Assembly (NCBI RefSeq): GCF_002797755.1
Contig: NZ_PGFI01000011.1
Location: 1,917,691-1,981,690 of the forward strand
Length of the DNA: 64,000 nt
Direction: 5' to 3'
Source: Brevirhabdus pacifica
Lineage (GTDB): Bacteria; Pseudomonadota; Alphaproteobacteria; Rhodobacterales; Rhodobacteraceae
Shown here piece by piece: positions 1 through 64,000 of the stretch; the stretch's first letter is position 1, and each line of letters starts with the position of its first letter. The position numbers and the translations under genes are program-made. The notes beneath the pieces are model-generated. The model searched no databases and had not been told where the DNA came from. It was given only the letters and a program-made list of their open reading frames with translations.

Positions 1-839
1 GTGACGCGGTGGGCCTCGCACAGCTCGAGAAAGCGTTCCTCGTTGAACTTGCGCATCAGGACCATCCGGCCGCCGTGGGCGATCATCGGCAGAAGCAGCG
101 CGAGGGTGGTGTTGGAATAGACGGGGGTCGAGACAAGCGCCACGCTGTCCCGGCCCAGCCCGTAGCCCTTCAGCCGGATGTTCTGGCGCGAGCGGAAGCG
201 GTGGTCGTGCTGGATGCCCTTGGGCGTGCCGGTGGTGCCCGAGCTGTAGATGATATCGAAGGCATCACCGGGCGACGCCGTGCGCGGGGGCAGCGGCGCG
301 AGGGTGGCGAGGGCTTTGTCGAGGGTGGACAGGTCGATCACCGTGGCGATGCTCAGCCCCGAGGCAAGCGGCACCTGTTCGGCATCGGCGAGGATCACCC
401 CGGCCCCGCAATCATTGGCCATCCCCGCCAGCGCGTCCGGGTGGGCGCCCAGCGGCAGGGGCGCCATGCAGGCCCCGAGCCACAGGCTCGCCATGTAGAC
501 GACCACATGGTCGGGCGAGGTGCCGGCGAGACTGGCGACCACATCGCCCGGCCGCACCCCCTGCCCCTCCAGCAGGCGTGCCGTGCGGGCCACCCGGTCG
601 CCGAATCCGGCCCAGTCCAGCACCTGATCCTCGGCGACCAGCGCCGGGGCGCCGGGATTCTCGGCGGCGTGGCGGCGGATCGCGGCAGGCAGGTCGATGA
701 ACTGCTCATCCGGGACGGCGGCGGGTTGCAGGGCAGTCGCGGGCGCTTTGTCCGCAAGGGGCTCGGCCTCTGCGCCCTCCCCCTTCGGGACCCCTTGAGC
801 GGGGTGGATATCGCTGATCTGCCTGCCGATGACCGTCAC
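1..839 (-). CDS. AMP-dependent acyl-CoA synthetase, N-terminal part (runs off left edge)
   Basis: Adenylate-forming ligase that would activate a carboxylic acid to its acyl-CoA with ATP. Read leftwards from a GTG at 839 preceded by a GGGAGG ribosome site, the frame stays open for 279 codons to the window edge. Residues 196-209 read IIYSSGTTGTPKGI, the P-loop of the ANL superfamily. A poorly conserved leader of about 45 residues precedes the domain. The acyl-acceptor half and C-terminal lid lie outside the window, so substrate class cannot be judged. It is divergent from tesB, and a candidate operator palindrome (855-873) sits just upstream of its ribosome site. Start choice is moderately sure; family is very sure. 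Confidence 0.88.
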   Translation of the reverse strand, partial: MTVIGRQISDIHPAQGVPKGEGAEAEPLADKAPATALQPAAVPDEQFIDLPAAIRRHAAENPGAPALVAEDQVLDWAGFGDRVARTARLLEGQGVRPGDVVASLAGTSPDHVVVYMASLWLGACMAPLPLGAHPDALAGMANDCGAGVILADAEQVPLASGLSIATVIDLSTLDKALATLAPLPPRTASPGDAFDIIYSSGTTGTPKGIQHDHRFRSRQNIRLKGYGLGRDSVALVSTPVYSNTTLALLLPMIAHGGRMVLMRKFNEERFLELCEAHRV

Positions 840-854
840 GCCGTTCCTCCCTCG

Positions 855-873
855 AACGAAATGGATTTTCGCA
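855..873. promoter_or_regulatory. Candidate operator, copy 1 of a 19-bp palindrome
   Basis: On the minus strand the site reads TGCGAAAATCCATTTCGTT, matching 13 of 16 defined positions of TGCGRAATNNNATTYCGCA, the pattern shared by four intergenic sites in this island. It lies 16 bp upstream of the acyl-CoA synthetase GTG and 208 bp upstream of tesB. Binding by the island's IclR-family regulator (14886-15704) is an inference. Confidence 0.5.
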
Positions 874-1080
874 CTGCGGAAGTGTTGCCTTCGCCGTCCC
901 CGAAGGTCAAGCACCTCGGACCGCGTCTGCCGCCGGGCCGGATCCCGGGCCCGGCCGGGTCTGCTCCGGGTCTGCTCCGAGAGGCCCGCTCGCGGGTCTT
1001 GGCGCCGATTGTGCCCCCGGGCGCGGTATGTGTAAACAGGTGCCAACCGGCAGTTTCCTGCCCCAGCCACCGGAGCTTCC

Positions 1081-1956
1081 ATGACCGATCCCGTCGCGAC
1101 CCTGCTGGACATCCTGGATGTCGAACGCCTGGAGAAGAACCTCTTTCGCGGTCGTGGCGAGGGCGGCGAGACCACCCGGCGCATCTTTGGCGGCCAGGTC
1201 GTGGCCCAGGCGCTGGCGGCGGCCTATCGCACGGTCGAGGGGCGGCAGTGCCATTCGCTGCATTCCTACTTCCTGCGCCCCGGCGATCCATCGGTCCCTG
1301 TGATCTACGAGGTCGACCGCGCCCGCGACGGCGGCAGCTTCACCACCCGCCGGGTGGTGGCGATCCAGCACGGGCGGCCGATCTTCAACCTCGCGGCCTC
1401 TTTCCACGTCGAGGAGGAGGGCCAGAGCCACCAGCACCCGATGCCCGCCGTCCCCCTGCCCGCCGATCTGCCCGACTGGCGCAAGGAGCGCGAGCGGATG
1501 GCCCAGCACCTGCCCGAGGAGCGGCGCGCCGATTTCCTGCGCCCCTCGCCCATCGAGGCCTGCCCGGTCGATCCCTACGACTACGTCAACCCGAGCCCGG
1601 CCGACGGAACCCATGCCTGGTGGTTCCGGGTCGCGCGCCCGGTCGAGGGGCCGGCGGCCCTGCACCAGTGCCTGATGGCCTATGCCTCGGACAAGTATCT
1701 GCTGGGCGCCTCGCTCCGGCCCCACGGCGAATCCTACGTCACCGGCAACATCATGACCGCCAGCCTCGACCACGCGATCTGGTTCCATAACCCGGTGCGG
1801 TTCGATGAATGGCACCTTTACGCGATGGACAGCCCCTTTGCGGGCCATGCGCGGGGCTTCACCCGGGGGGCGATCTATACCGCCGAGGGGGTGCTGGTGG
1901 CCAGCGTCGCGCAGGAGGGGCTGGTGCGCCCGCTGAAGGACCGCCGGAAGCGGTGA
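1081..1956 (+). CDS. tesB: Acyl-CoA thioesterase II (TesB)
   Basis: Hydrolyses acyl-CoA to free acid and CoA in the cytoplasm. The 291 residues match the usual length of about 286, with two hot-dog domains. The N-terminal half carries FGGQVVAQAL and HSLHSYFLRPG, family hallmarks. The C-terminal half has the MTASLDHAIWFH stretch with the Asp and the late VASVAQEGL stretch with the Gln of the Asp-Thr-Gln active site known from E. coli TesB. It stands alone, divergent from an acyl-CoA ligase and convergent with the PcaF-like thiolase. Its likely job is recycling CoA from overflow or dead-end acyl-CoAs made by the surrounding pathway. Confidence 0.93.
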   Translation: MTDPVATLLDILDVERLEKNLFRGRGEGGETTRRIFGGQVVAQALAAAYRTVEGRQCHSLHSYFLRPGDPSVPVIYEVDRARDGGSFTTRRVVAIQHGRPIFNLAASFHVEEEGQSHQHPMPAVPLPADLPDWRKERERMAQHLPEERRADFLRPSPIEACPVDPYDYVNPSPADGTHAWWFRVARPVEGPAALHQCLMAYASDKYLLGASLRPHGESYVTGNIMTASLDHAIWFHNPVRFDEWHLYAMDSPFAGHARGFTRGAIYTAEGVLVASVAQEGLVRPLKDRRKR

Positions 1957-2010
1957 CGCCTCCGGCGGGGATATTTATCCGACAATGAGACTGGCCCCGG
2001 GCGGGAAGGG

Positions 2011-3213
<1,203 letters not shown>

Positions 3214-3233
3214 CGGGTCGTTTCCTTTCAAGT

Positions 3234-4901
3234 TCAGGCGCGGGAGGCGGTGGCGCGGCGGTTGATCTCGTCGATCGTGGCGAAGGCCGAGATGGCCTGG
3301 GCGCTGGCGCGCACATGCAGAACGGCCGCCCCGTCGTGGGCCAGGAAGTCGCGGACCACGGCATCGACATCGTCGCCCTGCCCCACGACAAAGCCCCCGG
3401 CACCGAAGCTGCGCGCCCATTGGGCAAAGTCGGGATTGACCAGGTCGGTGCCCGCCACCCGGCCCGGGTGATCCCGTTCCTGATGCAGGCGGATGGTTCC
3501 GTAGGTGCCATTGTCGGAGATCACGATCCGGGGCCGCGCGCCCTGGGCCATGGCGGTTGCAAGCTCGTTGCCGGTCATCAGCACGCCGCCGTCGCCGACG
3601 AAACCCAGCACGCAGCGGTCGGGATGGCGCATGGCGGCGGCGACGGCGCCGGGCACGCCCAGCCCCATCGCGCCGCCGACGGAACCCACGGCAAGCTCTT
3701 CGCCGGTCCAGGGCCAGACCCTGTGCACCCAGCCCGAGAAATTGCCCGAATCCGTCACCACGATCGTCTGAGGCGGGGCGGCCCGGGCCAGGGCCGAGGC
3801 GACCGCGCCGAAATCGAGCCCGTCCTCCATCGCCCGGGGGCTGTAATCGGCGACCCCCTGCATGAATTCCCTGATCCGTGCCTGCCAGGGGGCGCGGTCA
3901 GGAGCGTCACCGCGCGCTTCGGCCGCCAGGGCAGTGCAGAAATCCGCGGGCGCGCAGACCAGCGCCACCTCGGTCCGGAAGACGCGGCCCGGCACCTCGG
4001 CGTCGGGCCAGACATGGACCAGGGGCTGGTCCGGTTCAGGGGCACGCGGGAAGCTGTAGCCCTGGGTCGGCACATCGCCCAGTCTGGTGCCGATGGCCAG
4101 CACCAGATCCGCGTCCGCCAACAGGTCGACATGGGGTTTCGGGATCTTGAAGCCTAGGTGCCCGGCATAGAGGGGCGAGGAGTTGTCGAAGATTTCCTGA
4201 TGCTTGAATGTCAGCGCCACGGGGATGCCGTGGGCTTTTGCCAGCGCGGCCAGCGCCTGCCGCCCCTCGGGCGCGGCCAGGCCGCCGCCGGCGATGATCA
4301 GCGGTCGGCTGGCGCGGGAAAGCAGCGCGCCGACCCGCGCCAGCTCCTGCCGGGAGACGCCGGCGACGGGCGTCGGCTGGGGCGCGATGACGGGGGCCGA
4401 GACCGCGTCGCCCAGCATGTCCTCCGGCAGCGACAGGATCACCGGGCCGGGGGTGCCGCTGGCGGCGACGTGGAAGGCACGGGCTACCGTCTCGGCCAGT
4501 TGAGCGGGGTCGCTGACCTCCCACACGCCCTTGGCGATGCCGCCGAACATCTGGGAATAGTCGACCTCCTGGAAGGCGCCGCGACCGCGCTCGAATCGGG
4601 CGACCTGCCCGATCAGCACCACCAGCGGCACGGCGTCCTGCTGCGCCAGGTGGACGGCGATGGAGACGTTGGTCGCCCCGGGACCGCGGCTGACCGCAAC
4701 CAGCCCCGCGCGCCCCGTCAGCTTGGCATCGGCCACGGCCATCAGCCCGGCGCCCCCCTCGTGGCGGCAGACCACCGTCGCGATCCGGTCGCTGTCGCGC
4801 AAGGCGTCCAGAAGGGCCAGGTAGCTTTCGCCCGGAACACAGAAAAGCCTGTCCGCGCCCTGGGCGCCCAGACAGTCCACAAGATGATCGGCTGCACGCA
4901 T
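3234..4901 (-). CDS. Thiamine diphosphate-dependent enzyme, acetolactate synthase-like superfamily
   Basis: A 555-residue ThDP enzyme with the three-domain POX/ALS layout: an N-terminal pyrimidine-binding domain with the activating Glu48 in RHEGGAG, a central FAD-like/transhydrogenase domain, and a C-terminal ThDP domain with GDGGVLMTGN followed by ISDNGTYG near residues 433-460 for Mg-ThDP. The HEGGAG stretch differs from the HEQGAG usual in biosynthetic acetolactate synthase, and no regulatory-subunit gene follows, so a catabolic decarboxylase or C-C lyase is more likely. It heads a two-gene unit with the PcaF-like thiolase and is divergent from the TRAP operon, sharing an operator region. 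The ATG at 4901 has a GGGAGGA site. The substrate cannot be told from sequence. Confidence 0.85.
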   Translation of the reverse strand: MRAADHLVDCLGAQGADRLFCVPGESYLALLDALRDSDRIATVVCRHEGGAGLMAVADAKLTGRAGLVAVSRGPGATNVSIAVHLAQQDAVPLVVLIGQVARFERGRGAFQEVDYSQMFGGIAKGVWEVSDPAQLAETVARAFHVAASGTPGPVILSLPEDMLGDAVSAPVIAPQPTPVAGVSRQELARVGALLSRASRPLIIAGGGLAAPEGRQALAALAKAHGIPVALTFKHQEIFDNSSPLYAGHLGFKIPKPHVDLLADADLVLAIGTRLGDVPTQGYSFPRAPEPDQPLVHVWPDAEVPGRVFRTEVALVCAPADFCTALAAEARGDAPDRAPWQARIREFMQGVADYSPRAMEDGLDFGAVASALARAAPPQTIVVTDSGNFSGWVHRVWPWTGEELAVGSVGGAMGLGVPGAVAAAMRHPDRCVLGFVGDGGVLMTGNELATAMAQGARPRIVISDNGTYGTIRLHQERDHPGRVAGTDLVNPDFAQWARSFGAGGFVVGQGDDVDAVVRDFLAHDGAAVLHVRASAQAISAFATIDEINRRATASRA

Positions 4902-4960
4902 CGCCTACGTCCTCCCCCGTTCGCTTGACACAATCTGTCTCGGCTTCTAGTAAATCGCTA

Positions 4961-4979
4961 TGCGAAATGCAATTCCGCA
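4961..4979. promoter_or_regulatory. Candidate operator, copy 2 of the 19-bp palindrome (best match)
   Basis: TGCGAAATGCAATTCCGCA is a near-perfect inverted repeat, with arms matching in 7 of 8 positions around a 3-bp centre. It sits in the divergent region, 60-78 bp upstream of the ThDP-enzyme start and 82-100 bp upstream of the TAXI gene. It fits the whole shared consensus and is the reference site for the other three. Confidence 0.6.
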
Positions 4980-4985
4980 AAACAA

Positions 4986-5001
4986 AAGACGGCGCCGTCT
5001 T
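4986..5001. promoter_or_regulatory. Perfect 16-bp palindrome upstream of the TRAP operon
   Basis: AAGACGGCGCCGTCTT is perfectly self-complementary and starts 7 bp after the 19-bp operator. It is unrelated in sequence to that operator. It lies just upstream of the candidate promoter for the TAXI gene, so a binding site for a second regulator or a DNA-level element fits better than an RNA hairpin. Confidence 0.4.
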
Positions 5002-5006
5002 CCGTG

Positions 5007-5035
5007 TTTGAGCGCCACAGGATTTGCTCTACGCT
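5007..5035 (+). promoter_or_regulatory. Candidate sigma70-type promoter of the TRAP/beta-oxidation operon
   Basis: TTTGAG (5007-5012) and TACGCT (5030-5035) are separated by 17 bp and lie directly downstream of both palindromes, about 26 bp before the TAXI GTG. The arrangement would allow repression by proteins bound just upstream. It was recognised by eye only. Confidence 0.3.
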
Positions 5036-5060
5036 GACCGTGTCACAGGGAGGAGACAAC

Positions 5061-6203
5061 GTGAGACATCAGATCATCGCCATGGTGGGCGCTTTGGCGC
5101 TTGGCGCCGGCTCTGCCGCCGCCGAAAGCCACATCCAGCTTCCGAAACAGCTGTCGTGGACGGCCTATGATACCGGCTCGGCCGGCTACAACCAGTCGGT
5201 CGCCATCGGGGCGGCCCTCCAGGATGCCATGGGCATCAACCTGCGGGTGCTGCCGGGCAAGAACGACGTCTCGCGCACCGAGCCGCTGCGCCAGGGACGG
5301 GTGCAGTTCTCGGCCACGGGCGTGGGCGGCAGCTTCATGGCTCAAGAAGGCGTCTTCGAGTTCGGCGCCGAGAACTGGGGCCCGCAGCCCATCCGCGTGC
5401 TGCTGGCCAACAACGGCGGCGCCATCAACCTGGCCGTCGGCGTTGCCGGCGATATCGGGGTCGAGGAATTCTCGGACCTCAAGGGCAAGCGCGTGGCCTG
5501 GATCGTCGGCGCCCCGGCGCTTAACGTGAACACCGAAGCCTATCTCGCCTATGGCGGCCTGACCTGGGACGACGTGGAGCGCGTTGATTTTGGCGGCTTC
5601 GGCGCCTCATGGAAGGGCCTGATCGAGGGTCAGGTCGACGCGGCCTTCGCCTCGACCAACTCGGGCATGGCCTACGAGGCTGCGTCCAGCCCGCGCGGAC
5701 TGATCTGGCCGCCGATCGACCCCGAGAACAAGGACGGCGTCGCGCGGATGAAGAAGATCGCGCCCTTCTTCTCGCCGAACGTGGCCAAGGTCGGGGCCAC
5801 CATCGACGGCGGTCCGGGCTATGCCGGGGCCGGTTATGCCTACCCGGTGCTGGTCGCCACCAGCGAGACCGACACCGACCTGGCCTACAACATGACCAAG
5901 GCCATGGTTGAGCTTTACGACCAGTACAAGGGCAAGGCCCCCGGCATCAACGGCTGGGCGCTGGACAAGCAGGACCTGAACTGGGTCGCCCCCTACCACG
6001 AGGGCGCGGTGAAGTATTTCAAGGAAGCCGGCATCTGGACGGACGAGGCCCAGGCCCACAACGAAAAGCTGCTCGCCCGCCAGGAGGCGCTGGCCGCCGC
6101 CTGGGAAGAGCTGAAGGCCGAGGGCCCCTCGGACTGGGAAGCTGCCTGGACCGAGAAACGCCGTGCAGCACTTGAGGCCGGCGGCTTCGAGCTGGTGTTC
6201 TAA
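5061..6203 (+). CDS. TAXI family TRAP transporter solute-binding protein
   Basis: Periplasmic receptor of a TAXI-type TRAP transporter, 380 residues. The GTG at 5061 follows GGAGGAGA closely and gives a clean signal peptide (hydrophobic core near residues 5-20, cleavage after AAA at about 21), whereas the longer upstream frame buries it. The mature protein begins with the family-typical WTAYDTGSAGYNQSVAIGAALQ and later has LKGKRVAWIVGAPALNVNTEAYL. It is followed by its fused permease, separated by a stable hairpin. Because the same operon continues with an acyl-CoA ligase and beta-oxidation genes, the ligand is probably the carboxylic acid degraded here. Ligand identity is an inference. Confidence 0.93.
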   Translation: MRHQIIAMVGALALGAGSAAAESHIQLPKQLSWTAYDTGSAGYNQSVAIGAALQDAMGINLRVLPGKNDVSRTEPLRQGRVQFSATGVGGSFMAQEGVFEFGAENWGPQPIRVLLANNGGAINLAVGVAGDIGVEEFSDLKGKRVAWIVGAPALNVNTEAYLAYGGLTWDDVERVDFGGFGASWKGLIEGQVDAAFASTNSGMAYEAASSPRGLIWPPIDPENKDGVARMKKIAPFFSPNVAKVGATIDGGPGYAGAGYAYPVLVATSETDTDLAYNMTKAMVELYDQYKGKAPGINGWALDKQDLNWVAPYHEGAVKYFKEAGIWTDEAQAHNEKLLARQEALAAAWEELKAEGPSDWEAAWTEKRRAALEAGGFELVF

Positions 6204-6220
6204 GGCGACACTGACCCTGC

Positions 6221-6252
6221 GGCGGCCCGCCCCTTCGGGTGCGCGGGCCGCC
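6221..6252 (+). other. Intergenic hairpin between TRAP receptor and permease genes
   Basis: GGCGGCCCGC (6221-6230) pairs perfectly with GCGGGCCGCC (6243-6252), and the 12-nt loop contains CCCTTCGGG, which can fold further. It lies 17 bp after the receptor stop codon. It has only a weak T-run (CTTTT), so partial termination or protection of the upstream mRNA, giving excess receptor over permease, is the likely role. Confidence 0.6.
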
Positions 6253-6280
6253 CACCTGCCCTTTTGCGGAGGCTCGGAGC

Positions 6281-8365
6281 TTGACCGACAGACCCACAGA
6301 TCCCGCCCGTCACCCCGACACCGCAGCCGGCAGTCCCGATATCATTCTGCCCAAGGTCGAGATCGACGGCGGCAGCCCTGCCGAGCGCATCAGCGGCCCG
6401 GCCCGCTACACGGTCATCCTGGGCACGCTTGCCGCGATCCTGCTGGTGGTCAACCAGCTCTTCAACCTGCATCTCTTCGGGCTGACCCTGATCGACGGGC
6501 GCTATCTCTATCTTCTGGGCGGCATTTTCCTTGCGCTCAGCTTCATCATTTTCCGCGCCGGCGGCGGCAAGGGCGCAAGCCCGGCCTGGTATGACTGGAT
6601 TCTGGCGGCGCTGGCACTGGCCGCGACCGCCTATCTGGTCGCCACCGCGCAGCAGAACCTGTCCCAGGGCTGGGAATACGCCGCCCCCGAACAGGCCCGG
6701 TGGGTCGCGGTCGTCTTCTTCGCGCTGATCCTCGAGGCCACGCGCCGGGCGGGCGGGCTTGTCCTGTTCCTGATCGTCACGGTCTTTGCATTCTACCCCA
6801 CCTTCGCGGGCCACGTGCCCGACCCCTTCTCGGGCTTCCAATCAACGCTGATGGAGGCGCTGCCCTATCACATCTACTCGTCCGAAAGCTCGTTCGGCAT
6901 CCCGATGAAGGCCTTCGGCGGGGTGGTGATCGGCTTCATCCTGTTCGGCGCGGTGCTGCAACGCACCGGCGGCGGGCAGTTCTTCAACGATCTGGCGCTG
7001 GCGATGGTCGGGCGGTATCGCGGCGGGGCGGCCAAGGTCTCGATCTTCGCGTCGGGGTTCATGGGGTCGATGTCGGGCTCGGTCATCTCGAACGTGCTGA
7101 CGACGGGTGCCGTTTCGATCCCGGCCATGCGCAAGACGGGCTTTTCGGCCCGCACCGCCGCCGCGACCGAGGCCTGTGCCTCGACGGGGGGTGTGCTGAT
7201 GCCGCCGATCATGGGGGCCACGGCCTTCGTGATGGCCTCGTTCCTGTCGCGCCCCTATGTCGAGATTGCCCTGGCCGCGGCCATCCCGTCGCTGCTGTTC
7301 TATTTCGGCCTTTTCGCCCAGATCGACGCCTATTCGGCGCGCCGGGGCCTGCGCGGCATGGCGCGCGCCGACCTGCCGATGCTGCGCCGGACCCTGGCCG
7401 AGGGCTGGCTTTACATCTTCGTCTTCGCGCTTTTGATCTTTATGATGGTGGGTCTGCGCCGCGAAACCTCGGCCCCCTTCTACGCCACGGTCCTTCTGCT
7501 GGTGGTGAACCAGTTCCTGCCCAGCCACCGGTTGAACCTGCGCCGTCTGGGCGACATGATCGTGGGCGTCGGCATGGGCCTGGCCGAGTTGACGGCGATC
7601 CTGCTGGGGGTCGGCCTGATCGTCGGTAGCTTCTCGGCCACGGGCCTCGCCGGCACGCTGGTCAATGAGCTGGTGTTCCTGGCCGGCGACAACACCTTCG
7701 TGCTGCTGCTGATGGGTGCGGTCACCGCCTTCATCTTCGGCATGGGGATGACGGTGACGGCCTGCTACATCTTCCTGGCCGTGGTGCTGGCCCCCGCCCT
7801 CGAGGCCGGCGGGCTGAACCAGTTGGCCGTGCATCTCTTCATCCTCTACTGGGGCATGGTCAGCTACATCACCCCGCCCGTGGCGCTGGGGGCCTTTGCC
7901 GCCGCGACCATGGCGGGCGCCAGCGCCATCTCGACAGGGATCGAGGCGATGCGCCTGGGTGGTGTGATCTACATCGCGCCCTTCTTCTTCGTGCTGAACC
8001 CGGCGCTGGTCGGCGACGCGCCCGGCTGGGAAATCACGGTGGCGCTGACCTCGGCCCTGCTGGGGGTGGCGATGATCTCGATGGCGCTCCAGGGGTATGT
8101 CAGCCTGGTCGGACCGCTGGACCGGGGCGCGCTGGCTCTGCCGCTGCGGGTGCTGATGTTCGCGGGCGGCTTCTTCATGGCCCTGCCCAGCACCGAGCTG
8201 ATCGGCCTGGGCTATGGCGAGACGGCCGCCATCGGCCTGGCCCTGGCCGCCCTGCCCCTGATGAGCGCCTGGCGCGCAGGTCGGGCCGACGACCTGCTGG
8301 CCGCCACGACCACCGCCGCCCCCGCGACCGCCACCGGCGGCGACGGCGGATCGGGTCGGGCATGA
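6281..8365 (+). CDS. TRAP transporter permease, fused 4TM/12TM (DctQ-DctM) type
   Basis: Inner-membrane permease of the TAXI TRAP system, 694 residues from a TTG at 6281 (GCGGAGG upstream). An ATG at 6239 lies in the loop of the intergenic hairpin and has no ribosome site. The first ~150 residues hold the small-subunit-like helices, then come the DctM-like region with MGSMSGSVISNVLTTGAVSIPAMRKTGFS and EACASTGGVLMPPIMGATAFVMA, the conserved substrate/sodium loops of this family. More than a dozen hydrophobic segments are visible. It ends in a Thr/Ala/Gly-rich tail and overlaps the next ligase gene by ATGA, tying import directly to CoA activation. Confidence 0.93.
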   Translation: MTDRPTDPARHPDTAAGSPDIILPKVEIDGGSPAERISGPARYTVILGTLAAILLVVNQLFNLHLFGLTLIDGRYLYLLGGIFLALSFIIFRAGGGKGASPAWYDWILAALALAATAYLVATAQQNLSQGWEYAAPEQARWVAVVFFALILEATRRAGGLVLFLIVTVFAFYPTFAGHVPDPFSGFQSTLMEALPYHIYSSESSFGIPMKAFGGVVIGFILFGAVLQRTGGGQFFNDLALAMVGRYRGGAAKVSIFASGFMGSMSGSVISNVLTTGAVSIPAMRKTGFSARTAAATEACASTGGVLMPPIMGATAFVMASFLSRPYVEIALAAAIPSLLFYFGLFAQIDAYSARRGLRGMARADLPMLRRTLAEGWLYIFVFALLIFMMVGLRRETSAPFYATVLLLVVNQFLPSHRLNLRRLGDMIVGVGMGLAELTAILLGVGLIVGSFSATGLAGTLVNELVFLAGDNTFVLLLMGAVTAFIFGMGMTVTACYIFLAVVLAPALEAGGLNQLAVHLFILYWGMVSYITPPVALGAFAAATMAGASAISTGIEAMRLGGVIYIAPFFFVLNPALVGDAPGWEITVALTSALLGVAMISMALQGYVSLVGPLDRGALALPLRVLMFAGGFFMALPSTELIGLGYGETAAIGLALAALPLMSAWRAGRADDLLAATTTAAPATATGGDGGSGRA

Positions 8366-9927
8366 GCGGGCCAGCCATCTCAGGCGACGGCATGGTCTGG
8401 CTCCACGATCTGATCGAGGGCAAGCCCGCGACCGACATCGCCATCATCGACCATGACGGCGCACGTTTCGACTATGGCGCCTTGCGGGCCATGACCCGCG
8501 GCTGCGAGGCGGCGCTGCGCGATCACGGCGTGGGCCCGGGCGACCGGGTGCTCCTCGTGTCGGAGAATTGCGCGGCCTATGCGGTGGCGATCCTGGCGGC
8601 CAGCCGGATCGGGGCCTGGATCTCGCCGGTCAACGCGCGCCAGTCGAGCGAGGAACTGGCGGCGATCGCGGCCCACGCCCTCCCGCGCTGCCTGCTTTTC
8701 ACGACCGATGCCTCGGCCGAGGCGGCCGTGCATGGGCGCGCCATGGGTGCGGCCCCCCTGCCCGCCGCGACCGGCCTCTGGGCCACGCCGTCGGTCGAGG
8801 CGCCCGCCGAGCCCGTTCCCGAAGACCCGGCAGAGCGGGTCGCGGCCCTTCTTTACACCACCGGCACCACCAGCGCCCCCAAGGGCGTGATGCTGACCCA
8901 TGCCAACCTGAAGTGGAACGCCGCCACCTCGGCGGCACTGCGCGAGATGGGGCCGTCGGACGACGTGCTGGGCGTGCTGCCCGGCACCCACATCTTCGGT
9001 TTCTCCTCGGTCTTCCTGGCGGCCATGTACGCGGGCGCGCGCCTGCGCTTCCTGCCCCGCTTCACCCCCGAGGCGGTGCTGGAAGCCTTTGCCGAGGGGG
9101 CCAGCGTCATGCCGGCCGTGCCGCAGATGTATGCGCGGATCCTGCGTCACCTTGAGACCTCGGGCGCCGAATTCGTGGCACCGCGCCTTCGCTATATCTC
9201 CGCCGGCGGCGCGCCGCTGGATCCGGCCTGGAAATCGCGCACCGAGGCGATCTTCGGCCTGCCCCTGAACAATGGCTACGGCCTGACCGAGGCTTCGCCC
9301 AGCGTCGCCGGCACCCGCCCCGACATGCCCCGCGCCGACCTGTCCTGCGGCCCGGCCTTCGACGACGTGGACCTGTGGATCGAACAGCCCGACGCCGAGG
9401 GCATCGGCGAGGTCGTGATCCGCTCGCCCGGGGTGATGAAGGGCTATTACCGCGATACGGCGGCGACGGCGCAGGTGCTTTCGGCCGACGGCGCCCTGCG
9501 CTGTGGCGACCTGGGCCGGCTGGATGCCGATGGCTGCCTGCATATCGTGGGGCGCCTGAAAGAGCTGATCATCCGCTCGGGTTTCAACGTCTACCCGCCC
9601 GAGATCGAGGCCATGCTGACCCGCCATCCGCTGGTCTCGCAGGCGGCGGTCGTGGGCCGCAGCGTGCAGGGCGACGAAGAGATCCTGGCCTTCGTCATCC
9701 CCGGCGGCGACGGCACCCCCGCGCCCGGCGCGCTGCGCGATTGGCTGGCCGAGCGCCTGGTCGCCTACAAGCTGCCGCAACATATATTCGTGGTGGAAGA
9801 GTTTCCGACCGCCGCCACGGGCAAGATCCTGAAACACCGGCTGCCGGGGCATTTCGCCGACCGGCTGGCCGCCATCGACACGCCGCCGCCGCACCGCGCG
9901 CAGGCAGCCATGACAGAGCGAGGATGA
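8362..9927 (+). CDS. Class I adenylate-forming acyl-CoA ligase
   Basis: ATP-dependent CoA ligase, 521 residues. The AMP-binding P-loop is at residues 163-176 (LLYTTGTTSAPKGV), followed by YGLTEASP, the hinge GRLKELIIRSGFNVYPPEIE and the catalytic Lys in ATGKILKHRL near the C-terminus. Length and hinge resemble fatty-acid or aromatic acid ligases of 500-560 residues. It is translationally coupled to the TRAP permease (ATGA overlap) and is followed by the bifunctional hydratase/dehydrogenase. This is the expected first cytoplasmic step on the imported acid. Substrate specificity cannot be read from sequence. Confidence 0.92.
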   Translation: MSGPAISGDGMVWLHDLIEGKPATDIAIIDHDGARFDYGALRAMTRGCEAALRDHGVGPGDRVLLVSENCAAYAVAILAASRIGAWISPVNARQSSEELAAIAAHALPRCLLFTTDASAEAAVHGRAMGAAPLPAATGLWATPSVEAPAEPVPEDPAERVAALLYTTGTTSAPKGVMLTHANLKWNAATSAALREMGPSDDVLGVLPGTHIFGFSSVFLAAMYAGARLRFLPRFTPEAVLEAFAEGASVMPAVPQMYARILRHLETSGAEFVAPRLRYISAGGAPLDPAWKSRTEAIFGLPLNNGYGLTEASPSVAGTRPDMPRADLSCGPAFDDVDLWIEQPDAEGIGEVVIRSPGVMKGYYRDTAATAQVLSADGALRCGDLGRLDADGCLHIVGRLKELIIRSGFNVYPPEIEAMLTRHPLVSQAAVVGRSVQGDEEILAFVIPGGDGTPAPGALRDWLAERLVAYKLPQHIFVVEEFPTAATGKILKHRLPGHFADRLAAIDTPPPHRAQAAMTERG

Positions 9928-9928
9928 G

Positions 9929-12025
9929 ATGACTGAGCCCAATGCACATGTGGTGGAGATCGAGCGGGACGGCCCTGTCGCGCTGATCTCCTTTGACAAT
10001 CCCCCGGTGAACGCGGCTTCGCAGGCCCTGCGCCAAGGTCTGGACACCGCGATCCGCCAACTGGCCGACGACGACGCGATTGAGGTGATCGCCCTTTATG
10101 GCAAGGGCCGCAGCTTCATCGCCGGGGCCGATATCCGCGAATTCGGCAAGCCCCCCCGCGCCCCCGGCCTGACCGAGGTGTGCAATACGGTCGAGACCTG
10201 CGCCAAGCCGGTGATCTCGGTGCTGCATGGCGTGGCCCTGGGCGGCGGTCTGGAGGTGGCGCTGGCCACCCATGCCCGCGTTGCCGTGGACGGGGTCAGC
10301 CTGGGCTTTCCCGAGGTCACGCTGGGCATCATCCCCGGCGCCGGCGGCACCCAGCGGGCCCCGCGCCTGACGGGTATCGCGGATGCGCTGGATCTGATCA
10401 CCACCGGCCGCCGGATCGGCGCGAAGGAGGCGCATGAACTGGGCCTGGTCGATCGGGTCGAGACCGAAGGCACCCCGCGTGAGCTGGCCCTGACGGCCGC
10501 CCGCGACGTGCTGTCGGGCGCCCTGCCCACCCGCCGCACCCGCGAGATCGAGGTCGCCGCCGACGACGCCGCGCTGGAGGCCGCCCGCGCCCGCATCGCC
10601 AAGCGTCAGCCCCATCTTTTCTCGCCCCTGAAGGCGGTCGATGCCGTCGCCGCCAGCCGCCGCCCCTATGCCGAGGGCGAGGCGACCGAGCGGGCCCTTT
10701 TTGCCGAATGCATCGACAGCCCCCAGCGCGCGGGGCTGGTACACGCCTTCTTCGCCGAGCGCGCGGTCGGCAAGATCCCCGAGGTCCACGCCCACCCCCG
10801 CGCCGTCCACTCGATCGGCGTCATCGGCGGCGGCACCATGGGATCGGGCATCGCGACGGCGGCCCTGCTGGCAGGTCTTGACGTGACCCTGGCCGAGCGG
10901 GACCAGGAGGCGCTGGACCGGGGCACCGCGACAATCGCCAAGAACCTCGAGGGCGCGGTCAAACGCGGCAAGATCGACGACGCCCGCCGCGACGCCATAC
11001 TGTCCAAAGCCCTGACCGCCACCACGGATCTTGAGGCTTTCGCCACCTGCGACCTGGTGATCGAGGCGGTGTTCGAGGACATGGAGGTCAAGAAGGACCT
11101 CTTTGCCCAGCTCGATCGCATCTGCCGGGACGGTGCCGTCCTCGCGACCAATACCTCCTATCTGGACGTGAACGAGATCGCCGCCGTTACCCGGCGCCCC
11201 GGCGACGTGCTGGGCCTGCATTTCTTCTCGCCCGCCCATGTCATGCGCCTGCTCGAGGTGGTGGTCGGCGAAAAGACCGCCCCCGAGGTTGTCGCCACCG
11301 GCTTTGCCCTGGCCCGCAAGCTGGGCAAGGTCGCGGTGCGCGCCGGGGTCTGCGACGGCTTCATCGGCAACCGCATCCTGGCCCATTACAAGAAGGCCGC
11401 CGACTACCTGATGCTGGACGGCGCCAGCCCCCAGCAGATCGACCGCGCGATGGAGAATTTCGGCTTTGCCATGGGCCCCTTCGCGGTGTCGGACCTGGCC
11501 GGGCTGGACATCGGCTGGGCCGCGCGCAAGCGCCTGGCCCCCACCCGCCCCGAGGCCGAGCGCTACAATCCCGTCGCCGACCGCATCTGCGAACGCGGCT
11601 GGTTCGGCCGCAAGACCGGCAAGGGCTTTTACGTCTATGACGGCGAGGGCCCCCGCCCCAACCCCGAGGTCGACGCCATCATCGACGCCGCCCGGGCCGA
11701 GGCCGGCATCACCCCGCGCGAATTCTCCGAGCAGGAGATTGTCGAGCGTTACATGACGGCCATGATCTCGGAGGCCGCCCGGGTCCTCGAGGACGGGATC
11801 GCCCTGCGCCCGATCGACATCGATGCGGTGTTCCTCTTCGGCTATGGCTTTCCGCGCCATCACGGTGGCCCGATGCATTACGCCGACACACTGGGCGCCC
11901 ATGCCATCCTGAACCGCATCCAGGAATACGCCAAGGAAGACAACCACTTCTGGCGCATTCCCCAGCTTCTGGAAGAGCTGGCCGCCCAGGACGGAACCTT
12001 TGCCCAGATGAACCGGGAGACCTGA
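9929..12025 (+). CDS. Bifunctional enoyl-CoA hydratase / 3-hydroxyacyl-CoA dehydrogenase (FadB/FadJ-like)
   Basis: Catalyses hydration of enoyl-CoA and NAD-dependent oxidation of the L-3-hydroxyacyl-CoA. In 698 residues the order is crotonase domain (1-190: IAGADIREFG, GVALGGGLEVALA, FPEVTLGIIPGAGGTQ with the catalytic Glu residues), linker, NAD domain (IGVIGGGTMGSGIA near 295), then two C-terminal HAD domains with HFFSPAHVMRLLEVV and HHGGPMHYAD. There is no adjacent FadA; the thiolases are in other transcripts of the island. It resembles PimF-type enzymes found with heterodimeric dehydrogenases. Its ATG follows the ligase stop by 1 bp and it is 2 bp before the large ACAD. Confidence 0.94.
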   Translation: MTEPNAHVVEIERDGPVALISFDNPPVNAASQALRQGLDTAIRQLADDDAIEVIALYGKGRSFIAGADIREFGKPPRAPGLTEVCNTVETCAKPVISVLHGVALGGGLEVALATHARVAVDGVSLGFPEVTLGIIPGAGGTQRAPRLTGIADALDLITTGRRIGAKEAHELGLVDRVETEGTPRELALTAARDVLSGALPTRRTREIEVAADDAALEAARARIAKRQPHLFSPLKAVDAVAASRRPYAEGEATERALFAECIDSPQRAGLVHAFFAERAVGKIPEVHAHPRAVHSIGVIGGGTMGSGIATAALLAGLDVTLAERDQEALDRGTATIAKNLEGAVKRGKIDDARRDAILSKALTATTDLEAFATCDLVIEAVFEDMEVKKDLFAQLDRICRDGAVLATNTSYLDVNEIAAVTRRPGDVLGLHFFSPAHVMRLLEVVVGEKTAPEVVATGFALARKLGKVAVRAGVCDGFIGNRILAHYKKAADYLMLDGASPQQIDRAMENFGFAMGPFAVSDLAGLDIGWAARKRLAPTRPEAERYNPVADRICERGWFGRKTGKGFYVYDGEGPRPNPEVDAIIDAARAEAGITPREFSEQEIVERYMTAMISEAARVLEDGIALRPIDIDAVFLFGYGFPRHHGGPMHYADTLGAHAILNRIQEYAKEDNHFWRIPQLLEELAAQDGTFAQMNRET

Positions 12026-12027
12026 GA

Positions 12028-13215
12028 ATGGACCTGAGCTTTTCCCCCGAGGAAGTCGCCTTCCGCGACGAGGTGCGGGCCTTTCTCCGTGATGAGCTTC
12101 CGGCCGAGCTGTCGGACAAGGTGCGCCGCGGCGCCGAGCTGACCAAGGCCGACATGGAACGCTGGCACGCAATCCTGAACGGGCGCGGCTGGCTGGCCGC
12201 GACCTGGCCCGAGGAGCATGGCGGCCCGGGCTGGAGCCCGGTGCAGCGCCACATCTTCGACGAAGAAGCCGCCCTCGCCTCGGCCCCCCGGATCGTGCCC
12301 TTCGGCCTGCACATGCTGGGCCCGGTGCTGATCCGCTTCGGCACCGAAGAACAGAAGGCACAGGTCCTGCCACGGATCCTGGACGGCAGCGACTGGTGGT
12401 GCCAGGGCTATTCCGAACCGGGCGCAGGCTCGGACCTGGCCAGCCTGAAGGCCCGCGCGGTGCGCGATGGCGACGAATATGTCATCAACGGCCAGAAGAC
12501 ATGGACTACCCTGGGCCAGCACGCCAACAAGATCTTCTGCCTGCTGCGCACCTCGACCGAGGGCAAGCCGCAGGAGGGCATCAGCTTCGTTCTGGTGGAT
12601 CTCGACACCCCTGGCATCGAGATGCGCCCCATCAAGCTGATCGAGGGCGGCCACGAGGTGAACGAGGTCTTTTTCACCGACGTCCGCGTCCCCGTGGCGA
12701 ACCTGGTGGGCGAAGAGAACAAGGGCTGGACCATCGCCAAGTTCCTGCTGACCCACGAGCGGACCAACATCGCCGGTGTGGGCTTTTCGGTGCAGGCGTT
12801 CGAACAGTTGCGTGCCCTGGCCGGACGGATGCGCCGCAACGGCAAGCGCCTGATCGACAATCCGCTTTTCGCCGCCCGCATGGCCAAGGTCGAGATCGAC
12901 CTGGAAGCGATGAAGATCACCAACCTGCGGATGCTGTCGGATGCGCGCAAGAATGGCGCGCCCGGGCCCGAAAGCTCGATGCTGAAGATCAAGGGCACCG
13001 AGATCCGGCAGGAGCTGAACGACCTGGCGCGCCGCGCCCTCGGCCCCGCCGCCGCCCCCTTCCCCGCCGAGATGCTCGAGGGTAACGAGGCGCTGGTGCC
13101 GGCCGACCACGCGCGCAACGCCGAGCGCTACTTCAACAACCGCAAGATCACGATCTTCGGCGGCTCGAACGAAATTCAGAAGAACATTCTGACCAAGGCA
13201 ATGCTGGAGCTCTGA
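12028..13215 (+). CDS. Acyl-CoA dehydrogenase, large subunit of a probable heterodimer (PimC-like)
   Basis: FAD flavoprotein oxidising acyl-CoA to enoyl-CoA, 395 residues. It opens with DLSFSPEEVAFRDEVRAFL, contains CQGYSEPGAGSDLASL and WTTLGQHANKIFC, and ends with TIFGGSNEIQKNI. The position that carries the catalytic Glu in medium-chain enzymes (YEGT) is FGGS here. A Glu in LLTHERTNIAG near residue 244 occupies the place used as the base in isovaleryl/long-chain enzymes, so it is probably active. It is 2 bp upstream of a shorter ACAD. Such large/small pairs are known for pimeloyl-CoA and steroid side-chain dehydrogenases. The heterodimer is inferred from adjacency and length. Confidence 0.93.
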   Translation: MDLSFSPEEVAFRDEVRAFLRDELPAELSDKVRRGAELTKADMERWHAILNGRGWLAATWPEEHGGPGWSPVQRHIFDEEAALASAPRIVPFGLHMLGPVLIRFGTEEQKAQVLPRILDGSDWWCQGYSEPGAGSDLASLKARAVRDGDEYVINGQKTWTTLGQHANKIFCLLRTSTEGKPQEGISFVLVDLDTPGIEMRPIKLIEGGHEVNEVFFTDVRVPVANLVGEENKGWTIAKFLLTHERTNIAGVGFSVQAFEQLRALAGRMRRNGKRLIDNPLFAARMAKVEIDLEAMKITNLRMLSDARKNGAPGPESSMLKIKGTEIRQELNDLARRALGPAAAPFPAEMLEGNEALVPADHARNAERYFNNRKITIFGGSNEIQKNILTKAMLEL

Positions 13216-13217
13216 CA

Positions 13218-14288
13218 ATGGATTTCGACGTCTCCGAAGACCGGCGGATGCTGGCCGACTCGCTCAACCGCTTCCTGGCCGACCGCTATGGGATCGAGCA
13301 TCGCAACAGCGTCGCCTATGACGCGCCCTACCACGATCCCGACCGCTGGTCCGAGATGGTGGAACTGGGCGTGCTGCACGCGCTGGTGCCCGAGGAGGCC
13401 GGCGGCTTCGGCGGCACCGGCTTCGACATCACGGTTGTGTTCGAGGCCCTGGGCCGCGCCCTCAACCCCGAGCCTGTGCTGGCGGCGCTGATCTCGGCGC
13501 GGCTGCTGGTGGCGGCCGGTCGCGATGTCGAGGATCTGGTGACCGGCACCTCGCGCTACGCCGCTGCCCTATCCGAGCCCGACGCCCCCTACGAGGTCGA
13601 GGACATCGCCACCGAGGCCACCGCCGACGGCGACGGCTGGCGCCTGTCGGGACGCAAGTCGGTGGTCTACGGCGGCCACCTGGCAGACCGCTTCCTGGTC
13701 AGCGCCCGGCACGGCGACGGCATCGGCCTATTCGCGGTCAATGCGGATGCCGCCCGCGTCACCCCTTACGGCATGATCGACGGCGGCGGCGCGGCCGAGG
13801 TGTTCCTGGACAGCGCGCCGGCCGAGCTTTTGATGACCGACGCAGTGGCCGCGATTGGCGATGCGCTGGACGCGGGCGCCCTTGCCCTCTGCGCTGAGGC
13901 GGTGGGCGCGATGGACGTGACCCGCGATACGCTTCTGGACTACCTGCGCCAGCGCAAGCAGTTCGGCCGCACCATCGGCAGTTTCCAGGCCCTTCAGCAC
14001 CGCGCGGTCGAGCTTGCCGCCGAGATCGAGCAGGCCCGCTCCATCACCATCCTGGCCGCAAGCCGCCTGGGCGGCGACGGCGGCTCGCGCACCGTCTCCA
14101 TGGCCAAGAACCTGGTCGGTCGCACGGCCCGCCTGGTGTCGGAAGAGACGATCCAGATGCACGGCGGCATCGCCATGACCTGGGAATACTCGGCCTCGCA
14201 CTACGCCAAGCGGCTGGTGATGCTGGACCACCAGCTTGGTGATACCGACCACCACCTCGAACGCGTGATGGCGGCCTACGCGGCCTGA
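13218..14288 (+). CDS. Acyl-CoA dehydrogenase, small subunit (PimD-like)
   Basis: A 356-residue acyl-CoA dehydrogenase family protein, shorter than the 380-400 usual for stand-alone enzymes. It has the N-terminal helical domain with FDVSEDRRMLADSLNRFLADRYG, a reduced middle beta-domain, and a C-terminal domain with LDYLRQRKQFGRTIGSFQALQHRAVE and EETIQMHGGIAMTWEYSASHYAKRL. It directly follows the large subunit and ends the operon at a bidirectional terminator. The expected role is to complete the FAD site and shape the acyl pocket of an alpha2beta2 enzyme. Confidence 0.92.
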   Translation: MDFDVSEDRRMLADSLNRFLADRYGIEHRNSVAYDAPYHDPDRWSEMVELGVLHALVPEEAGGFGGTGFDITVVFEALGRALNPEPVLAALISARLLVAAGRDVEDLVTGTSRYAAALSEPDAPYEVEDIATEATADGDGWRLSGRKSVVYGGHLADRFLVSARHGDGIGLFAVNADAARVTPYGMIDGGGAAEVFLDSAPAELLMTDAVAAIGDALDAGALALCAEAVGAMDVTRDTLLDYLRQRKQFGRTIGSFQALQHRAVELAAEIEQARSITILAASRLGGDGGSRTVSMAKNLVGRTARLVSEETIQMHGGIAMTWEYSASHYAKRLVMLDHQLGDTDHHLERVMAAYAA

Positions 14289-14328
14289 GGGTCGCCCGCC
14301 CGGTCATCCGCGAACCCCAATTTCCATG

Positions 14329-14364
14329 AAAAAGGGGCCCGGTCTGGCTGACCCGGCCCCTTTT
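14329..14364. terminator. Bidirectional rho-independent terminator
   Basis: AAAAGGGGCC (14330-14339) pairs with GGCCCCTTTT (14355-14364), with a further GGTC/GACC stem inside, and A and T tracts on both sides. It separates the rightward TRAP/beta-oxidation operon from the convergent thioesterase gene and can serve both. Confidence 0.85.
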
Positions 14365-14394
14365 GCTTGCGCTGAAGATCACGATTGCCGGCGG

Positions 14395-14811
14395 TCAGCC
14401 GCTGCCGCGCAGGCGGAAGGCGCCGCTGCCGTTGGCGACCATCCGGCCCGCCCCGTCCTTGATATGGGCCTCGGCGAAGAAGGTCTTGCGCCCGCCCCCG
14501 GTCACGCGCCCCTCGGCGATCAGCATCCCGCCTTCGGGCTGGGCCAGGAAATTCGTGGTGAGCGAGAGGGTCATGGCCAGCTTGCGCCGCTCTGCCTCGC
14601 CGGTGTAGCTGCCGGCATATCCCATCGCGACATCCAGCAGCGTGGCATAGATCCCGCCGTGGGGGATGCCATAGCGGTTCATGTGATCCTCGCGCAGGTC
14701 CAGCTCCCACCGGGCGTAACCCTCGGCCCAGCCCACCAGGCGAAAGCCCAGAAGGCGCTGCAACGGATAAGGGTCTTCGCGTAACGCGGGATCGAGGGTG
14801 ATGTCTTTCAT
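14395..14811 (-). CDS. PaaI-family hot-dog acyl-CoA thioesterase
   Basis: Small hot-dog hydrolase, 138 residues, single domain. The signature is NRYGIPHGGIYATLLDVAMGYA around residues 45-66, with the HGG turn and the catalytic acidic residue (Asp60) on the following helix. The ATG at 14811 has only a weak ribosome site, consistent with translation behind iclR, whose stop is 74 bp upstream. A second thioesterase in the island besides TesB, probably for short or dead-end acyl-CoAs. Confidence 0.88.
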   Translation of the reverse strand: MKDITLDPALREDPYPLQRLLGFRLVGWAEGYARWELDLREDHMNRYGIPHGGIYATLLDVAMGYAGSYTGEAERRKLAMTLSLTTNFLAQPEGGMLIAEGRVTGGGRKTFFAEAHIKDGAGRMVANGSGAFRLRGSG

Positions 14812-14885
14812 CGGTCTGCCTGGTCTTTCTCTGGGTCGTGGAATGCGGGTGGGGATGAGCTCAGGGGCGCGCCCGGCGGGAGGGT

Positions 14886-15704
14886 TCAGACGGCGGCATC
14901 CCGTGCCGGCGGGCTGCCCAGCCGCTCGGCCGCGCCCAGGAGCCTGTCGCCGTAGCTTTCGAAAAGCTCCTCGGGGGTGATGAGGAAGGACGGCCCGCCG
15001 ATGTTCAGCCCGTAGACGCGGTCGCCGTTGAGCGAGACCACCGGCACGGCGATGCCGTTGATCTCTTTCCGCCAGGAGCCGAAGGAGGTGCAGAAACCGT
15101 ATTGCCGGTAATCGGACAGCCCCTGGGCCAGGCCGCGGCGCATGGCGTCGGCCTCGTCCGGGCTTTCCTGGTCGGCCTGTCGCAGGATCCGCTCGCGCTC
15201 CTGCTCGGACATGGCACAAAGGATCGCGCGCCCAATGGCCGAGTGGAAAAGCGGCAGCCGCGCGCCCACGTTCAGGGTCAGCGAGACCGCCTGCTGCGAC
15301 CGGCGGACGGCGGTGTAGACCACCTTGAACTGGTGCCGCTCCCCCAGGGCGGCGGTGACATGCAGGTTCGGCCCGTCGCACAGGGCCCGCATCTCGTCGG
15401 CGGCCCGCTCGCCCATGTCCATGCTGGCAAGCACACCATATCCCAGCGACAGCACCCCGGCGCCCAGCCGGTAGGTGCCCGTGCGCTCGGAATGCACAAG
15501 GTAGCCCAGCTTGCACAGCGTGTAGCACAGGCGCGTGACCGTGGGCTTCGGCAGGCCCGTGCGCTGCGCCAGATCCATGTTGGTCAGCGTCGTTTCATCG
15601 GGACGGAAACAGCGCAGCACGTCGAGGCCCCGCGCCAGCGCGGTGACGAAGTTCCGGTCCTCGCTGCTGCCCTCGATCAGGGTATCGTCGCTTTGCTTTT
15701 TCAT
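14886..15704 (-). CDS. IclR-family transcriptional regulator
   Basis: DNA-binding regulator, 272 residues from the ATG at 15704 (AGGAA upstream); a longer in-frame start at 15761 adds a non-conserved Arg-rich leader. Residues ~15-85 form the winged helix-turn-helix with FVTALARGLDVLRCFRP and RTGLPKPTVTRLCYTL, the PcaR/PobR type. The C-terminal ~170 residues are the effector domain (LPLFHSAIGRAILCAMSE, GFCTSFGSWRKEINGIAVPV). It is the only regulator in the island and sits in its centre. The four 19-bp palindromes in the island's promoters are the obvious candidate operators; none lies in its own 100-bp upstream gap. The effector is presumably a pathway acid or CoA ester. Confidence 0.93.
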   Translation of the reverse strand: MKKQSDDTLIEGSSEDRNFVTALARGLDVLRCFRPDETTLTNMDLAQRTGLPKPTVTRLCYTLCKLGYLVHSERTGTYRLGAGVLSLGYGVLASMDMGERAADEMRALCDGPNLHVTAALGERHQFKVVYTAVRRSQQAVSLTLNVGARLPLFHSAIGRAILCAMSEQERERILRQADQESPDEADAMRRGLAQGLSDYRQYGFCTSFGSWRKEINGIAVPVVSLNGDRVYGLNIGGPSFLITPEELFESYGDRLLGAAERLGSPPARDAAV

Positions 15705-15804
15705 CCCGCATTCCTGTCTTCGTCTCGCGCGGCGCGGCCCGTCGGGGCCGCTCCTGCGCATTGATGTGCCCGGGCCTGCCCGGTTGGGGGTCGCGCCCTG
15801 CCGC

Positions 15805-16593
15805 TCATATCGCGGTCAATCCGCCGTCGAGGGCGATGGCCTGCCCCGTCATGAAACTGTTCTCCTCCGAGCAGAGCCACAGCATCGCCGCGGCGACCTC
15901 CTCGGCGGTGGCCACGCGGCCCATGGGAACGCGCGCCGTCAGCCTGGCCTGGCGAGCCTTGCCCTCCGGGTCCTCTACCCCAGATCCGGCACCGGTCAAG
16001 GCGTCAAGCATCGGCGTCTGGGCAAAGGAGGGGCAGATCGCATTGACCCGCACGCCCCGTGACGCCCCCTCGTCCGCCGCCGCACGGGTCAGCCCCACCA
16101 CCGCGTGTTTCGACGCTGCATACCCTGCCAAGCCGCCCGCGCCCACCAGCCCCGCGGCGGATGCGACGTTGAGGATCACCCCGCCACCCCCGGCAGCCAT
16201 GGCCGGGATCTGCCGTTGCAGCCCCAGAAAGACGCCGCGGGCGTTGACGGCCATGACGCGATCGAACTCCTCGACCGGCAGGTGCTCGATCGGGCCGGGC
16301 GCGTGGACGACGCCGGCGTTGTTGATGGCCACGTCCAGCCGGCCGAAACGGGCGAGAACGCGGTCGTGCATCGCCGCCGCCGCGTCGGCCTCGGCCACGT
16401 CGCCCGGCACCGCCAGCACCTGCGCGCCCTGCCCCTCCAGCCGGGCGCAGAGCGCCTTGAGCGGCCCCTCTTCCCGGTCCGAGAGGGCCAGCGTCGCGCC
16501 GGTGGCGGCGAACCGGGCCGCCGCCGCGCGGCCAAAGCCGCCCGCCGCGCCGGTGATCAACACCACGCGGCCCCGGGGTGCCGCCTCAGGCAT
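15805..16593 (-). CDS. Short-chain dehydrogenase/reductase (SDR)
   Basis: NAD(P)-dependent oxidoreductase of 262 residues, classical SDR. The Rossmann motif TGAAGGFG is at about residues 15-22, NNAG is present (INNAGVV), and the catalytic pair is YAASK. The C-terminal FMTGQAIALDGGLTAI is typical. It is the last gene of the leftward operon and overlaps the phosphotransferase gene by 8 bp. In the levulinate (lva) pathway of Pseudomonas putida an SDR interconverts a 4-oxo and a 4-hydroxyacyl-CoA next to homologues of the neighbouring kinase and dehydrogenase, so a similar hydroxy/oxo step is plausible here. Confidence 0.9.
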   Translation of the reverse strand: MPEAAPRGRVVLITGAAGGFGRAAAARFAATGATLALSDREEGPLKALCARLEGQGAQVLAVPGDVAEADAAAAMHDRVLARFGRLDVAINNAGVVHAPGPIEHLPVEEFDRVMAVNARGVFLGLQRQIPAMAAGGGGVILNVASAAGLVGAGGLAGYAASKHAVVGLTRAAADEGASRGVRVNAICPSFAQTPMLDALTGAGSGVEDPEGKARQARLTARVPMGRVATAEEVAAAMLWLCSEENSFMTGQAIALDGGLTAI

Positions 16594-17692
16594 CTCGCAT
16601 CGCCTTCACCCCGCCTTCGGCGAAGCGCGGCACAAAGGTGCCCATCCGCGCCGCCCGCTCGGGGTTCGAGGCGTTCCCATCCAGCGCCCGCTTGCGCACA
16701 CCTTGCAAGATCGCCGCCATGCGGAAGAAGCAGAAAGCCAGGTAGAAGTTGAAATTCTCGATCCCGCCGACGCCGGTCCGGCGGCAATAGTCGGCGATGA
16801 AAGCCTCGTCCTCGGGCAGGCCGTGGGCCTTGCGATCCACCCCCGCCAGGCCGCGCCCCTCGGGGCCCGGCGGCATCCGCCATTGCATGATGACGGCCGC
16901 CAGATCCGCGAAGGGATGGCCCGTGGTCGACAATTCCCAGTCCAAGACGGCTGCGCAGCGGGGCGCGTCGGGCGCGAAAAGCAGGTTGTCGATACGGAAA
17001 TCCCCGTGCACCAGCGTGCGCCTGCCGTCATCGGGCGGCGCGTTCTCGTCCAGCCAGCGCATCAGGACCTCCATGTCGGCGATCTCGTCGGTCTGGCTGG
17101 CGCGGTATTGCTTGATCCAGCGGTCGATCTGCCGGCGGTAGTAATTGCCCTCGGGGCCGTAATCCGACAGGCCCGCATCCGACAGGTTGACGGCGTGGAT
17201 GGCGGCCAGCACGCGGTTGATCTCATCATAGATCGAGCGGCGGCCGTCGGCGTCCATGTCGGGCAGGCGCGGATCGACGAAGCCGCGCCCCTCGACATGT
17301 TCCATCACGTAGAATTCGGACCCTAGGACCGAGGGATCGTCGCAATAGGCCAGCATTCGCGCCACGGGCACGTCGCTGCCCGCCAATGCCTTCTGCACGC
17401 GAAATTCCCGGTCCACCGCGTGGGCCGATTTCAGAAGCACACCCGGCGGCTTACGCCGCAGCACGTAGCGTTGCGCGGGCGTCTCCAGCAGGAAGGTCGG
17501 GTTGGACTGGCCCAGCGCGAACTTGCGCGCCTCCAGCGGCCCCTGGAAGCCGGGCAGCGTCGCGGCCAGCCAGGCCTCGACCGCGCCGAGGTCGAGGCCG
17601 GTGGCCCCGGTGTCGGTGCCGGTGGGGGTGCCGGGGTCGGTGTCGGTGGCTTTCGCGGGGCCGGCCTGGGCCTCTGTCGCGGGATCGGTCAT
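16586..17692 (-). CDS. APH/ACAD10-11-type phosphotransferase (candidate hydroxyacyl-CoA kinase)
   Basis: Kinase-fold protein of 368 residues related to aminoglycoside phosphotransferases and to the kinase domain of ACAD10/ACAD11. The Brenner motif HGDFRIDN is at 229-236 and the metal-binding DWE at 251-253, both intact, so catalysis is likely. GQSNPTFLL (61-69) is the typical nucleotide-loop start. Residues 15-32 are a low-complexity Thr/Asp/Gly stretch encoded by short GGTGTC/GGTGCC repeats. The ATG at 17692 has GGAG upstream. In human ACAD11 this domain is fused to a dehydrogenase; here that dehydrogenase is encoded two genes upstream, suggesting phosphorylation of a 4-hydroxyacyl-CoA before elimination. 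Confidence 0.9.
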   Translation of the reverse strand: MTDPATEAQAGPAKATDTDPGTPTGTDTGATGLDLGAVEAWLAATLPGFQGPLEARKFALGQSNPTFLLETPAQRYVLRRKPPGVLLKSAHAVDREFRVQKALAGSDVPVARMLAYCDDPSVLGSEFYVMEHVEGRGFVDPRLPDMDADGRRSIYDEINRVLAAIHAVNLSDAGLSDYGPEGNYYRRQIDRWIKQYRASQTDEIADMEVLMRWLDENAPPDDGRRTLVHGDFRIDNLLFAPDAPRCAAVLDWELSTTGHPFADLAAVIMQWRMPPGPEGRGLAGVDRKAHGLPEDEAFIADYCRRTGVGGIENFNFYLAFCFFRMAAILQGVRKRALDGNASNPERAARMGTFVPRFAEGGVKAMRDA

Positions 17693-17706
17693 GGGCGTCT
17701 CGCTCC

Positions 17707-18402
17707 TCAGCTGTAGGTCAGCAGATCGTCCGCCGAGGCGGCGTCGATATGGGGTGTCTCGTTGAAACTGTGCAGGTAAAGCCCCTCGCGACCGACGATC
17801 AGTCGCGACATGGCACAGTTCTTCATCTGCAGTTGCAGGCGGATCATCTGTTCCGCCGGGGCATCCAGGCTACTTGCCACCAGTCGGCCCAGCGCCCCGC
17901 CCGAACTGACGGCCAGAAGCCGCCCGCTGCGCCCCGCGCCCGCCAGCGCCGCGATCATCGCGTCCCGCGCCGCCGCCACCCGGCCGCAGAAGGCCGACCA
18001 GGTTTCGGGCGGGTCCGCGATCTCGTCGCGCTGCCAGGCCAGCACCGTATCGCGCAGGGTGCGGAAATGCGCGCGCCGGTCGCCGTCGGGCGTCATGCCT
18101 GCCCCCTCGGGCGCAGGGCCGTCACGAAAGCGGGCGGCCAGCAAGCCCTTGAAATCGAACTCGTTCAGGCCCGGGTCCACGGTATAGGCTGCGGGATCCA
18201 GCCCCATGGCTTCGGCGATCCCCTGATAGGTTTCCCGGTGGCGCCGCTGGGCGCCGATGACCACCAGGTCGGGTCGCAGCCCCGCGGCCAGAAGCGCCCG
18301 GCCGAGGGCCACCGACTGCCGGTGGCCCCGTTCCGACAGGACATCGTAATCCGCCGCCCCGAACGAGGCCTGGGCGTGGCGTATGGCCAGCAGCTCGGCC
18401 AC
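17707..18402 (-). CDS. Histidine phosphatase family protein
   Basis: Phosphoglycerate-mutase-like fold, 231 residues from a GTG at 18402 that lies 1 bp after the upstream stop codon. The catalytic motif is degenerate at the start (LLAIRHAQASFG: RHAQ instead of RHGE/RHGQ) but keeps the key Arg-His pair. AQRRHRETYQ carries the second Arg and LLAVSSGGALG lies where the second catalytic His is usually found (usually VSHGG or similar; here SSGG). Loss of that His is notable and may weaken phosphatase activity. It is placed between the kinase and the ACAD11-like dehydrogenase genes, so a phospho-intermediate is a reasonable ligand. The exact role is unknown. Confidence 0.85.
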   Translation of the reverse strand: MAELLAIRHAQASFGAADYDVLSERGHRQSVALGRALLAAGLRPDLVVIGAQRRHRETYQGIAEAMGLDPAAYTVDPGLNEFDFKGLLAARFRDGPAPEGAGMTPDGDRRAHFRTLRDTVLAWQRDEIADPPETWSAFCGRVAAARDAMIAALAGAGRSGRLLAVSSGGALGRLVASSLDAPAEQMIRLQLQMKNCAMSRLIVGREGLYLHSFNETPHIDAASADDLLTYS

Positions 18403-18403
18403 G

Positions 18404-19642
18404 TCAGCGCGGCTCGTTCGAATACTGGCGCAGCTCGTGGCGGGCGACCTGGCGGCGGTGCACCGCGTCGGGGCCATCGGCAAAGCGCAGGGTGCGCAGC
18501 TTGGTCCACATGGCGGCCAGGGGCTGATCCTGGCTGATCCCGCCCGCGCCGTGCATCTGCATGGACTGGTCCACCACTTCCAGCGCCGTCAGCGGCGCCA
18601 CCACCTTGATCATGCTGATCCAGGGGGCCGCGGCGCGGTTGCCCTCGGTGTCCATCACCCAGGCGGCCTTCAGGCACAGCAAACGGGCCTGCTCGATCTC
18701 CATCCGGGCGTTGGCGATGATGTCGTAATTGGCGCCCAGCTCGACAAGGTTCTTGCCGAAGGCCTGTCGTGTCAGGCCGCGCCGGCACATCAGCTCCAGC
18801 GCCTTTTCGGCCAGGCCGATGGCGCGCATGCAATGGTGGATGCGGCCGGGCCCAAGCCGGCCCTGCGCCACTTCGAAGCCGCGCCCCTCGCCCAGGATCA
18901 GGTCCTCGGCCTTGACGCGAGCATTGGTGAAGCGGACGTGCATGTGCCCGTGGGGGGCATCGTCGTTGTTGAAGACGTTCATGGGGCGCAGAACCTCGAC
19001 CCCTTCGGTGTCCGCGGGCATGAAGAACATCGAGTGGCGCGAGTGCTTGTGGGCGTCGGGGCTGGTGCAGGCCATCACGATGTAAAGCGCGCAGCGCGGG
19101 TCGCCCGCGCCCGAGGCCCACCACTTGTCGCCGTTCAGCACCCAGTCGTCGCCGTCCCGCTCGGCCCGGAGCGAGATGTTGGTCGCGTCCGACGAGGCCA
19201 CGTCCGGCTCGGTCATCAGGTAGGCCGACCGAATCTCGCCCTTCAGGAGCCGCCCCAGCCAGCGTTCGCGGTGGGCGTCGGTGCCGTAGCGTTCCAGCAC
19301 CTCCATATTGCCGGTGTCGGGGGCGTTGCAGTTGAAGACCTCGGCGGCGATGCCGACCTTGCCCATCTCCTCGGCGAGGTACGCGTATTCGACCGTGCTC
19401 AGCCCTTTGCCGCGCTTGCTGTCGGTCAGCCAGAAGTTCCACAACCCGCGCTCGCGCGCCTTGGCCTTCAGGCCCTCCATGATCTCGATCTGACGGTCGG
19501 TCAGGGCAAAGCGGCCGCCCGAGGGATGGCGGCCGATCTCGTCGTGGTATTCGGCATCCAGCGGCGCGATCTCGTTCTCGACCATGTCGCGCACCTGCTG
19601 GACCAGCGGCCGCACCCTGTCCGTCATTCCCAGATCCATCAT
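18404..19642 (-). CDS. ACAD11-like acyl-CoA dehydrogenase family protein
   Basis: Acyl-CoA dehydrogenase-fold flavoprotein of 412 residues. AYLMTEPDVASSDATNI, WASGAGDPRCALYIVM, GPGRIHHCMRAIGLAEKAL and MQMHGAGGISQDQPLA are typical of the ACAD11 branch. Near residue 388 it reads ADGPDAVHR, with Asp where classical enzymes have the catalytic Glu, again as in ACAD10/11. With the nearby phosphotransferase it reproduces, as separate genes, the two activities of ACAD11, which removes the 4-hydroxyl as phosphate to give an enoyl-CoA. AGGGAGAGA precedes the ATG. It overlaps the nitronate monooxygenase stop by 4 bp. Confidence 0.92.
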   Translation of the reverse strand: MMDLGMTDRVRPLVQQVRDMVENEIAPLDAEYHDEIGRHPSGGRFALTDRQIEIMEGLKAKARERGLWNFWLTDSKRGKGLSTVEYAYLAEEMGKVGIAAEVFNCNAPDTGNMEVLERYGTDAHRERWLGRLLKGEIRSAYLMTEPDVASSDATNISLRAERDGDDWVLNGDKWWASGAGDPRCALYIVMACTSPDAHKHSRHSMFFMPADTEGVEVLRPMNVFNNDDAPHGHMHVRFTNARVKAEDLILGEGRGFEVAQGRLGPGRIHHCMRAIGLAEKALELMCRRGLTRQAFGKNLVELGANYDIIANARMEIEQARLLCLKAAWVMDTEGNRAAAPWISMIKVVAPLTALEVVDQSMQMHGAGGISQDQPLAAMWTKLRTLRFADGPDAVHRRQVARHELRQYSNEPR

Positions 19643-20628
19643 TCTCTCCCTTGTTGCGCGGCGGCGACCATGCGGTCCCGGGCGCGATTGTATTCCGTCT
19701 CGATTCTCGCCACGACCTCGGCCGCGGAAACGATGTCGCGCACCGCGCCGATCCCCTGTCCCGCGCCCCAGATCTCCTTCCAGGCCTTGGGCTTGGCGGA
19801 TCCGTCCTTGAAGCTCATCGCGTCGGCGTCCGCCTCGGGCAGCGCGGCCGGATCAAGGCCCGCGCGCCGGATCGAGGGGGCCAGGTAGTTGCCCGACACG
19901 CCGGTAAAGAGGCTGGAGGTCACGATGTCCTCGGCGCCGCTGTCGATCAGCATCCGCTTGTATTCGGGGTCGGCATTGGCCTCGTGGGTCGCAATGAAGG
20001 GCGAGCCGATGTAGCCCAGGTCAGCCCCCAACACCTGTGCGGCCAGCAGCGCCTCGCCCGTGGCGATGGCCCCCGACAACAGCAGCGGTCCGTCGAACCA
20101 GTCGCGGATCTCGCGCACCAGGGCGAAGGGCGATTGCGGCCCCGCATGCCCGCCCGCCCCGGCGGCGACGGCGATCAGCCCGTCGGCCCCCTTGTCGATG
20201 GCCTTGCGGGCAAAGCGGTTGTTGATCACGTCGTGCAGGGCGATGCCGCCGCAGGAATGAGCGGCCTCGTTCACCTCGACCCGCGCGCCAAGCGAGGTGA
20301 TCCAGATCGGCACCTTCCAGCGGGCGCAGATCTCCAGGTCGCGCATCAGGCGCGTGTTGGAGCGGTGGACGATCTGGTTGACCGCGAAGGGAGCCGCCGG
20401 CCTATCGGGATTGGCCTGGTTGTGACGGTCGAGCTCCTCGGTGATGCGCTTCAGCCAGGCTTCCAGCAGGATCGGCTCGCCCTCGGCCTCGCGGGCGTTG
20501 AGGGCGGGGAAGGATCCGACCACGCCGGCCTTGCACTGGGCGATGACCAGATCCGGGTTCGAGATGATGAACAGCGGTGAAGCCACCGCCGGGATCCGCA
20601 GACCCTTCAGGATCGCCGGAAGGCTCAT
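19639..20628 (-). CDS. Nitronate monooxygenase family FMN protein
   Basis: FMN-dependent TIM-barrel protein of 329 residues, related to 2-nitropropane dioxygenase. It starts at the ATG at 20628, which overlaps the thiolase stop; the longer in-frame extension lies within the thiolase gene. Visible are PAVASPLFIISNPDLVIAQ at the start, IAVAAGAGGHAG for phosphate/FMN binding, LLLSGAIATGEALLAAQVLGADLGYIGSPFIAT, and MLIDSGAEDIVTSSLFTGVSGNYL. Many homologues sit in fatty-acid or terpenoid catabolism clusters and act on unknown substrates, so true nitronate oxidation is uncertain. It is co-translated with thiolase and ACAD genes. Confidence 0.9.
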   Translation of the reverse strand: MSLPAILKGLRIPAVASPLFIISNPDLVIAQCKAGVVGSFPALNAREAEGEPILLEAWLKRITEELDRHNQANPDRPAAPFAVNQIVHRSNTRLMRDLEICARWKVPIWITSLGARVEVNEAAHSCGGIALHDVINNRFARKAIDKGADGLIAVAAGAGGHAGPQSPFALVREIRDWFDGPLLLSGAIATGEALLAAQVLGADLGYIGSPFIATHEANADPEYKRMLIDSGAEDIVTSSLFTGVSGNYLAPSIRRAGLDPAALPEADADAMSFKDGSAKPKAWKEIWGAGQGIGAVRDIVSAAEVVARIETEYNRARDRMVAAAQQGRE

Positions 20629-21830
20629 CAAAGCACCTCGAAGAGGCCCGCCGCCCCCATGCCGCCACCGACGCACATGGTGCAGACGACATAGCGCGCG
20701 CCGCGACGCCGCCCCTCGATCAGCGCGTGGCCGACCATGCGGGCGCCCGACATGCCATAGGGATGGCCGATCGAGATGGCGCCGCCGTTGACGTTCAGCA
20801 GCTCGTCGGGAATGCCTAGCCGGTCGCGACAGTAGAGCACCTGCACCGCGAAGGCCTCGTTCAGCTCCCACAGGCCGATGTCGTCGACGCCCAGCCCGTG
20901 GCGCTTCAGCAGCCGGGGCACGGCGAAGACCGGGCCGATGCCCATCTCGTCGGGGGCGCAGCCCGCGACCGCCATTCCCATGTAGCGGCCCAAGGGCGAC
21001 AGGCCCCGGCGCTCGGCCTCGGCGGCCTCCATCACGACGCTGGCCGAAGCCCCGTCGGACAGCTGGCTGGCGTTGCCGGCGGTGATGAACCGGCCCTGTG
21101 TGATGCGCTGGCCATCCTTCTGCACCGGCTTCAGCGCCGAAAGCCCCTCCAGCGTCGTTTCGGGACGATTGCCCTCGTCGGCCGAGAGGGTGACGGTGCG
21201 GCGGCTGATCTCGCCGGTTTCGCGGTCCTTGACCAGCATGTCGCTGGGCATCGGCGCCAGCTCGGCGTCGAAGCGGCCGGCCTGCTGGGCTGCGGCGGTG
21301 CGCTGCTGGGAGCGCAGGGCGTATTCGTCCTGGGCCTCGCGGCTGATCTCGTAGCGGTCAGCGACGACCTCGGCCGTCTCCAGCATCGACATGTAGATGG
21401 CGGGGTGATGCTCCACCAGCCAGGGGTCGCGGGCGCGGTGGGCGTTGCGGTGTTCGTTCTGAACGAGGCTGACGGATTCGACGCCGCCGGCGACCGTGAT
21501 GTCCATGCCGTCGTGGATCACCTGTTTCGCGGCGGTGGCGATCGCCATCATGCCGCTGGCGCATTGGCGATCCAGCGACATGCCGGCCACGCTGTCGGGC
21601 AGCCCGGCCCGAAGCGCCGCCTGCCGCGCGATGTTCTGGCCCGAGGATCCCTGTTGCAGGGCGGCGCCCATGACCACATCCTCGACCTCGGCGCCGGTAA
21701 TGCCGGCGCGGGCCACGGCCTCGGCGACGACATGGCCGGCCAGGGCCTGGGCCTGGGTGTCGTTGAAGGCGCCGCGATAGGCCCGGCCGATCGGGGTGCG
21801 TGCGGTGGATACGATGACGGCGTCTCTCAT
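20628..21830 (-). CDS. Acetyl-CoA C-acetyltransferase / 3-oxoacyl-CoA thiolase
   Basis: Thiolase of 400 residues. Nucleophile Cys90 in [19 protein letters not shown] with the His, and [16 protein letters not shown] with Cys386 are all intact. It differs from the PcaF-like paralogue at 2011-3213 ([12 protein letters not shown] instead of NQAGEDNRNVARM), so the two probably have different chain or head-group preference. The ATG at 21830 has GGAAAGGAAA upstream. It overlaps maoC by 4 bp and the nitronate monooxygenase by 1 bp, so all are translated together. Confidence 0.93.
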
Positions 21831-22342
21831 GCGCTTTCCTTTCCGGCGGCAGGCCGAGGCGTGGCGGCCCCGGCATCCGTTTCGCCAAGATAACGGCGAT
21901 TCAACCATTGGGCGACCAGGGCGGGTTTCTCCTCGCCCTCGATCTCGACGGTGACGTCCCAGGTGACGGTGATCTCGCCCGGGCGCCGCTCTTCGAGCTT
22001 GTTCAGGACGAAACGGGCGCGGATACGCGCGCCGACCCGCACGGGGTTGAGAAAGCGCAGCCGGTCAAAGCCGTAATTGATGCTCATCCGCATGCCCGCG
22101 AGGCGCGGCTGCGCCTGTGCGGCCAGCGCCGAGAGGACCGAAACGGTCAGAAAGCCATGGGCGATGGTGCCGCCGAAAGGGGTCTCGGCGCGGGCGCGGT
22201 CGGGATCCACATGGATGTACTGGTGATCCCCCGACACGTCGGCGAAGGCGTCGATCCTGGCCTGGTCGATCACCAGCCAGTCCGAGACGCCAAGCTCCTG
22301 CCCGACGCTCGCGGCCATCTCGTCGCGTGTCATCTCCGCCAT
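21827..22342 (-). CDS. MaoC family (R)-specific enoyl-CoA hydratase
   Basis: Hot-dog hydratase of 171 residues, first gene of the seven-gene leftward operon. The hydratase-2 motif [18 protein letters not shown] (about residues 33-50) has the catalytic Asp and His; [18 protein letters not shown] follows. It would hydrate a trans-2-enoyl-CoA to the (R)-3-hydroxyacyl-CoA. As the operon makes an enoyl-CoA through the ACAD11-like enzyme, this is the natural next step, with a SDR and thiolase available for oxidation and cleavage. GGGAGGG lies before the ATG. A candidate IclR operator is 61-79 bp upstream. Confidence 0.92.
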
Positions 22343-22402
22343 GTGCGGCCCTCCCCGGCCTGTCCGTGGCGGGGCCCCTGGGTGGCCCCGTTCGTTTTGC
22401 TG

Positions 22403-22421
22403 TGCAGAATAGGGTTTCGCT
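22403..22421. promoter_or_regulatory. Candidate operator, copy 3 of the 19-bp palindrome
   Basis: TGCAGAATAGGGTTTCGCT matches 13 of 16 defined positions of the shared palindrome. It lies in the 178-bp gap between the fatty-acid ligase stop and maoC, 61-79 bp before the maoC start, where a promoter for the seven-gene operon is expected. Confidence 0.5.
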
Positions 22422-22520
22422 GATGCGGTGACAAGTCACCTGCCCCGGGTGCGGACCGCACGGGGAGAAAGCCGAAGGCTGGCGGGTCGTCGCGCCCGCC
22501 TCGCCCGGCCCCCGCGATCC

Positions 22521-24203
22521 CTAGGCCTGGGCCCCCGATTTCCCGGGCAGCTCGTAATCCGCGAACCGCCGCCGCAGGTGCAGCTTGGAAACCTTGCCCG
22601 TCGCCGTCAGCGGCAGCTCCTCGACGAAGACCACATCGTCGGGCAATTGCCAGCTTGCGAACTTGCCGTTCAACCGCGCCAGCAGGTCGCCGGGCGTCGG
22701 CGGCGTGGCAGGATCGGTGGGCACCACGACCAGCAGCGGCCGCTCGTCCCACTTGGGATGGGGCACCGCGATCACGGCGCAGTTCGCGACCTGCGGATGG
22801 CCCATGATCGCGTTCTCGAGGTCCAGCGACGAGATCCATTCGCCGCCCGACTTGATCATGTCCTTGGCCCGGTCGGTGATGGTCAGGAACCCGTCGGGGT
22901 CGATCCGGGCCATGTCGCCGGTGGCGAACCAGCCCTCGGCATCGAAGGCGCCTTCGCTGGCGGCTTCATTGTCGAAATAGGCGCTGACCACGGTGTTGCC
23001 GCGCACGTGGAGGGCGCCGCTTGCCTCGCCGTCATGGGGCAGACGATGCCCCTCCTCATCGAGGATCTTCATCTCGACCCCGAAGAGCCGGCGGCCCTGC
23101 TGCGACTTGACCTCGATCCGCGCGTCCCGGTCCAGCGTCTGCATGTGGTCGGGCAGGTTGCCCTGGGTGCCGACGGGGCTCATCTCGGTCATGCCCCAGG
23201 CGTGGCAGACGTTGACGCCGGCATCCTCGAAGGCCGCGATCATGCTGGCCGGAGCGGCCGAGCCGCCGACGACCACGTCGCCGAACCCCTCGGGGATGCG
23301 CCCCATCTCCTGGATCCGAGCCAGCAGGCCCATCCAGACCGTCGGCACGCCCCAGGCGGAATAGACCTTCTCGCGGTCCATCAGGTCGAAAAGGCTCTCG
23401 CCATCCAACGCCGGGCCGGGGAACACCAGCGAGGCCCCCGCCAGCGGGGCCGAGTAGGGAAGCCCCCAGGCGTTGACGTGGAAAAGCGGCACCACCGGCA
23501 TGATCCGACGCCCGGGGCGCAACACGTCGGGAAGCGCCAGCGAGATGCTCAGCGCGTGCAGCACGGTCGAGCGGTGGGAATAAAGCGCGCCCTTGGGGTT
23601 GCCCGTCGTGCCGGAGGTATAGCAAAGCCCCGCCGCCGTCTCCTCGGGAAACTCGGGCCAGTCGATGGTGTCGGGCTGGCCGGTCAGCAACTCCTCGTAG
23701 CACAGGGGCGGATCCCCCGCCTCGGTCGGATCCTCGTGATGCGAGAAGATGGGCGCCTCGGGCATATGCGCCCGGTCGGTCATCACGCAGATGCGCAGAT
23801 CATCGGGAAGCTGCGGCGCCAGCTTGGCGATCAGGGGCACGAAGGTCAGATCCACGAACAGCAGCCGGTCCTGGGCATGGCCAAGGATGTAAAGCATCTG
23901 CTCGGCCGAAAGGCGGGGGTTGATCGTGTGGCAGACCGCGCCGATGCCCGAGATGGCATAGTAAAGCTCCAGGTGGCGATAGCCGTTCCAGGCCAGGGTG
24001 GCGACCCGGTCGCCGGGCATGATCCCCTGCTCGCGCAGACCGTGGGCCAGCTGCGCGACCCGGCGCTCGGTCTCGGCATATGTCTGCCGGTGCACGTCGC
24101 CCTCGCAGCGCACCGACACCACCTCGGCGCGGCCGTGGTTCTGGGCAGCGTAGGTCAGGATATCCGCGATCCTGAGGGGCCGGTTCATCATCAGTCCGTC
24201 CAT
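22521..24203 (-). CDS. Long/medium-chain fatty-acid-CoA ligase
   Basis: Adenylate-forming ligase of 560 residues. The P-loop is GLCYTSGTTGNPKGA at residues 192-206, then WGMTEMSPVGTQG, EGWFATGDMARIDPDGFLTITDRAKDMIKSGGEWISS and the C-terminal catalytic Lys in TATGKVSKLHLR. This is the family of medium/long-chain ligases (AlkK-like) common in alphaproteobacteria. The ATG at 24203 has AAGGAGAGA upstream; a much longer open frame upstream is antisense to the MDR gene and not credible. It is divergent from the MDR-SDR pair with a shared operator. It is the third ligase of the island, with the SGGEWISS motif distinguishing it from the other two. Confidence 0.93.
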   Translation of the reverse strand: MDGLMMNRPLRIADILTYAAQNHGRAEVVSVRCEGDVHRQTYAETERRVAQLAHGLREQGIMPGDRVATLAWNGYRHLELYYAISGIGAVCHTINPRLSAEQMLYILGHAQDRLLFVDLTFVPLIAKLAPQLPDDLRICVMTDRAHMPEAPIFSHHEDPTEAGDPPLCYEELLTGQPDTIDWPEFPEETAAGLCYTSGTTGNPKGALYSHRSTVLHALSISLALPDVLRPGRRIMPVVPLFHVNAWGLPYSAPLAGASLVFPGPALDGESLFDLMDREKVYSAWGVPTVWMGLLARIQEMGRIPEGFGDVVVGGSAAPASMIAAFEDAGVNVCHAWGMTEMSPVGTQGNLPDHMQTLDRDARIEVKSQQGRRLFGVEMKILDEEGHRLPHDGEASGALHVRGNTVVSAYFDNEAASEGAFDAEGWFATGDMARIDPDGFLTITDRAKDMIKSGGEWISSLDLENAIMGHPQVANCAVIAVPHPKWDERPLLVVVPTDPATPPTPGDLLARLNGKFASWQLPDDVVFVEELPLTATGKVSKLHLRRRFADYELPGKSGAQA

Positions 24204-24257
24204 GCCTTCGTCTCTCCTTGTCTGTCGCGCACCGCGGGCGCCGCGCCGGTTCTGCCT

Positions 24258-24276
24258 TGCGAAACCCGGTTTCGAA
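24258..24276. promoter_or_regulatory. Candidate operator, copy 4 of the 19-bp palindrome
   Basis: TGCGAAACCCGGTTTCGAA matches 13 of 16 defined positions. Its core CGAAACC-C-GGTTTCG is a perfect inverted repeat (24260-24274). It is central in the divergent region, 55-73 bp from the ligase start and 42-60 bp from the MDR start. The core also resembles the GAAAC-N-GTTTC boxes described for the TetR-type fatty-acid regulator PsrA, so another binder is possible. Confidence 0.55.
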
Positions 24277-24317
24277 GTGGAATAAACCAAACAGGATTGC
24301 AGCAGGGAAGCCCACAG

Positions 24318-25355
24318 ATGGAATATAGCCGGATTGTGCTGGCAAGCAGGCCCGAAGGCCGCGTCAGCGAAAATAATTTCAGGGTCGAAAGCGGCATCCT
24401 GCCCCGCCCCGCAAAGGGCGAGGTGCTGGCCCGCGTGCTTTACCTGTCGCTGGATCCCTACATGCGCGGACGGATGGACGCGGGCAAATCCTACGCCCCC
24501 GCCGTCGAGATCGGCGAGACCATGGAAGGCCGCGCCGTGGCCGAGGTGCTGGAATCGAATGATCCGGCCTTCGCCCCCGGCGACCTGGTGCTGGGCAGCT
24601 TCGGCTGGGCCAGCCACGGGGTCCTGCCGGCCGCAGGGTTGATGCGGGTCGATCCCGACCTCGCCCCGCCCTCGACCGCGCTGGGAGTGCTGGGCATGCC
24701 CGGCTTCACCGGCTGGCTGGGGCTGGAGGCTTTCGGCCGCCCGCAGAAGGGCGAAACCCTGGTCGTGGGCGCCGCCACCGGCGCCGTGGGCTCCATGGTC
24801 GGGCAGCTGGCGCGGCTGCGCGGGCTGCGGGCCGTGGGCGTGGCGGGCGGGCCCGAGAAATGCGACTTCGCAGTGAAGGAGCTGGGGTTCGACGCCTGCC
24901 TCGACCACCGGGCCGCCCCCGACAGCGCCACCCTGCGCAAGCAGCTGGCCCAGGCCTGCCCCGACGGGGTCGATGTCTATTTCGAGAACGTGGGCGACAA
25001 GACGCTTGAGGCCGTGCTGCCGCTGATGAACGTGGGCGGCCGCATCCCGGTCTGCGGCATGATCGGCTGGTACGATCTGGGCGCGCTGGGCGCCGGCGGC
25101 GGCACGGGCCGCAACATGCTGCCGCTGGCCTGGCGCACGATCCTGGTCCAGCGCCTGGCGGTACAGGGGTTCATCATCACCGACCATTACCACCGCTTCG
25201 GCGAGTTCCTGACCGAGGTCGCCCCGCTGGTGCGCGACGGGCGCATCGCCTGGCACGAGGACGTGGCCGAGGGGCTGGAGGCCGCCCCGCAGGCCTTCAT
25301 GAACCTCCTGGCGGGCAGGAATTTCGGCAAGCAGATCGTGAAGGTGGCGCAATGA
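24318..25355 (+). CDS. NADP-dependent MDR-family oxidoreductase (enoyl reductase / leukotriene B4 dehydrogenase-like)
   Basis: Zinc-free medium-chain reductase of 345 residues. The N-terminal part has LYLSLDPYMRGRM, the cofactor domain VVGAATGAVGSMVGQLARL, the diagnostic CPDGVDVYFENVGDKTLEAVLPLMN, and MIGWYD. Family members reduce C=C bonds of enones and enoyl esters with NADPH. The ATG at 24318 has AGGGAAG upstream and an alanine-poor, conserved start; the long open frame upstream belongs to no gene. It is coupled by ATGA to the following SDR. The pair shares a divergent, palindrome-bearing promoter with the fatty-acid ligase. Confidence 0.92.
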   Translation: MEYSRIVLASRPEGRVSENNFRVESGILPRPAKGEVLARVLYLSLDPYMRGRMDAGKSYAPAVEIGETMEGRAVAEVLESNDPAFAPGDLVLGSFGWASHGVLPAAGLMRVDPDLAPPSTALGVLGMPGFTGWLGLEAFGRPQKGETLVVGAATGAVGSMVGQLARLRGLRAVGVAGGPEKCDFAVKELGFDACLDHRAAPDSATLRKQLAQACPDGVDVYFENVGDKTLEAVLPLMNVGGRIPVCGMIGWYDLGALGAGGGTGRNMLPLAWRTILVQRLAVQGFIITDHYHRFGEFLTEVAPLVRDGRIAWHEDVAEGLEAAPQAFMNLLAGRNFGKQIVKVAQ

Positions 25356-26119
25356 CCCTCTTTGACCTCGGCGGCAAGACCGCCCTCGTGACCGGCTCGA
25401 CCAAGGGGATCGGGCGCGCCGTGGCGACCCAGCTTGTGCGCGCGGGGGCCAATGTCATCGTCTCCAGCCGCACGGCCGAGGATTGCGCCAGTGTGGCACA
25501 GGAAATCTCGGCCATCGGGCCGGGCCGCGCGGTGGGGATCGCCGCCAACATCTCCCATGATGAGGCGATCGACCGGCTGGTGGCCGAGGGCCGCGCCCAG
25601 CTGGGCGAGATCGACATCCTGGTGTGCAACGCCGCCGTGAACCCCTATTTCGGCCCCTTCCTCGAGACGCCCGACGACGCCTTCGACAAGACGATCCGGG
25701 TCAACATCCGGTCGAACATGCGGCTGGCGCGGCTGGTGGTGCCCCACATGCAGGCACAGCGCGACGGAGCGATCGTCGTCATCTCGTCCATCGCCGCGTT
25801 CAAGGGGTCGGACAACCTTGGCATGTATGCCCTGACCAAGGCCGCCGACACGCAGCTGGTGCGCAACCTGGCGGTGGCTTACGGCGCCGACAACATTCGC
25901 GCCAACGGCATCGCCCCAGCCCTGGTCAAGACCGACTTCGCCCGGGCCCTGTGGGAAGATCCGGCGCGTGCAGCACGGGTCGCCGACAGCTACGCCCTCA
26001 AACGCCTGGGAGAGCCCGACGACATCGCCGGGGCGGCGGTTTTCCTGGCCTCGCCCGCAGGGCGGTGGATGACCGGTCAGACCCTGATCATCGACGGCGG
26101 CTGGTCGGTCCTGGACTGA
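25352..26119 (+). CDS. SDR family oxidoreductase (DHRS4-like)
   Basis: Classical SDR of 255 residues: TGSTKGIG cofactor motif at about 14-21, CNAAVN, catalytic Ser in ISSIAAF and the YALTK pair, with [11 protein letters not shown] at the C-terminus. The closest family pattern is that of DHRS4/peroxisomal carbonyl reductase-like proteins often found near ACADs. It overlaps the MDR gene by 4 bp. Likely substrates are hydroxy- or oxoacyl intermediates of the island. A hairpin with TTTT follows at 26179-26204. Confidence 0.91.
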
Positions 26120-26178
26120 CCCGCCCTGCCCATGTGGGCAAGGGTCTGGCGCGTCTGGGGACCGCCCGGGACCGGGCG

Positions 26179-26204
26179 CGATTGCCCGGTTGCAATCGGG
26201 TTTT
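26179..26204 (+). terminator. Rho-independent terminator after the MDR-SDR operon
   Basis: CGATTGC (26179-26185) pairs with GCAATCG (26192-26198) around a 6-nt loop, followed by GG and TTTT. It lies 27 bp before the TPP riboswitch and insulates it from upstream transcription. Confidence 0.6.
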
Positions 26205-26230
26205 GCCGGATGTAGCGTGTGCACCAGCAT

Positions 26231-26316
26231 ACCGTTGGGGTGCCCCGTTCGCCGGGGCTGAGAGGCAAGGCCAACCCATTGAACCTGATCCGGGCAGTAC
26301 CGGCGTAGGGAACGGT
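26231..26316 (+). promoter_or_regulatory. TPP riboswitch (THI element)
   Basis: The aptamer is recognisable by GGGGTGCCCC, GGGGCTGAGAGG, ACCCATTGAACCTGATC and GGGCAGTACCGGCGTAGGGAA in order, the conserved P2/P4 and junction sequences. The closing P1 stem is ACCGTT (26231-26236) with AACGGT (26311-26316). It precedes the ten-gene thiamine operon and should lower expression when thiamine diphosphate is high. No T-tailed terminator follows; see the anti-SD stem at 26346-26372. Confidence 0.95.
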
Positions 26317-26345
26317 GCAGGGCCCAGGCCCGCGCCCTTCCCCCA

Positions 26346-26372
26346 GCCTCGCCGCCCCTTGCGCCACGAGGC
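26346..26372 (+). promoter_or_regulatory. Shine-Dalgarno-sequestering stem, probable riboswitch expression platform
   Basis: GCCTCG (26346-26351) is perfectly complementary to CGAGGC (26367-26372), which contains the GAGG ribosome site 5 bp before the thiD ATG. Formation of this stem would block translation. Control at the level of translation initiation is inferred from this and from the lack of a T-run. Confidence 0.5.
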
Positions 26373-26376
26373 TTTC

Positions 26377-27180
26377 ATGACGGCGACCGCCCTTACCATC
26401 GCAGGATCCGACAGTGGCGGAGGCGCCGGCATCCAGGCCGACCTCAAGACCTTCTCGGCGCTTGGCGTCTATGGGGCCAGCGTCATCACCGCCGTGACCG
26501 CCCAGAACACCCAGGCCGTCACCGCCGTCCACGCGATCCCCGAGGATGTGGTCACCGCCCAGGTGGACGCCGTGCTGTCGGACATCCGCATCGACGCGAT
26601 CAAGATCGGCATGCTGGGCACGGCAAGCCTGGTGCGCACCGTGGCCCGGGCGCTGGCGGATTACAGCGGCCCCGTGGTGCTGGACCCGGTGATGGTGGCC
26701 AAGTCGGGCGACAAGCTGCTGGCAGATGCCGCCGTCGATAGCCTGCGCACGGAATTGCTGCCCCGCGCCGATCTGCTGACCCCCAACCTGCCCGAAGCGG
26801 CCCACCTGCTGGGATACGACGAGGCCGCCGACACGCAAGAGATGGAACGCCAAGGCCGCGCCCTTCTGGATCTGGGCGCGCGCGGCGTGCTGATGAAGGG
26901 CGGTCACGCCAGCGGCGAGATATGCGTCGACCTGCTGATCCTGCCAGACCAGCCTGCCCTGCGGCTGACGGCCCCGCGTATCGACACCCGCAACACCCAC
27001 GGCACGGGCTGCACCCTGTCCTCGGCCATCGCCGCCCGGCTGGCCCTGGGCGACGCGCTGCCCGAGGCGGTGAGCGCGGCGCACGGCTATCTGCAAGGGG
27101 CCATTCGTGCCGCCGACGCCCTCGGCATCGGCAAGGGCCACGGTCCGACCCATCACTTTCACGAAAGGTGGACGGCTTGA
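26377..27180 (+). CDS. thiD: Hydroxymethylpyrimidine/phosphomethylpyrimidine kinase
   Basis: Phosphorylates HMP and HMP-P to HMP-PP with ATP, giving the pyrimidine half of thiamine. In 267 residues the ribokinase-fold signatures are [20 protein letters not shown] near the start, [22 protein letters not shown] and [15 protein letters not shown] with the catalytic Cys/Asp region. It is the first gene of the operon, with its ribosome site inside the anti-SD stem. A larger in-frame open frame reaching back into the SDR gene crosses the riboswitch and is rejected. It overlaps thiO by 4 bp (TTGA). Confidence 0.96.
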
Positions 27181-28214
27181 CGGATATCTCGATCATCGGC
27201 GGCGGCGTCGCGGGCCTGTGCGTGGCGACCGAACTGGCCCGGCGCGGTCATGCCCTGACCCTGCACGACCCCGAGGGTGCCCCGGGCGCCCATGGCTGTT
27301 CGTGGTGGGCCGGCGGCATGCTGGCGCCCGAATGCGAATCCGAAAGCGCCGAGGAACCTGTGGTGCGCCTTGGCCGCCAGGCGGCCGACTGGTGGGCCCG
27401 CTCTGTCCCCGTCACCCGGGAGGGAACGCTGGTAGTGGCCCCGGCCCGCGACGGCGCCGACCTGCGCCATTTCGCGCGCCGGACCGAGGGGCACCGGCTG
27501 GTCGATGCCGAGGAGATCGCCACGCTTGAACCCGACCTCGGCACCCGGTTCCGCAGTGGTTTGCTTTTTGCCGACGAGGGGCACCTCGATCCGCGCAAGG
27601 CCCTCGGCCTTCTGCGGGCCGAGCTGGCCGCGAACCCGGCCGTCACCCTGTCCGACACGGCCGTCGACATGCCGCCGCCCGCCGACGGGCGCCTCTGGAT
27701 CGATTGCCGCGGGCTGGCGGCCCGCGACGCGCTGCCCGACCTGCGCGGGGTGCGGGGCGAGATGATGATCCTGCGTTGCCCGGACGTGAACCTGCGCCGC
27801 ACCGTGCGCATGCTGCACCCCCGCATCCCGATCTACATCGTGCCGCGCGGTGACGGGATCTACATGCTGGGCGCCACGATGATCGAGGCCGAGGACCGGC
27901 GCCAGGCGACCGCGCGCTCGGTCCTGGAACTGCTGAGCGCGGCCTACGCCCTTTCGCCTGCCTTCGGCGAGGCCGAGGTCCTCGAGATCGGCGTCGACCT
28001 GCGCCCCGCCTTCCCCGACAACTTGCCGCGGATCCGCCGCCGGGGCAATGTCATCCACGCCAACGGCCTCTACCGCCACGGCTATCTTCTCGCGCCCGCG
28101 CTGGCGCGACAGGTGGCCGATCTGGTCGAGACGGGCGCGAAACCGGAGTTCATGGATGAAGATAACGCTGAACGGAGAGACGCGGGAACTGGTCCCGCCC
28201 TATCCTACGCTTGA
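27177..28214 (+). CDS. thiO: Glycine oxidase ThiO (FAD-dependent)
   Basis: Oxidises glycine to the imine (dehydroglycine) needed for thiazole formation, the aerobic alternative to ThiH. The protein has 345 residues from a TTG at 27177 that overlaps the thiD stop and follows AAGGTGG. The FAD dinucleotide motif IGGGVAGLCVATELARRG is at the N-terminus; GCSWWAGGMLAPECE is the conserved second FAD contact and RHGYLLAPALA the C-terminal one. The DAAO/GO-type middle includes GVRGEMMILR and ARVEA-like EAEDRRQATA. Its 3' end overlaps thiS by 59 bp, an unusually long same-strand overlap. Confidence 0.94.
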   Translation: MTDISIIGGGVAGLCVATELARRGHALTLHDPEGAPGAHGCSWWAGGMLAPECESESAEEPVVRLGRQAADWWARSVPVTREGTLVVAPARDGADLRHFARRTEGHRLVDAEEIATLEPDLGTRFRSGLLFADEGHLDPRKALGLLRAELAANPAVTLSDTAVDMPPPADGRLWIDCRGLAARDALPDLRGVRGEMMILRCPDVNLRRTVRMLHPRIPIYIVPRGDGIYMLGATMIEAEDRRQATARSVLELLSAAYALSPAFGEAEVLEIGVDLRPAFPDNLPRIRRRGNVIHANGLYRHGYLLAPALARQVADLVETGAKPEFMDEDNAERRDAGTGPALSYA

Positions 28215-28356
28215 CCGGCTGCTGGCAGACAGCGGCTTTTCCGGCACCATCGCGACGGCGGTGAACGAAGTGTTCGTCCCCGCCGCCGAGCGCGCCGAGA
28301 CCCCCCTGCACGAGGGTGACCGGATCGAGGTTCTCGCCCCGATGCAGGGAGGCTGA
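28156..28356 (+). CDS. thiS: Sulfur carrier protein ThiS
   Basis: Ubiquitin-like sulfur carrier of 66 residues whose C-terminal Gly-Gly (EVLAPMQGG) is adenylated by ThiF and thiocarboxylated to deliver sulfur to ThiG. It starts at [12 protein letters not shown]. The ATG at 28156 is the only start giving a normal-length protein with the conserved first strand, and it lies 59 bp inside thiO in another frame. It is 2 bp before thiG. Confidence 0.94.
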
Positions 28357-28358
28357 GC

Positions 28359-29129
28359 ATGCGCGACTTCTACGGCACCACGCTGGCCAACGGGCTGATG
28401 CTGGGCACGGCGCAATACCCCTCGCCCGCGATACTGGAACAGGCGTTCCGCGCCTCGGAGGCCGCGGTCGCCACCGTCTCGCTGCGCCGCGAGGGCGCAG
28501 GCGGCGCCGGACAGACCTTCTGGTCGCTGATCCGCGAGCTTGGCGTGCGGATCCTGCCCAATACCGCCGGCTGCCACACCGCCCGCGAGGCGATCACCAC
28601 CGCCCAGATGGCGCGCGAGGTCTTCGACACGCCCTGGATCAAGCTGGAGGTCATCGGCGACACCGACACGCTGCAACCCGATGTCTTCGCCCTGGTCGAA
28701 GCCGCCGAAGAGCTGACGCGCCAGGGCTTCCAGGTCTTTCCCTATTGCACCGAGGATCTGATCGTGGCCGAGCGGCTGCTGGACGCGGGCTGCGAGGTGC
28801 TGATGCCCTGGGGCGCGCCCATCGGCTCGGGCCTCGGGCTGAACAACGAATACGGGCTGCGCAGCCTGCGCGCGCGCTTTCCGGACGTGCCCATGGTGGT
28901 CGATGCCGGCATCGGCCTGCCCAGCCACGCCGCCCGCGCGATGGAGCTTGGCTTTGACGCCGTGCTGCTGAACACCGCCGTCGCCAAGGCCGGCGACCCG
29001 GTCGCCATGGCCCGCGCCATGGCCCGTGCCATCGAGGCCGGCAGCCTGGCCTGCGCCGCCGACCCGATGGAGCCGCGGGACATGGCCGCCCCCTCCACCC
29101 CCGTCGTGGGAAAGGCATTCCTGGAATGA
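28359..29129 (+). CDS. thiG: Thiazole synthase
   Basis: Condenses deoxyxylulose phosphate, dehydroglycine and ThiS-thiocarboxylate into the thiazole phosphate tautomer. The TIM barrel of 256 residues has the Schiff-base Lys in [33 protein letters not shown] and [18 protein letters not shown] with the phosphate site. The start [23 protein letters not shown] is slightly divergent from the usual TSRLLLGTG motif but otherwise complete. It overlaps thiE by 4 bp. Confidence 0.96.
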
Positions 29130-29737
29130 CACTCGACCCCTTCTACCCGATCTTCGATCATGCCGACTGGCTGCGCCGGATGCTGCCGCTGGGCGTGCGG
29201 CTGGTGCAGCTACGTTTCAAGACGCCCGAGGGCGCGGCCCCCGACGAGGCCGAGATCGCAAGCCAGGTCGCCGAGGCCCGCGACCTCTGCCGGACCCATG
29301 GCGCGACCCTCGTCGTCAACGACCACTGGCAGCAGGCCATCGACGCGGGCTGCGACTGGATCCACCTTGGGCAGGAGGATCTGGACACCGCCGATCTGGC
29401 CGCGATCCGTCGCGCGGGCCTGAAGCTGGGGATCAGCACCCACGACCGCGCCGAGCTGGAGCGTGCCCTGTCGCTGAATGCGGATTACATAGCTCTGGGC
29501 CCGGTTTATCCGACGATCCTGAAGCAGATGAAATGGGATCCCCAAGGACCTAAGCGGGTCACGAAGTGGAAATCCCTGGTCGGAGATCGTCCCCTTGTCG
29601 CGATCGGCGGCATGACGATCGAGCGGGCGGCCATCGTCCGCGCCGCCGGGGCCGATGTGGTCTCGGTCGTGACCGACATTACCCTGAACGCCGACCCCGA
29701 GGGGCGGCTTCGCGACTGGATCGCGGCGACGAGATGA
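29126..29737 (+). CDS. thiE: Thiamine phosphate synthase
   Basis: Joins HMP-PP and thiazole phosphate to thiamine phosphate. A TIM barrel of 203 residues, somewhat shorter than the typical 210-220. [11 protein letters not shown] replaces the common [53 protein letters not shown] and [25 protein letters not shown] are the conserved blocks. It is coupled to thiG and thiF by ATGA overlaps, so product formation and thiazole supply are co-translated. Confidence 0.94.
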
Positions 29738-30756
29738 GCGGCGCAGAGCGATACCTGCGGCAGACCAACCTGCCCGAGGTCGGCGCCGCCGGCCAGGCGC
29801 GCCTGTCGTCGGCCCATGCGCTGGTGCTGGGCGCGGGCGGGCTGGCCGCGCCGGTGCTGCAATACCTTGCAGGTGCCGGGCTGGGTCGTCTGAGCATCAT
29901 CGATCCCGACCGGGTGGAGCTGTCGAACCTGCACCGCCAGACCCTGTTCACCGAGGCCGACCAGGGCCGGCCCAAGGCCGAAGCCGCAGCCGCCTTCTGC
30001 ACCCGGCTGAATGGCGATGTCCGGGCCGACGGGATCGTCGCCGCCTTCGATCCGGCCAGCGCCCCCGCCCTGGTGCAGGCCGCCGACCTGGTGCTGGACT
30101 GCACCGACAGCTTTGCGGCGAAATACGTGGCCTCCGACGCCTGCATGGCGGCTGGCAAGCCGCTCTTCAGCGCCTCGGTCCTGGGTCTGGACGGATACGC
30201 GGCGGGGTTCTGCGACGGGGCCCCTTCCTACCGCGCGCTTTTCCCCGAACTGCCCGAAAGCGCGCGCACCTGCGCCAGCGCCGGGGTGCTGGGCCCTGTG
30301 GTGGGGATGATCGGCAGCCTTCAGGCGCAGATGGCCATGACGTGGATCCTGGGGCTGGACCCCTCGCCCCTGGGTCAGTTCCTGCGCTACGAGGGCGGAC
30401 CCATGCGGTTTTCATCCTTCCGCTTCGATGGGGCGCCCGAGCCTGCGGGCGGGCCGCGCTTCATCGCCCCCGGCCAGATCACCGAGGCGGACGACGTGCT
30501 GGACCTGCGCCCCGCGTCCGAGGCCCCGCACCCCGTCGCGCCCCACGCTAACCGCCGCGATGCCGAGGATACGTCGCCCCTGACCCCCCGGCCCGGTCGC
30601 CGGCTGGTGCTGGCCTGCCGCAGCGGCCTGCGCGCGGCCCGCGCGGCGCGGCATCTTCCCCCGGACTGGCAGGGCGAGGTGGTGCTTGTCGCCGCCGGCG
30701 ATCCCCTTACCCATGACATGAATAGATCAGATCAACCAACTGGAAAGAAACAATGA
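29734..30756 (+). CDS. thiF: ThiF/MoeB-like adenylyltransferase with C-terminal rhodanese-like domain
   Basis: E1-like enzyme that adenylates the ThiS C-terminus, 340 residues. The nucleotide site is VLGAGGLAAPVLQYLAGAG, followed by IDPDRVELSNLHRQTLF, DCTDSF and the catalytic-loop Cys in ARTCASAGVLGPVVGM. The zinc-binding CxxC that normally sits in the CYRCLFPE stretch is lost: the sequence is GAPSYRALFPE, and no second CxxC pair is seen. From about residue 245 a rhodanese-like domain follows, with VLDLRPASE and a possible persulfide Cys in LACRSGLRAARA. So sulfur donor and E1 functions may be fused. It overlaps thiE and thiY by 4 bp each. Confidence 0.92.
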   Translation: MSGAERYLRQTNLPEVGAAGQARLSSAHALVLGAGGLAAPVLQYLAGAGLGRLSIIDPDRVELSNLHRQTLFTEADQGRPKAEAAAAFCTRLNGDVRADGIVAAFDPASAPALVQAADLVLDCTDSFAAKYVASDACMAAGKPLFSASVLGLDGYAAGFCDGAPSYRALFPELPESARTCASAGVLGPVVGMIGSLQAQMAMTWILGLDPSPLGQFLRYEGGPMRFSSFRFDGAPEPAGGPRFIAPGQITEADDVLDLRPASEAPHPVAPHANRRDAEDTSPLTPRPGRRLVLACRSGLRAARAARHLPPDWQGEVVLVAAGDPLTHDMNRSDQPTGKKQ

Positions 30757-31709
30757 AAAAGCTACTCGCTACTGTCTTCTGCCTGGCCGCCGCCCCGGCC
30801 TTCGCCCAGGACAAGATGACCGTCCTGCTGGACTGGTTCGTCAACCCCGACCACGGGCCGATCATCGTGGCGCAGGAAAAGGGCTACTTCGCGGATCAGG
30901 GGCTTGAGGTCGAGATCGTCGCCCCCGCCGACCCCTCGGCACCGCCCAAGCTGGTGGCTGCCGGTCAGGGCGATCTGGCGATCAGCTACCAGCCGCAGCT
31001 GCATCTTCAGGTGCAGGAAGGGCTGCCGCTGAAGCGCGTGGGCACGCTGGTCGCGACGCCCCTGAATTGCCTGCTGGTGCTCGAGGACGGGCCGATCAAG
31101 TCGCTGGCCGACCTCAAGGGCAAGAAGATCGGATATTCCGTCGCCGGCGTCGAAGAGGCCGTCCTGCAGGCCATGCTTGGCGGCCATGACGTCAGCCTTG
31201 ACGATGTCGAGATGATCAACGTCAACTTCTCGCTCTCGCCCGCGCTGATGTCGGGTCAGGTCGACGCCGTGATCGGCGCCTTCCGCAACTTCGAGCTGAA
31301 CCAGATGGATATCGAAGGCACCCAGGGCCGCTGTTTCTATATCGAGGAAGAGGGCGTGCCCTCGTATGACGAGCTGATCTATGTCGCCAACCCCGAGAAG
31401 ATGGACACCGACAAGGTGCGCCGCTTCCTCGAGGCGACCGAGAAGGCGACCCAGTTCATCGTCAACAACCCCGAGGAAAGCTGGAAGCTGTTCTCGGGCA
31501 CCTCGACCGAGCTTCAGGACGAACTGAACGAGCGTGCCTGGGCCGACACCCTGCCCCGCTTCGCCCTGCGCCCCGCCGCCTTCGACGCCGGCCGCTATGC
31601 GCGGTTCGAAACCTTCCTCGTTGAGTCGGGCCTGCTTGAAAAAACGCGCCCCGTCTCGGATCTGGCAATCGACGTGACCGCCGAGACGGCCGAGACGGCT
31701 GCCAAATGA
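30753..31709 (+). CDS. thiY: ABC transporter substrate-binding protein for a thiamine pyrimidine precursor (ThiY)
   Basis: Periplasmic receptor of the NMT1/THI5-like family, 318 residues. The signal peptide MKKLLATVFCLAAAPAFA is cleaved near residue 18. The conserved start of the mature protein is LLDWFVNPDHGPIIVAQEKGYFADQGLEV, followed by GDLAISYQPQ and LKGKKIGYSVAG. In known systems ThiY binds formylaminopyrimidine-type precursors that are processed by deformylation and TenA to HMP. Position between thiF and tenA under a TPP riboswitch supports this role. Confidence 0.93.
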   Translation: MKKLLATVFCLAAAPAFAQDKMTVLLDWFVNPDHGPIIVAQEKGYFADQGLEVEIVAPADPSAPPKLVAAGQGDLAISYQPQLHLQVQEGLPLKRVGTLVATPLNCLLVLEDGPIKSLADLKGKKIGYSVAGVEEAVLQAMLGGHDVSLDDVEMINVNFSLSPALMSGQVDAVIGAFRNFELNQMDIEGTQGRCFYIEEEGVPSYDELIYVANPEKMDTDKVRRFLEATEKATQFIVNNPEESWKLFSGTSTELQDELNERAWADTLPRFALRPAAFDAGRYARFETFLVESGLLEKTRPVSDLAIDVTAETAETAAK

Positions 31710-32410
31710 CGGCCAATGCCGATCAAAACGGAGGTCCGGCCTATGGCCGGGCCTTCGCGGACTGGCGCGGGGCCTGCACCGACGACTGGCGGGCCTATAC
31801 CCGCCACGGATTCGTTCAGGGGCTGGGCGACGGCAGCCTGCCGCGGGCGGCCTTCATCCACTACCTGCGGCAGGACTACGTCTTTCTGCACCATTTCGCC
31901 CGCGCCTGGGCCCTGGGCATCGTGAAATCCGCCGACATCCACGAGATGCAGGCCTGCACCGCCACGGTGAACGCGCTGGTCCAGGACGAGATCCGCCTGC
32001 ATGTCGAGGTCTGCGCCAAGGCCGGCATCGGTCTGGACGAGCTTGAGGCCACCGCCGAGGCCCCCGCCAACATGGCCTACACGCGCTACGTGCTCGAATC
32101 CGGCTACAGCGGCGACTTTCTGGACCTGATGGCGGCGCTGGCGCCCTGTGTTCTGGGCTATGGCGAGATCGGCGCACGGCTGGCGGCGGGCGATCCGGCC
32201 CCGGACTATGCCGAGTGGATCGGCACCTACGCCAGCGCCGAGTATCAGGGGCTTTGCCACGACGTGGGCGCGCTGATCGACCGCGCGGTCAAGATCCGGC
32301 TGGGCGACGAGCCGGCGGCTACGCCCCGCTGGCAGGCGCTGCAACACCGCTTCAAGACCGCCACCCGGCTCGAGGTCGCCTTTTGGGACATGGGGCTGCG
32401 GCCCGAATGA
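31706..32410 (+). CDS. tenA: Aminopyrimidine aminohydrolase / thiaminase II (TenA)
   Basis: Hydrolyses aminomethylpyrimidine from degraded thiamine to HMP. An all-helical protein of 234 residues with FIHYLRQDYVFLHHFARAWALG near the N-terminus, the catalytic Cys in LAPCVLGYGEIG at about residue 147 and the C-terminal FKTATRLEVAFWDMGL with the conserved Glu. It is coupled to thiY and thiZ by ATGA overlaps. Together with ThiXYZ it forms a salvage route feeding ThiD; thiC is not in the window. Confidence 0.95.
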   Translation: MTANADQNGGPAYGRAFADWRGACTDDWRAYTRHGFVQGLGDGSLPRAAFIHYLRQDYVFLHHFARAWALGIVKSADIHEMQACTATVNALVQDEIRLHVEVCAKAGIGLDELEATAEAPANMAYTRYVLESGYSGDFLDLMAALAPCVLGYGEIGARLAAGDPAPDYAEWIGTYASAEYQGLCHDVGALIDRAVKIRLGDEPAATPRWQALQHRFKTATRLEVAFWDMGLRPE

Positions 32411-33159
32411 CCCCCGCCCCCGGCATCACCCTTGCAGGCGAGGCGCGCATCGCCGGCCAGCCGCTTTTCGCGCCCCTGACGCTTGAGGTCGGGGCCGGGG
32501 TCTGGACCTGCCTGCTGGGTCCATCGGGGGTGGGCAAGACCACGATCCTGCGCCTGATCGCGGGGCTGGAGACGGGGGCCGATTTCACGGGCACGATCAC
32601 GGCCAGCGACGGGCAGCCCCTGGCCGGGCGGGTGGCGCTGATGGCCCAGTCGGACCTGCTTCTGCCCTGGGCCAGCGCACTGGACAACGTCAGCCTGGGT
32701 GCGCGCCTGCGCGGCGAGCGGCGCGATCGGGACCGCGCCATGGAAATGCTCGAACGGGTCGGGCTGGAGGGGCTGCACGCCCGCAAGCCCGCCCGCCTGT
32801 CGGGCGGCCAGCGCCAGCGCGTGGCCCTGGCCCGCACCCTGCTGGAGGATCGTCCCGTGGTCCTGCTGGACGAACCGTTCTCGGCGCTCGATGCGCGCAC
32901 CCGCTCCGAGATGCAGGACCTGGCGGCCGAGCTTCTGGCCGGGCGCACCGTGCTGCTTGTCACCCATGATCCGGCCGAGGCCGCCCGTCTGGGCCGGGCG
33001 ATCCACGTCATGGGCACCGGCGGGCTGGAAACCGTCGAAAGCCTGCCCCCGCCCCACCCCCGGGCGGTCGACGACGCCGAGCTTCTGATGCTTCAGGGCC
33101 GCCTGCTGGCCCGGCTGCGCCAGCAGCACGCCGATGCCCCCGGGCAGGACCTGCCATGA
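32407..33159 (+). CDS. thiZ: ABC transporter ATP-binding protein, HMP-precursor uptake (ThiZ)
   Basis: ATPase of the ThiXYZ importer, 250 residues. Walker A is GPSGVGKTT, the signature LSGGQRQRVALARTLL, and Walker B VVLLDEPFSALDART with the H-loop LVTHDPAEA, all intact. The last ~35 residues are an Arg/Gln/Leu extension without clear function. The start is the ATG at 32407 overlapping tenA. Confidence 0.94.
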   Translation: MTPAPGITLAGEARIAGQPLFAPLTLEVGAGVWTCLLGPSGVGKTTILRLIAGLETGADFTGTITASDGQPLAGRVALMAQSDLLLPWASALDNVSLGARLRGERRDRDRAMEMLERVGLEGLHARKPARLSGGQRQRVALARTLLEDRPVVLLDEPFSALDARTRSEMQDLAAELLAGRTVLLVTHDPAEAARLGRAIHVMGTGGLETVESLPPPHPRAVDDAELLMLQGRLLARLRQQHADAPGQDLP

Positions 33160-33887
33160 GGCGCGCATCCCGCATCGCCGCCGTGGTCCTGACCCTGCTG
33201 GCCCTGTGGCAGGGGATCGTCTGGCTGACGGGCCTGCCGCCCTTCATCCTGCCGCCGCCCCTGCAGGTGGCACAGACATTCTGGGCCAGCCGCGCCCTCA
33301 TTGGCGAACATGCCCTCGTCACCCTGACCGAGATTGCCATCGGCTTCGTGATCGGCGCGGGCCTCGGGGCGGTGACGGCGATCTGGCTGGCCTTTTCAGC
33401 CAGCGCGCGGCTGCTGCTGGGGCCGGTGCTGGTCTTCAGCCAGGCGCTGCCGGTCTTTGCCCTGGCACCGATCCTGACGCTCTGGCTGGGTTATGGGCTG
33501 TGGTCCAAGATCGCCATGGCGGTGCTGATCATCTATTTCCCGGTGACGACCAACTTTCTCGACGGGTTGATGCGCACGCCGGCCGGCTACCTGGACCTCG
33601 CGCGCACCATGGGGGCGTCGCGGCCGCGGGTGATGTTTCACCTGCGCATCCCGGCGGCATTGCCCTCCCTTGCCTCGGGGCTGAAGCTGGCGGCGGTCTA
33701 CGCGCCCATCGGGGCGGTGATCGGCGAATGGGTCGGATCCAGCCAGGGGCTGGGCTATCTGATGCTGCTGGCGAACGGTCGGGCCAAGACCGACCTGATG
33801 TTCGCGGCGATGCTGACGCTGGGGGTGATGTCGATTCTGATCTACCTGGCCGCCGACGCCCTGGCCCGGCGGGTGGGGCGCGACTGA
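33156..33887 (+). CDS. thiX: ABC transporter permease, HMP-precursor uptake (ThiX)
   Basis: Inner-membrane permease of the NitT/TauT type, 243 residues with about six hydrophobic segments. The EAA loop is LMRTPAGYLDLARTMGASRPRVMFHLRIPAALPSL around the middle. GAVIGEWVGSSQGLGYLML is also typical. It is the last gene of the thiamine operon. The start overlaps thiZ by ATGA. No T-tailed terminator is obvious downstream; a TGCAATCG inverted repeat follows at 33994-34017. Confidence 0.94.
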   Translation: MRRASRIAAVVLTLLALWQGIVWLTGLPPFILPPPLQVAQTFWASRALIGEHALVTLTEIAIGFVIGAGLGAVTAIWLAFSASARLLLGPVLVFSQALPVFALAPILTLWLGYGLWSKIAMAVLIIYFPVTTNFLDGLMRTPAGYLDLARTMGASRPRVMFHLRIPAALPSLASGLKLAAVYAPIGAVIGEWVGSSQGLGYLMLLANGRAKTDLMFAAMLTLGVMSILIYLAADALARRVGRD

Positions 33888-33993
33888 TCCCGTCTGTCCC
33901 GGCGCGCCCCCATGCCTGACGCAACGTCGTCGTGGCATTTCGGCCAGAAATCCAACCCGCCCTATTCCTGCCTCAATTGCGCCCCGCGCCGGC

Positions 33994-34017
33994 TGCAATC
34001 GGGTGTGCACGATTGCA
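33994..34017. repeat. Inverted repeat TGCAATCG...CGATTGCA
   Basis: Two perfect 8-bp arms (33994-34001 and 34010-34017) surround an 8-nt spacer, about 105 bp beyond thiX. There is no T-run. The same GCAATCG/CGATTGC heptamer forms the hairpin at 26179-26198 on the other side of the thiamine operon. Confidence 0.5.
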
Positions 34018-34092
34018 ACAGGCGCCAGTCAGAAGCGCCGGGGAGGAACCATCAGCAAGGACTCAGGTTGGTCCTTCAAAGGAGCAGACATC

Positions 34093-34239
34093 ATGACCTC
34101 CAGAACCACCACCGGCATGGCCGGCCAGACCACCCCCCGCGAGGCCGAGGCCCGCAGCTACCGCCCCGCCCCCAACCCCAAGGTGCCGGGGACCAAGGCA
34201 AAGCCCACGTTCACCTTCACGGACTGGGCCAGCATCTGA
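34093..34239 (+). CDS. Small hypothetical protein, 48 residues
   Basis: An ATG at 34093 follows a strong AAAGGAGC ribosome site with a good spacer, which is the main reason to accept it. The product is hydrophilic, rich in Thr, Pro, Arg and Lys, with NPKVPGTKAKPTFTFTDWASI at the end, no signal peptide and no membrane segment. I recognise no family. A small hairpin (34242-34257) with a TTTT tract shortly after follows the stop. It could be a short conserved protein of this bacterial group or spurious. Confidence 0.45.
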   Translation: MTSRTTTGMAGQTTPREAEARSYRPAPNPKVPGTKAKPTFTFTDWASI

Positions 34240-34241
34240 AC

Positions 34242-34268
34242 CGTCGCCCCGGCGACGACGAGAGTTTT
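34242..34268 (+). terminator. Possible weak terminator after the 48-residue ORF
   Basis: CGTCGC (34242-34247) pairs with GCGACG (34252-34257), and TTTT follows about 8 bp later. The distance to the T-run makes it a weak case. Confidence 0.3.
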
Positions 34269-34564
34269 CCGCACGGGCCCCTGCCATCGGGCCCTGGCGC
34301 AGACGGGTCCCGGGCGTAACGCCGGACCCTTGTCAGCATAGATCCGGCGTTGGCCCGGATCCCGCGGCGGTCGTCCGACCGCCCTCGCCCCGCAGCGGGG
34401 CGAAAGAACGGCCCCGGGCGCGCGCCTGCCAATTGGCAACGCCACCCTTCCGCCGAGGCCCCACGGCATCCCGCCGGTCGATGCCTGCAAAAAGGCCGCC
34501 CGCCCGGCACGGAACCGCCGACCACCCCCCGCGTTGGTCCGATGAACAAGCATCGGAGCCGTCA
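34269..34564. other. Non-coding GC-rich gap before the Pmp3-like gene
   Basis: About 300 bases in which open frames exist in all phases but none has a ribosome site, conserved look or normal composition. It presumably contains the promoter of the 34565-35153 gene pair. I see no RNA gene or repeat here. Confidence 0.4.
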
Positions 34565-34723
34565 ATGGATCTTATCCGCATCCTCATCGCCATTCTGCTG
34601 CCGCCGCTGGGGGTTTTCCTTCAGGAAGGGCTCGGCAAGCATTTCTGGCTCAACATTCTTCTCACCCTTCTTGGTTACATCCCGGGGATCGTCCATGCCG
34701 TCTACATCATCGCCCGCAAATGA
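34565..34723 (+). CDS. YqaE/Pmp3 family membrane protein
   Basis: Small integral membrane protein of 52 residues with two hydrophobic helices separated by a short polar loop. LLPPLGVFLQEGLGKHFWLNILLTLLGYIPGIVHAVYII is the full PF01679 pattern (PPLGVF, then GYIPGIIHA). Family members (yeast Pmp3, bacterial YqaE) affect membrane potential and salt or cold stress. GGAG lies 8 bp before the ATG. It overlaps the DUF4112 gene by 29 bp. Confidence 0.92.
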   Translation: MDLIRILIAILLPPLGVFLQEGLGKHFWLNILLTLLGYIPGIVHAVYIIARK

Positions 34724-35153
34724 TCCCCGCGCCACCGGCGCCGCCTATTACGATCCTGCCACCCACAGCCCGCACCATGCCAAGCTGGAGCGGCTGGAAA
34801 AGCTTGCCGGGACGATGGACAGCTTCATGCGCATTCCGGGCACGGGCATCCGCCTGGGCCTCGACAGTCTTCTGGGCCTGATCCCGGGGGTCGGCGACGC
34901 GGCCGCCCTGGGGCCCGCGGGCTACATCGTCTATTCGGCCCACCAGATGGGCGCGCCCAAGTCGGCCTTGGCTAAGATGACGGTCAACATCGGCATCGAC
35001 GCGCTGATCGGTTCGATCCCGCTGATCGGTGACATCTTCGACGTGGGCTGGAAGGCCAACCGCCGCAACGTCGCCCTTCTGCGCAAGCATCTTGAAGAGG
35101 CTGAACGCAAAGAGGGCCGCGTCATCGACGCGACCCCCGTCGGGCGGGTCTGA
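34695..35153 (+). CDS. DUF4112 domain-containing protein
   Basis: Protein of 152 residues. After a disordered, His-containing start comes the DUF4112 core: LERLEKLAGTMDSFMRIPGTGIRLGLDSLLGLIPGVGDAAALGPAGYIVYSA, then LIGSIPLIGDIFDVGWKANRRN. The two glycine/proline-rich IPG(V)GD and IPLIGD turns suggest membrane-associated hairpins. The C-terminus is charged and helical. The ATG at 34695 lies 29 bp inside the Pmp3-like gene, so the two are co-translated. The function is unknown. Confidence 0.88.
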   Translation: MPSTSSPANDPRATGAAYYDPATHSPHHAKLERLEKLAGTMDSFMRIPGTGIRLGLDSLLGLIPGVGDAAALGPAGYIVYSAHQMGAPKSALAKMTVNIGIDALIGSIPLIGDIFDVGWKANRRNVALLRKHLEEAERKEGRVIDATPVGRV

Positions 35154-35171
35154 GCCCACCCTGAATTCCGT

Positions 35172-35191
35172 GGCGGCCCTTCGGGGCCGCC
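35172..35191. terminator. Stable hairpin between convergent DUF4112 and ndk genes
   Basis: GGCGGCCC (35172-35179) and GGGCCGCC (35184-35191) pair perfectly around a TTCG tetraloop. It has no T-run, but the position between two convergent stop codons suggests bidirectional termination or 3'-end protection. Confidence 0.6.
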
Positions 35192-35201
35192 CGTCATCGC
35201 C

Positions 35202-35624
35202 TTAGCCGACGATTTCGAGACCCGAGAAGAAGAACGAGATCTCTTCCTTGGCGGTCTCGGCGGCGTCCGAACCGTGGACCGAGTTCTCGCCGACCGACTC
35301 GGCGAACTCGGCGCGGATGGTGCCGGCAGCGGCGTCGGCGGGGTTGGTCGCGCCCATCACTTCGCGGTTCTTGGCGATCGCGCCTTCACCTTCCAGCACC
35401 TGAGCCACAACGGGACCCGAGGCCATGAACTCGCACAGCTCGTCATAGAAGGGACGCTCGGCGTGCACTTCGTAGAACTTGCCGGCCTGTGCCTTGGTCA
35501 GGTGCAGGCGCTTTTGTGCGACGATGCGCAGGCCGGCATCCTCGAACTTGGCGTTGATCTTGCCGGTCAGGTTGCGCTTGGTGGCGTCGGGCTTGATGAT
35601 GGAAAGCGTGCGTTCGGTAGCCAT
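35202..35624 (-). CDS. ndk: Nucleoside diphosphate kinase
   Basis: Equilibrates NTPs and NDPs, including dNTP supply. The 140 residues are the canonical length. The start is [15 protein letters not shown]; the phospho-accepting His is in [16 protein letters not shown]. The ATG at 35624 has AAAGAGA upstream. It is monocistronic, convergent with DUF4112 and divergent from the ABC-F gene. Confidence 0.97.
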
Positions 35625-35766
35625 GTGCTGTCTCTTTCGCTGATCGGGCCGGCCCCATCGCCCGCCCTTCGAATTCGGCGCTGCCCTAGCATGGCCCGGC
35701 GGGCTTTGAAAGCGGGGATATGCAGGCGCGATTGACGCCACCCCGCGCCTCGGGCAAAGGGGGCGG

Positions 35767-37650
35767 ATGCTCAGAATTGAAAACATCTCCTACTCGATCG
35801 AGGGGCGTCCGCTCCTGCACCAGGCCTCGGCCGTCATCCCCACCGGGCACAAGGTCGGGATCGTCGGGCGCAACGGCACGGGCAAGACCACGCTGTTCAA
35901 GCTGATCCGGGGGGAGCTGTCGCTGGACGATGGCGAGATCACCCTGCCCTCGCGCGCCCGCATCGGCGGCGTGGCACAGGAGGTCCCCTCGTCCGAGACC
36001 TCGCTGCTGGACACGGTGCTGGCGGCCGATACCGAGCGCGCGTCGCTTCTGGCCGAGGCCGAGACCGCCACCGATCCCAACCGCATTGCCGAGGTTCAGA
36101 CCCGGCTTGCCGACATCGACGCCTGGTCCGCCGAGGCGCGCGCCGCGACCATCCTCCAGGGCCTGGGGTTCGACACAAAGGCGCAGGCGATGCCCTGCTC
36201 GGCCTACTCGGGCGGCTGGCGGATGCGGGTGGCGCTGGCGGCGGTTCTGTTCTCGGCCCCCGACTTCCTGCTGCTGGACGAACCGACCAACTACCTCGAC
36301 CTCGAAGGGGCGCTGTGGCTGGAGACTTACCTCGCCCGCTATCCCCATACGGTGCTGATCGTCAGCCACGATCGCGGCCTTCTGAACCGCGCCGTGGGAT
36401 CGATCCTGCATCTCGAGGATCGCAAGCTGACCCTCTACCCGGTGCCTTACGATCTGTTCGCCCAGCAGCGCGCGCAGCGCCTGGCGCTGGCCGAGTCGGA
36501 GATGCGCAAGCAGGAGGCGCGGCGCCAGCACATGCAGGCCTTCGTCGACCGCTTCCGCTACACGGCCTCCAAGGCCCGTCAGGCCCAGTCGCGCCTGAAG
36601 ATGCTGGAAAAGATGCAGCCCATCTCGACCCCCGAGGAGGCCCGATCGCGCAGCTTCACCTTCCCCACGCCCGAAGAGTTGTCGCCGCCGATCATCGCGC
36701 TGGAACAAGGGGTTGTGGGCTATGACGGCAAGCCGGTCCTGAGCAATCTGAACCTGCGCATCGACCCCGACGACCGCATCGCCCTGCTGGGCCGCAACGG
36801 CGAGGGCAAGTCGACCCTGTCGAAGATGCTGGCCGGCAGGCTGGAGCTGATGGACGGCAAGCGGGTCAGCAGCTCGAAGCTGCGGATCGGCTATTTCGCC
36901 CAGCACCAGCTGGACGAGCTGGACGCCGGCGCAACCCCCATCGCCCACGTCATGCGCCGGCTGAAGGACGTGCCGCCCCCCAAGGCCCGCGCGCGGCTGG
37001 CGGGCTTTGGCCTTGGCGCGGCCCAGGCCGACACCGAGGTGGGGCGCCTTTCGGGGGGCCAGAAGGCGCGGCTGTCGCTGCTGATGGCGACGCTCGACAA
37101 CCCGCACATGCTGATCCTCGACGAGCCGACCAACCACCTCGACATCGAAAGCCGCGAGGCCCTGGTCGAGGCGCTGACCGCCTATACCGGCGCCGTCATC
37201 CTGGTCAGCCACGACATGCATCTGCTGTCGATGGCGGCCGACCGGTTGTGGCTGGTCCAGGGCGGTCGCGTCACCCCCTACGAAGACGACTTGGAAGCCT
37301 ATCGCAAGATGCTTCTGTCGGGCGACAAGTCCCAGTCGGGGCATAATGCGAAACCTGAGAAGCCCGCCGCAAGCCCTGACAAGCAAAAGCAGAAAGCCAA
37401 ACGCGCACCCCGCGACCGGGTGCTGGCCCTGCGCGCCGAGGTGCGCAAATGCGAAGAGCGGGTCGAGAAGCTGGCCGACATGCGCCAGCGCATCGAACGG
37501 CGCCTGGCCGACCCCAAGATGTACGAGAAATCCACCCCCGACGAGATCGAGAACTGGAAGCGCAAATATGCCGAGGTCGTGGACGGGGTCGCCCGGGCCG
37601 AGGCCCTTTGGGTAAGCGCATTGGAAAAGCTTGAAACCGCCGAGGCCTGA
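35767..37650 (+). CDS. ABC-F family ATPase (YheS/Uup-like)
   Basis: Soluble twin-ABC ATPase of 627 residues acting on ribosomes rather than transport. Domain 1 has [25 protein letters not shown] and [11 protein letters not shown]; domain 2 has [25 protein letters not shown] and [11 protein letters not shown]. The linker between them contains [22 protein letters not shown]. After residue ~540 there is a Lys-rich segment and a coiled-coil C-terminal domain ([23 protein letters not shown]), as in Uup-type proteins. No membrane part exists. The ATG follows AAAGGGGG. Confidence 0.93.
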
Positions 37651-37653
37651 GAC

Positions 37654-38295
37654 ATGGACATCACCTTCCTCATCACGGCCTTCACGACGCTTTTCGTCAT
37701 CATCGACCCCATCGGCCTGACGCCGGTGTTCGTGGCGCTGACCCAGGGCCACACCCGGGCCGCCCGCCGGGCCATCGCCGTGCGCGCCTGCCTGCTGGCG
37801 ATGGTTCTTCTGACCGCCTTTGCCCTCTTTGGCGAGGCGCTTTTGGGGTTCGTCGGCATCTCCATGCCCGCCTTCCGCATCGCCGGGGGCATCCTTCTGT
37901 TCCTGACCGCCCTCGACATGCTGTTCGAGCGCCGGGCGCGCCGGCGCGAGGATTCGGTTGACGAGGTGCCGGATCCTTCGGTCTTTCCCCTTGCCATCCC
38001 GTTGATCGCGGGCCCCGGCGCCATCGCCTCGATGATCCTGCTGACCGATGGCGCCATCGCCCGCAGTGGCACGGGCGACACGGGCGCCATGGTGCTGGCC
38101 TTCGGCGCGGTGATCCTGGTCATGTGCCTGGTGGTCTCGGCGGCGCTGGTGATGTTCCTTTCGGCCGCGATTTTCGAGCGTTTGCTGGGCAAGACGGGCA
38201 TCAACGTCGTGACCCGCCTGCTGGGGATGCTGCTGGCCGCGCTGTCGGTGCAGTTCGTGGCCGACGGCATTCGCGAATTATCGCTTATCGGCTGA
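37654..38295 (+). CDS. MarC family integral membrane protein
   Basis: Inner-membrane protein of 213 residues with about six hydrophobic helices. FFVIIDPIGLTPVFVAL-like (FVIIDPIGLTPVFVALT) at the N-terminus and PLAIPLIAGPGAIASMILL in the middle are the two inverted-repeat signatures of MarC/YhgN/SnatA. Some archaeal members transport glycine/alanine; the role in bacteria is unclear and the link to multidrug resistance was not upheld. It starts 3 bp after the ABC-F stop. Confidence 0.93.
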   Translation: MDITFLITAFTTLFVIIDPIGLTPVFVALTQGHTRAARRAIAVRACLLAMVLLTAFALFGEALLGFVGISMPAFRIAGGILLFLTALDMLFERRARRREDSVDEVPDPSVFPLAIPLIAGPGAIASMILLTDGAIARSGTGDTGAMVLAFGAVILVMCLVVSAALVMFLSAAIFERLLGKTGINVVTRLLGMLLAALSVQFVADGIRELSLIG

Positions 38296-38354
38296 TTTCG
38301 CTGTCGCCCGGCGGGGCACATGGGTTAAGGTCATGGCATCCGAATGGGGGTCAC

Positions 38355-38936
38355 ATGACAGGCGACAACCTGGCCGAACTTGGTTATTTCGTGCTGCTCG
38401 GCGGGGTGATCCTGGGATATTTCCTGATCAGCAACCGTCACGCGCTGGCCAAACTTTTTCAGTTCGGCATGCTCTGGGGCGTTATTTTCGTAGGCGTCGT
38501 AGCCCTTGCCGGGCTGTGGGACGACCTTGAACGCCGCGTCGTGCCACGCCAGGCGGTTTTCGCCAGCGAGGGCCGCATCGAGGTGCCGGTCAACCGCGAC
38601 GGACATTTCTACCTTACGCTCGAGGTCGGCGACACACCGATCCGCTTCGTCATCGACACCGGCGCGACCGACGTGGTCCTCAGCCGCGACGATGCCGAGC
38701 GGCTGGGCTTCGACATGAGCACGCTGGGTTTCGCCGGCGAGGCGCGCACCGCCAACGGCCGGGTCCGCACCGCGCGGGTCGAGCTTGAGAATGTGGGCGT
38801 GGGCGATCTGCGCGATTCCACCCTGCCGGCCTATGTCAACGAGGGGGAGATGGACACCTCCCTGCTGGGCATGGCCTATCTCAAGCGTTTCGAGAAGGTC
38901 GAGATCAGCAAAAAGACCATGGTTCTCAAGCGCTAA
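38355..38936 (+). CDS. TIGR02281 family membrane-anchored clan AA aspartic protease
   Basis: Retropepsin-like protein of 193 residues. Two hydrophobic helices (about residues 8-24 and 36-53) anchor it, then comes a periplasmic aspartic protease domain with the catalytic FVIDTGATDVVLS near residue 103 and the second conserved block LLGMAYLKRFEKVEI. One DTGA motif implies a homodimer. Known relatives are common in alphaproteobacteria with no settled substrate. The ATG at 38355 has GGGGG upstream, and the longer open frame that begins within marC is rejected. Confidence 0.9.
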   Translation: MTGDNLAELGYFVLLGGVILGYFLISNRHALAKLFQFGMLWGVIFVGVVALAGLWDDLERRVVPRQAVFASEGRIEVPVNRDGHFYLTLEVGDTPIRFVIDTGATDVVLSRDDAERLGFDMSTLGFAGEARTANGRVRTARVELENVGVGDLRDSTLPAYVNEGEMDTSLLGMAYLKRFEKVEISKKTMVLKR

Positions 38937-38960
38937 GCCTGAAGCCAATCGCGCGCCGAG

Positions 38961-39443
38961 TTAGCCCGCGGCCTTCGCGCCGCCCGATTCCGCCTTCTTC
39001 TCCCACTTGCCCGATTCCTGGCTCCAGTACTGGGCCGCGGCACCCGCGCCCGTCAGGCTGCGCCACTGGTTGCGGGCGGTCTCCAGCGCGGCGGCATCGC
39101 CGCCGTCGAAGATCACGCAGACACGGGCATACTCGTCCAGTTCATCGGGGGTGACGGGGGCGCCCTCGACGCTCATCAGGCACTGGGGCTCGTTGGCCGC
39201 GCGGCCTGCCCCGGTGCCCAGCAGCACCGGCTGGTGACGGTCATGGGGGCCGCCCTCAAGCCCGTGGGGCAGAAACCCGTCGGCCGGGCCCTGCCACAGC
39301 TTGTCGTCCAGCCATGTCAGGAACCCCTCGGTCCGCCCCCGGATCGCCACCGGCCAGCCCTGGCCGCGCGCCGCGCCGATCAGCTTGGGCAGCGCCGCCT
39401 CCAGCGGCTCGCGCGTCAGGTGGTAGAAAAAGACGCTGCCCAT
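38961..39443 (-). CDS. holC: DNA polymerase III subunit chi (HolC)
   Basis: Clamp-loader accessory protein linking the replisome to SSB, 160 residues. FFYHLTREPLEAALPKLIGAARGQGWPVAIRG and LDDKLWQGPADGFLPHGLEGGPHDRHQPVLLG are the conserved blocks; RVCVIFDGGD is the third strand. The C-terminal ~30 residues (Lys/Glu/Ala-rich) extend beyond the usual core, as in other alphaproteobacteria. It lies 7 bp after pepA, as in many proteobacteria, and is translated with it. Confidence 0.93.
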   Translation of the reverse strand: MGSVFFYHLTREPLEAALPKLIGAARGQGWPVAIRGRTEGFLTWLDDKLWQGPADGFLPHGLEGGPHDRHQPVLLGTGAGRAANEPQCLMSVEGAPVTPDELDEYARVCVIFDGGDAAALETARNQWRSLTGAGAAAQYWSQESGKWEKKAESGGAKAAG

Positions 39444-39450
39444 GGTGCGA

Positions 39451-40932
39451 TCAGCCCTCGTAATAGTCGCGGATCATCCGGTCGAGGGCGCGCACGCCCC
39501 AGCCCGTCGCCCCCTTGGGCGCGAAATCCGTCTCGGTCTTGACCGAGGCGGTGCCCGCGATGTCGAGGTGGATCCACGGCACGTCCGGCTTGACGAAACG
39601 CTGCAAGAACTGGGCCGCGGTGATCGACCCGGCCGCCCGGCCGCCGACGTTCTTGATATCGGCGATGTCGGATTTGATCAGCTTGTCATAGCCATCCGAC
39701 AGCGGCATGCGCCAGGCGCCCTCGCCCTCGTCCCCGGCTGCCTTGAGGAAGGCGTTGCAAAGCGTGTCGTCATTCGAGAAGACGCCGGCGTTCTCGTGGC
39801 CCAGGCCGATGATGATCGCGCCCGTCAGCGTCGCCAGATCGACAATGCCCGAGGGTTTGAACCGCTCCTGCGCGTACCAGAGCACGTCGGCCAGGACCAG
39901 GCGGCCCTCGGCGTCGGTGTTGATGACCTCGATCGTGTCGCCCTTCATCGAGGTGACGACATCGCCCGGGCGCTGCGCCTTGCCGTCGGGCATGTTCTCG
40001 ACCAGGCCGATGAGGGCGACCACATTGGCGCGCGCCTTGCGGCTGGCCAGGGCGTGCATGACACCCGCCACGACACCGGCACCGCCCATGTCCATGGTCA
40101 TGTCCTCCATCCCCGCCGCGGGCTTCAGCGAAATGCCGCCCGTGTCGAAGACGACGCCCTTGCCGACCAGGGCGAAGGGCGCGCCGCCCTTCTCGCCGCC
40201 CTGCCATTCGATCACCGCCACCTTGGACGGGCTGTCGGACCCCTGGCCCACGCCCAGCAGCGCGCCCATGCCCAGCTTCTCCAGCTCGGGCTCTTCCAGG
40301 ATCTCGACCTTGGCGCCCAGCGCCTCCAGCTTCTGAAGCCGCTCGGCAAAGCTGGTGGTGGTCAGGATGTTCGAGGGGGCGCTGACCAGATCGCGGGTCA
40401 GGAAGACGCCTTCGGCCACGGCGCGCATGTCGGCGAAACGCTCGGCCTCGGCCTCGGGCTCGGTGCACAGCACACGGGCATCGCGCGCCTCGGCGGCGCC
40501 GTTGTCGTCGCGGGTCTTGTGATCTGTGAAGGCATAGGCCCGCAGCGCCACGCCATAAGCGACATCAGCAAGGGCGTACTTGCCGTCAGCCAGCACCGTC
40601 AGCGGCGCACCGGCCATGAACTTGGCCAGGGTCGCGCCGGCCTTGCGGGCGGGTGCGGGCGCCTTGGGACGCCGGTCCAGCTTGACCAGCATGACCGCCT
40701 CGGCCTCCATCCCCGACGGGTAGGCAAAGCCGTGGCCCTCACCCTCCTTCAGCTTCTCGAAGCCTTCGGAGGCGAGAAACCGCTCAAGCGCGCCGCGGGT
40801 CAGCCGGTTCACCCGCCGCCCGGCCCGGTCAAGTTTGCCGTCGCAGGTGGCAAAGACAGCCAACCGGCCCTGGGTTTTCTGAATGGCATCGGTGTCCAGC
40901 GTGTCGAAACTGACGGCTACGGGTTTGGTCAT
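39451..40932 (-). CDS. pepA: Leucyl aminopeptidase (cytosol aminopeptidase)
   Basis: M17 dinuclear metallo-aminopeptidase of 493 residues. The signature NTDAEGRLVLADVL, the metal-binding GKGVVFDTGGISLKPAAGMEDMTMDMGGA and catalytic Lys/Arg pair within these blocks are intact. The N-terminal macro-like domain is shorter and less conserved. AGGAGGTT immediately precedes the ATG. In E. coli PepA also binds DNA; nothing here speaks for or against that. It is divergent from lptF. Confidence 0.95.
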   Translation of the reverse strand: MTKPVAVSFDTLDTDAIQKTQGRLAVFATCDGKLDRAGRRVNRLTRGALERFLASEGFEKLKEGEGHGFAYPSGMEAEAVMLVKLDRRPKAPAPARKAGATLAKFMAGAPLTVLADGKYALADVAYGVALRAYAFTDHKTRDDNGAAEARDARVLCTEPEAEAERFADMRAVAEGVFLTRDLVSAPSNILTTTSFAERLQKLEALGAKVEILEEPELEKLGMGALLGVGQGSDSPSKVAVIEWQGGEKGGAPFALVGKGVVFDTGGISLKPAAGMEDMTMDMGGAGVVAGVMHALASRKARANVVALIGLVENMPDGKAQRPGDVVTSMKGDTIEVINTDAEGRLVLADVLWYAQERFKPSGIVDLATLTGAIIIGLGHENAGVFSNDDTLCNAFLKAAGDEGEGAWRMPLSDGYDKLIKSDIADIKNVGGRAAGSITAAQFLQRFVKPDVPWIHLDIAGTASVKTETDFAPKGATGWGVRALDRMIRDYYEG

Positions 40933-41057
40933 GGAACCTCCTGAAACTCTGTTGCGTCAGTGATAGTGCCCCGCCCCGCCCTTGGCCAGTTACCAGTTTT
41001 CGCGCTGGGGCAATTGGGTTAGGTTCGCGGCCAGAGCAGCAACCGCCGGGGGGATCC

Positions 41058-42203
41058 TTGCGCACCTTCGACAGATACATGCTGTCGCAACTGACGGTCA
41101 CCTTCGCCTTTTTCGCGCTGATCCTGGTAGCGGTCTACTGGGTGAACCGCGCGATTTCCCTGTTCGACCGTCTGATCTCGGACGGGCAGACCGCGTGGGT
41201 GTTCCTTCAGTTCACGGCCCTGACCCTTCCCAACGTGATCCTGCTGGTGCTGCCGGTCGCCGCGTTCGTGGCGACGCTTTACGTGACCAACCGCGTGATC
41301 TCGGAAAGCGAGTTCGTGGTGATGCAGTCGGCCGGCATGTCGCCCTATCGCCTTGTGCGGCCCGCTCTGGTCTTCGGGCTGGGCGTGACGCTGGTGATGT
41401 CGATCCTGGCCCATGTTCTGGTTCCCCTCAGCCGGGTCGAGATCGGGCGCATGCAGGCCCGCGTCGCCCAGGACGTGACCGCGCAGCTTCTGACCGAGGG
41501 GCAGTTCCTGCACCCCGCCGACGGTGTCACCCTCTACATCCGCGAGATCACCGAGCGGGGAGAGCTTCGGGACATCCTGCTGGCCGACCAGAGCAGCGAG
41601 AAGGTCGACGTTCTCTACCTCGCCGACCGGGCACTGGTGGTGCGGGCCGAGGAAGGGCCGCAGCTTGTGATGTTCGACGGCATGTCCCAGACCCTGCGCC
41701 TGCCCGATCAGCGGCTTTCCACCGTCGCCTTCAAGGATTTCTCCTATGACCTGAGCGGGTTCCTCGAGGAAGGGGGCATCGGCCGCCCCGACCTGCGGTT
41801 CCTGCCGACGAGCGAGCTTCTGGCCGCCAGCCCCGCGTCCCGCGCGGCGACCGGAAAATCCCGCGCCGCCTTCCTGACCGAGGCCCATTCGCGCATCGCA
41901 CAGCCCTTCCTGGGCCTGTCGCTGGCGGTGATCGGGGCCTCGGCGCTGTTGTTGGGCGGGTTCAGCCGCTTCGGTGTCACACGCCAGATCCTTGTGGCGG
42001 TCTTCGCGGTGATCGCGCTGCAACTGCTCAACAACCTGGCGGTGGATGCCGCCACCACCGACGAGACCATGTGGCCCACCCTCTACATGCCGCCGATCGT
42101 CGGGCTGCTCTTTGCGCTGGGGGTGCTGTGGCTGGCCGCGCGCCCGGCCCTTTTCGTGCGCCGCAGCGCGGATGCGGCCCCCGCACCGGAGGCCGCGCCA
42201 TGA
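41058..42203 (+). CDS. lptF: LPS export ABC transporter permease LptF
   Basis: Inner-membrane component of the LptB2FG extractor, 381 residues from a TTG at 41058 (GGGGGG upstream); an ATG seven codons later is possible. Six hydrophobic segments, three on each side of a ~130-residue periplasmic beta-jellyroll. FDRYMLSQLTVTFAFFALIL and ISLFDRLISDGQ at the start, GMSPYRLVRPALVFG in the coupling region. It overlaps lptG by ATGA. Confidence 0.94.
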   Translation: MRTFDRYMLSQLTVTFAFFALILVAVYWVNRAISLFDRLISDGQTAWVFLQFTALTLPNVILLVLPVAAFVATLYVTNRVISESEFVVMQSAGMSPYRLVRPALVFGLGVTLVMSILAHVLVPLSRVEIGRMQARVAQDVTAQLLTEGQFLHPADGVTLYIREITERGELRDILLADQSSEKVDVLYLADRALVVRAEEGPQLVMFDGMSQTLRLPDQRLSTVAFKDFSYDLSGFLEEGGIGRPDLRFLPTSELLAASPASRAATGKSRAAFLTEAHSRIAQPFLGLSLAVIGASALLLGGFSRFGVTRQILVAVFAVIALQLLNNLAVDAATTDETMWPTLYMPPIVGLLFALGVLWLAARPALFVRRSADAAPAPEAAP

Positions 42204-43297
42204 TCCTGCACCTCTATTTCATGCGGAAATTCCTGAAGAACTTCCTGATCGTGCTGGCCGTGTTCGTGGCGATCACCGTCCTGGCCGATATGGTCGAGCA
42301 GATCCGCCGCTTCGAAAGCGATGCGGTCGGTCTGGGCGAGGCGCTTCAGCTTGCCTTGCTCAACACCCCCGCCAACCTTTACCGGATCCTGCCGCTGCTG
42401 GTGATCCTGTCGACGCTCAGCCTCTTTCTGGGCCTTGCCCGCACCTCCGAGCTGGTGGTGACGCGCGCCGCCGGCCGCTCGGCGCTGCGCAGCCTGGCCG
42501 CGCCGGTGATCGCCGCCCTCGGGCTGGGGATCTTCGCCGTCGCCGTCATCAATCCGATCGTCGCCGGCACGCTGAAACAGTCCGAGTTGATCGCCGACCG
42601 CTTCGCCAACGGCAACGCCAGCGTGCTGTCGATCAGCCGCGAGGGGCTATGGCTGCGTCAGGGCAACGCTGAGGGGCAGACCGTGATCCATGCCCAGCGC
42701 GCCAACCTTGACGGAACCGAGATGATCGGCGTCAGCTTCCTGGCCTTCGGGCGCGATGCCGGCCCCCTATACCGGGTCGAGGCGCAGCGCGCCGAGCTGA
42801 CCGAAGGCGCTTGGAACGTGATCGACGGCAAGCGCTGGGAGTTCCCGGATGTCGAAAACCCCGAGGCCCAGGCGCGCCGCTTCGAGACCCTGCGCATCCC
42901 CTCGGACCTGACCCGCGATGCGATCCGCGAAAGCTTCGGCACGCCCTCGGGCATTCCGATCTGGCAATTGCCCGAATTCATCGAGCGGATGGAGAAAGCG
43001 GGCTTCTCTGCCCGTCAGCACCGAGTCTGGTTCTGGATGGAGATGGCGCACCCGCTGCTGCTGGTGGCGATGGTGCTGATCGCGGCGGGCTTTACCATGC
43101 GCCACACCCGCTTCGGGCGGACCGGCGTCATGCTGCTGATGGCCTTGCTGCTCGGATTCGGGATTTTCTTTCTGAAGAATTTCGCGCAGATCCTTGGCGA
43201 GAACGGGCAGATCCCCGTGCTGCTTGCCGCGTGGGCGCCGCCCGTGGCGGGCATCATGCTTTCGCTCGGCCTGCTATTCCATACCGAGGACGGCTGA
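42200..43297 (+). CDS. lptG: LPS export ABC transporter permease LptG
   Basis: Partner of LptF, 365 residues. LYFMRKFLKNFLIVLAVFVAITVLADMVEQIRRF opens the first helices; SELVVTRAAGRSALRSL is the coupling helix contacting LptB; a periplasmic jellyroll follows, then three helices ending IFFLKNFAQILGENGQIPVLLAAWAPPV. The ATG overlaps the lptF stop and its own stop overlaps the lptD start (TGATG), so F, G and D are co-translated. lptB and lptA/C are not in the window. Confidence 0.95.
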   Translation: MILHLYFMRKFLKNFLIVLAVFVAITVLADMVEQIRRFESDAVGLGEALQLALLNTPANLYRILPLLVILSTLSLFLGLARTSELVVTRAAGRSALRSLAAPVIAALGLGIFAVAVINPIVAGTLKQSELIADRFANGNASVLSISREGLWLRQGNAEGQTVIHAQRANLDGTEMIGVSFLAFGRDAGPLYRVEAQRAELTEGAWNVIDGKRWEFPDVENPEAQARRFETLRIPSDLTRDAIRESFGTPSGIPIWQLPEFIERMEKAGFSARQHRVWFWMEMAHPLLLVAMVLIAAGFTMRHTRFGRTGVMLLMALLLGFGIFFLKNFAQILGENGQIPVLLAAWAPPVAGIMLSLGLLFHTEDG

Positions 43298-45462
43298 TGC
43301 GCCTGCGACGATCCCTTTGCCTTGCCCTTCTGATGTCCCTGGCCCCCGGCCTCGGGGCGGATCCGGGGACATGGGGGCCGGGAAGCGCCGCCCTTGCACA
43401 GCAGGCGTCCCAACCCGCGACCCTGCTGGCCGACAGCGTCCGCATCACCGGCCAGCAGACCATCATCGCCCGCGGCAATGTCGAGGTGCTGCATCAGGGC
43501 ACACGCCTGCGCGCCCAGGCGATCAGCTATGACGGCGTCAGCGAACGTCTGTCGATCGAGGGGCCGATCTACCTGACCGATGGGCCCGACACGGTGCTGG
43601 TGGCCGATGCCGCCGGGCTGGACCGGGACCTTCAGGACGGCATCCTGACCGGCGCGCGGCTGGTGCTGAACCAGCAGCTTCAGATCGCGGCGGTCGAGGC
43701 CAACCGCATCGGCGGCCGTTATACCCAGCTTTACAAGACCGTCGCCTCGTCCTGCCAGGTCTGTGCCGACCGCCCCGTGCCCCTGTGGCAGATCCGGGCC
43801 GAGGAGATCGTCCACGACAGCGAGACGCGCCAGATCTATTTCCGCAACGCCCAGTTCCGGGTCGCGGATGTGCCGGTCTTCTACCTGCCCCGCCTGCGCC
43901 TGCCCGACCCGACGCTGAAACGCTCCACCGGGTTTCTGGTGCCCTCGTTCCGCACCACCAGCGTTCTGGGCACCGGCATCAAGATCCCCTATTTCATCGC
44001 CATCGGGCAGGACAAGGACCTGACCCTGACGCCCTACCTGACCACCTCGGGGTCGCGCACCCTCGAGGCGCGCTATCGCCAGGCCTTCACCTGGGGCGAG
44101 ATCGAGGTCGAGGGCGCCTATACCGATGACGAGCTGCGCCCCGCCGAGGGGTCGCGCGGGTATCTCTTCGCCACCGGCAACGCCCGCCTGCCCCAGGATT
44201 TCCGGCTGATCTTCGATGTCGAGCGGGTCAGCGACCCGGAATACCTGCTGCAATACGGCTATCCCAACAAGGACCGGCTGGACAGCGAGGTGCGCATCAC
44301 CCGCACCCGCCGTGACCAGCACATCAACCTGCGCGTGGTCGAGTTCGAGTCGCTGCGCACCGGCGAGGACAACAGCCTTCTGCCGACGCTGGTCGGGGAC
44401 ATTGACTACCACAAGCGGTTTTCCCCCGACGTGATCGGCGGCCAGGTCAACCTGCGCTTCCAGCTGCACGGCCATTACCGGGAGTCGGATGCCGACAGGA
44501 TCGGCCGCGACGTGCAGCGCAGTTCGGCGCGGCTGGAGTGGAAACGAAGCTGGACGTTGAACAACGGCATGGTCGCCGCCCTCCATGCACGGGGCGCCGC
44601 CGACCTTTACGGCATCTTTCAGGACAGCAGCTTTCGCCGCGAGGAGCTGCGCACCGCCGCCTTCGGCGCGGCCGAGCTGCGCTGGCCGCTGGAGCGACAG
44701 ACCGCCCGCGCCCGCCACTTGCTGGAGCCCGTGGCACAGCTGGTCTGGTCGCCCCGCTCGACCGTCAGCGTTCCCAACGAGGATTCGGTCGTTGTCGAGT
44801 TCGACGAGGGCAACCTGTTCTCGCTGGGCCGCTTTCCCGGCTATGACCGCTATGAGCAGGGCACGCGCCTGAACCTGGGCCTGTCCTATACCCGATACGA
44901 TCCCGCCGGCTGGTCCACCGGTGTGACCGTGGGCCGGGTGGTGCGCATGCGGGACCTGGGTCAGTTCACCGAGGGTTCGGGGCTGAGCGGACAGGCCTCG
45001 GACTGGCTGGTCACGACCCATATCGGTGGGTTGGGCGGGCTGAGCCTGTTGAACCGCGCCCTCTTCGGTGACGACCTGTCGCCCGACAAGAACGAGCTGC
45101 GCCTGGCCTATGCCGGCCGGAGGGGCGAGCTGGCAGCCAGCTACATCTGGCTTGAGGCTGACCCGGCCGAGTCCCGCCCCTCGGACACGAGCGAGCTTAC
45201 CATGACCGGCAAGCTCGGGATCGGCCGCCAGTGGGTCGCCTCGACCGAGCTGCGCTACGACTTCGAGGCCAACCGCCCCAGCCGCGCGGGGCTTGGCTTG
45301 GGCTACCGAAACGAGTGCGTCACGATTGATCTTTCGGTCTCGCACCGTTACGCCTCGTCTACGAGCAGTTCGGCGGATACGGACCTTGGCCTTCAGGTCT
45401 CGCTGAACGGTTTCGGCGCCAAGAACGACGGACGCGCCTACCGGCGCAGCTGCATGAACTAG
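43297..45462 (+). CDS. lptD: LPS-assembly protein LptD
   Basis: Outer-membrane beta-barrel that inserts LPS, 721 residues. A signal peptide (residues ~1-36, up to ALAQQ) is followed by an OstA/LptA-like jellyroll (ATLLADSVRITGQQTIIARGNVEVL) and the LptD barrel. SSCQVCADRPVPLWQIRAEEIVHD with its CxxC, and FRNAQFRVADVPVFYLPRLRLPDPTLKRSTGFLVPSF are diagnostic. The C-terminus ends in alternating polar/hydrophobic strands. Cysteines near the end (ECVTIDL, RRSCMN) may complete disulfides. Its ATG overlaps the lptG stop. Confidence 0.95.
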   Translation: MRLRRSLCLALLMSLAPGLGADPGTWGPGSAALAQQASQPATLLADSVRITGQQTIIARGNVEVLHQGTRLRAQAISYDGVSERLSIEGPIYLTDGPDTVLVADAAGLDRDLQDGILTGARLVLNQQLQIAAVEANRIGGRYTQLYKTVASSCQVCADRPVPLWQIRAEEIVHDSETRQIYFRNAQFRVADVPVFYLPRLRLPDPTLKRSTGFLVPSFRTTSVLGTGIKIPYFIAIGQDKDLTLTPYLTTSGSRTLEARYRQAFTWGEIEVEGAYTDDELRPAEGSRGYLFATGNARLPQDFRLIFDVERVSDPEYLLQYGYPNKDRLDSEVRITRTRRDQHINLRVVEFESLRTGEDNSLLPTLVGDIDYHKRFSPDVIGGQVNLRFQLHGHYRESDADRIGRDVQRSSARLEWKRSWTLNNGMVAALHARGAADLYGIFQDSSFRREELRTAAFGAAELRWPLERQTARARHLLEPVAQLVWSPRSTVSVPNEDSVVVEFDEGNLFSLGRFPGYDRYEQGTRLNLGLSYTRYDPAGWSTGVTVGRVVRMRDLGQFTEGSGLSGQASDWLVTTHIGGLGGLSLLNRALFGDDLSPDKNELRLAYAGRRGELAASYIWLEADPAESRPSDTSELTMTGKLGIGRQWVASTELRYDFEANRPSRAGLGLGYRNECVTIDLSVSHRYASSTSSSADTDLGLQVSLNGFGAKNDGRAYRRSCMN

Positions 45463-45484
45463 GTTTTGGGTGAAGCGGAAGATC

Positions 45485-46765
45485 ATGAAACTTAAACACA
45501 TCCTCGCAGCCGCCCTGGCCCTGACCGTCGGTCCGGCCTTCCTCTCGGATCCGGTGCTGACGGGTGCGCCCGCGACGGCCCCCGCCGCGCTGTCGGAGTC
45601 GGGCGCCGCCCTTGCCGGCCCCTTCTCGCCGGTCATCACCGTCGATGGCCGCGCCATCACCGAATACGAGCTGTCCCAGCGCATCCGCTTCCTGACCCTC
45701 CTGCGCACCCCCGGCGATCCCGCCGAGGAGGCCCGCACCACCCTGATCAACGAACGCCTCTACGAGCTGGCGGCCCAGCGCGCCAAGATCACCGTCACTG
45801 ACGAAGAGCTGCGCACCGGCATGGAAGAGTTCGCCGGCCGCGCCAACCTGGCGCTGCCCCAGTTCCTCCAGGCGATCGGCAGCGGCGGCATCTCCGAAGA
45901 GACGTTCCGCGCCTTCGTCCGCGCGGGCCTGCTGTGGCGCAACGTGGTGCGCGCGCGTTTCGGCCCCCGCGCGGCCCAGGTCGACGAGCGCGATATCAGC
46001 AACCTGATCAATCTCGCCCCCTCCTCGGCTGGCGCCCGCGTGCTGCTGTCCGAACTGGTGCTGCCCGCCACCCCCGAAACCGCGGCACAAAGCCAGGCCC
46101 TGGCCGAGCGGCTTCAGCGCGAGATCAAGTCCGAGGTGGCCTTCGCCCGCGCCGCCCGCGAATTCTCGGTCTCTCCCACCGCCGGGCGCGGTGGCAAGCT
46201 TGAGTGGATCCCGCTCGCCAACCTGCCGCCGGCGCTGGCGCCGGTGATCCTGTCGCTGTCGCCGGGCCAGGTCTCGCCCCCCGTGCCGGTGACCAATGCC
46301 ATCGTGCTGTTCCAGCTCCGCGCCCTCGACGAGGTCGATGGCGGGCTGCCCAAGGGCGTGAAGGTGGATTACGCCGTGCTCAGCGTGGCCGGGACCGATC
46401 CCGCCCAGGCCCAGGCCGCCGTGATGCAGGTCGCCCGCAGCGCCGACACCTGCAACGACCTCTATGGCCTGGTGAAAGGGCGCCCCGGCATGAAGCTGGT
46501 GCGCGAGACCCGTGCGATGTCCCAGGTGCCGAACGACATCGGGATCCAGCTTGCCCGCCTTGACGCCGACGAAAGCTCGGTCGCGCTGACCCGCGACGGC
46601 GGCCGCACGCGGACGCTGGTAATGCTGTGCGAGCGGATCGTCTCGGAGGCCGATGACGCGCGCAAGACCGAGGTGCGCGGCGCGCTGGTCAACCGGCGCC
46701 TAGGCACCCTGGCCGAGAACTACCTGGCAGAGCTTCGCGCCCAGGCCATCATCGTCGAGAAATGA
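45485..46765 (+). CDS. SurA-like periplasmic peptidyl-prolyl isomerase
   Basis: Outer-membrane protein chaperone, 426 residues from the ATG at 45485; a GTG five codons earlier is less likely. The N-terminus is a signal sequence. The SurA N-domain has VITVDGRAITEYELSQRIRFL and ARTTLINERLYELAAQ; one parvulin domain is recognisable with ARVLLSELVLPA and FARAAREFSVSPTAGRGGKLEWIPLANLPPALAPVILSLSPGQVSPP. The second parvulin domain is degenerate. The genes lptD-surA-pdxA-rsmA form the classical order, supporting a role in LptD/porin folding. Confidence 0.92.
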   Translation: MKLKHILAAALALTVGPAFLSDPVLTGAPATAPAALSESGAALAGPFSPVITVDGRAITEYELSQRIRFLTLLRTPGDPAEEARTTLINERLYELAAQRAKITVTDEELRTGMEEFAGRANLALPQFLQAIGSGGISEETFRAFVRAGLLWRNVVRARFGPRAAQVDERDISNLINLAPSSAGARVLLSELVLPATPETAAQSQALAERLQREIKSEVAFARAAREFSVSPTAGRGGKLEWIPLANLPPALAPVILSLSPGQVSPPVPVTNAIVLFQLRALDEVDGGLPKGVKVDYAVLSVAGTDPAQAQAAVMQVARSADTCNDLYGLVKGRPGMKLVRETRAMSQVPNDIGIQLARLDADESSVALTRDGGRTRTLVMLCERIVSEADDARKTEVRGALVNRRLGTLAENYLAELRAQAIIVEK

Positions 46766-47844
46766 ACGTCCCCGCATCGAGGGGCCGGGATGGCCCGACA
46801 CCGGACAAGGCCGCCGACGGCGCCGAGGCCGCGCCCGAGGCCGATCTGGAACTGTCCGAACCCAGCGACGATCTGCCGGTCGCCCTGACATCCGGTGATC
46901 CGGCCGGTATCGGCCCCGAGATCGCCGTCGCGGCGCGCCTGGCCCTGGGCGCCGAGGTGCCTTTCTTCTACATCGGCGACCCCGCCCACCTGCCCGAAGG
47001 CACCGCCCTGGCCGAGATCGCGGCCCCCGCCGAGGCGCTGCTGGTGGCGCCCGACACGCTGCCGGTCCTGGTGCAGGAATTCGCGGCCCCCGCCCGCCCC
47101 GGCACCCTGGACCCGGCCAATGCCGCCGGCACCATCGCCGCCATCCGCCGCGCCGTCGAACTGGTGCGCGACGGCCAGGCCTCTGCCGTCTGCACCAATC
47201 CGATCCACAAGAAGGCGCTGAAGGACGGCGCCGATTTCCCCTACCCGGGCCATACCGAGTTCCTGGCCGCGCTGGCGGGGATCGACCGGGTGGTGATGAT
47301 GCTGGCCAGCGACGCGCTTCGGGTCGTGCCGGTCACCATCCACATTCCCCTGTCGGAGGTGACCGCCGCGCTGACGCCCGAGCTGCTGGAAGAGACCTTG
47401 CGCATCACCCATGCCGGGCTGATCCGCGATTTCGGCATCGCAGCACCCCGCATCGCCGTGGCCGGGCTGAACCCCCACGCCGGCGAGGGGGGCGCCATGG
47501 GCCACGAGGAAAGCACGCTGATCGCGCCGGTGCTGGATCGCCTGCGCGCCGAGGGGATGGAGCTGAGCGGCCCCGCTTCGGCGGATACGATGTTCCACGC
47601 CCCTGCCCGCGCCCGCTATGACGCGGCCGTGGCCATGTACCACGACCAGGCGCTGATCCCGATCAAGACGCTGGATTTCGACCGCGGTGTCAACGTGACC
47701 CTCGGGCTGCCCTTCGTGCGCACCTCGCCCGATCACGGCACGGCGCTGGACATTGCCGGGCAAGGCGTCGCCTCGGCCAGCAGCCTTGTCGAGGCGCTGC
47801 GCATGGCCCACCGGATGGGCCGCAACCGCAGGCAGGCCGCCTGA
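46762..47844 (+). CDS. pdxA: 4-hydroxythreonine-4-phosphate dehydrogenase
   Basis: Oxidises 4-phosphohydroxythreonine in pyridoxal phosphate synthesis. 360 residues, including a ~35-residue acidic/Ala-rich N-terminal extension before the conserved [15 protein letters not shown]. Metal-binding and substrate blocks include [42 protein letters not shown] and [13 protein letters not shown]. The ATG at 46762 overlaps the surA stop. An internal start nearer the domain cannot be excluded. Confidence 0.95.
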
Positions 47845-48695
47845 TGGCCGCCGACGATCCGCTTCCCCCGCTGCGCCAGGTGATCGCGGCCCACGGGCTG
47901 TCGGCGCGCAAGTCACTGGGACAGAACTTTCTGCTGGACCTGAACCTGACGGCCAAGATCGCCCGGCAGGCCGGCGATCTTGCAGGCTCGGACGTGCTGG
48001 AGGTGGGTCCCGGCCCGGGCGGTCTGACCCGGGGCCTGCTGGCCGAGGGGGCGCGCAAGGTGCTGGCGATCGAGAAGGACAGCCGCTGCCTGCCGGCGCT
48101 GGAAGAGATTTCGGCGGCCTACCCCGGTCGGTTGGAGGTGCTGAACGCCGACGCGCTGGAGATCGACCCCACCGCCCACCTGACCGCGCCCATCCGGGTG
48201 GTGGCCAACCTGCCCTACAACGTCGGCACCGAGCTGCTGGTGCGCTGGCTGACACCGCGCGACTGGCCCCCGTTCTGGAGCAGCCTGACCCTGATGTTCC
48301 AGAAAGAGGTGGCCGAGCGTATCGTCGCCCGGCCCGGATCGAAGGCCTACGGGCGTCTGGCCCTCCTGGCCCAATGGCGGGCCGATCCGGCCATCGTCAT
48401 GCACCTGCCGCCACAGGCTTTCATCCCCGCGCCCAAGGTCCATTCCGCCGTGGTCCACCTGACCCGGCTGGACGCGCCCCGGTATCCCGCCGACGCGGCG
48501 ATCCTGTCGCGCATCACCAAGGCCGCCTTTGGACAGCGCCGCAAGATGCTGCGCGCCAGCCTGAAGGGCACGGTGCCGGACGTGGAGAACGTCTTGAGGG
48601 ACGTGGGCATCGACCCCACCGCCCGGGCCGAGACGCTGGACCTCGAAGCCTTCTGCGCCCTGGCCCGCCGGGTCGAGGAGCTGTCGCAAGGCTGA
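47844..48695 (+). CDS. rsmA: 16S rRNA dimethyladenosine transferase
   Basis: KsgA/RsmA: dimethylates the two adjacent adenosines of the 3' helix 45 loop of 16S rRNA. 283 residues with [13 protein letters not shown], the SAM-binding [15 protein letters not shown], and the catalytic [28 protein letters not shown] is the C-terminal family motif. It overlaps pdxA (TGATG) and is the last gene of the lptF-rsmA run. Confidence 0.96.
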
Positions 48696-48740
48696 CCCCG
48701 TTTCGGGGCCACTCCTGCCCCCGCGCCCACTGTCTTCCCC

Positions 48741-48773
48741 AAAAACGCGAAAACGCCGCCCCGGGGGGCGGCG
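48741..48773 (-). terminator. Rho-independent terminator of the DUF4167 gene
   Basis: On the minus strand CGCCGCC...GGCGGCG (48754-48773) is followed by GTTTTCGCGTTTTT. It lies between the convergent rsmA and DUF4167 genes and may also serve rsmA, though no T-run exists on that side. Confidence 0.7.
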
Positions 48774-48819
48774 CATCATCTGTTCTGCTGAGGGCGGATC
48801 GTTGGGCCCGCCCCGCCGA

Positions 48820-49536
48820 TCACTCGGCGGCGGCGCTGCTGGATCCGTCCGAGCCGCTGTCGCCCGAACCGCCGTGGCTGTCCGAACCGCCATCGCCGGG
48901 GGCCTCGCCACCTTCGTCGCGGGGCTTGCGGGCGCGGCGCGGCTTGGGTGCGGGACGTGCCTCGGCGTCGGTCTCGGCGGCGTCATCGGATTTGGGCTTG
49001 GGCTTGCGGCTGCGCTTGGGCTTGGTGCGAGCCTCGCCCTCGGGGGCGCGATCCTCGTCCCGGCGGGCGCGGGCGCCGCTGCTTTCGGGGGTTTCGACCA
49101 GGCCGCTGTCGGCGCTCTCGCCGCCCAGGTCCAAGATGTCGGGCTGTTCGCCGCTGCCGTCCGAACCGTCGTGGCCGTTGCCGCCATTGTCGCGCGACTG
49201 GCCGTTGCCCTGCTGGTTCTGGTTCTGACCCTGCGGGTTCTGGCCAGAGCGTCCCTGCTGCTGTTCCTGCTGCTCGCGGCGGGCATCGGCCTCGCGCTGC
49301 GCCTCACCCAGCATGCGGGTATAATGTTCGGCGTGCTGGGCGAAATTCTCGGCCGCGACCCGGTCGTTGCTGAGCTGCGCGTCACGGGTCAGCTGGGTGT
49401 ATTTCTCGATGATCTGCTGGGGGGTGCCGCGCACTTTCCCTTCGGGACCGGAGCTGTCGAACACGCGGTTGACGATGTTTCCGACAGACCTGTTGCGATT
49501 ACCCTTCGAGCGAGAGCGTGACTTGGAAGATCTCAT
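48820..49536 (-). CDS. DUF4167 domain-containing protein
   Basis: Protein of 238 residues. The N-terminal ~80 residues are the DUF4167 core: basic SSKSRSRSKGNRNRSVGNIVNRVFDSSGPEGKVRGT, then a helical AENFAQHAEHYTRMLGEAQREADARR. After this come a Gln/Asn-rich stretch, an acidic stretch, an Arg/Lys/Pro-rich stretch and a Gly/Ser/Asp-rich tail, all probably disordered. The composition suggests RNA binding or condensate-like behaviour, but no activity is established. The ATG at 49536 is supported by the conserved start. A TATAAT box (minus, 49690-49695) lies upstream. Confidence 0.88.
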   Translation of the reverse strand: MRSSKSRSRSKGNRNRSVGNIVNRVFDSSGPEGKVRGTPQQIIEKYTQLTRDAQLSNDRVAAENFAQHAEHYTRMLGEAQREADARREQQEQQQGRSGQNPQGQNQNQQGNGQSRDNGGNGHDGSDGSGEQPDILDLGGESADSGLVETPESSGARARRDEDRAPEGEARTKPKRSRKPKPKSDDAAETDAEARPAPKPRRARKPRDEGGEAPGDGGSDSHGGSGDSGSDGSSSAAAE

Positions 49537-49689
49537 GGTGTTTTGATCGCCTATCCTGGCAGTGGGTCGGTTTTTCGTCTCGACGATCCGGGTTAGGGCG
49601 TAAAGATCCGACTTTTGGCTAGAGTTTTGCAGGGTAGGCAACCCGTGGCCGCCCGACATCCCGCGCGACCAGTAACCACGGCAGGGCAG

Positions 49690-49695
49690 ATTATA
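49690..49695 (-). promoter_or_regulatory. Candidate -10 box for the DUF4167 gene
   Basis: A perfect TATAAT on the minus strand, unusual in this GC-rich sequence, lies 154 bp before the DUF4167 start in the 252-bp gap after prmC. No good -35 hexamer is found 16-18 bp further upstream, only an A-rich tract, so a vegetative promoter is plausible but not secure. Confidence 0.35.
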
Positions 49696-49788
49696 CAAGC
49701 TGGAAGTGCGTTTTTTTGCCGCCGCACACGTTCCGGGCGGCTTATCGGGGCATTTTTGCGAATTTCCGCTGTCAAAAAACCCCGAATC

Positions 49789-50619
49789 TCACGCAAGCCG
49801 CGCCTGCACCACCCGGTCGCGACCGTCCATGTCGCGCAGCACCGGACCGCATTCCAGGCCCGCATCCTGCAAAAGCGCCGCGACGCCTTCGGCCTGTGCC
49901 GGGCCGATCTCGCAAAGAAAACGGCCGCCGGGGCGCAGGTGGGTGCAGAGCCCCGCCGCGATCCGGCGATAGGCCGCCAGCCCGTCGTCGCCGGGCGTCA
50001 GGGCAAGTCCCGGCTCCCACAGGCGCACGCCGGGGGCCAGGGCCTCGTATTCGTCGGTCGGGATGTAGGGCGGGTTCGAGACGATGAGGTCGAAACCACC
50101 CTCGACAGCCGCATACCAGTCCGAGACCTCCAGCCGCGCGCGGTCAGCGACGCCCAGCGCCAGCGCGTTCTCGCGCGCGACCTCGAGGGCCGGTGCCGAC
50201 AGATCGACACCCATGCCGGTGGCGCCCGGCGCCTCGGCCAGCAGGGTCAGAAGGATACAGCCCGTGCCGGTGCCCAGGTCCAGCACCCTCTCGAAGGGCT
50301 CGCCCAGGGCAGCGGCGATCAGCACCTCGGTCTCGGGGCGCGGGTCCAGCACGTCGCGGGTGACGCGGAACTCGCGGCCCCAGAAAAGGCGGCTGCCGAC
50401 GATCTGCGAGACGGGGCGCGCGTGGGCACGTTCTTGCAGGGCGGCGTCGAAACGGGCCAGTTGCGCGGGGCTGAGCGGGTCCTGCAACACCAGGGTCAGG
50501 CGATCGGCCCCCACCCCCATGGCGTGGGCCAGAAGTCGACGGGCGTCGCGCGCCGCCCCCTCGATCCCCGCTTGCCGAAGGTCGGCCACGGCCCGGGCCA
50601 GCGCCTGGGCGGCGATCAT
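49789..50619 (-). CDS. prmC: Peptide chain release factor N5-glutamine methyltransferase
   Basis: Methylates the Gln of the GGQ loop of RF1/RF2. 276 residues: N-terminal helical domain, then the SAM fold with [16 protein letters not shown] and the catalytic [16 protein letters not shown]. It overlaps the prfA stop by 4 bp, so enzyme and substrate are made together, the common prfA-prmC arrangement. Confidence 0.96.
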
Positions 50620-51665
50620 TGCTCCATCTCGGCCAGGCGGCGGGCCTGATCCTCCTCGATCAGCGAGTCGATGATCTCGTCCAGGTCCCCCTGCATCACC
50701 TGATCCAGCTTGTAGAGGGTCAGGTTGATGCGGTGGTCGGTCATCCGCCCTTGGGGGAAGTTGTAGGTGCGGATCCGCTCGGACCGGTCGCCCGAGCCCA
50801 CCTGCGCCTTGCGGTCGGCGGCGCGGGCGCTGTCGACCTTCTGACGCTCGGCGTCGTAAAGCCGGGCGCGCAGCACCTGCATCGCGATCTCGCGGTTGCG
50901 GTGCTGGGATTTCTCGGAGCTGGTGACGACGATGCCGCTGGGGATGTGGGTGATCCGCACGGCCGAGTCGGTCGTGTTCACGTGCTGCCCCCCGGCCCCC
51001 GAGGCGCGCATCGTGTCGATGCGGATGTCGGTGGAGGGGATGTCAATATCGACTTCCTCGGCCTCGGGCAGGACGGCGACGGTGGCGGCCGATGTGTGAA
51101 TGCGGCCGCCGGATTCGGTCGAGGGCACGCGCTGCACCCGGTGGACGCCGGATTCGAACTTCAGCCGGGCAAAGACCCCCTGCCCGCGCACGTTGGCGAC
51201 AAGCTCCTTCAGGCCGCCCAGCTCGGTCAGGCTTTCCTCGATGACCGAGACGGACCAGCCGCGCCCTTCGGCGTAGCGCTGATACATGCGCCACAGGTCG
51301 CCGGCGAAGAGTGCTGCCTCCTCACCGCCGGTGCCGGGGCGGATCTCGACGATGGCGGCGCGTTCGTCGGCGGCGTCCTTGGGAAGAAGGGCCAGGCGCA
51401 CGGCGGCCTCGGCCTCGGGCAGACGGGTGCGCAGGGCCGGCAGTTCATCTTCGGCCAGGGCGCGCATCTCGGGGTCGTCCAGCATCGCCTCGGCCTCGGC
51501 GATATCGGCGATCAGGCGGTTGTACCCCTCGACCTGTTCGACCACGGGGCGCAGGGCCGCATACTCGCGGCCAAGCTGCGCGATATCGCCCGAGCCCTGG
51601 GACATGCGGGCTTCGATATACTGAAACCGCTCGAGTATCTGGGCGAGTTTGTCTGCTGGAACCAT
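50616..51665 (-). CDS. prfA: Peptide chain release factor 1
   Basis: Terminates translation at UAA and UAG. 349 residues. The codon-recognition tripeptide is PST ([14 protein letters not shown]) in place of PAT/PVT, and the peptidyl-hydrolase loop is SGAGGQHVN near residue 222. I chose the ATG at 51665 ([10 protein letters not shown], the conserved start); an ATG six codons upstream is possible. Confidence 0.96.
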
Positions 51666-51782
51666 GGGTTTCGTCTGTCCCATTCCCGGGATTTGGTCAA
51701 GAGCGCAGGCCGCCCCGAAGGCGACCCGCAAAGGGGTGCGGCCCGAGCGGTTTGCCGCCCCGGTGTTGTCTGGTGGGCGCGC

Positions 51783-52223
51783 TCAGCGATCACCGGCCAG
51801 TTGGGCCGCCCAAGCGTCAAGTCGCGCCTGGTTGACGCCCAGGTCGGACCGTCCGAACCGCTGGCGTGCATGGGCACGCACGCCGCCCGGCACGGCCTGA
51901 AGGGTGGTGTAATCGGGAAAGCCGATCCAAGCGGAGCGGCTTTCATAGGTCACCAGCCCCTCGCCCGGCGACCCCGCGATCGGGCGGGTACGCGGCCAAG
52001 CCCGCGCGATGCGGTCCATCTGTTCCAGACTGACGCCGGCAAAGTCGCGCACCGCGCCCTGGACAGTGCCGGCATCCCCGTGGACCTGCTGGGGCGGCGG
52101 GCGGTGCCAGCGGGCGGGATCGACCGGGGCCAGACGCACGTAGGCCACGACCCCCGCCGCAGCCAACCCTGCGCCCAACCCCGCGATCATCGCTGTCAGC
52201 ACCGCCAGCCGCCCTGCCCTCAT
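51783..52223 (-). CDS. DUF1499 domain-containing protein
   Basis: Protein of 146 residues with an N-terminal hydrophobic segment (about residues 8-29), a membrane anchor or signal. The conserved DUF1499 end is TYESRSAWIGFPDYTTLQ and ARQRFGRSDLGVNQARLDAWAAQL. The function is unknown. It overlaps the ureohydrolase stop by 4 bp. Confidence 0.88.
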   Translation of the reverse strand: MRAGRLAVLTAMIAGLGAGLAAAGVVAYVRLAPVDPARWHRPPPQQVHGDAGTVQGAVRDFAGVSLEQMDRIARAWPRTRPIAGSPGEGLVTYESRSAWIGFPDYTTLQAVPGGVRAHARQRFGRSDLGVNQARLDAWAAQLAGDR

Positions 52224-53209
52224 GCCCCCGAGGACGAGCCCTGTCGCGTCCCCCGCCGGGTCCAGCCCCAGAGGCAGATCAGTTCCATTGCGACATGGGC
52301 GCCGGCAACGGCGGTGATGTTGCCGTGGTCGAACGGCGGAGAGACCTCGACCACATCGCCGCCGACCATGTTGATGCCCGCAAGCTCGCGCATCAGGATG
52401 GCGACCTGCGCGCTGCTCAGCCCGCCCCAGACGGGGGTGCCGGTGCCGGGGGCATGGGCCGGATCCAGGCAGTCGATGTCGAAGGTGACGTAGGTCTTGG
52501 CGTCACCCAGGATGCCGCGCACCTGCTCGGCGATGGCGGCGGGGCCACGCTCGTGCACCTGGCGGGCGTCGATCACGGTGATGCCCAGGGTGTCGGCATT
52601 CTCGGTGCGGATGCCCACCTGGACCGAGCGGGCGGGATCGATCAGCCCTTCCTTCACGGCCTTGTAGAACATGGTGCCGTGGTCGATCCGCTCCATGTCG
52701 TCATCGGCCCAGGTGTCGGTGTGGGCGTCGAACTGCAACAGGGCCAGGGGACCGAACTTCTTGGCATAGGCCCGCAGGACCGGGAACGAGATGTAGTGAT
52801 CCCCCCCCAGCGTGATCGAGGCCGCACCCGCATCCAGGATCCCCGCGATATGCGATTGCAGCCGGGCGGGGAAATCCACCACCCGGGCATAGTCGAAGGC
52901 CATGTCGCCGTAATCGGCCACGGCGAATTCCGACAGCGGATCGAAGCCCCAGCCATAGGGCGGGTCATAGGGTTGCAGGGTCGATGCCTCGCGGATGGCG
53001 CGGGGGCCAAGGCGGGTGCCGGTGCGGTTGGTCACCGCCTGGTCGAAGGGCACGCCCGTGACGGCGATGTCCACGCCCGTCAGGTCCTTGGTATAGCGCC
53101 GTCGCAGGAAGGACGTGGCGCCCCCGAACGCGTTCTCGAAGGCCAGCCCGCGCAGATCCTGCCGGGTGAAGGCGCCGTCCACTTCCCGCGCCGCGTCTTC
53201 AAGTGCCAT
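52220..53209 (-). CDS. speB: Agmatinase-type ureohydrolase
   Basis: Manganese-dependent ureohydrolase of 329 residues. Mn ligands are in LGGDHYISFP, FDAHTDTW and FDIDCLDPAHAPGTGTP. FDQAVTNRTGTRLGPRAIR is the conserved N-terminal substrate loop. Alphaproteobacterial members of this branch may act on agmatine or on guanidinobutyrate, guanidinopropionate or even guanidine, so the exact substrate is open. The ATG at 53209 follows AAGGAGAA. It is followed by DUF1499. Confidence 0.9.
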   Translation of the reverse strand: MALEDAAREVDGAFTRQDLRGLAFENAFGGATSFLRRRYTKDLTGVDIAVTGVPFDQAVTNRTGTRLGPRAIREASTLQPYDPPYGWGFDPLSEFAVADYGDMAFDYARVVDFPARLQSHIAGILDAGAASITLGGDHYISFPVLRAYAKKFGPLALLQFDAHTDTWADDDMERIDHGTMFYKAVKEGLIDPARSVQVGIRTENADTLGITVIDARQVHERGPAAIAEQVRGILGDAKTYVTFDIDCLDPAHAPGTGTPVWGGLSSAQVAILMRELAGINMVGGDVVEVSPPFDHGNITAVAGAHVAMELICLWGWTRRGTRQGSSSGA

Positions 53210-53291
53210 CCCAATTCTCCTTGGTAAGATGCCGCCACCGCCGTCGGTGGTCCGGGCACTGGTTGCGGGCGCAAATGCGCGCCCCGTCAAA

Positions 53292-53323
53292 AAAAGGGGG
53301 CACGCATCGGCGCACCCCCTTTT
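53292..53323. terminator. Terminator hairpin downstream of bioY
   Basis: AAAAGGGGG (53292-53300) pairs with CCCCCTTTT (53315-53323). On the minus strand it lies 47 bp after the bioY stop with a T-run on the correct side. It is also upstream of speB, separating the two units. Confidence 0.75.
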
Positions 53324-53369
53324 CGATCTTGGTCCGGGGATCGCGGGACCCCCGGGGCGGCGTGGCCGC

Positions 53370-53972
53370 TCAGGCGCGGGCCTTGCCGATCATCTTCCAG
53401 GCCGCAGGCACCAGCAGGGCCGCCAGGGCAAGCTTGATCGCGTCGCCGATCAGGAAGGGCGTCAGGCCCCATTCCAGGATCGGCTTGTCCCAGCCGTAAA
53501 GCTGACCCAGCCACAGCAGGCCGGGCACGTAGATCAGCGCGTTGCCGACCAGCAGGGCCAGGGCCATGCCGCCGACGGAGCGGTCCAGGCCGCGACGGGC
53601 GGCGAAGCCCAGCGCCAGGGTTGCAAGGACATAGCCCACCAGATAGCCGCCGGTGCCGCCCATCATGTAGGTCAGGCCGGCCTTCTCGGCGGTCGAGCTG
53701 GCGAAGACGTCGAAGCCCGCGGCGCCGACAAGCATGTAGCCAAGGATGGTCACCAGGCCCAGGCGCGGACCGTAGGCGGCGCCGATCGTCAGCACGGCGA
53801 AAGTGCCCATGGTGATGGGAACCGGCCACATCGGGACCTTGATCTTGGCGGCGATGGCCAGGGCGGCGACGCCCAGGATCACCAGGGCGGCCTGCTTGGC
53901 CAGCAGGGCGGTGCCGTTGCGGGGACCGAAAGCCTCGGCCAGGACCCGGTCGTTCAGCGCTGCGGATGCCAT
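53370..53972 (-). CDS. bioY: Biotin transporter BioY
   Basis: Substrate-binding S component of the biotin ECF importer, 200 residues with about six helices. KIKVPMWPVPITMGTFAVLTIGAAYGPRLG carries the conserved P-[VM]-P-[IV]-T motif, and YMMGGTGGYLVGYVLA is the second family block. No bioM/bioN energising genes lie nearby, so it either works alone or with an ECF module encoded elsewhere. The ATG at 53972 has GAGGAG upstream. Confidence 0.94.
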   Translation of the reverse strand: MASAALNDRVLAEAFGPRNGTALLAKQAALVILGVAALAIAAKIKVPMWPVPITMGTFAVLTIGAAYGPRLGLVTILGYMLVGAAGFDVFASSTAEKAGLTYMMGGTGGYLVGYVLATLALGFAARRGLDRSVGGMALALLVGNALIYVPGLLWLGQLYGWDKPILEWGLTPFLIGDAIKLALAALLVPAAWKMIGKARA

Positions 53973-54117
53973 CGCGTTCTCCTCGTGAATGTGCAAGTCC
54001 GGGCTTTTTGCCGCAGAAACCCGTGGCGCGCAAGATTATTCCGGCGCGGGCGCGGTGCCCTTGGGCGGTTCGGAACGCCCTTTTTCACAGCTGCTGCGAC
54101 GCCCCTCGGCACCCCCT

Positions 54118-54636
54118 TCAACCAAGGCGGGTATAGCTCGACTCGATCCGGTAATCCTTGCGCGGGCCGCGCACCGTCCAGGTCGCGCCCCAGGACGGCC
54201 AGCGGGTGAAATTGTAGCTGACGTAATACATGTCCGGCGGGCAGTGGTGGCTGGCCTCGGGCATGGTCAGCGCCAGCGAGAAGCGGTGGAACGGACGGCC
54301 ATCCTCGAAAAAGACCCAGACGCCATCGCCGTCGGGCTGCCAGAGGTAGCTGCGGGTGGCGATCATCGGCGGCTGGCCGGGAAATTCCAGGCGCCCCTCC
54401 TCATCATAGGCGATGTCGGCGCCTTGGGGCCGCATCACCGCCTCGCCCTCAAGGCGGGATTCCTGTCCCGTCAGCCGGTCGTGGATGCGCCGGTCGAGCC
54501 GCCAGCGGCCAATGAATGCATCGGGCGTCAGGACCTGGCCACCGGGGGCCGCGTCATGCGCGTCATCGGGATCGCGGGCATCCGCGCCCCGCGCCGCCGC
54601 GCGTTCCGATTTATGCCCGTTTCTGCGCCCGTCCAT
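54118..54636 (-). CDS. DUF6314 family protein
   Basis: Protein of 172 residues. After a charged ~35-residue leader the core begins with FIGRWRLDRRIHDRLTGQESRLEGEA, then PMIATRSYLWQPDGDGVWVFFEDGRPFHRF and HHCPPDMYYVSYNFTRWPSWGATWTVRGPRKDYRI, a lipocalin-like beta-barrel pattern seen in DUF6314. No signal peptide. The function is unknown. GAGG lies before the ATG; the start could also be further in. It is divergent from purB. Confidence 0.83.
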   Translation of the reverse strand: MDGRRNGHKSERAAARGADARDPDDAHDAAPGGQVLTPDAFIGRWRLDRRIHDRLTGQESRLEGEAVMRPQGADIAYDEEGRLEFPGQPPMIATRSYLWQPDGDGVWVFFEDGRPFHRFSLALTMPEASHHCPPDMYYVSYNFTRWPSWGATWTVRGPRKDYRIESSYTRLG

Positions 54637-54916
54637 TTTCAGCCTCGTCAGTCGCCTGCCCTTTCCGGGACAAATCTAGGTCATGTGGGCGGCCGTGGCA
54701 AAGACCAGTTGCGATCCTGCCCCGTGGCCAGCCGCCGCACGCCCGCCTTCTACGCCCCCCTTCTACGCCCGGGTGCTTAACAAGCCCTCTCGGGCCGCCG
54801 TTCGGCCGTGGACCTGCACCCCTGCGGCGTGCTGCGGCTTGCCCATGCGGGGGCAACCGTCTAAGACGCCTGCGCCCACGTCCGCCATCATCCCATGCAG
54901 AAAAGGTGTGCTGCCC

Positions 54917-56221
54917 ATGATCCCCCGTTATTCCCGTCCCGAAATGGTCGCCATCTGGTCCCCCGAGACCAAGTTCCGCATCTGGTACGAGATCGAGGCC
55001 CACGCCTGCGACGCCCAGGCCGATCTGGGGGTGATCCCACGCGACAACGCCGCCGCCGTCTGGAAGGCCCGCGACGTGGAATTCGACGTGGCCCGCATCG
55101 ACGAGATCGAAGCTGTCACCAAGCATGACGTCATCGCCTTCCTGACCCATCTGGCCGAGATCATCGGCAACGACGAGGCGCGGTTCGTGCATCAGGGCAT
55201 GACCAGCTCGGACGTGCTGGACACCACGTTCAACGTGCAACTTGTCCGCGCGACCGACCTGTTGCTGGCGGACATGGACAAGCTGCTTGACGCGCTCAAG
55301 CGCCGCGCGCTGGAGCACAAGGACACCGTCCGCATCGGCCGCAGCCACGGCATCCATGCCGAGCCGACGACGATGGGCCTGACCTTCGCCCGTTTCTACG
55401 CCGAGATGGACCGCAATCGCACCCGGCTGCGTGCCGCCCGCGCCGAGATCGCCACCGGCGCCATCTCGGGTGCTGTCGGCACCTTCGCCAACATCGACCC
55501 CGCGGTCGAGGCCCATGTCTGCGAGAAGCTGGGCCTTGAGCCCGAGCCGATCAGCACCCAGGTCATCCCCCGCGACCGTCACGCGGCCTTCTTCGCCACG
55601 CTGGGCGTCATCGGCTCGTCCATCGAGAACGTCGCGACCGAGATCCGCCACATGCAGCGCACCGAGGTGCTGGAGGCCGAGGAGTTCTTTTCCAAGGGCC
55701 AGAAGGGCAGCTCGGCCATGCCGCACAAGCGCAACCCGGTGCTGACCGAGAACCTGACCGGCCTTGCCCGTCTGGTCCGCATGGCCGTGGTGCCCGCGAT
55801 GGAGAACGTCGCCCTCTGGCATGAGCGGGACATCTCCCACAGCTCGGTCGAGCGCAACATCGGCCCCGACACCACGATCACGCTGGACTTCGCCCTGAAC
55901 CGGCTGACCCAGGTGATCGACAAGCTGGTGATCTACCCCGACAACATGCTGGCCAACATGAACAAGTTCCGCGGTCTGGTGATGAGCCAGCGGGTGCTTC
56001 TGGCCCTGACCCAGGCCGGCGTCAGCCGTGAGGATTCCTACAAGCTAGTGCAGCGCAACGCCATGAAGGTCTGGGAAGAAGGCAAGGATTTCAAGACCGA
56101 GCTGCTGGGCGACAAGGAGGTGCTGGCCGCCCTCTCCGCCGAGGAGATCGAGGAGAAGTTCGACCTTGGCTACCACACCAAGCACGTCGACACGATCTTC
56201 AAGCGCGTCTTCGGCGACTGA
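54917..56221 (+). CDS. purB: Adenylosuccinate lyase
   Basis: Acts twice in purine synthesis, releasing fumarate from SAICAR and from adenylosuccinate. 434 residues. FVHQGMTSSDVLDT, RIGRSHGIHAEPTTMGLTFA with the general-acid His, and the fumarase-family signature GSSAMPHKRNPVLTEN with the catalytic Ser are intact. The ATG at 54917 has AAAGGTG upstream; an upstream in-frame extension has a different composition. It is monocistronic or joined to the small gene at 56421. Confidence 0.96.
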   Translation: MIPRYSRPEMVAIWSPETKFRIWYEIEAHACDAQADLGVIPRDNAAAVWKARDVEFDVARIDEIEAVTKHDVIAFLTHLAEIIGNDEARFVHQGMTSSDVLDTTFNVQLVRATDLLLADMDKLLDALKRRALEHKDTVRIGRSHGIHAEPTTMGLTFARFYAEMDRNRTRLRAARAEIATGAISGAVGTFANIDPAVEAHVCEKLGLEPEPISTQVIPRDRHAAFFATLGVIGSSIENVATEIRHMQRTEVLEAEEFFSKGQKGSSAMPHKRNPVLTENLTGLARLVRMAVVPAMENVALWHERDISHSSVERNIGPDTTITLDFALNRLTQVIDKLVIYPDNMLANMNKFRGLVMSQRVLLALTQAGVSREDSYKLVQRNAMKVWEEGKDFKTELLGDKEVLAALSAEEIEEKFDLGYHTKHVDTIFKRVFGD

Positions 56222-56385
56222 TCCGGCCCGGGGCCGCGCCCGCCGGCGTGGCCCCCCTTCGCGCCTCCTACAACCCGGGGCCGCCCCCCTCCCCCCTACA
56301 TTAGGCCGCCGCGCCCTGCGGCAAGGCTTGGCCGACGGATCGGCCCCTCGCTTCTTCGTGCTTCGTGGGCGGGGCCTCTGCGTGC

Positions 56386-56391
56386 TATGAT
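56386..56391 (+). promoter_or_regulatory. Candidate -10 box for the small secreted peptide gene
   Basis: TATGAT lies 30 bp before the ATG at 56421 in a GC-rich gap. The -35 region is poor. Confidence 0.3.
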
Positions 56392-56420
56392 GGGAAATCT
56401 TTCGCACGAAGGAGGATTTT

Positions 56421-56576
56421 ATGATCAAGAGACTGCTTCCCGTATTGATTTTCGTTCTGAGCCCGATGGCCGCTTTCGCCGAGGGCAGCTGCGACCACGA
56501 CACCGCCAACCGCTGCGCCGACGGCCAGGTCTGGGATGCCGGGTCGGGCAGCTGCGTGAACCAGACGACGTCCTAG
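56421..56576 (+). CDS. Small secreted cysteine-containing protein
   Basis: A 51-residue product with a perfect AAGGAGGA ribosome site. MIKRLLPVLIFVLSPMAAFA is a clear signal peptide, leaving about 31 residues with three Cys: EGSCDHDTANRCADGQVWDAGSGSC. The CADGQVWD..SGSC spacing recalls short chitin-binding/EGF-like peptides that are frequent behind purB in this bacterial group. An odd number of Cys leaves one unpaired unless the protein dimerises. The function is unknown. Too short to rank by homology without a search. Confidence 0.7.
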   Translation: MIKRLLPVLIFVLSPMAAFAEGSCDHDTANRCADGQVWDAGSGSCVNQTTS

Positions 56577-56631
56577 GTTCGGAACATTCCCCCGCCCGGC
56601 CAGCCTCGGGGAAAGGGAGAGGCGGCCGGCG

Positions 56632-56654
56632 GGGATTTTCCGGCGGGAAATCCC
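56632..56654. other. Hairpin in the gap upstream of the nitrile hydratase-like operon
   Basis: GGGATTTTCC (56632-56641) and GGGAAATCCC (56645-56654) pair over 10 bp with one G-T. A further GGGGATTT copy follows at 56658. No T-run. It may end the purB-side transcript or act in regulation of the next operon. Confidence 0.35.
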
Positions 56655-56827
56655 GATGGGGATTTGCCCGGCCTCGGGGCCGCGCCCGCCCGGCTTGTGC
56701 CCCCTACCCGTCCCTTCCTGAAAATCGGGTCCCCCCAAGGGGATACCCCCCTCGACATAGCGCGCGGGGCGGGTAATCTGTGTCCGACGCCCGCCACCGC
56801 AGACGCTGGCGAATGCAGGAGGATCCC

Positions 56828-57214
56828 GTGACAGAGCCTGAGCAGAAGACCGATCCCATCCCCGAAAGCCTTGCCGCAGGGCGGCGCTGGCACGACATGG
56901 GCGGCGACATCAGTGGCGACGGCGGCGGCCCGATCCCGCGCGAAGGCCATGACTATGCCCTGTGGGAAAAGCGCATCGACGCGCTGATGGTGCTGTGCGG
57001 TGAGAAGGGATTGATGACCGTCGACGGTCTGCGCCGGGTGCTTGAGGACATGGGGCCGGAGTCCTTCGAGACCATGGGCTATTATGAGCGCTGGATCGCC
57101 TCGGTGAACCAGAACCTGCTGGAAGGTGGCGTCTACACCACCGAGGAGTTGGGCACCCGGATGGAGGCCGTCGCCCGGCGCGGCGCCAGCTATGGCGAGG
57201 CCGCCGGTGGCTGA
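56828..57214 (+). CDS. Nitrile hydratase beta-subunit N-terminal half / thiocyanate hydrolase beta-like (ScnB-like)
   Basis: Protein of 128 residues from a GTG at 56828 right after AGGAGG. RRWHDMGGDISG is the HDMGG start of beta subunits, and ETMGYYERWIASVNQNLLEGGVYTTEELGTRMEAVARRG is the NHase beta N-terminal helical block. It ends where a normal beta subunit would continue into its SH3-like half, which is encoded by the next gene. This split matches thiocyanate hydrolase, where beta equals the N-terminal half of NHase beta. Small accessory proteins of cobalt NHases look similar but are accompanied by a full beta subunit, absent here. Confidence 0.85.
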   Translation: MTEPEQKTDPIPESLAAGRRWHDMGGDISGDGGGPIPREGHDYALWEKRIDALMVLCGEKGLMTVDGLRRVLEDMGPESFETMGYYERWIASVNQNLLEGGVYTTEELGTRMEAVARRGASYGEAAGG

Positions 57215-57470
57215 GCGTGTCCGCGTCCGTGCCATGATGCCCCCGGGCCATGTCCGCACCCCCGCCTATCTGCGCGGCCGGATCGGCGTGATCGAACGCG
57301 AGCTGGGCCGCTTTGCCGACCCCGAGCGCCGGGCCTACAGCCTGCCCTTCGATCAAAGGCGCCTCGTGCGGGTCCGTTTCACCATGGCCGAGATCTGGGG
57401 CCCCGATGCCGAGGCCCCCAACGACACCCTTGACGCAGAGATCTTCGAACACTGGCTGGAGCCCGCCTGA
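57207..57470 (+). CDS. Nitrile hydratase beta-subunit C-terminal half / thiocyanate hydrolase alpha-like (ScnA-like)
   Basis: Protein of 87 residues forming the SH3-like half of an NHase beta subunit: HVRTPAYLRGRIGVIERELGRFADPE and VRVRFTMAEIWGPDAE with the conserved W-G contact region. I chose the GTG at 57207 because GAGG lies 6 bp before it; an ATG at 57192 would add five residues. It overlaps the first gene by 8 bp and the catalytic-subunit gene by TGATG. Confidence 0.85.
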   Translation: MAERVRVRAMMPPGHVRTPAYLRGRIGVIERELGRFADPERRAYSLPFDQRRLVRVRFTMAEIWGPDAEAPNDTLDAEIFEHWLEPA

Positions 57471-58138
57471 TGCCCCACGATCACCCCCATTCCCACGACG
57501 AGGGCGCCGTTCACAGCCACGAGGGGATGTCCCCCTCGGGCCACCCCTACCGCGCCGACAATGACACGCCGCTGACCTACTGGCAGGTGATGGAAATCGC
57601 GATCCGCGAGCTGCTGATCGAGAAGGGCCACACCGACGCGGCCGAGATCACCCGGCAGATCGACCGGATGGACGCGCGCTCACCCGCAGACGGGGCGCGG
57701 CTGGTGGCGCGGGCCTGGCACGATCCGGCCTTTCGCGAAAGACTGCTGGCCGACGGCTCGGCCGCCTGCCGCGAGATGGACCTCGACATCGGGCCGATGC
57801 ACCTGATCGCGGTCGAGAACTCGGAGGCGGTGCACAACCTTGTCGTCTGCACCCTCTGCTCGTGCTACCCGCGCAACCTTCTGGGGCTGCCGCCCGACTG
57901 GTACAAGACCCGCGCCTATCGCTCCCGCGCGGTGCGCGAGCCGCGCGCGGTGCTGCGCGAATTCGGGGTGGACCTGCCCGGTGACACGACCGTACGGGTC
58001 CACGATTCCACCGCCGACATGCGCTATGTGGTGATCCCTGCCCGCCCGCGTGGCACGGAAGGCTGGTCAGAAACGGAGCTGGCCGCGCTGGTCACCCGCG
58101 ACAGCATGATCGGCACCGGCCTGCCCCGCCAACCATGA
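57470..58138 (+). CDS. Nitrile hydratase alpha subunit / thiocyanate hydrolase gamma-like, cobalt type (ScnC-like)
   Basis: Catalytic metal subunit of 222 residues. VCTLCSCYP near residue 125 is the metal claw; Thr in CTLC is typical of cobalt enzymes (iron enzymes have CSLC). RNLLGLPPDWYKTRAYRSRAVREPRAVLREFG and GWSETELAALVTRDSMIG are conserved. The N-terminus is His/Asp-rich (MPHDHPHSHDEGAVHSHEG), as in thiocyanate hydrolase gamma, and may help metal loading. Substrate may be a nitrile, thiocyanate or a related cyano/sulfur compound. No activator gene of the P47K type is adjacent. Confidence 0.9.
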   Translation: MPHDHPHSHDEGAVHSHEGMSPSGHPYRADNDTPLTYWQVMEIAIRELLIEKGHTDAAEITRQIDRMDARSPADGARLVARAWHDPAFRERLLADGSAACREMDLDIGPMHLIAVENSEAVHNLVVCTLCSCYPRNLLGLPPDWYKTRAYRSRAVREPRAVLREFGVDLPGDTTVRVHDSTADMRYVVIPARPRGTEGWSETELAALVTRDSMIGTGLPRQP

Positions 58139-58277
58139 GGACGCCGCGCCCCGCGGGTGCGGGCGCTGCCGCCGGCGCGCTTGAGATCGCCCGCCGCTGG
58201 GCTTATGTCGGGCGGCATTGACCGCACGGGCACGCGCCAGGCCCCGCGCCGCCACCGATGTCACCAGGGATGATTGC

Positions 58278-59195
58278 ATGAAGCGCAGAGCCAACGAGGG
58301 ACGTTCCAGACGGGAATGGGTCGTGGACCGGCTTCTGCGCGGCGCGCTCTGGGCTGCCGGCCGCCTGCCCTACGAGACCCGGGTGCGCCTGTTCGGGCGG
58401 CTGGTCTCGCGGGTGGTGGCGCCGCTGGCGGGCTATAACCGGAGGGTGCGCGACAACCTGGCCCTGGTCTGCCCCGACATGCCCGAGGACGAGGTGGCCC
58501 GCCTGTGCCGCGACGTCGCCGACAACGCCGGCCGCACCATGATCGAGATCTACTCGGGCGACGAGTTCGTCGAGCGCATCGCGCGCATGCCGATGACCGG
58601 CCCGGGGCAGAAGGTGCTGGAAAAGGCCCGCGACGAGGGGCGGCCGGCGATCATCGTCACCGGGCATTTCGGCAATTACGACGCCTCTCGCGCCGCGCTG
58701 ATCGCCAGAGGATTCCGGGTCGGTGCCCTCTATCGCCCCATGAACAATGCCTTTTTCAACGAGCATTACGTCGCCGCCATGGGCCGCATCGGCAAGCCGA
58801 TCTTCCCGCGCGGGCGGCGGGGCTATGGCAATCTGCTGCGCTTCGTCCGTGATGGCGGCATGGCGGGGTTCTTGGTAGATCAATACGTCGCCAGCGGCGC
58901 CGACGTGACCTTCTTCGGCCAGCTTGCCCCGACAGCCCTCTCGGCGGCCGAGCTGGCGCTGAAATACGACGCGCCGCTTGTGCCCACCTACGGCGTGCGA
59001 CAGCCCGACGGCGTCTCGTTCGAGATCGTCGTCGAAGAGGCGATCCCCCACACCGACGCGGTGACCATGACCCAGGCGCTGAACGACAGCCTCGAGGCCA
59101 TCACCCGCAAGCATATGGACCAGTGGTTCTGGATCCACCGCCGGTGGAAACCCTATCGTCAGTGGATGCGCGAGACCGCCAGCACGGGGCCGTAA
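58278..59195 (+). CDS. LpxL/HtrB-family lauroyl/myristoyl (lysophospholipid) acyltransferase
   Basis: Membrane-associated acyltransferase of lipid A or related lipids, 305 residues from the ATG at 58278. The HX4D motif is GHFGNYD at about residue 128; LYRPMNNAFFNE and GFLVDQYVASGADVTFFG follow the family pattern. The early stretch WVVDRLLRGALWAAGRLPYETRVRLFGRL is the membrane-near helix. The 3' end overlaps the convergent DUF1223 gene by 37 bp. Whether it is a primary or secondary acyltransferase cannot be told. Confidence 0.92.
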   Translation: MKRRANEGRSRREWVVDRLLRGALWAAGRLPYETRVRLFGRLVSRVVAPLAGYNRRVRDNLALVCPDMPEDEVARLCRDVADNAGRTMIEIYSGDEFVERIARMPMTGPGQKVLEKARDEGRPAIIVTGHFGNYDASRAALIARGFRVGALYRPMNNAFFNEHYVAAMGRIGKPIFPRGRRGYGNLLRFVRDGGMAGFLVDQYVASGADVTFFGQLAPTALSAAELALKYDAPLVPTYGVRQPDGVSFEIVVEEAIPHTDAVTMTQALNDSLEAITRKHMDQWFWIHRRWKPYRQWMRETASTGP

Positions 59196-59944
59196 CCGGC
59201 CTCCTGGATGATCACGACCGCCGGGCCCTTGCCGGCAAGCGGCACGTTCACATCCAGCGGCGCGGCGCCGTCCCAGTTTTCCCTGTAGTCCCAGCCCGAG
59301 ACGATGTTGGCATAGGTGATCGTCTTGCCGGCGTTCTCGCCGCGCTGGATCTCGACCTTGCGGCTGGGGATGTAGCGCAGGACCTGCACGACCGCCTCGC
59401 GTCCCAGGGGGGCGCCTGCGCTCGCGCGGATGCGCAGGCCGTTGGCGGTCTTCTCGACGGACAGGTCGACCGCTTCGGCCTCGGCCTTATGGGCTTCGAT
59501 CAGGGCATTGACGGGGGCCGGCTTGGTGCCGGTGACGTGGTCCTTGCCGTCGACGACCATGTGCGGGGTATAAATCATTCGCGTCCCGGCGGCCTTGGCA
59601 TAGCCCTTCTGCCGCGCGGTGTGACCGGGGATGGCAAAGCCATCCTTCCAGCCGATGTAGTCCCAGTAATCCACGTGCAGCGCCAGCGCGACAACATCGT
59701 CGCGCTTGGCCAGCTCGGTCAGCATCTCGTCGGCGGGCGGGCATGCCGAGCAGCCCTGCGAGGTGAAAAGCTCGACCAGCACGGGCGATCCGGCCCAGGC
59801 GACGGGGGCAAGCGGCAGGGCCAGCGCCGCCGCGGCGGCCAGAGCGCGCAACAGCCCCATGGGGCGACGGGCGAACCGGCGTTTGCCACCTGTCCGGCCC
59901 GGAAGCTTGCAAAGGGACGCGAGTCCAGACGGCTGCGGCTTCAT
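59159..59944 (-). CDS. DUF1223 domain-containing (thioredoxin-fold) protein
   Basis: Protein of 261 residues. A hydrophobic export segment (MGLLRALAAAAALALPLAPVAWA) is preceded by ~28 basic residues if the start is at 59944, which has AGGGAAG upstream; an ATG at 59860 gives a compact signal peptide but no ribosome site. The mature part starts VLVELFTSQGCSACPPADEMLTELA with a CxxC and continues YWDYIGWKDGFAIPGHTARQKGYA, TPHMVVDG and VSGWDY, the DUF1223 pattern. A periplasmic redox or metal role is possible but not proven. Confidence 0.88.
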   Translation of the reverse strand: MKPQPSGLASLCKLPGRTGGKRRFARRPMGLLRALAAAAALALPLAPVAWAGSPVLVELFTSQGCSACPPADEMLTELAKRDDVVALALHVDYWDYIGWKDGFAIPGHTARQKGYAKAAGTRMIYTPHMVVDGKDHVTGTKPAPVNALIEAHKAEAEAVDLSVEKTANGLRIRASAGAPLGREAVVQVLRYIPSRKVEIQRGENAGKTITYANIVSGWDYRENWDGAAPLDVNVPLAGKGPAVVIIQEAGYGPVLAVSRIH

Positions 59945-60426
59945 GCGGTAACTCACTTCCCTGTCGCTGTGCATGCCAGTTAGATACGCAAGCACAGTGA
60001 TCCTTGCCAATCAAGGTTTTGAGAGGGTGGTTTCAGCCGGCCGTGATGTTTGCGCCGCGCCCTGTCCGCCCCCCGCCCCTTCAGATCGGCGCCGCCGAAT
60101 GGCCCGCTCCGGGTCCCGTCCAGACCCTGCCCCGCGCAGCGTTTCCACCCCCCGCGTCCCGGCGCCACAGTGCGGCAAAAACGCGCCGCGCCGGGGCCTG
60201 CCTGCGCGACTCGGACGCCCGTCAGTGCCCATTCTGGCCAGAAAAACAGACCGGTTGCGCGTTTTTTGCGCGCAGCGCCCCCCGTCCCATGGGCGGAAGT
60301 GGGGATTTGCGCGAATTTCTGCACACTACAGTATACAATTTGCCGGCCCGCCTCTTGATCGCGCCCCTGTGTTGGGGCATAGCCGCCCCAAGGAATATCA
60401 TTCGCCAGCCGAGGGAGGCCCGCAAA
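59945..60426. other. Intergenic region with the acnA promoter
   Basis: A gap of about 480 bp between the divergent DUF1223 and acnA genes. It holds a TGCGCG/CGCGCA hairpin with a T6 loop (60254-60272) and, closer to acnA, the AT-rich stretch around CACTACAGTATACAATTTG. No open frame with a credible ribosome site is seen on either strand, and no RNA gene is recognisable. Confidence 0.5.
60307..60337 (+). promoter_or_regulatory. Candidate promoter of acnA
   Basis: TTGCGC (60307-60312) and TATACA (60332-60337) with a 19-bp spacer lie 90 bp before the aconitase ATG in the most AT-rich part of the gap. The spacer is longer than ideal. Confidence 0.3.
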
Positions 60427-63201
<2,775 letters not shown>

Positions 63202-63260
63202 CCTGCGGGGGCGCCGCTGAAGGTGCCCCTCCCCGCCCGCCACGACAGGCCGTGATAGCG

Positions 63261-63292
63261 AAGGCCCCTGCGCAGAACGCAGGGGCCTTTTT
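63261..63292 (+). terminator. Rho-independent terminator of acnA
   Basis: AAGGCCCCTGCG (63261-63272) pairs with CGCAGGGGCCTT (63278-63289) around CAGAA, followed by TTTTT. A textbook structure, 60 bp after the stop codon. Confidence 0.93.
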
Positions 63293-63359
63293 CGTGGCCC
63301 TGTCGGACCTGAACGCGAAAGGGCCACGACGATGCCGGGGCCCTTCCCTTGTCTGGGGA

Positions 63360-63384
63360 CCGGCCCGGGTGCTCCCCGGGCCGG
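63360..63384. other. Perfect hairpin downstream of the Tyr-rich protein gene
   Basis: CCGGCCCGGG (63360-63369) and CCCGGGCCGG (63375-63384) pair over 10 bp around a 5-nt loop, 10 bp beyond the stop codon of the leftward gene. Lacking a T-run it is not a standard terminator but could protect that mRNA's 3' end. Confidence 0.5.
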
Positions 63385-63394
63385 CGTATTCCGA

Positions 63395-64000
63395 TCAGGC
63401 GTCGGCCTCGTAATAGCCCTCGCCGAAGTAGTCGTAGACACCGTCTCCGAAGTCGACGTAGTCGAACTCCGACCCCGCCCCGTCCGTGCCGGACGCATGT
63501 CCAAGCCCGTAGTGGTAGGGAACGTCCGTCTGCCCGGTTTCACCGTCGTAGTAGTAGTAGGCATAGACATTACCGGCCAGCGAGGCGTCGTAGCCCGTGG
63601 TTGTCATGTCATAGACGTAGAAGTACCAGCTGCCGCCCGTCTCGGACGCTTCCGTGTGGCTCAGCCCCACGTAGAGACCCTGCGAGCCGTTGTCGTAGAC
63701 ATAGGCGTAGTAGTAGTCGCCGGACACGCTTTCCTGGGCGTAGTAGTAGTAGATACCGGCGGTGCCGCTGACATCGGCCTCGTAGTAGCCATAGCCGAAG
63801 TAGTCGTAGGTGCCGCTGCCGAAGTCGACATAGTCGAACTCCGAGCCCAGGCCGTAGGAGCCCGAGGCATAGCCGCTGTCGTAGGAGTATGTGTAAGCGG
63901 CCGAGCCGGTCTCGCCGTCGTAATAGTAGTAGGACCAGGTCTCGCCCGAACTGCCCGACGAGCCGGCGTCATAGGCATCGTAGATGTAGTAGGTCCAGGT
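63395..64000 (-). CDS. Tyrosine-rich repeat protein, C-terminal part (runs off right edge)
   Basis: A leftward frame open from the window edge to a TGA at 63395 encodes 201 residues with about 45 Tyr, plus many Gly, Ser, Asp and almost no Lys, Arg, Cys or Pro. It contains 1.6 copies of a 124-residue repeat: SEFDYVDFGSGTYDYFGYGY (63844 downward) recurs as SEFDYVDFGDGVYDYFGEGY (63472 downward), and SYYYYDGETG recurs as AYYYYDGETG. The protein is acidic, and the pattern of alternating aromatic residues suggests beta strands. No start, signal or secretion domain is in the window. I recognise no family; a secreted, surface or self-assembling protein is a guess. Confidence 0.8.
   Translation of the reverse strand, partial: TWTYYIYDAYDAGSSGSSGETWSYYYYDGETGSAAYTYSYDSGYASGSYGLGSEFDYVDFGSGTYDYFGYGYYEADVSGTAGIYYYYAQESVSGDYYYAYVYDNGSQGLYVGLSHTEASETGGSWYFYVYDMTTTGYDASLAGNVYAYYYYDGETGQTDVPYHYGLGHASGTDGAGSEFDYVDFGDGVYDYFGEGYYEADA

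What the first reader, a model, noticed from the sequence alone, without database searches (positions are those of the whole stretch)
855..24276. A four-site operator regulon built on one 19-bp palindrome, probably for the embedded IclR regulator
Four intergenic sites (855-873 minus, 4961-4979, 22403-22421, 24258-24276) fit TGCGRAATNNNATTYCGCA with 16, 13, 13 and 13 of 16 defined positions. Each lies in front of a different transcript of the acyl-CoA island: ligase/tesB, ThDP enzyme/TRAP operon, the seven-gene maoC operon, and ligase/MDR. Only one regulator, an IclR protein, is encoded in the island. This would define the regulon and hence the substrate pathway as one unit.
Basis: partly seen in the sequence, partly recalled or inferred. 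Interest (0 to 1): 0.75.

Follow-up and report, generated by a model that had tools for sequence, protein, structure and literature searches.

The report
Three-part IclR operator controlling 4-hydroxyacid genes
Four control regions of a bacterial acid-breakdown gene island share one DNA signal that recurs next to the same regulator gene in related bacteria, and this signal, a palindrome usually followed by a third half-site, is predicted to be where that IclR-type regulator likely switches the whole pathway, probably one for 4-hydroxy acids, on and off together.

Summary
The four sites are real and not chance: a weight matrix built from other genomes ranks exactly these four first in the 64-kb window, and pattern-free 12-mer counting in orthologous promoters finds the same element. 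In relatives the 19-bp palindrome is often followed, after exactly 1 bp, by a third half-site. Sites 1, 3 and 4 carry it; site 2 has a 6-of-8 version. The exact three-box pattern occurs in 22 of 26 family genomes with an orthologous IclR against 17 of 269 others; in our 3.42-Mb genome it occurs twice, at sites 3 and 4. The island's seven gene-order units start at four intergenic regions, each with one site; iclR closes the site-3 unit, where the operator overlaps a promoter-like TTGTCA-N17-TATTCT. Three-box IclR operators are a known kind (Suvorova and Gelfand 2021; PcaU, PobR, HmgR), so this is a new member. The island encodes relatives of both halves of ACAD11, suggesting 4-hydroxyacyl-CoA catabolism. 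Binding, effector and sign of control are untested.

The parts
855..873 (+). site 1 palindrome (boxes 1-2), between ligA (-) and tesB (+)
   Evidence: (rank 2 of the window)
875..882 (+). site 1 third box TGCGGAAG, 7 of 8
4961..4979 (+). site 2 palindrome, perfect, between thdp (-) and taxi (+); shares GAAATGCAATTC with 11 of 19 orthologous acad1-type promoters
   Evidence: (rank 1)
4952..4959 (-). site 2 weak third box AGCGATTT, 6 of 8 (a 6 of 8 match also at 4981-4988 +)
4925..4953 (+). possible promoter TTGACA-N17-TAGTAA just upstream of site 2 (read by eye; not reported by the promoter scan)
   Evidence: sequence; one search found none
22403..22421 (-). site 3 palindrome in front of the maoC...iclR unit
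   Evidence: (rank 4)
22394..22401 (-). site 3 third box AGCAAAAC, 8 of 8
22406..22434 (-). promoter-like TTGTCA-N17-TATTCT; five of the six bases of the -10-like hexamer lie in box 2
24258..24276 (-). site 4 palindrome between ligC (-) and mdr (+)
   Evidence: (rank 3)
24249..24256 (-). site 4 third box GGCAGAAC, 7 of 8
14886..15761 (-). iclR, IclR-family regulator, last gene of the maoC unit (true start may be the internal Met 20)
1..839 (-). ligA, acyl-CoA ligase, continues left of the window; GTG start read from the sequence
1081..1956 (+). tesB-type acyl-CoA thioesterase (217 bp from the centre of site 1)
2011..3213 (-). 3-oxoadipyl-CoA thiolase (PcaF, above curated cut-off); start estimated from the profile match
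3234..4901 (-). ThDP enzyme
5061..8365 (+). TAXI solute-binding protein (start read from the sequence; ORF from 5004) and fused TRAP permease
8362..14288 (+). ligB, fused enoyl-CoA hydratase/3-hydroxyacyl-CoA dehydrogenase, PimC-like and PimD-like acyl-CoA dehydrogenases
15805..16593 (-). SDR dehydrogenase
16586..17692 (-). APH-type kinase, relative of the ACAD11 kinase domain
17707..18483 (-). histidine phosphatase-superfamily protein (longest ORF; true start probably below 18404)
18404..19642 (-). acad3, acyl-CoA dehydrogenase, relative of the ACAD11 dehydrogenase domain
19639..22342 (-). NMO-type flavoprotein, thiolase, MaoC hydratase
22521..24203 (-). ligC, acyl-CoA ligase
24318..26119 (+). 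mdr (medium-chain reductase) and SDR

Best explanation
The four sites share a sequence that recurs beside orthologous iclR genes in other genomes, and they are predicted to be operators of the island's own IclR regulator, each built of a palindrome plus a third half-site 1 bp away (weak at site 2). The regulator would bind as two dimers or a tetramer to the three boxes, box 1 to box 3 being 20 bp or about two helical turns. At site 3 the boxes overlap a promoter-like TTGTCA-N17-TATTCT. I therefore expect repression without substrate and release by an acid or CoA ester of the pathway, with iclR repressing itself as last gene of the site-3 unit. Shown here: the sites, the third box and its fixed spacing, their conservation, the link to iclR orthologs, the overlap with a promoter-like element at site 3, the gene content. 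Inferred: that IclR binds them, the transcription units, repression, autoregulation, the effector, and 4-hydroxy acids (perhaps with a second carboxyl group) as substrate.
For: A matrix from 30 foreign regions ranks the four sites 1-4 in the window (21.3, 20.4, 18.8, 18.2; next 15.2; reversed window maximum 13.7). Without any pattern, the 12-mers shared by most of 19 orthologous acad1-type promoters spell the same element, third box included: GAAATGCAATTC in 11, TGCACAGCGGAA in 9. Third box: of 70 palindromes outside mapped genes, 22 reach 7 of 8 at offset 1 bp, none at offsets 0 and 2-11, one at offset 12; of 13 inside genes, 0 at offset 1. Relaxed three-box: 52 sites in 29 of 30 iclR regions (1.09 Mb), 3 in the reversed regions, 1 in 110 kb of unrelated loci; in the window only sites 1, 3 and 4, and site 2 when 6 of 8 is allowed. 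Exact three-box: 22 of 26 ortholog genomes against 17 of 269, Fisher 6.9e-19; 23 of 28 such hits in ortholog genomes lie within 8.5 kb of iclR. In 18 of 19 acad1-type promoters TTGTCA lies 7 bp before box 1, as at site 3. HTH identity to 25 orthologs averages 71% against 52% for the C-terminal part.
Against: No binding data. Genomes within one family are not independent, so the Fisher value overstates the case. The palindrome class alone is also common in genomes without this IclR (exact form in 10 of 20 against 24 of 30). Four of 26 ortholog genomes (G228, G244, G075, G211) lack the exact three-box, and 17 genomes without the ortholog have it. One search scored at most 8 candidates per genome, so some orthologs may be missed. 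Site 2, the best palindrome, has the weakest third box, and 48 of the 70 palindromes have no third box of 7 of 8 at offset 1. A -35/-10 position can also serve an activator (recalled for PcaR).
Confidence: 0.85

Rival explanations
1. IclR binds the same three-box sites but acts mainly as a substrate-dependent activator, like PcaR or PcaU (this rival concerns the sign of control only and overlaps with the main reading).
For: The nearest curated family is PcaR/PcaU/PobR (127 bits, below cut-off 285). Three-box sites are known for PcaU, PobR and HmgR (PMC8222616 passages). The site-3 operator lies on promoter-like elements, as recalled for PcaR.
Against: At site 3 box 2 covers most of the -10-like hexamer. 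At site 2 the palindrome would lie downstream of the by-eye promoter. Site 1 is centred about 25 bp before the ligA start.
Confidence: 0.25
2. Another IclR paralogue encoded elsewhere in the genome, and not the island's own gene, is the main binder of the sites.
For: The palindrome class is shared across IclR relatives: paralogues with 41-44% identity have near-identical recognition helices, and all four paralogue regions scanned also carry three-box sites.
Against: Only one own-genome place matches at E <= 1e-20 (8 of 12 candidates scored). The three-box tracks this ortholog group across genomes and mostly sits within 8.5 kb of it.
Confidence: 0.08
3. The similarity is chance or reflects RNA hairpins rather than operators.
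For: The bare core is not enriched genome-wide (48 against 47 reversed).
Against: Fixed third-box offset, 0 of 52 three-box sites inside mapped genes, pattern-free 12-mers, co-occurrence with iclR.
Confidence: 0.02

Closest known systems
Three-box IclR-family operators (Suvorova and Gelfand 2021, PMC8222616: abstract, first of two parts of Results, passages read)
   Same: Three boxes of alternating direction. By eye, boxes 1-2 have the GRAAY-N3-RTTYC spacing of their group 2 and boxes 2-3 the TTYC-N7-GRAA spacing of their group 1.
   Different: Box sequence GCGRAAY; regulon of acyl-CoA enzymes. Whether this ortholog group is in their supplement could not be checked.
PcaU / PobR / HmgR operators
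   Same: Palindrome plus an external direct half-site; the third box is needed for PcaU binding (as cited in PMC8222616, passages).
   Different: PcaU and PobR are listed there for 4-hydroxybenzoate/protocatechuate and HmgR for homogentisate use, with another box sequence; our protein is below the PcaR/PcaU/PobR cut-off.
AzeR (IclR) with azeTSL TRAP transporter, Phycobacter, PMC10945470 (passages read)
   Same: An IclR regulator beside a TRAP transporter, acyl-CoA ligase and thioesterase genes for a dicarboxylic acid.
   Different: azeT is described there as a C4-dicarboxylate-type TRAP binding protein; here it is TAXI type. The AzeR sequence was not compared.
ACAD10/ACAD11 and the lva operon (PMC12440821 passages; PMC11342911 start of abstract in a listing)
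   Same: Kinase and dehydrogenase of the window match the two halves of ACAD11 (272-275 and 398-400 bits).
   Different: Two separate genes here, with a histidine phosphatase-type gene and PimCD-like and PcaF-type enzymes.

Membership tests
IclR-family regulator | HTH_IclR plus IclR_C domains above Pfam cut-offs | tested here: met
   58.4 (cut-off 22) and 63.6 (cut-off 24) bits
PcaR/PcaU/PobR subfamily | TIGR02431 score above 284.75 | tested here: not met
   127.2 bits
BhcR | NF045644 score above 350 | tested here: not met
   93.0 bits
Three-box IclR operator | third box of alternating direction at fixed spacing | tested here: met
   sites 1, 3 and 4 at 7-8 of 8, site 2 only 6 of 8
Three-box IclR operator | bound by the IclR protein | not testable with these tools
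   needs gel shift or footprint
Regulon of this IclR | conserved in orthologous promoters | tested here: met
   19 of 20 acad1-type promoters could be read (G211 cut at a contig end); all 19 have the palindrome with at most 3 mismatches, reversed control 2 of 19
PimC/PimD pimeloyl-CoA dehydrogenase | TIGR03204 above 623.85 and TIGR03203 above 652.7 | tested here: not met
   475.7 and 235.3 bits
PcaF 3-oxoadipyl-CoA thiolase | TIGR02430 above 597 | tested here: met
   680.3 bits
ACAD11-type 4-hydroxyacyl-CoA kinase/dehydrogenase pair | homology to both ACAD11 halves | tested here: met
ACAD11-type 4-hydroxyacyl-CoA kinase/dehydrogenase pair | activity on 4-hydroxyacyl-CoA | not testable with these tools
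   needs an enzyme assay

The most novel reading that the evidence does not exclude
A family-wide IclR regulon for 4-hydroxyacid (split ACAD11-type) catabolism in Rhodobacteraceae, in which a three-box operator lets the regulator choose between two dimer registers (boxes 1-2 or 2-3) to switch promoters, and in which the operator stayed on the transport unit while the transporter changed from an ABC-type binding-protein system to TAXI-TRAP.
Probability: 0.3. Interest if true: 0.65.

Novelty: new member of a known kind. Interest (0 to 1): 0.45.

Why it matters
It gives a computed regulon, a likely regulator and a testable operator to an uncharacterised acyl-CoA island found in many genera of one bacterial family, and points to 4-hydroxy acids as substrate. 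The clean spacing and conservation of the third box make it a good system to test the alternative dimer modes proposed for IclR proteins.

Tried and rejected
The hit at 24854-24872 was rejected: inside mdr, matrix score 8.1. A distal site at G000:C1:1258731 (L094:8732) before an enoyl-CoA hydratase scores 19.3 but has no third box. One search looked for it in relatives but read minus-strand loci on the wrong side; redone with the right strand: of 29 relatives' loci 28 could be read (L135 starts inside the gene) and none of these reaches 12 (best 11.4). I do not count it as regulon. The site at G000:C2:447711 scores only 12.0 and lies before a radical-SAM/TRAM gene; rejected. The palindrome alone as a marker of this IclR was rejected: exact form in 24 of 30 genomes against 10 of 20 taken from those without an IclR match. 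The matrix was seeded with a pattern and drifted during iteration (37 seeds grew to 423 sites), so it serves only for ranking; the three-box counts do not depend on it. (a looser pattern in the own genome: 550 places against 283 reversed, list cut) was too unspecific to use. AlphaFold was not used: it would not decide DNA specificity. Literature: the 12-mers GAAATGCAATTC and GAATTGCATTTC were found only in a grapevine and a potato paper (listing). Search searches returned none; (14 of 14 listed; 12 of 41 listed; 10 of 46 listed; 15 of 91 listed) I saw listings and read passages of PMC8222616, PMC10945470 and PMC12543098; no paper describing this regulon was seen. This covers only the open library, part of the lists, and no supplements.
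Full report
Observation. The motif search gives 5 matches with at most 3 mismatches in 64 kb; the shuffles give a mean of 0.49 and a maximum of 3. The fifth (24854) is inside mdr. In the whole genome there are 23 places against 7 for the reversed pattern.

Anatomy. Pfam and NCBIfam give: ligA (-) with another ligase gene behind it to the left of the window; tesB (+); ThDP enzyme followed by a PcaF-type thiolase (-); TAXI protein, fused TRAP permease, ligB, fused hydratase/dehydrogenase, PimC-like and PimD-like dehydrogenases (+); maoC, thiolase, NMO, acyl-CoA dehydrogenase, histidine phosphatase-type gene, APH-type kinase, SDR and iclR (-); ligC (-); mdr and SDR (+). These seven gene-order units start at four intergenic regions, each with one site; the units themselves are inferred, and an ORF at 14326-14784 without Pfam match is left unassigned. 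The site centres lie, by coordinates, about 25 bp (ligA), 69 bp (thdp), 91 bp (taxi), 70 bp (maoC), 64 bp (ligC), 51 bp (mdr) and 217 bp (tesB) before the starts.

Relatives. IclR relatives at E <= 1e-20 are in 86 of 295 family genomes (at most 8 candidates scored per genome); 26 genomes, the own one included, hold a copy with 49-100% identity, separated by a gap from the group at 44% and below. Named best relatives are Rhodobacteraceae, for example Acidimangrovimonas at 75%. I fetched regions of up to 39 kb around 26 foreign ortholog genes (25 genomes; G214 has two) and 4 paralogue genes. They hold related gene sets; the APH-type kinase is found in 27 of 30 regions (missing in G168, G275 and G214's second region).

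Ranking. A matrix built from those 30 regions, none from our genome, puts sites 4961, 855, 24258 and 22403 first to fourth in the window, with a gap to the next (18.2 to 15.2); the reversed window reaches 13.7. A pattern-free check is: among all exact 12-mers of 19 orthologous acad1-type promoters the most shared are pieces of this element (GAAATGCAATTC in 11 of 19, also present in our site 2; TGCACAGCGGAA, which runs into the third box, in 9 of 19).

Third box. Those 19 promoters show TTGTCA (18 of 19), seven bases, the palindrome, one base and AGCGGAAC or a variant. All 19 hold the palindrome with at most 3 mismatches; reversed, 2 of 19 do. A slide test over 70 palindromes outside mapped genes finds 22 with at least 7 of 8 at offset 1, none at offsets 0 and 2-11, and 1 at offset 12; for 13 palindromes inside genes the count at offset 1 is 0. 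In our window sites 1, 3 and 4 have 7, 8 and 7 of 8; site 2 has 6 of 8 on both sides. In 12 of 30 regions a further three-box lies within about 55 bp 3' of iclR (palindromes with up to 4 mismatches). Of the genes that follow I tested three, and all are Peripla_BP_6 binding proteins. In our island this transporter place seems to be taken by the TAXI-TRAP genes behind site 2 (inference).

Co-occurrence. The exact three-box is in 39 of 295 genomes and its reversal in 2: 22 of 26 ortholog genomes and 17 of 269 others (Fisher 6.9e-19, relatedness not corrected). Of 28 hits in ortholog genomes 23 lie within 8.5 kb of iclR; the other five are on other contigs. Of the 19 hits in the 17 other genomes, six lie within 15 kb of another IclR gene listed, two of them within 70 bp. 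So the code is shared by IclR relatives, consistent with near-identical recognition helices (LPKPT or LPKAT in orthologs, LPNST in the four paralogues). With up to 2 mismatches our genome has 9 further places outside the island against 4 for the reversed pattern.

Mechanism. At site 3 the scan finds TTGTCA-N17-TATTCT, with five of six bases of the -10-like hexamer in box 2; TTGTCA has the same distance to box 1 as in 18 of 19 orthologous acad1-type promoters. This favours occlusion, that is repression with release by an effector, though PcaR-like activation is not excluded. At site 2 the scan found no promoter; TTGACA-N17-TAGTAA was read by eye.

Pathway. The kinase matches the ACAD11 kinase domain (275 bits) and acad3 the ACAD11 dehydrogenase domain (400 bits). 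ACAD10/11 convert 4-hydroxyacyl-CoA to 2-enoyl-CoA (PMC12440821, passages read). The thiolase at 2011-3213 passes the PcaF cut-off; the PimC/PimD-like pair does not pass its cut-offs. A PimCD-like pair shows fitness defects on C8, C9, C10 and C12 dicarboxylates in a Ralstonia (PMC12543098, passages read). So 4-hydroxy acids, possibly dicarboxylic, are the suggested substrates; this is inference.

Placement. Three-box IclR sites are predicted for 32 ortholog groups (PMC8222616). This is a new, well conserved member of that kind, as far as the main text shows. Its protein is below the cut-offs of PcaR/PcaU/PobR and BhcR.

Noticed in passing
L094:8732-8750 (G000:C1:1258731): Strong palindrome 13 bp before a probable TTG start of an enoyl-CoA hydratase, without third box and not seen in 28 readable relatives' loci; perhaps a lineage-specific extra target.
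   Followed up: yes
G000:C1:343727-343909 (L168): Cluster of several similar palindromes and a one-mismatch three-box in front of genes that look like cupins, beside what looks like a TctA-type permease (by eye, not scanned); may be the operator of another regulator.
   Followed up: partly
G106, G027, G044, G138, G174, G238, G092 regions, before ligC/acad3-type operons: In seven genomes the third box before a second acyl-CoA cluster ends GCGGTAT instead of GCGGAAC or GCGGAAT, a consistent variant that I cannot explain.
   Followed up: no
many family genomes: A recurrent near-identical palindrome TTCAGAATGTCGTTCTGAA in genomes with and without this IclR; origin unknown.
   Followed up: no
window 3234-4901: ThDP enzyme fits NF006052 (600 bits, cut-off 539) but its reaction in this pathway is unclear; remote relatives include 2-hydroxyacyl-CoA lyase and cyclohexane-1,2-dione hydrolase.
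   Followed up: partly
window 15704-15761: The annotated iclR start may be 19 codons too early: the identical database protein has 272 residues.
   Followed up: no
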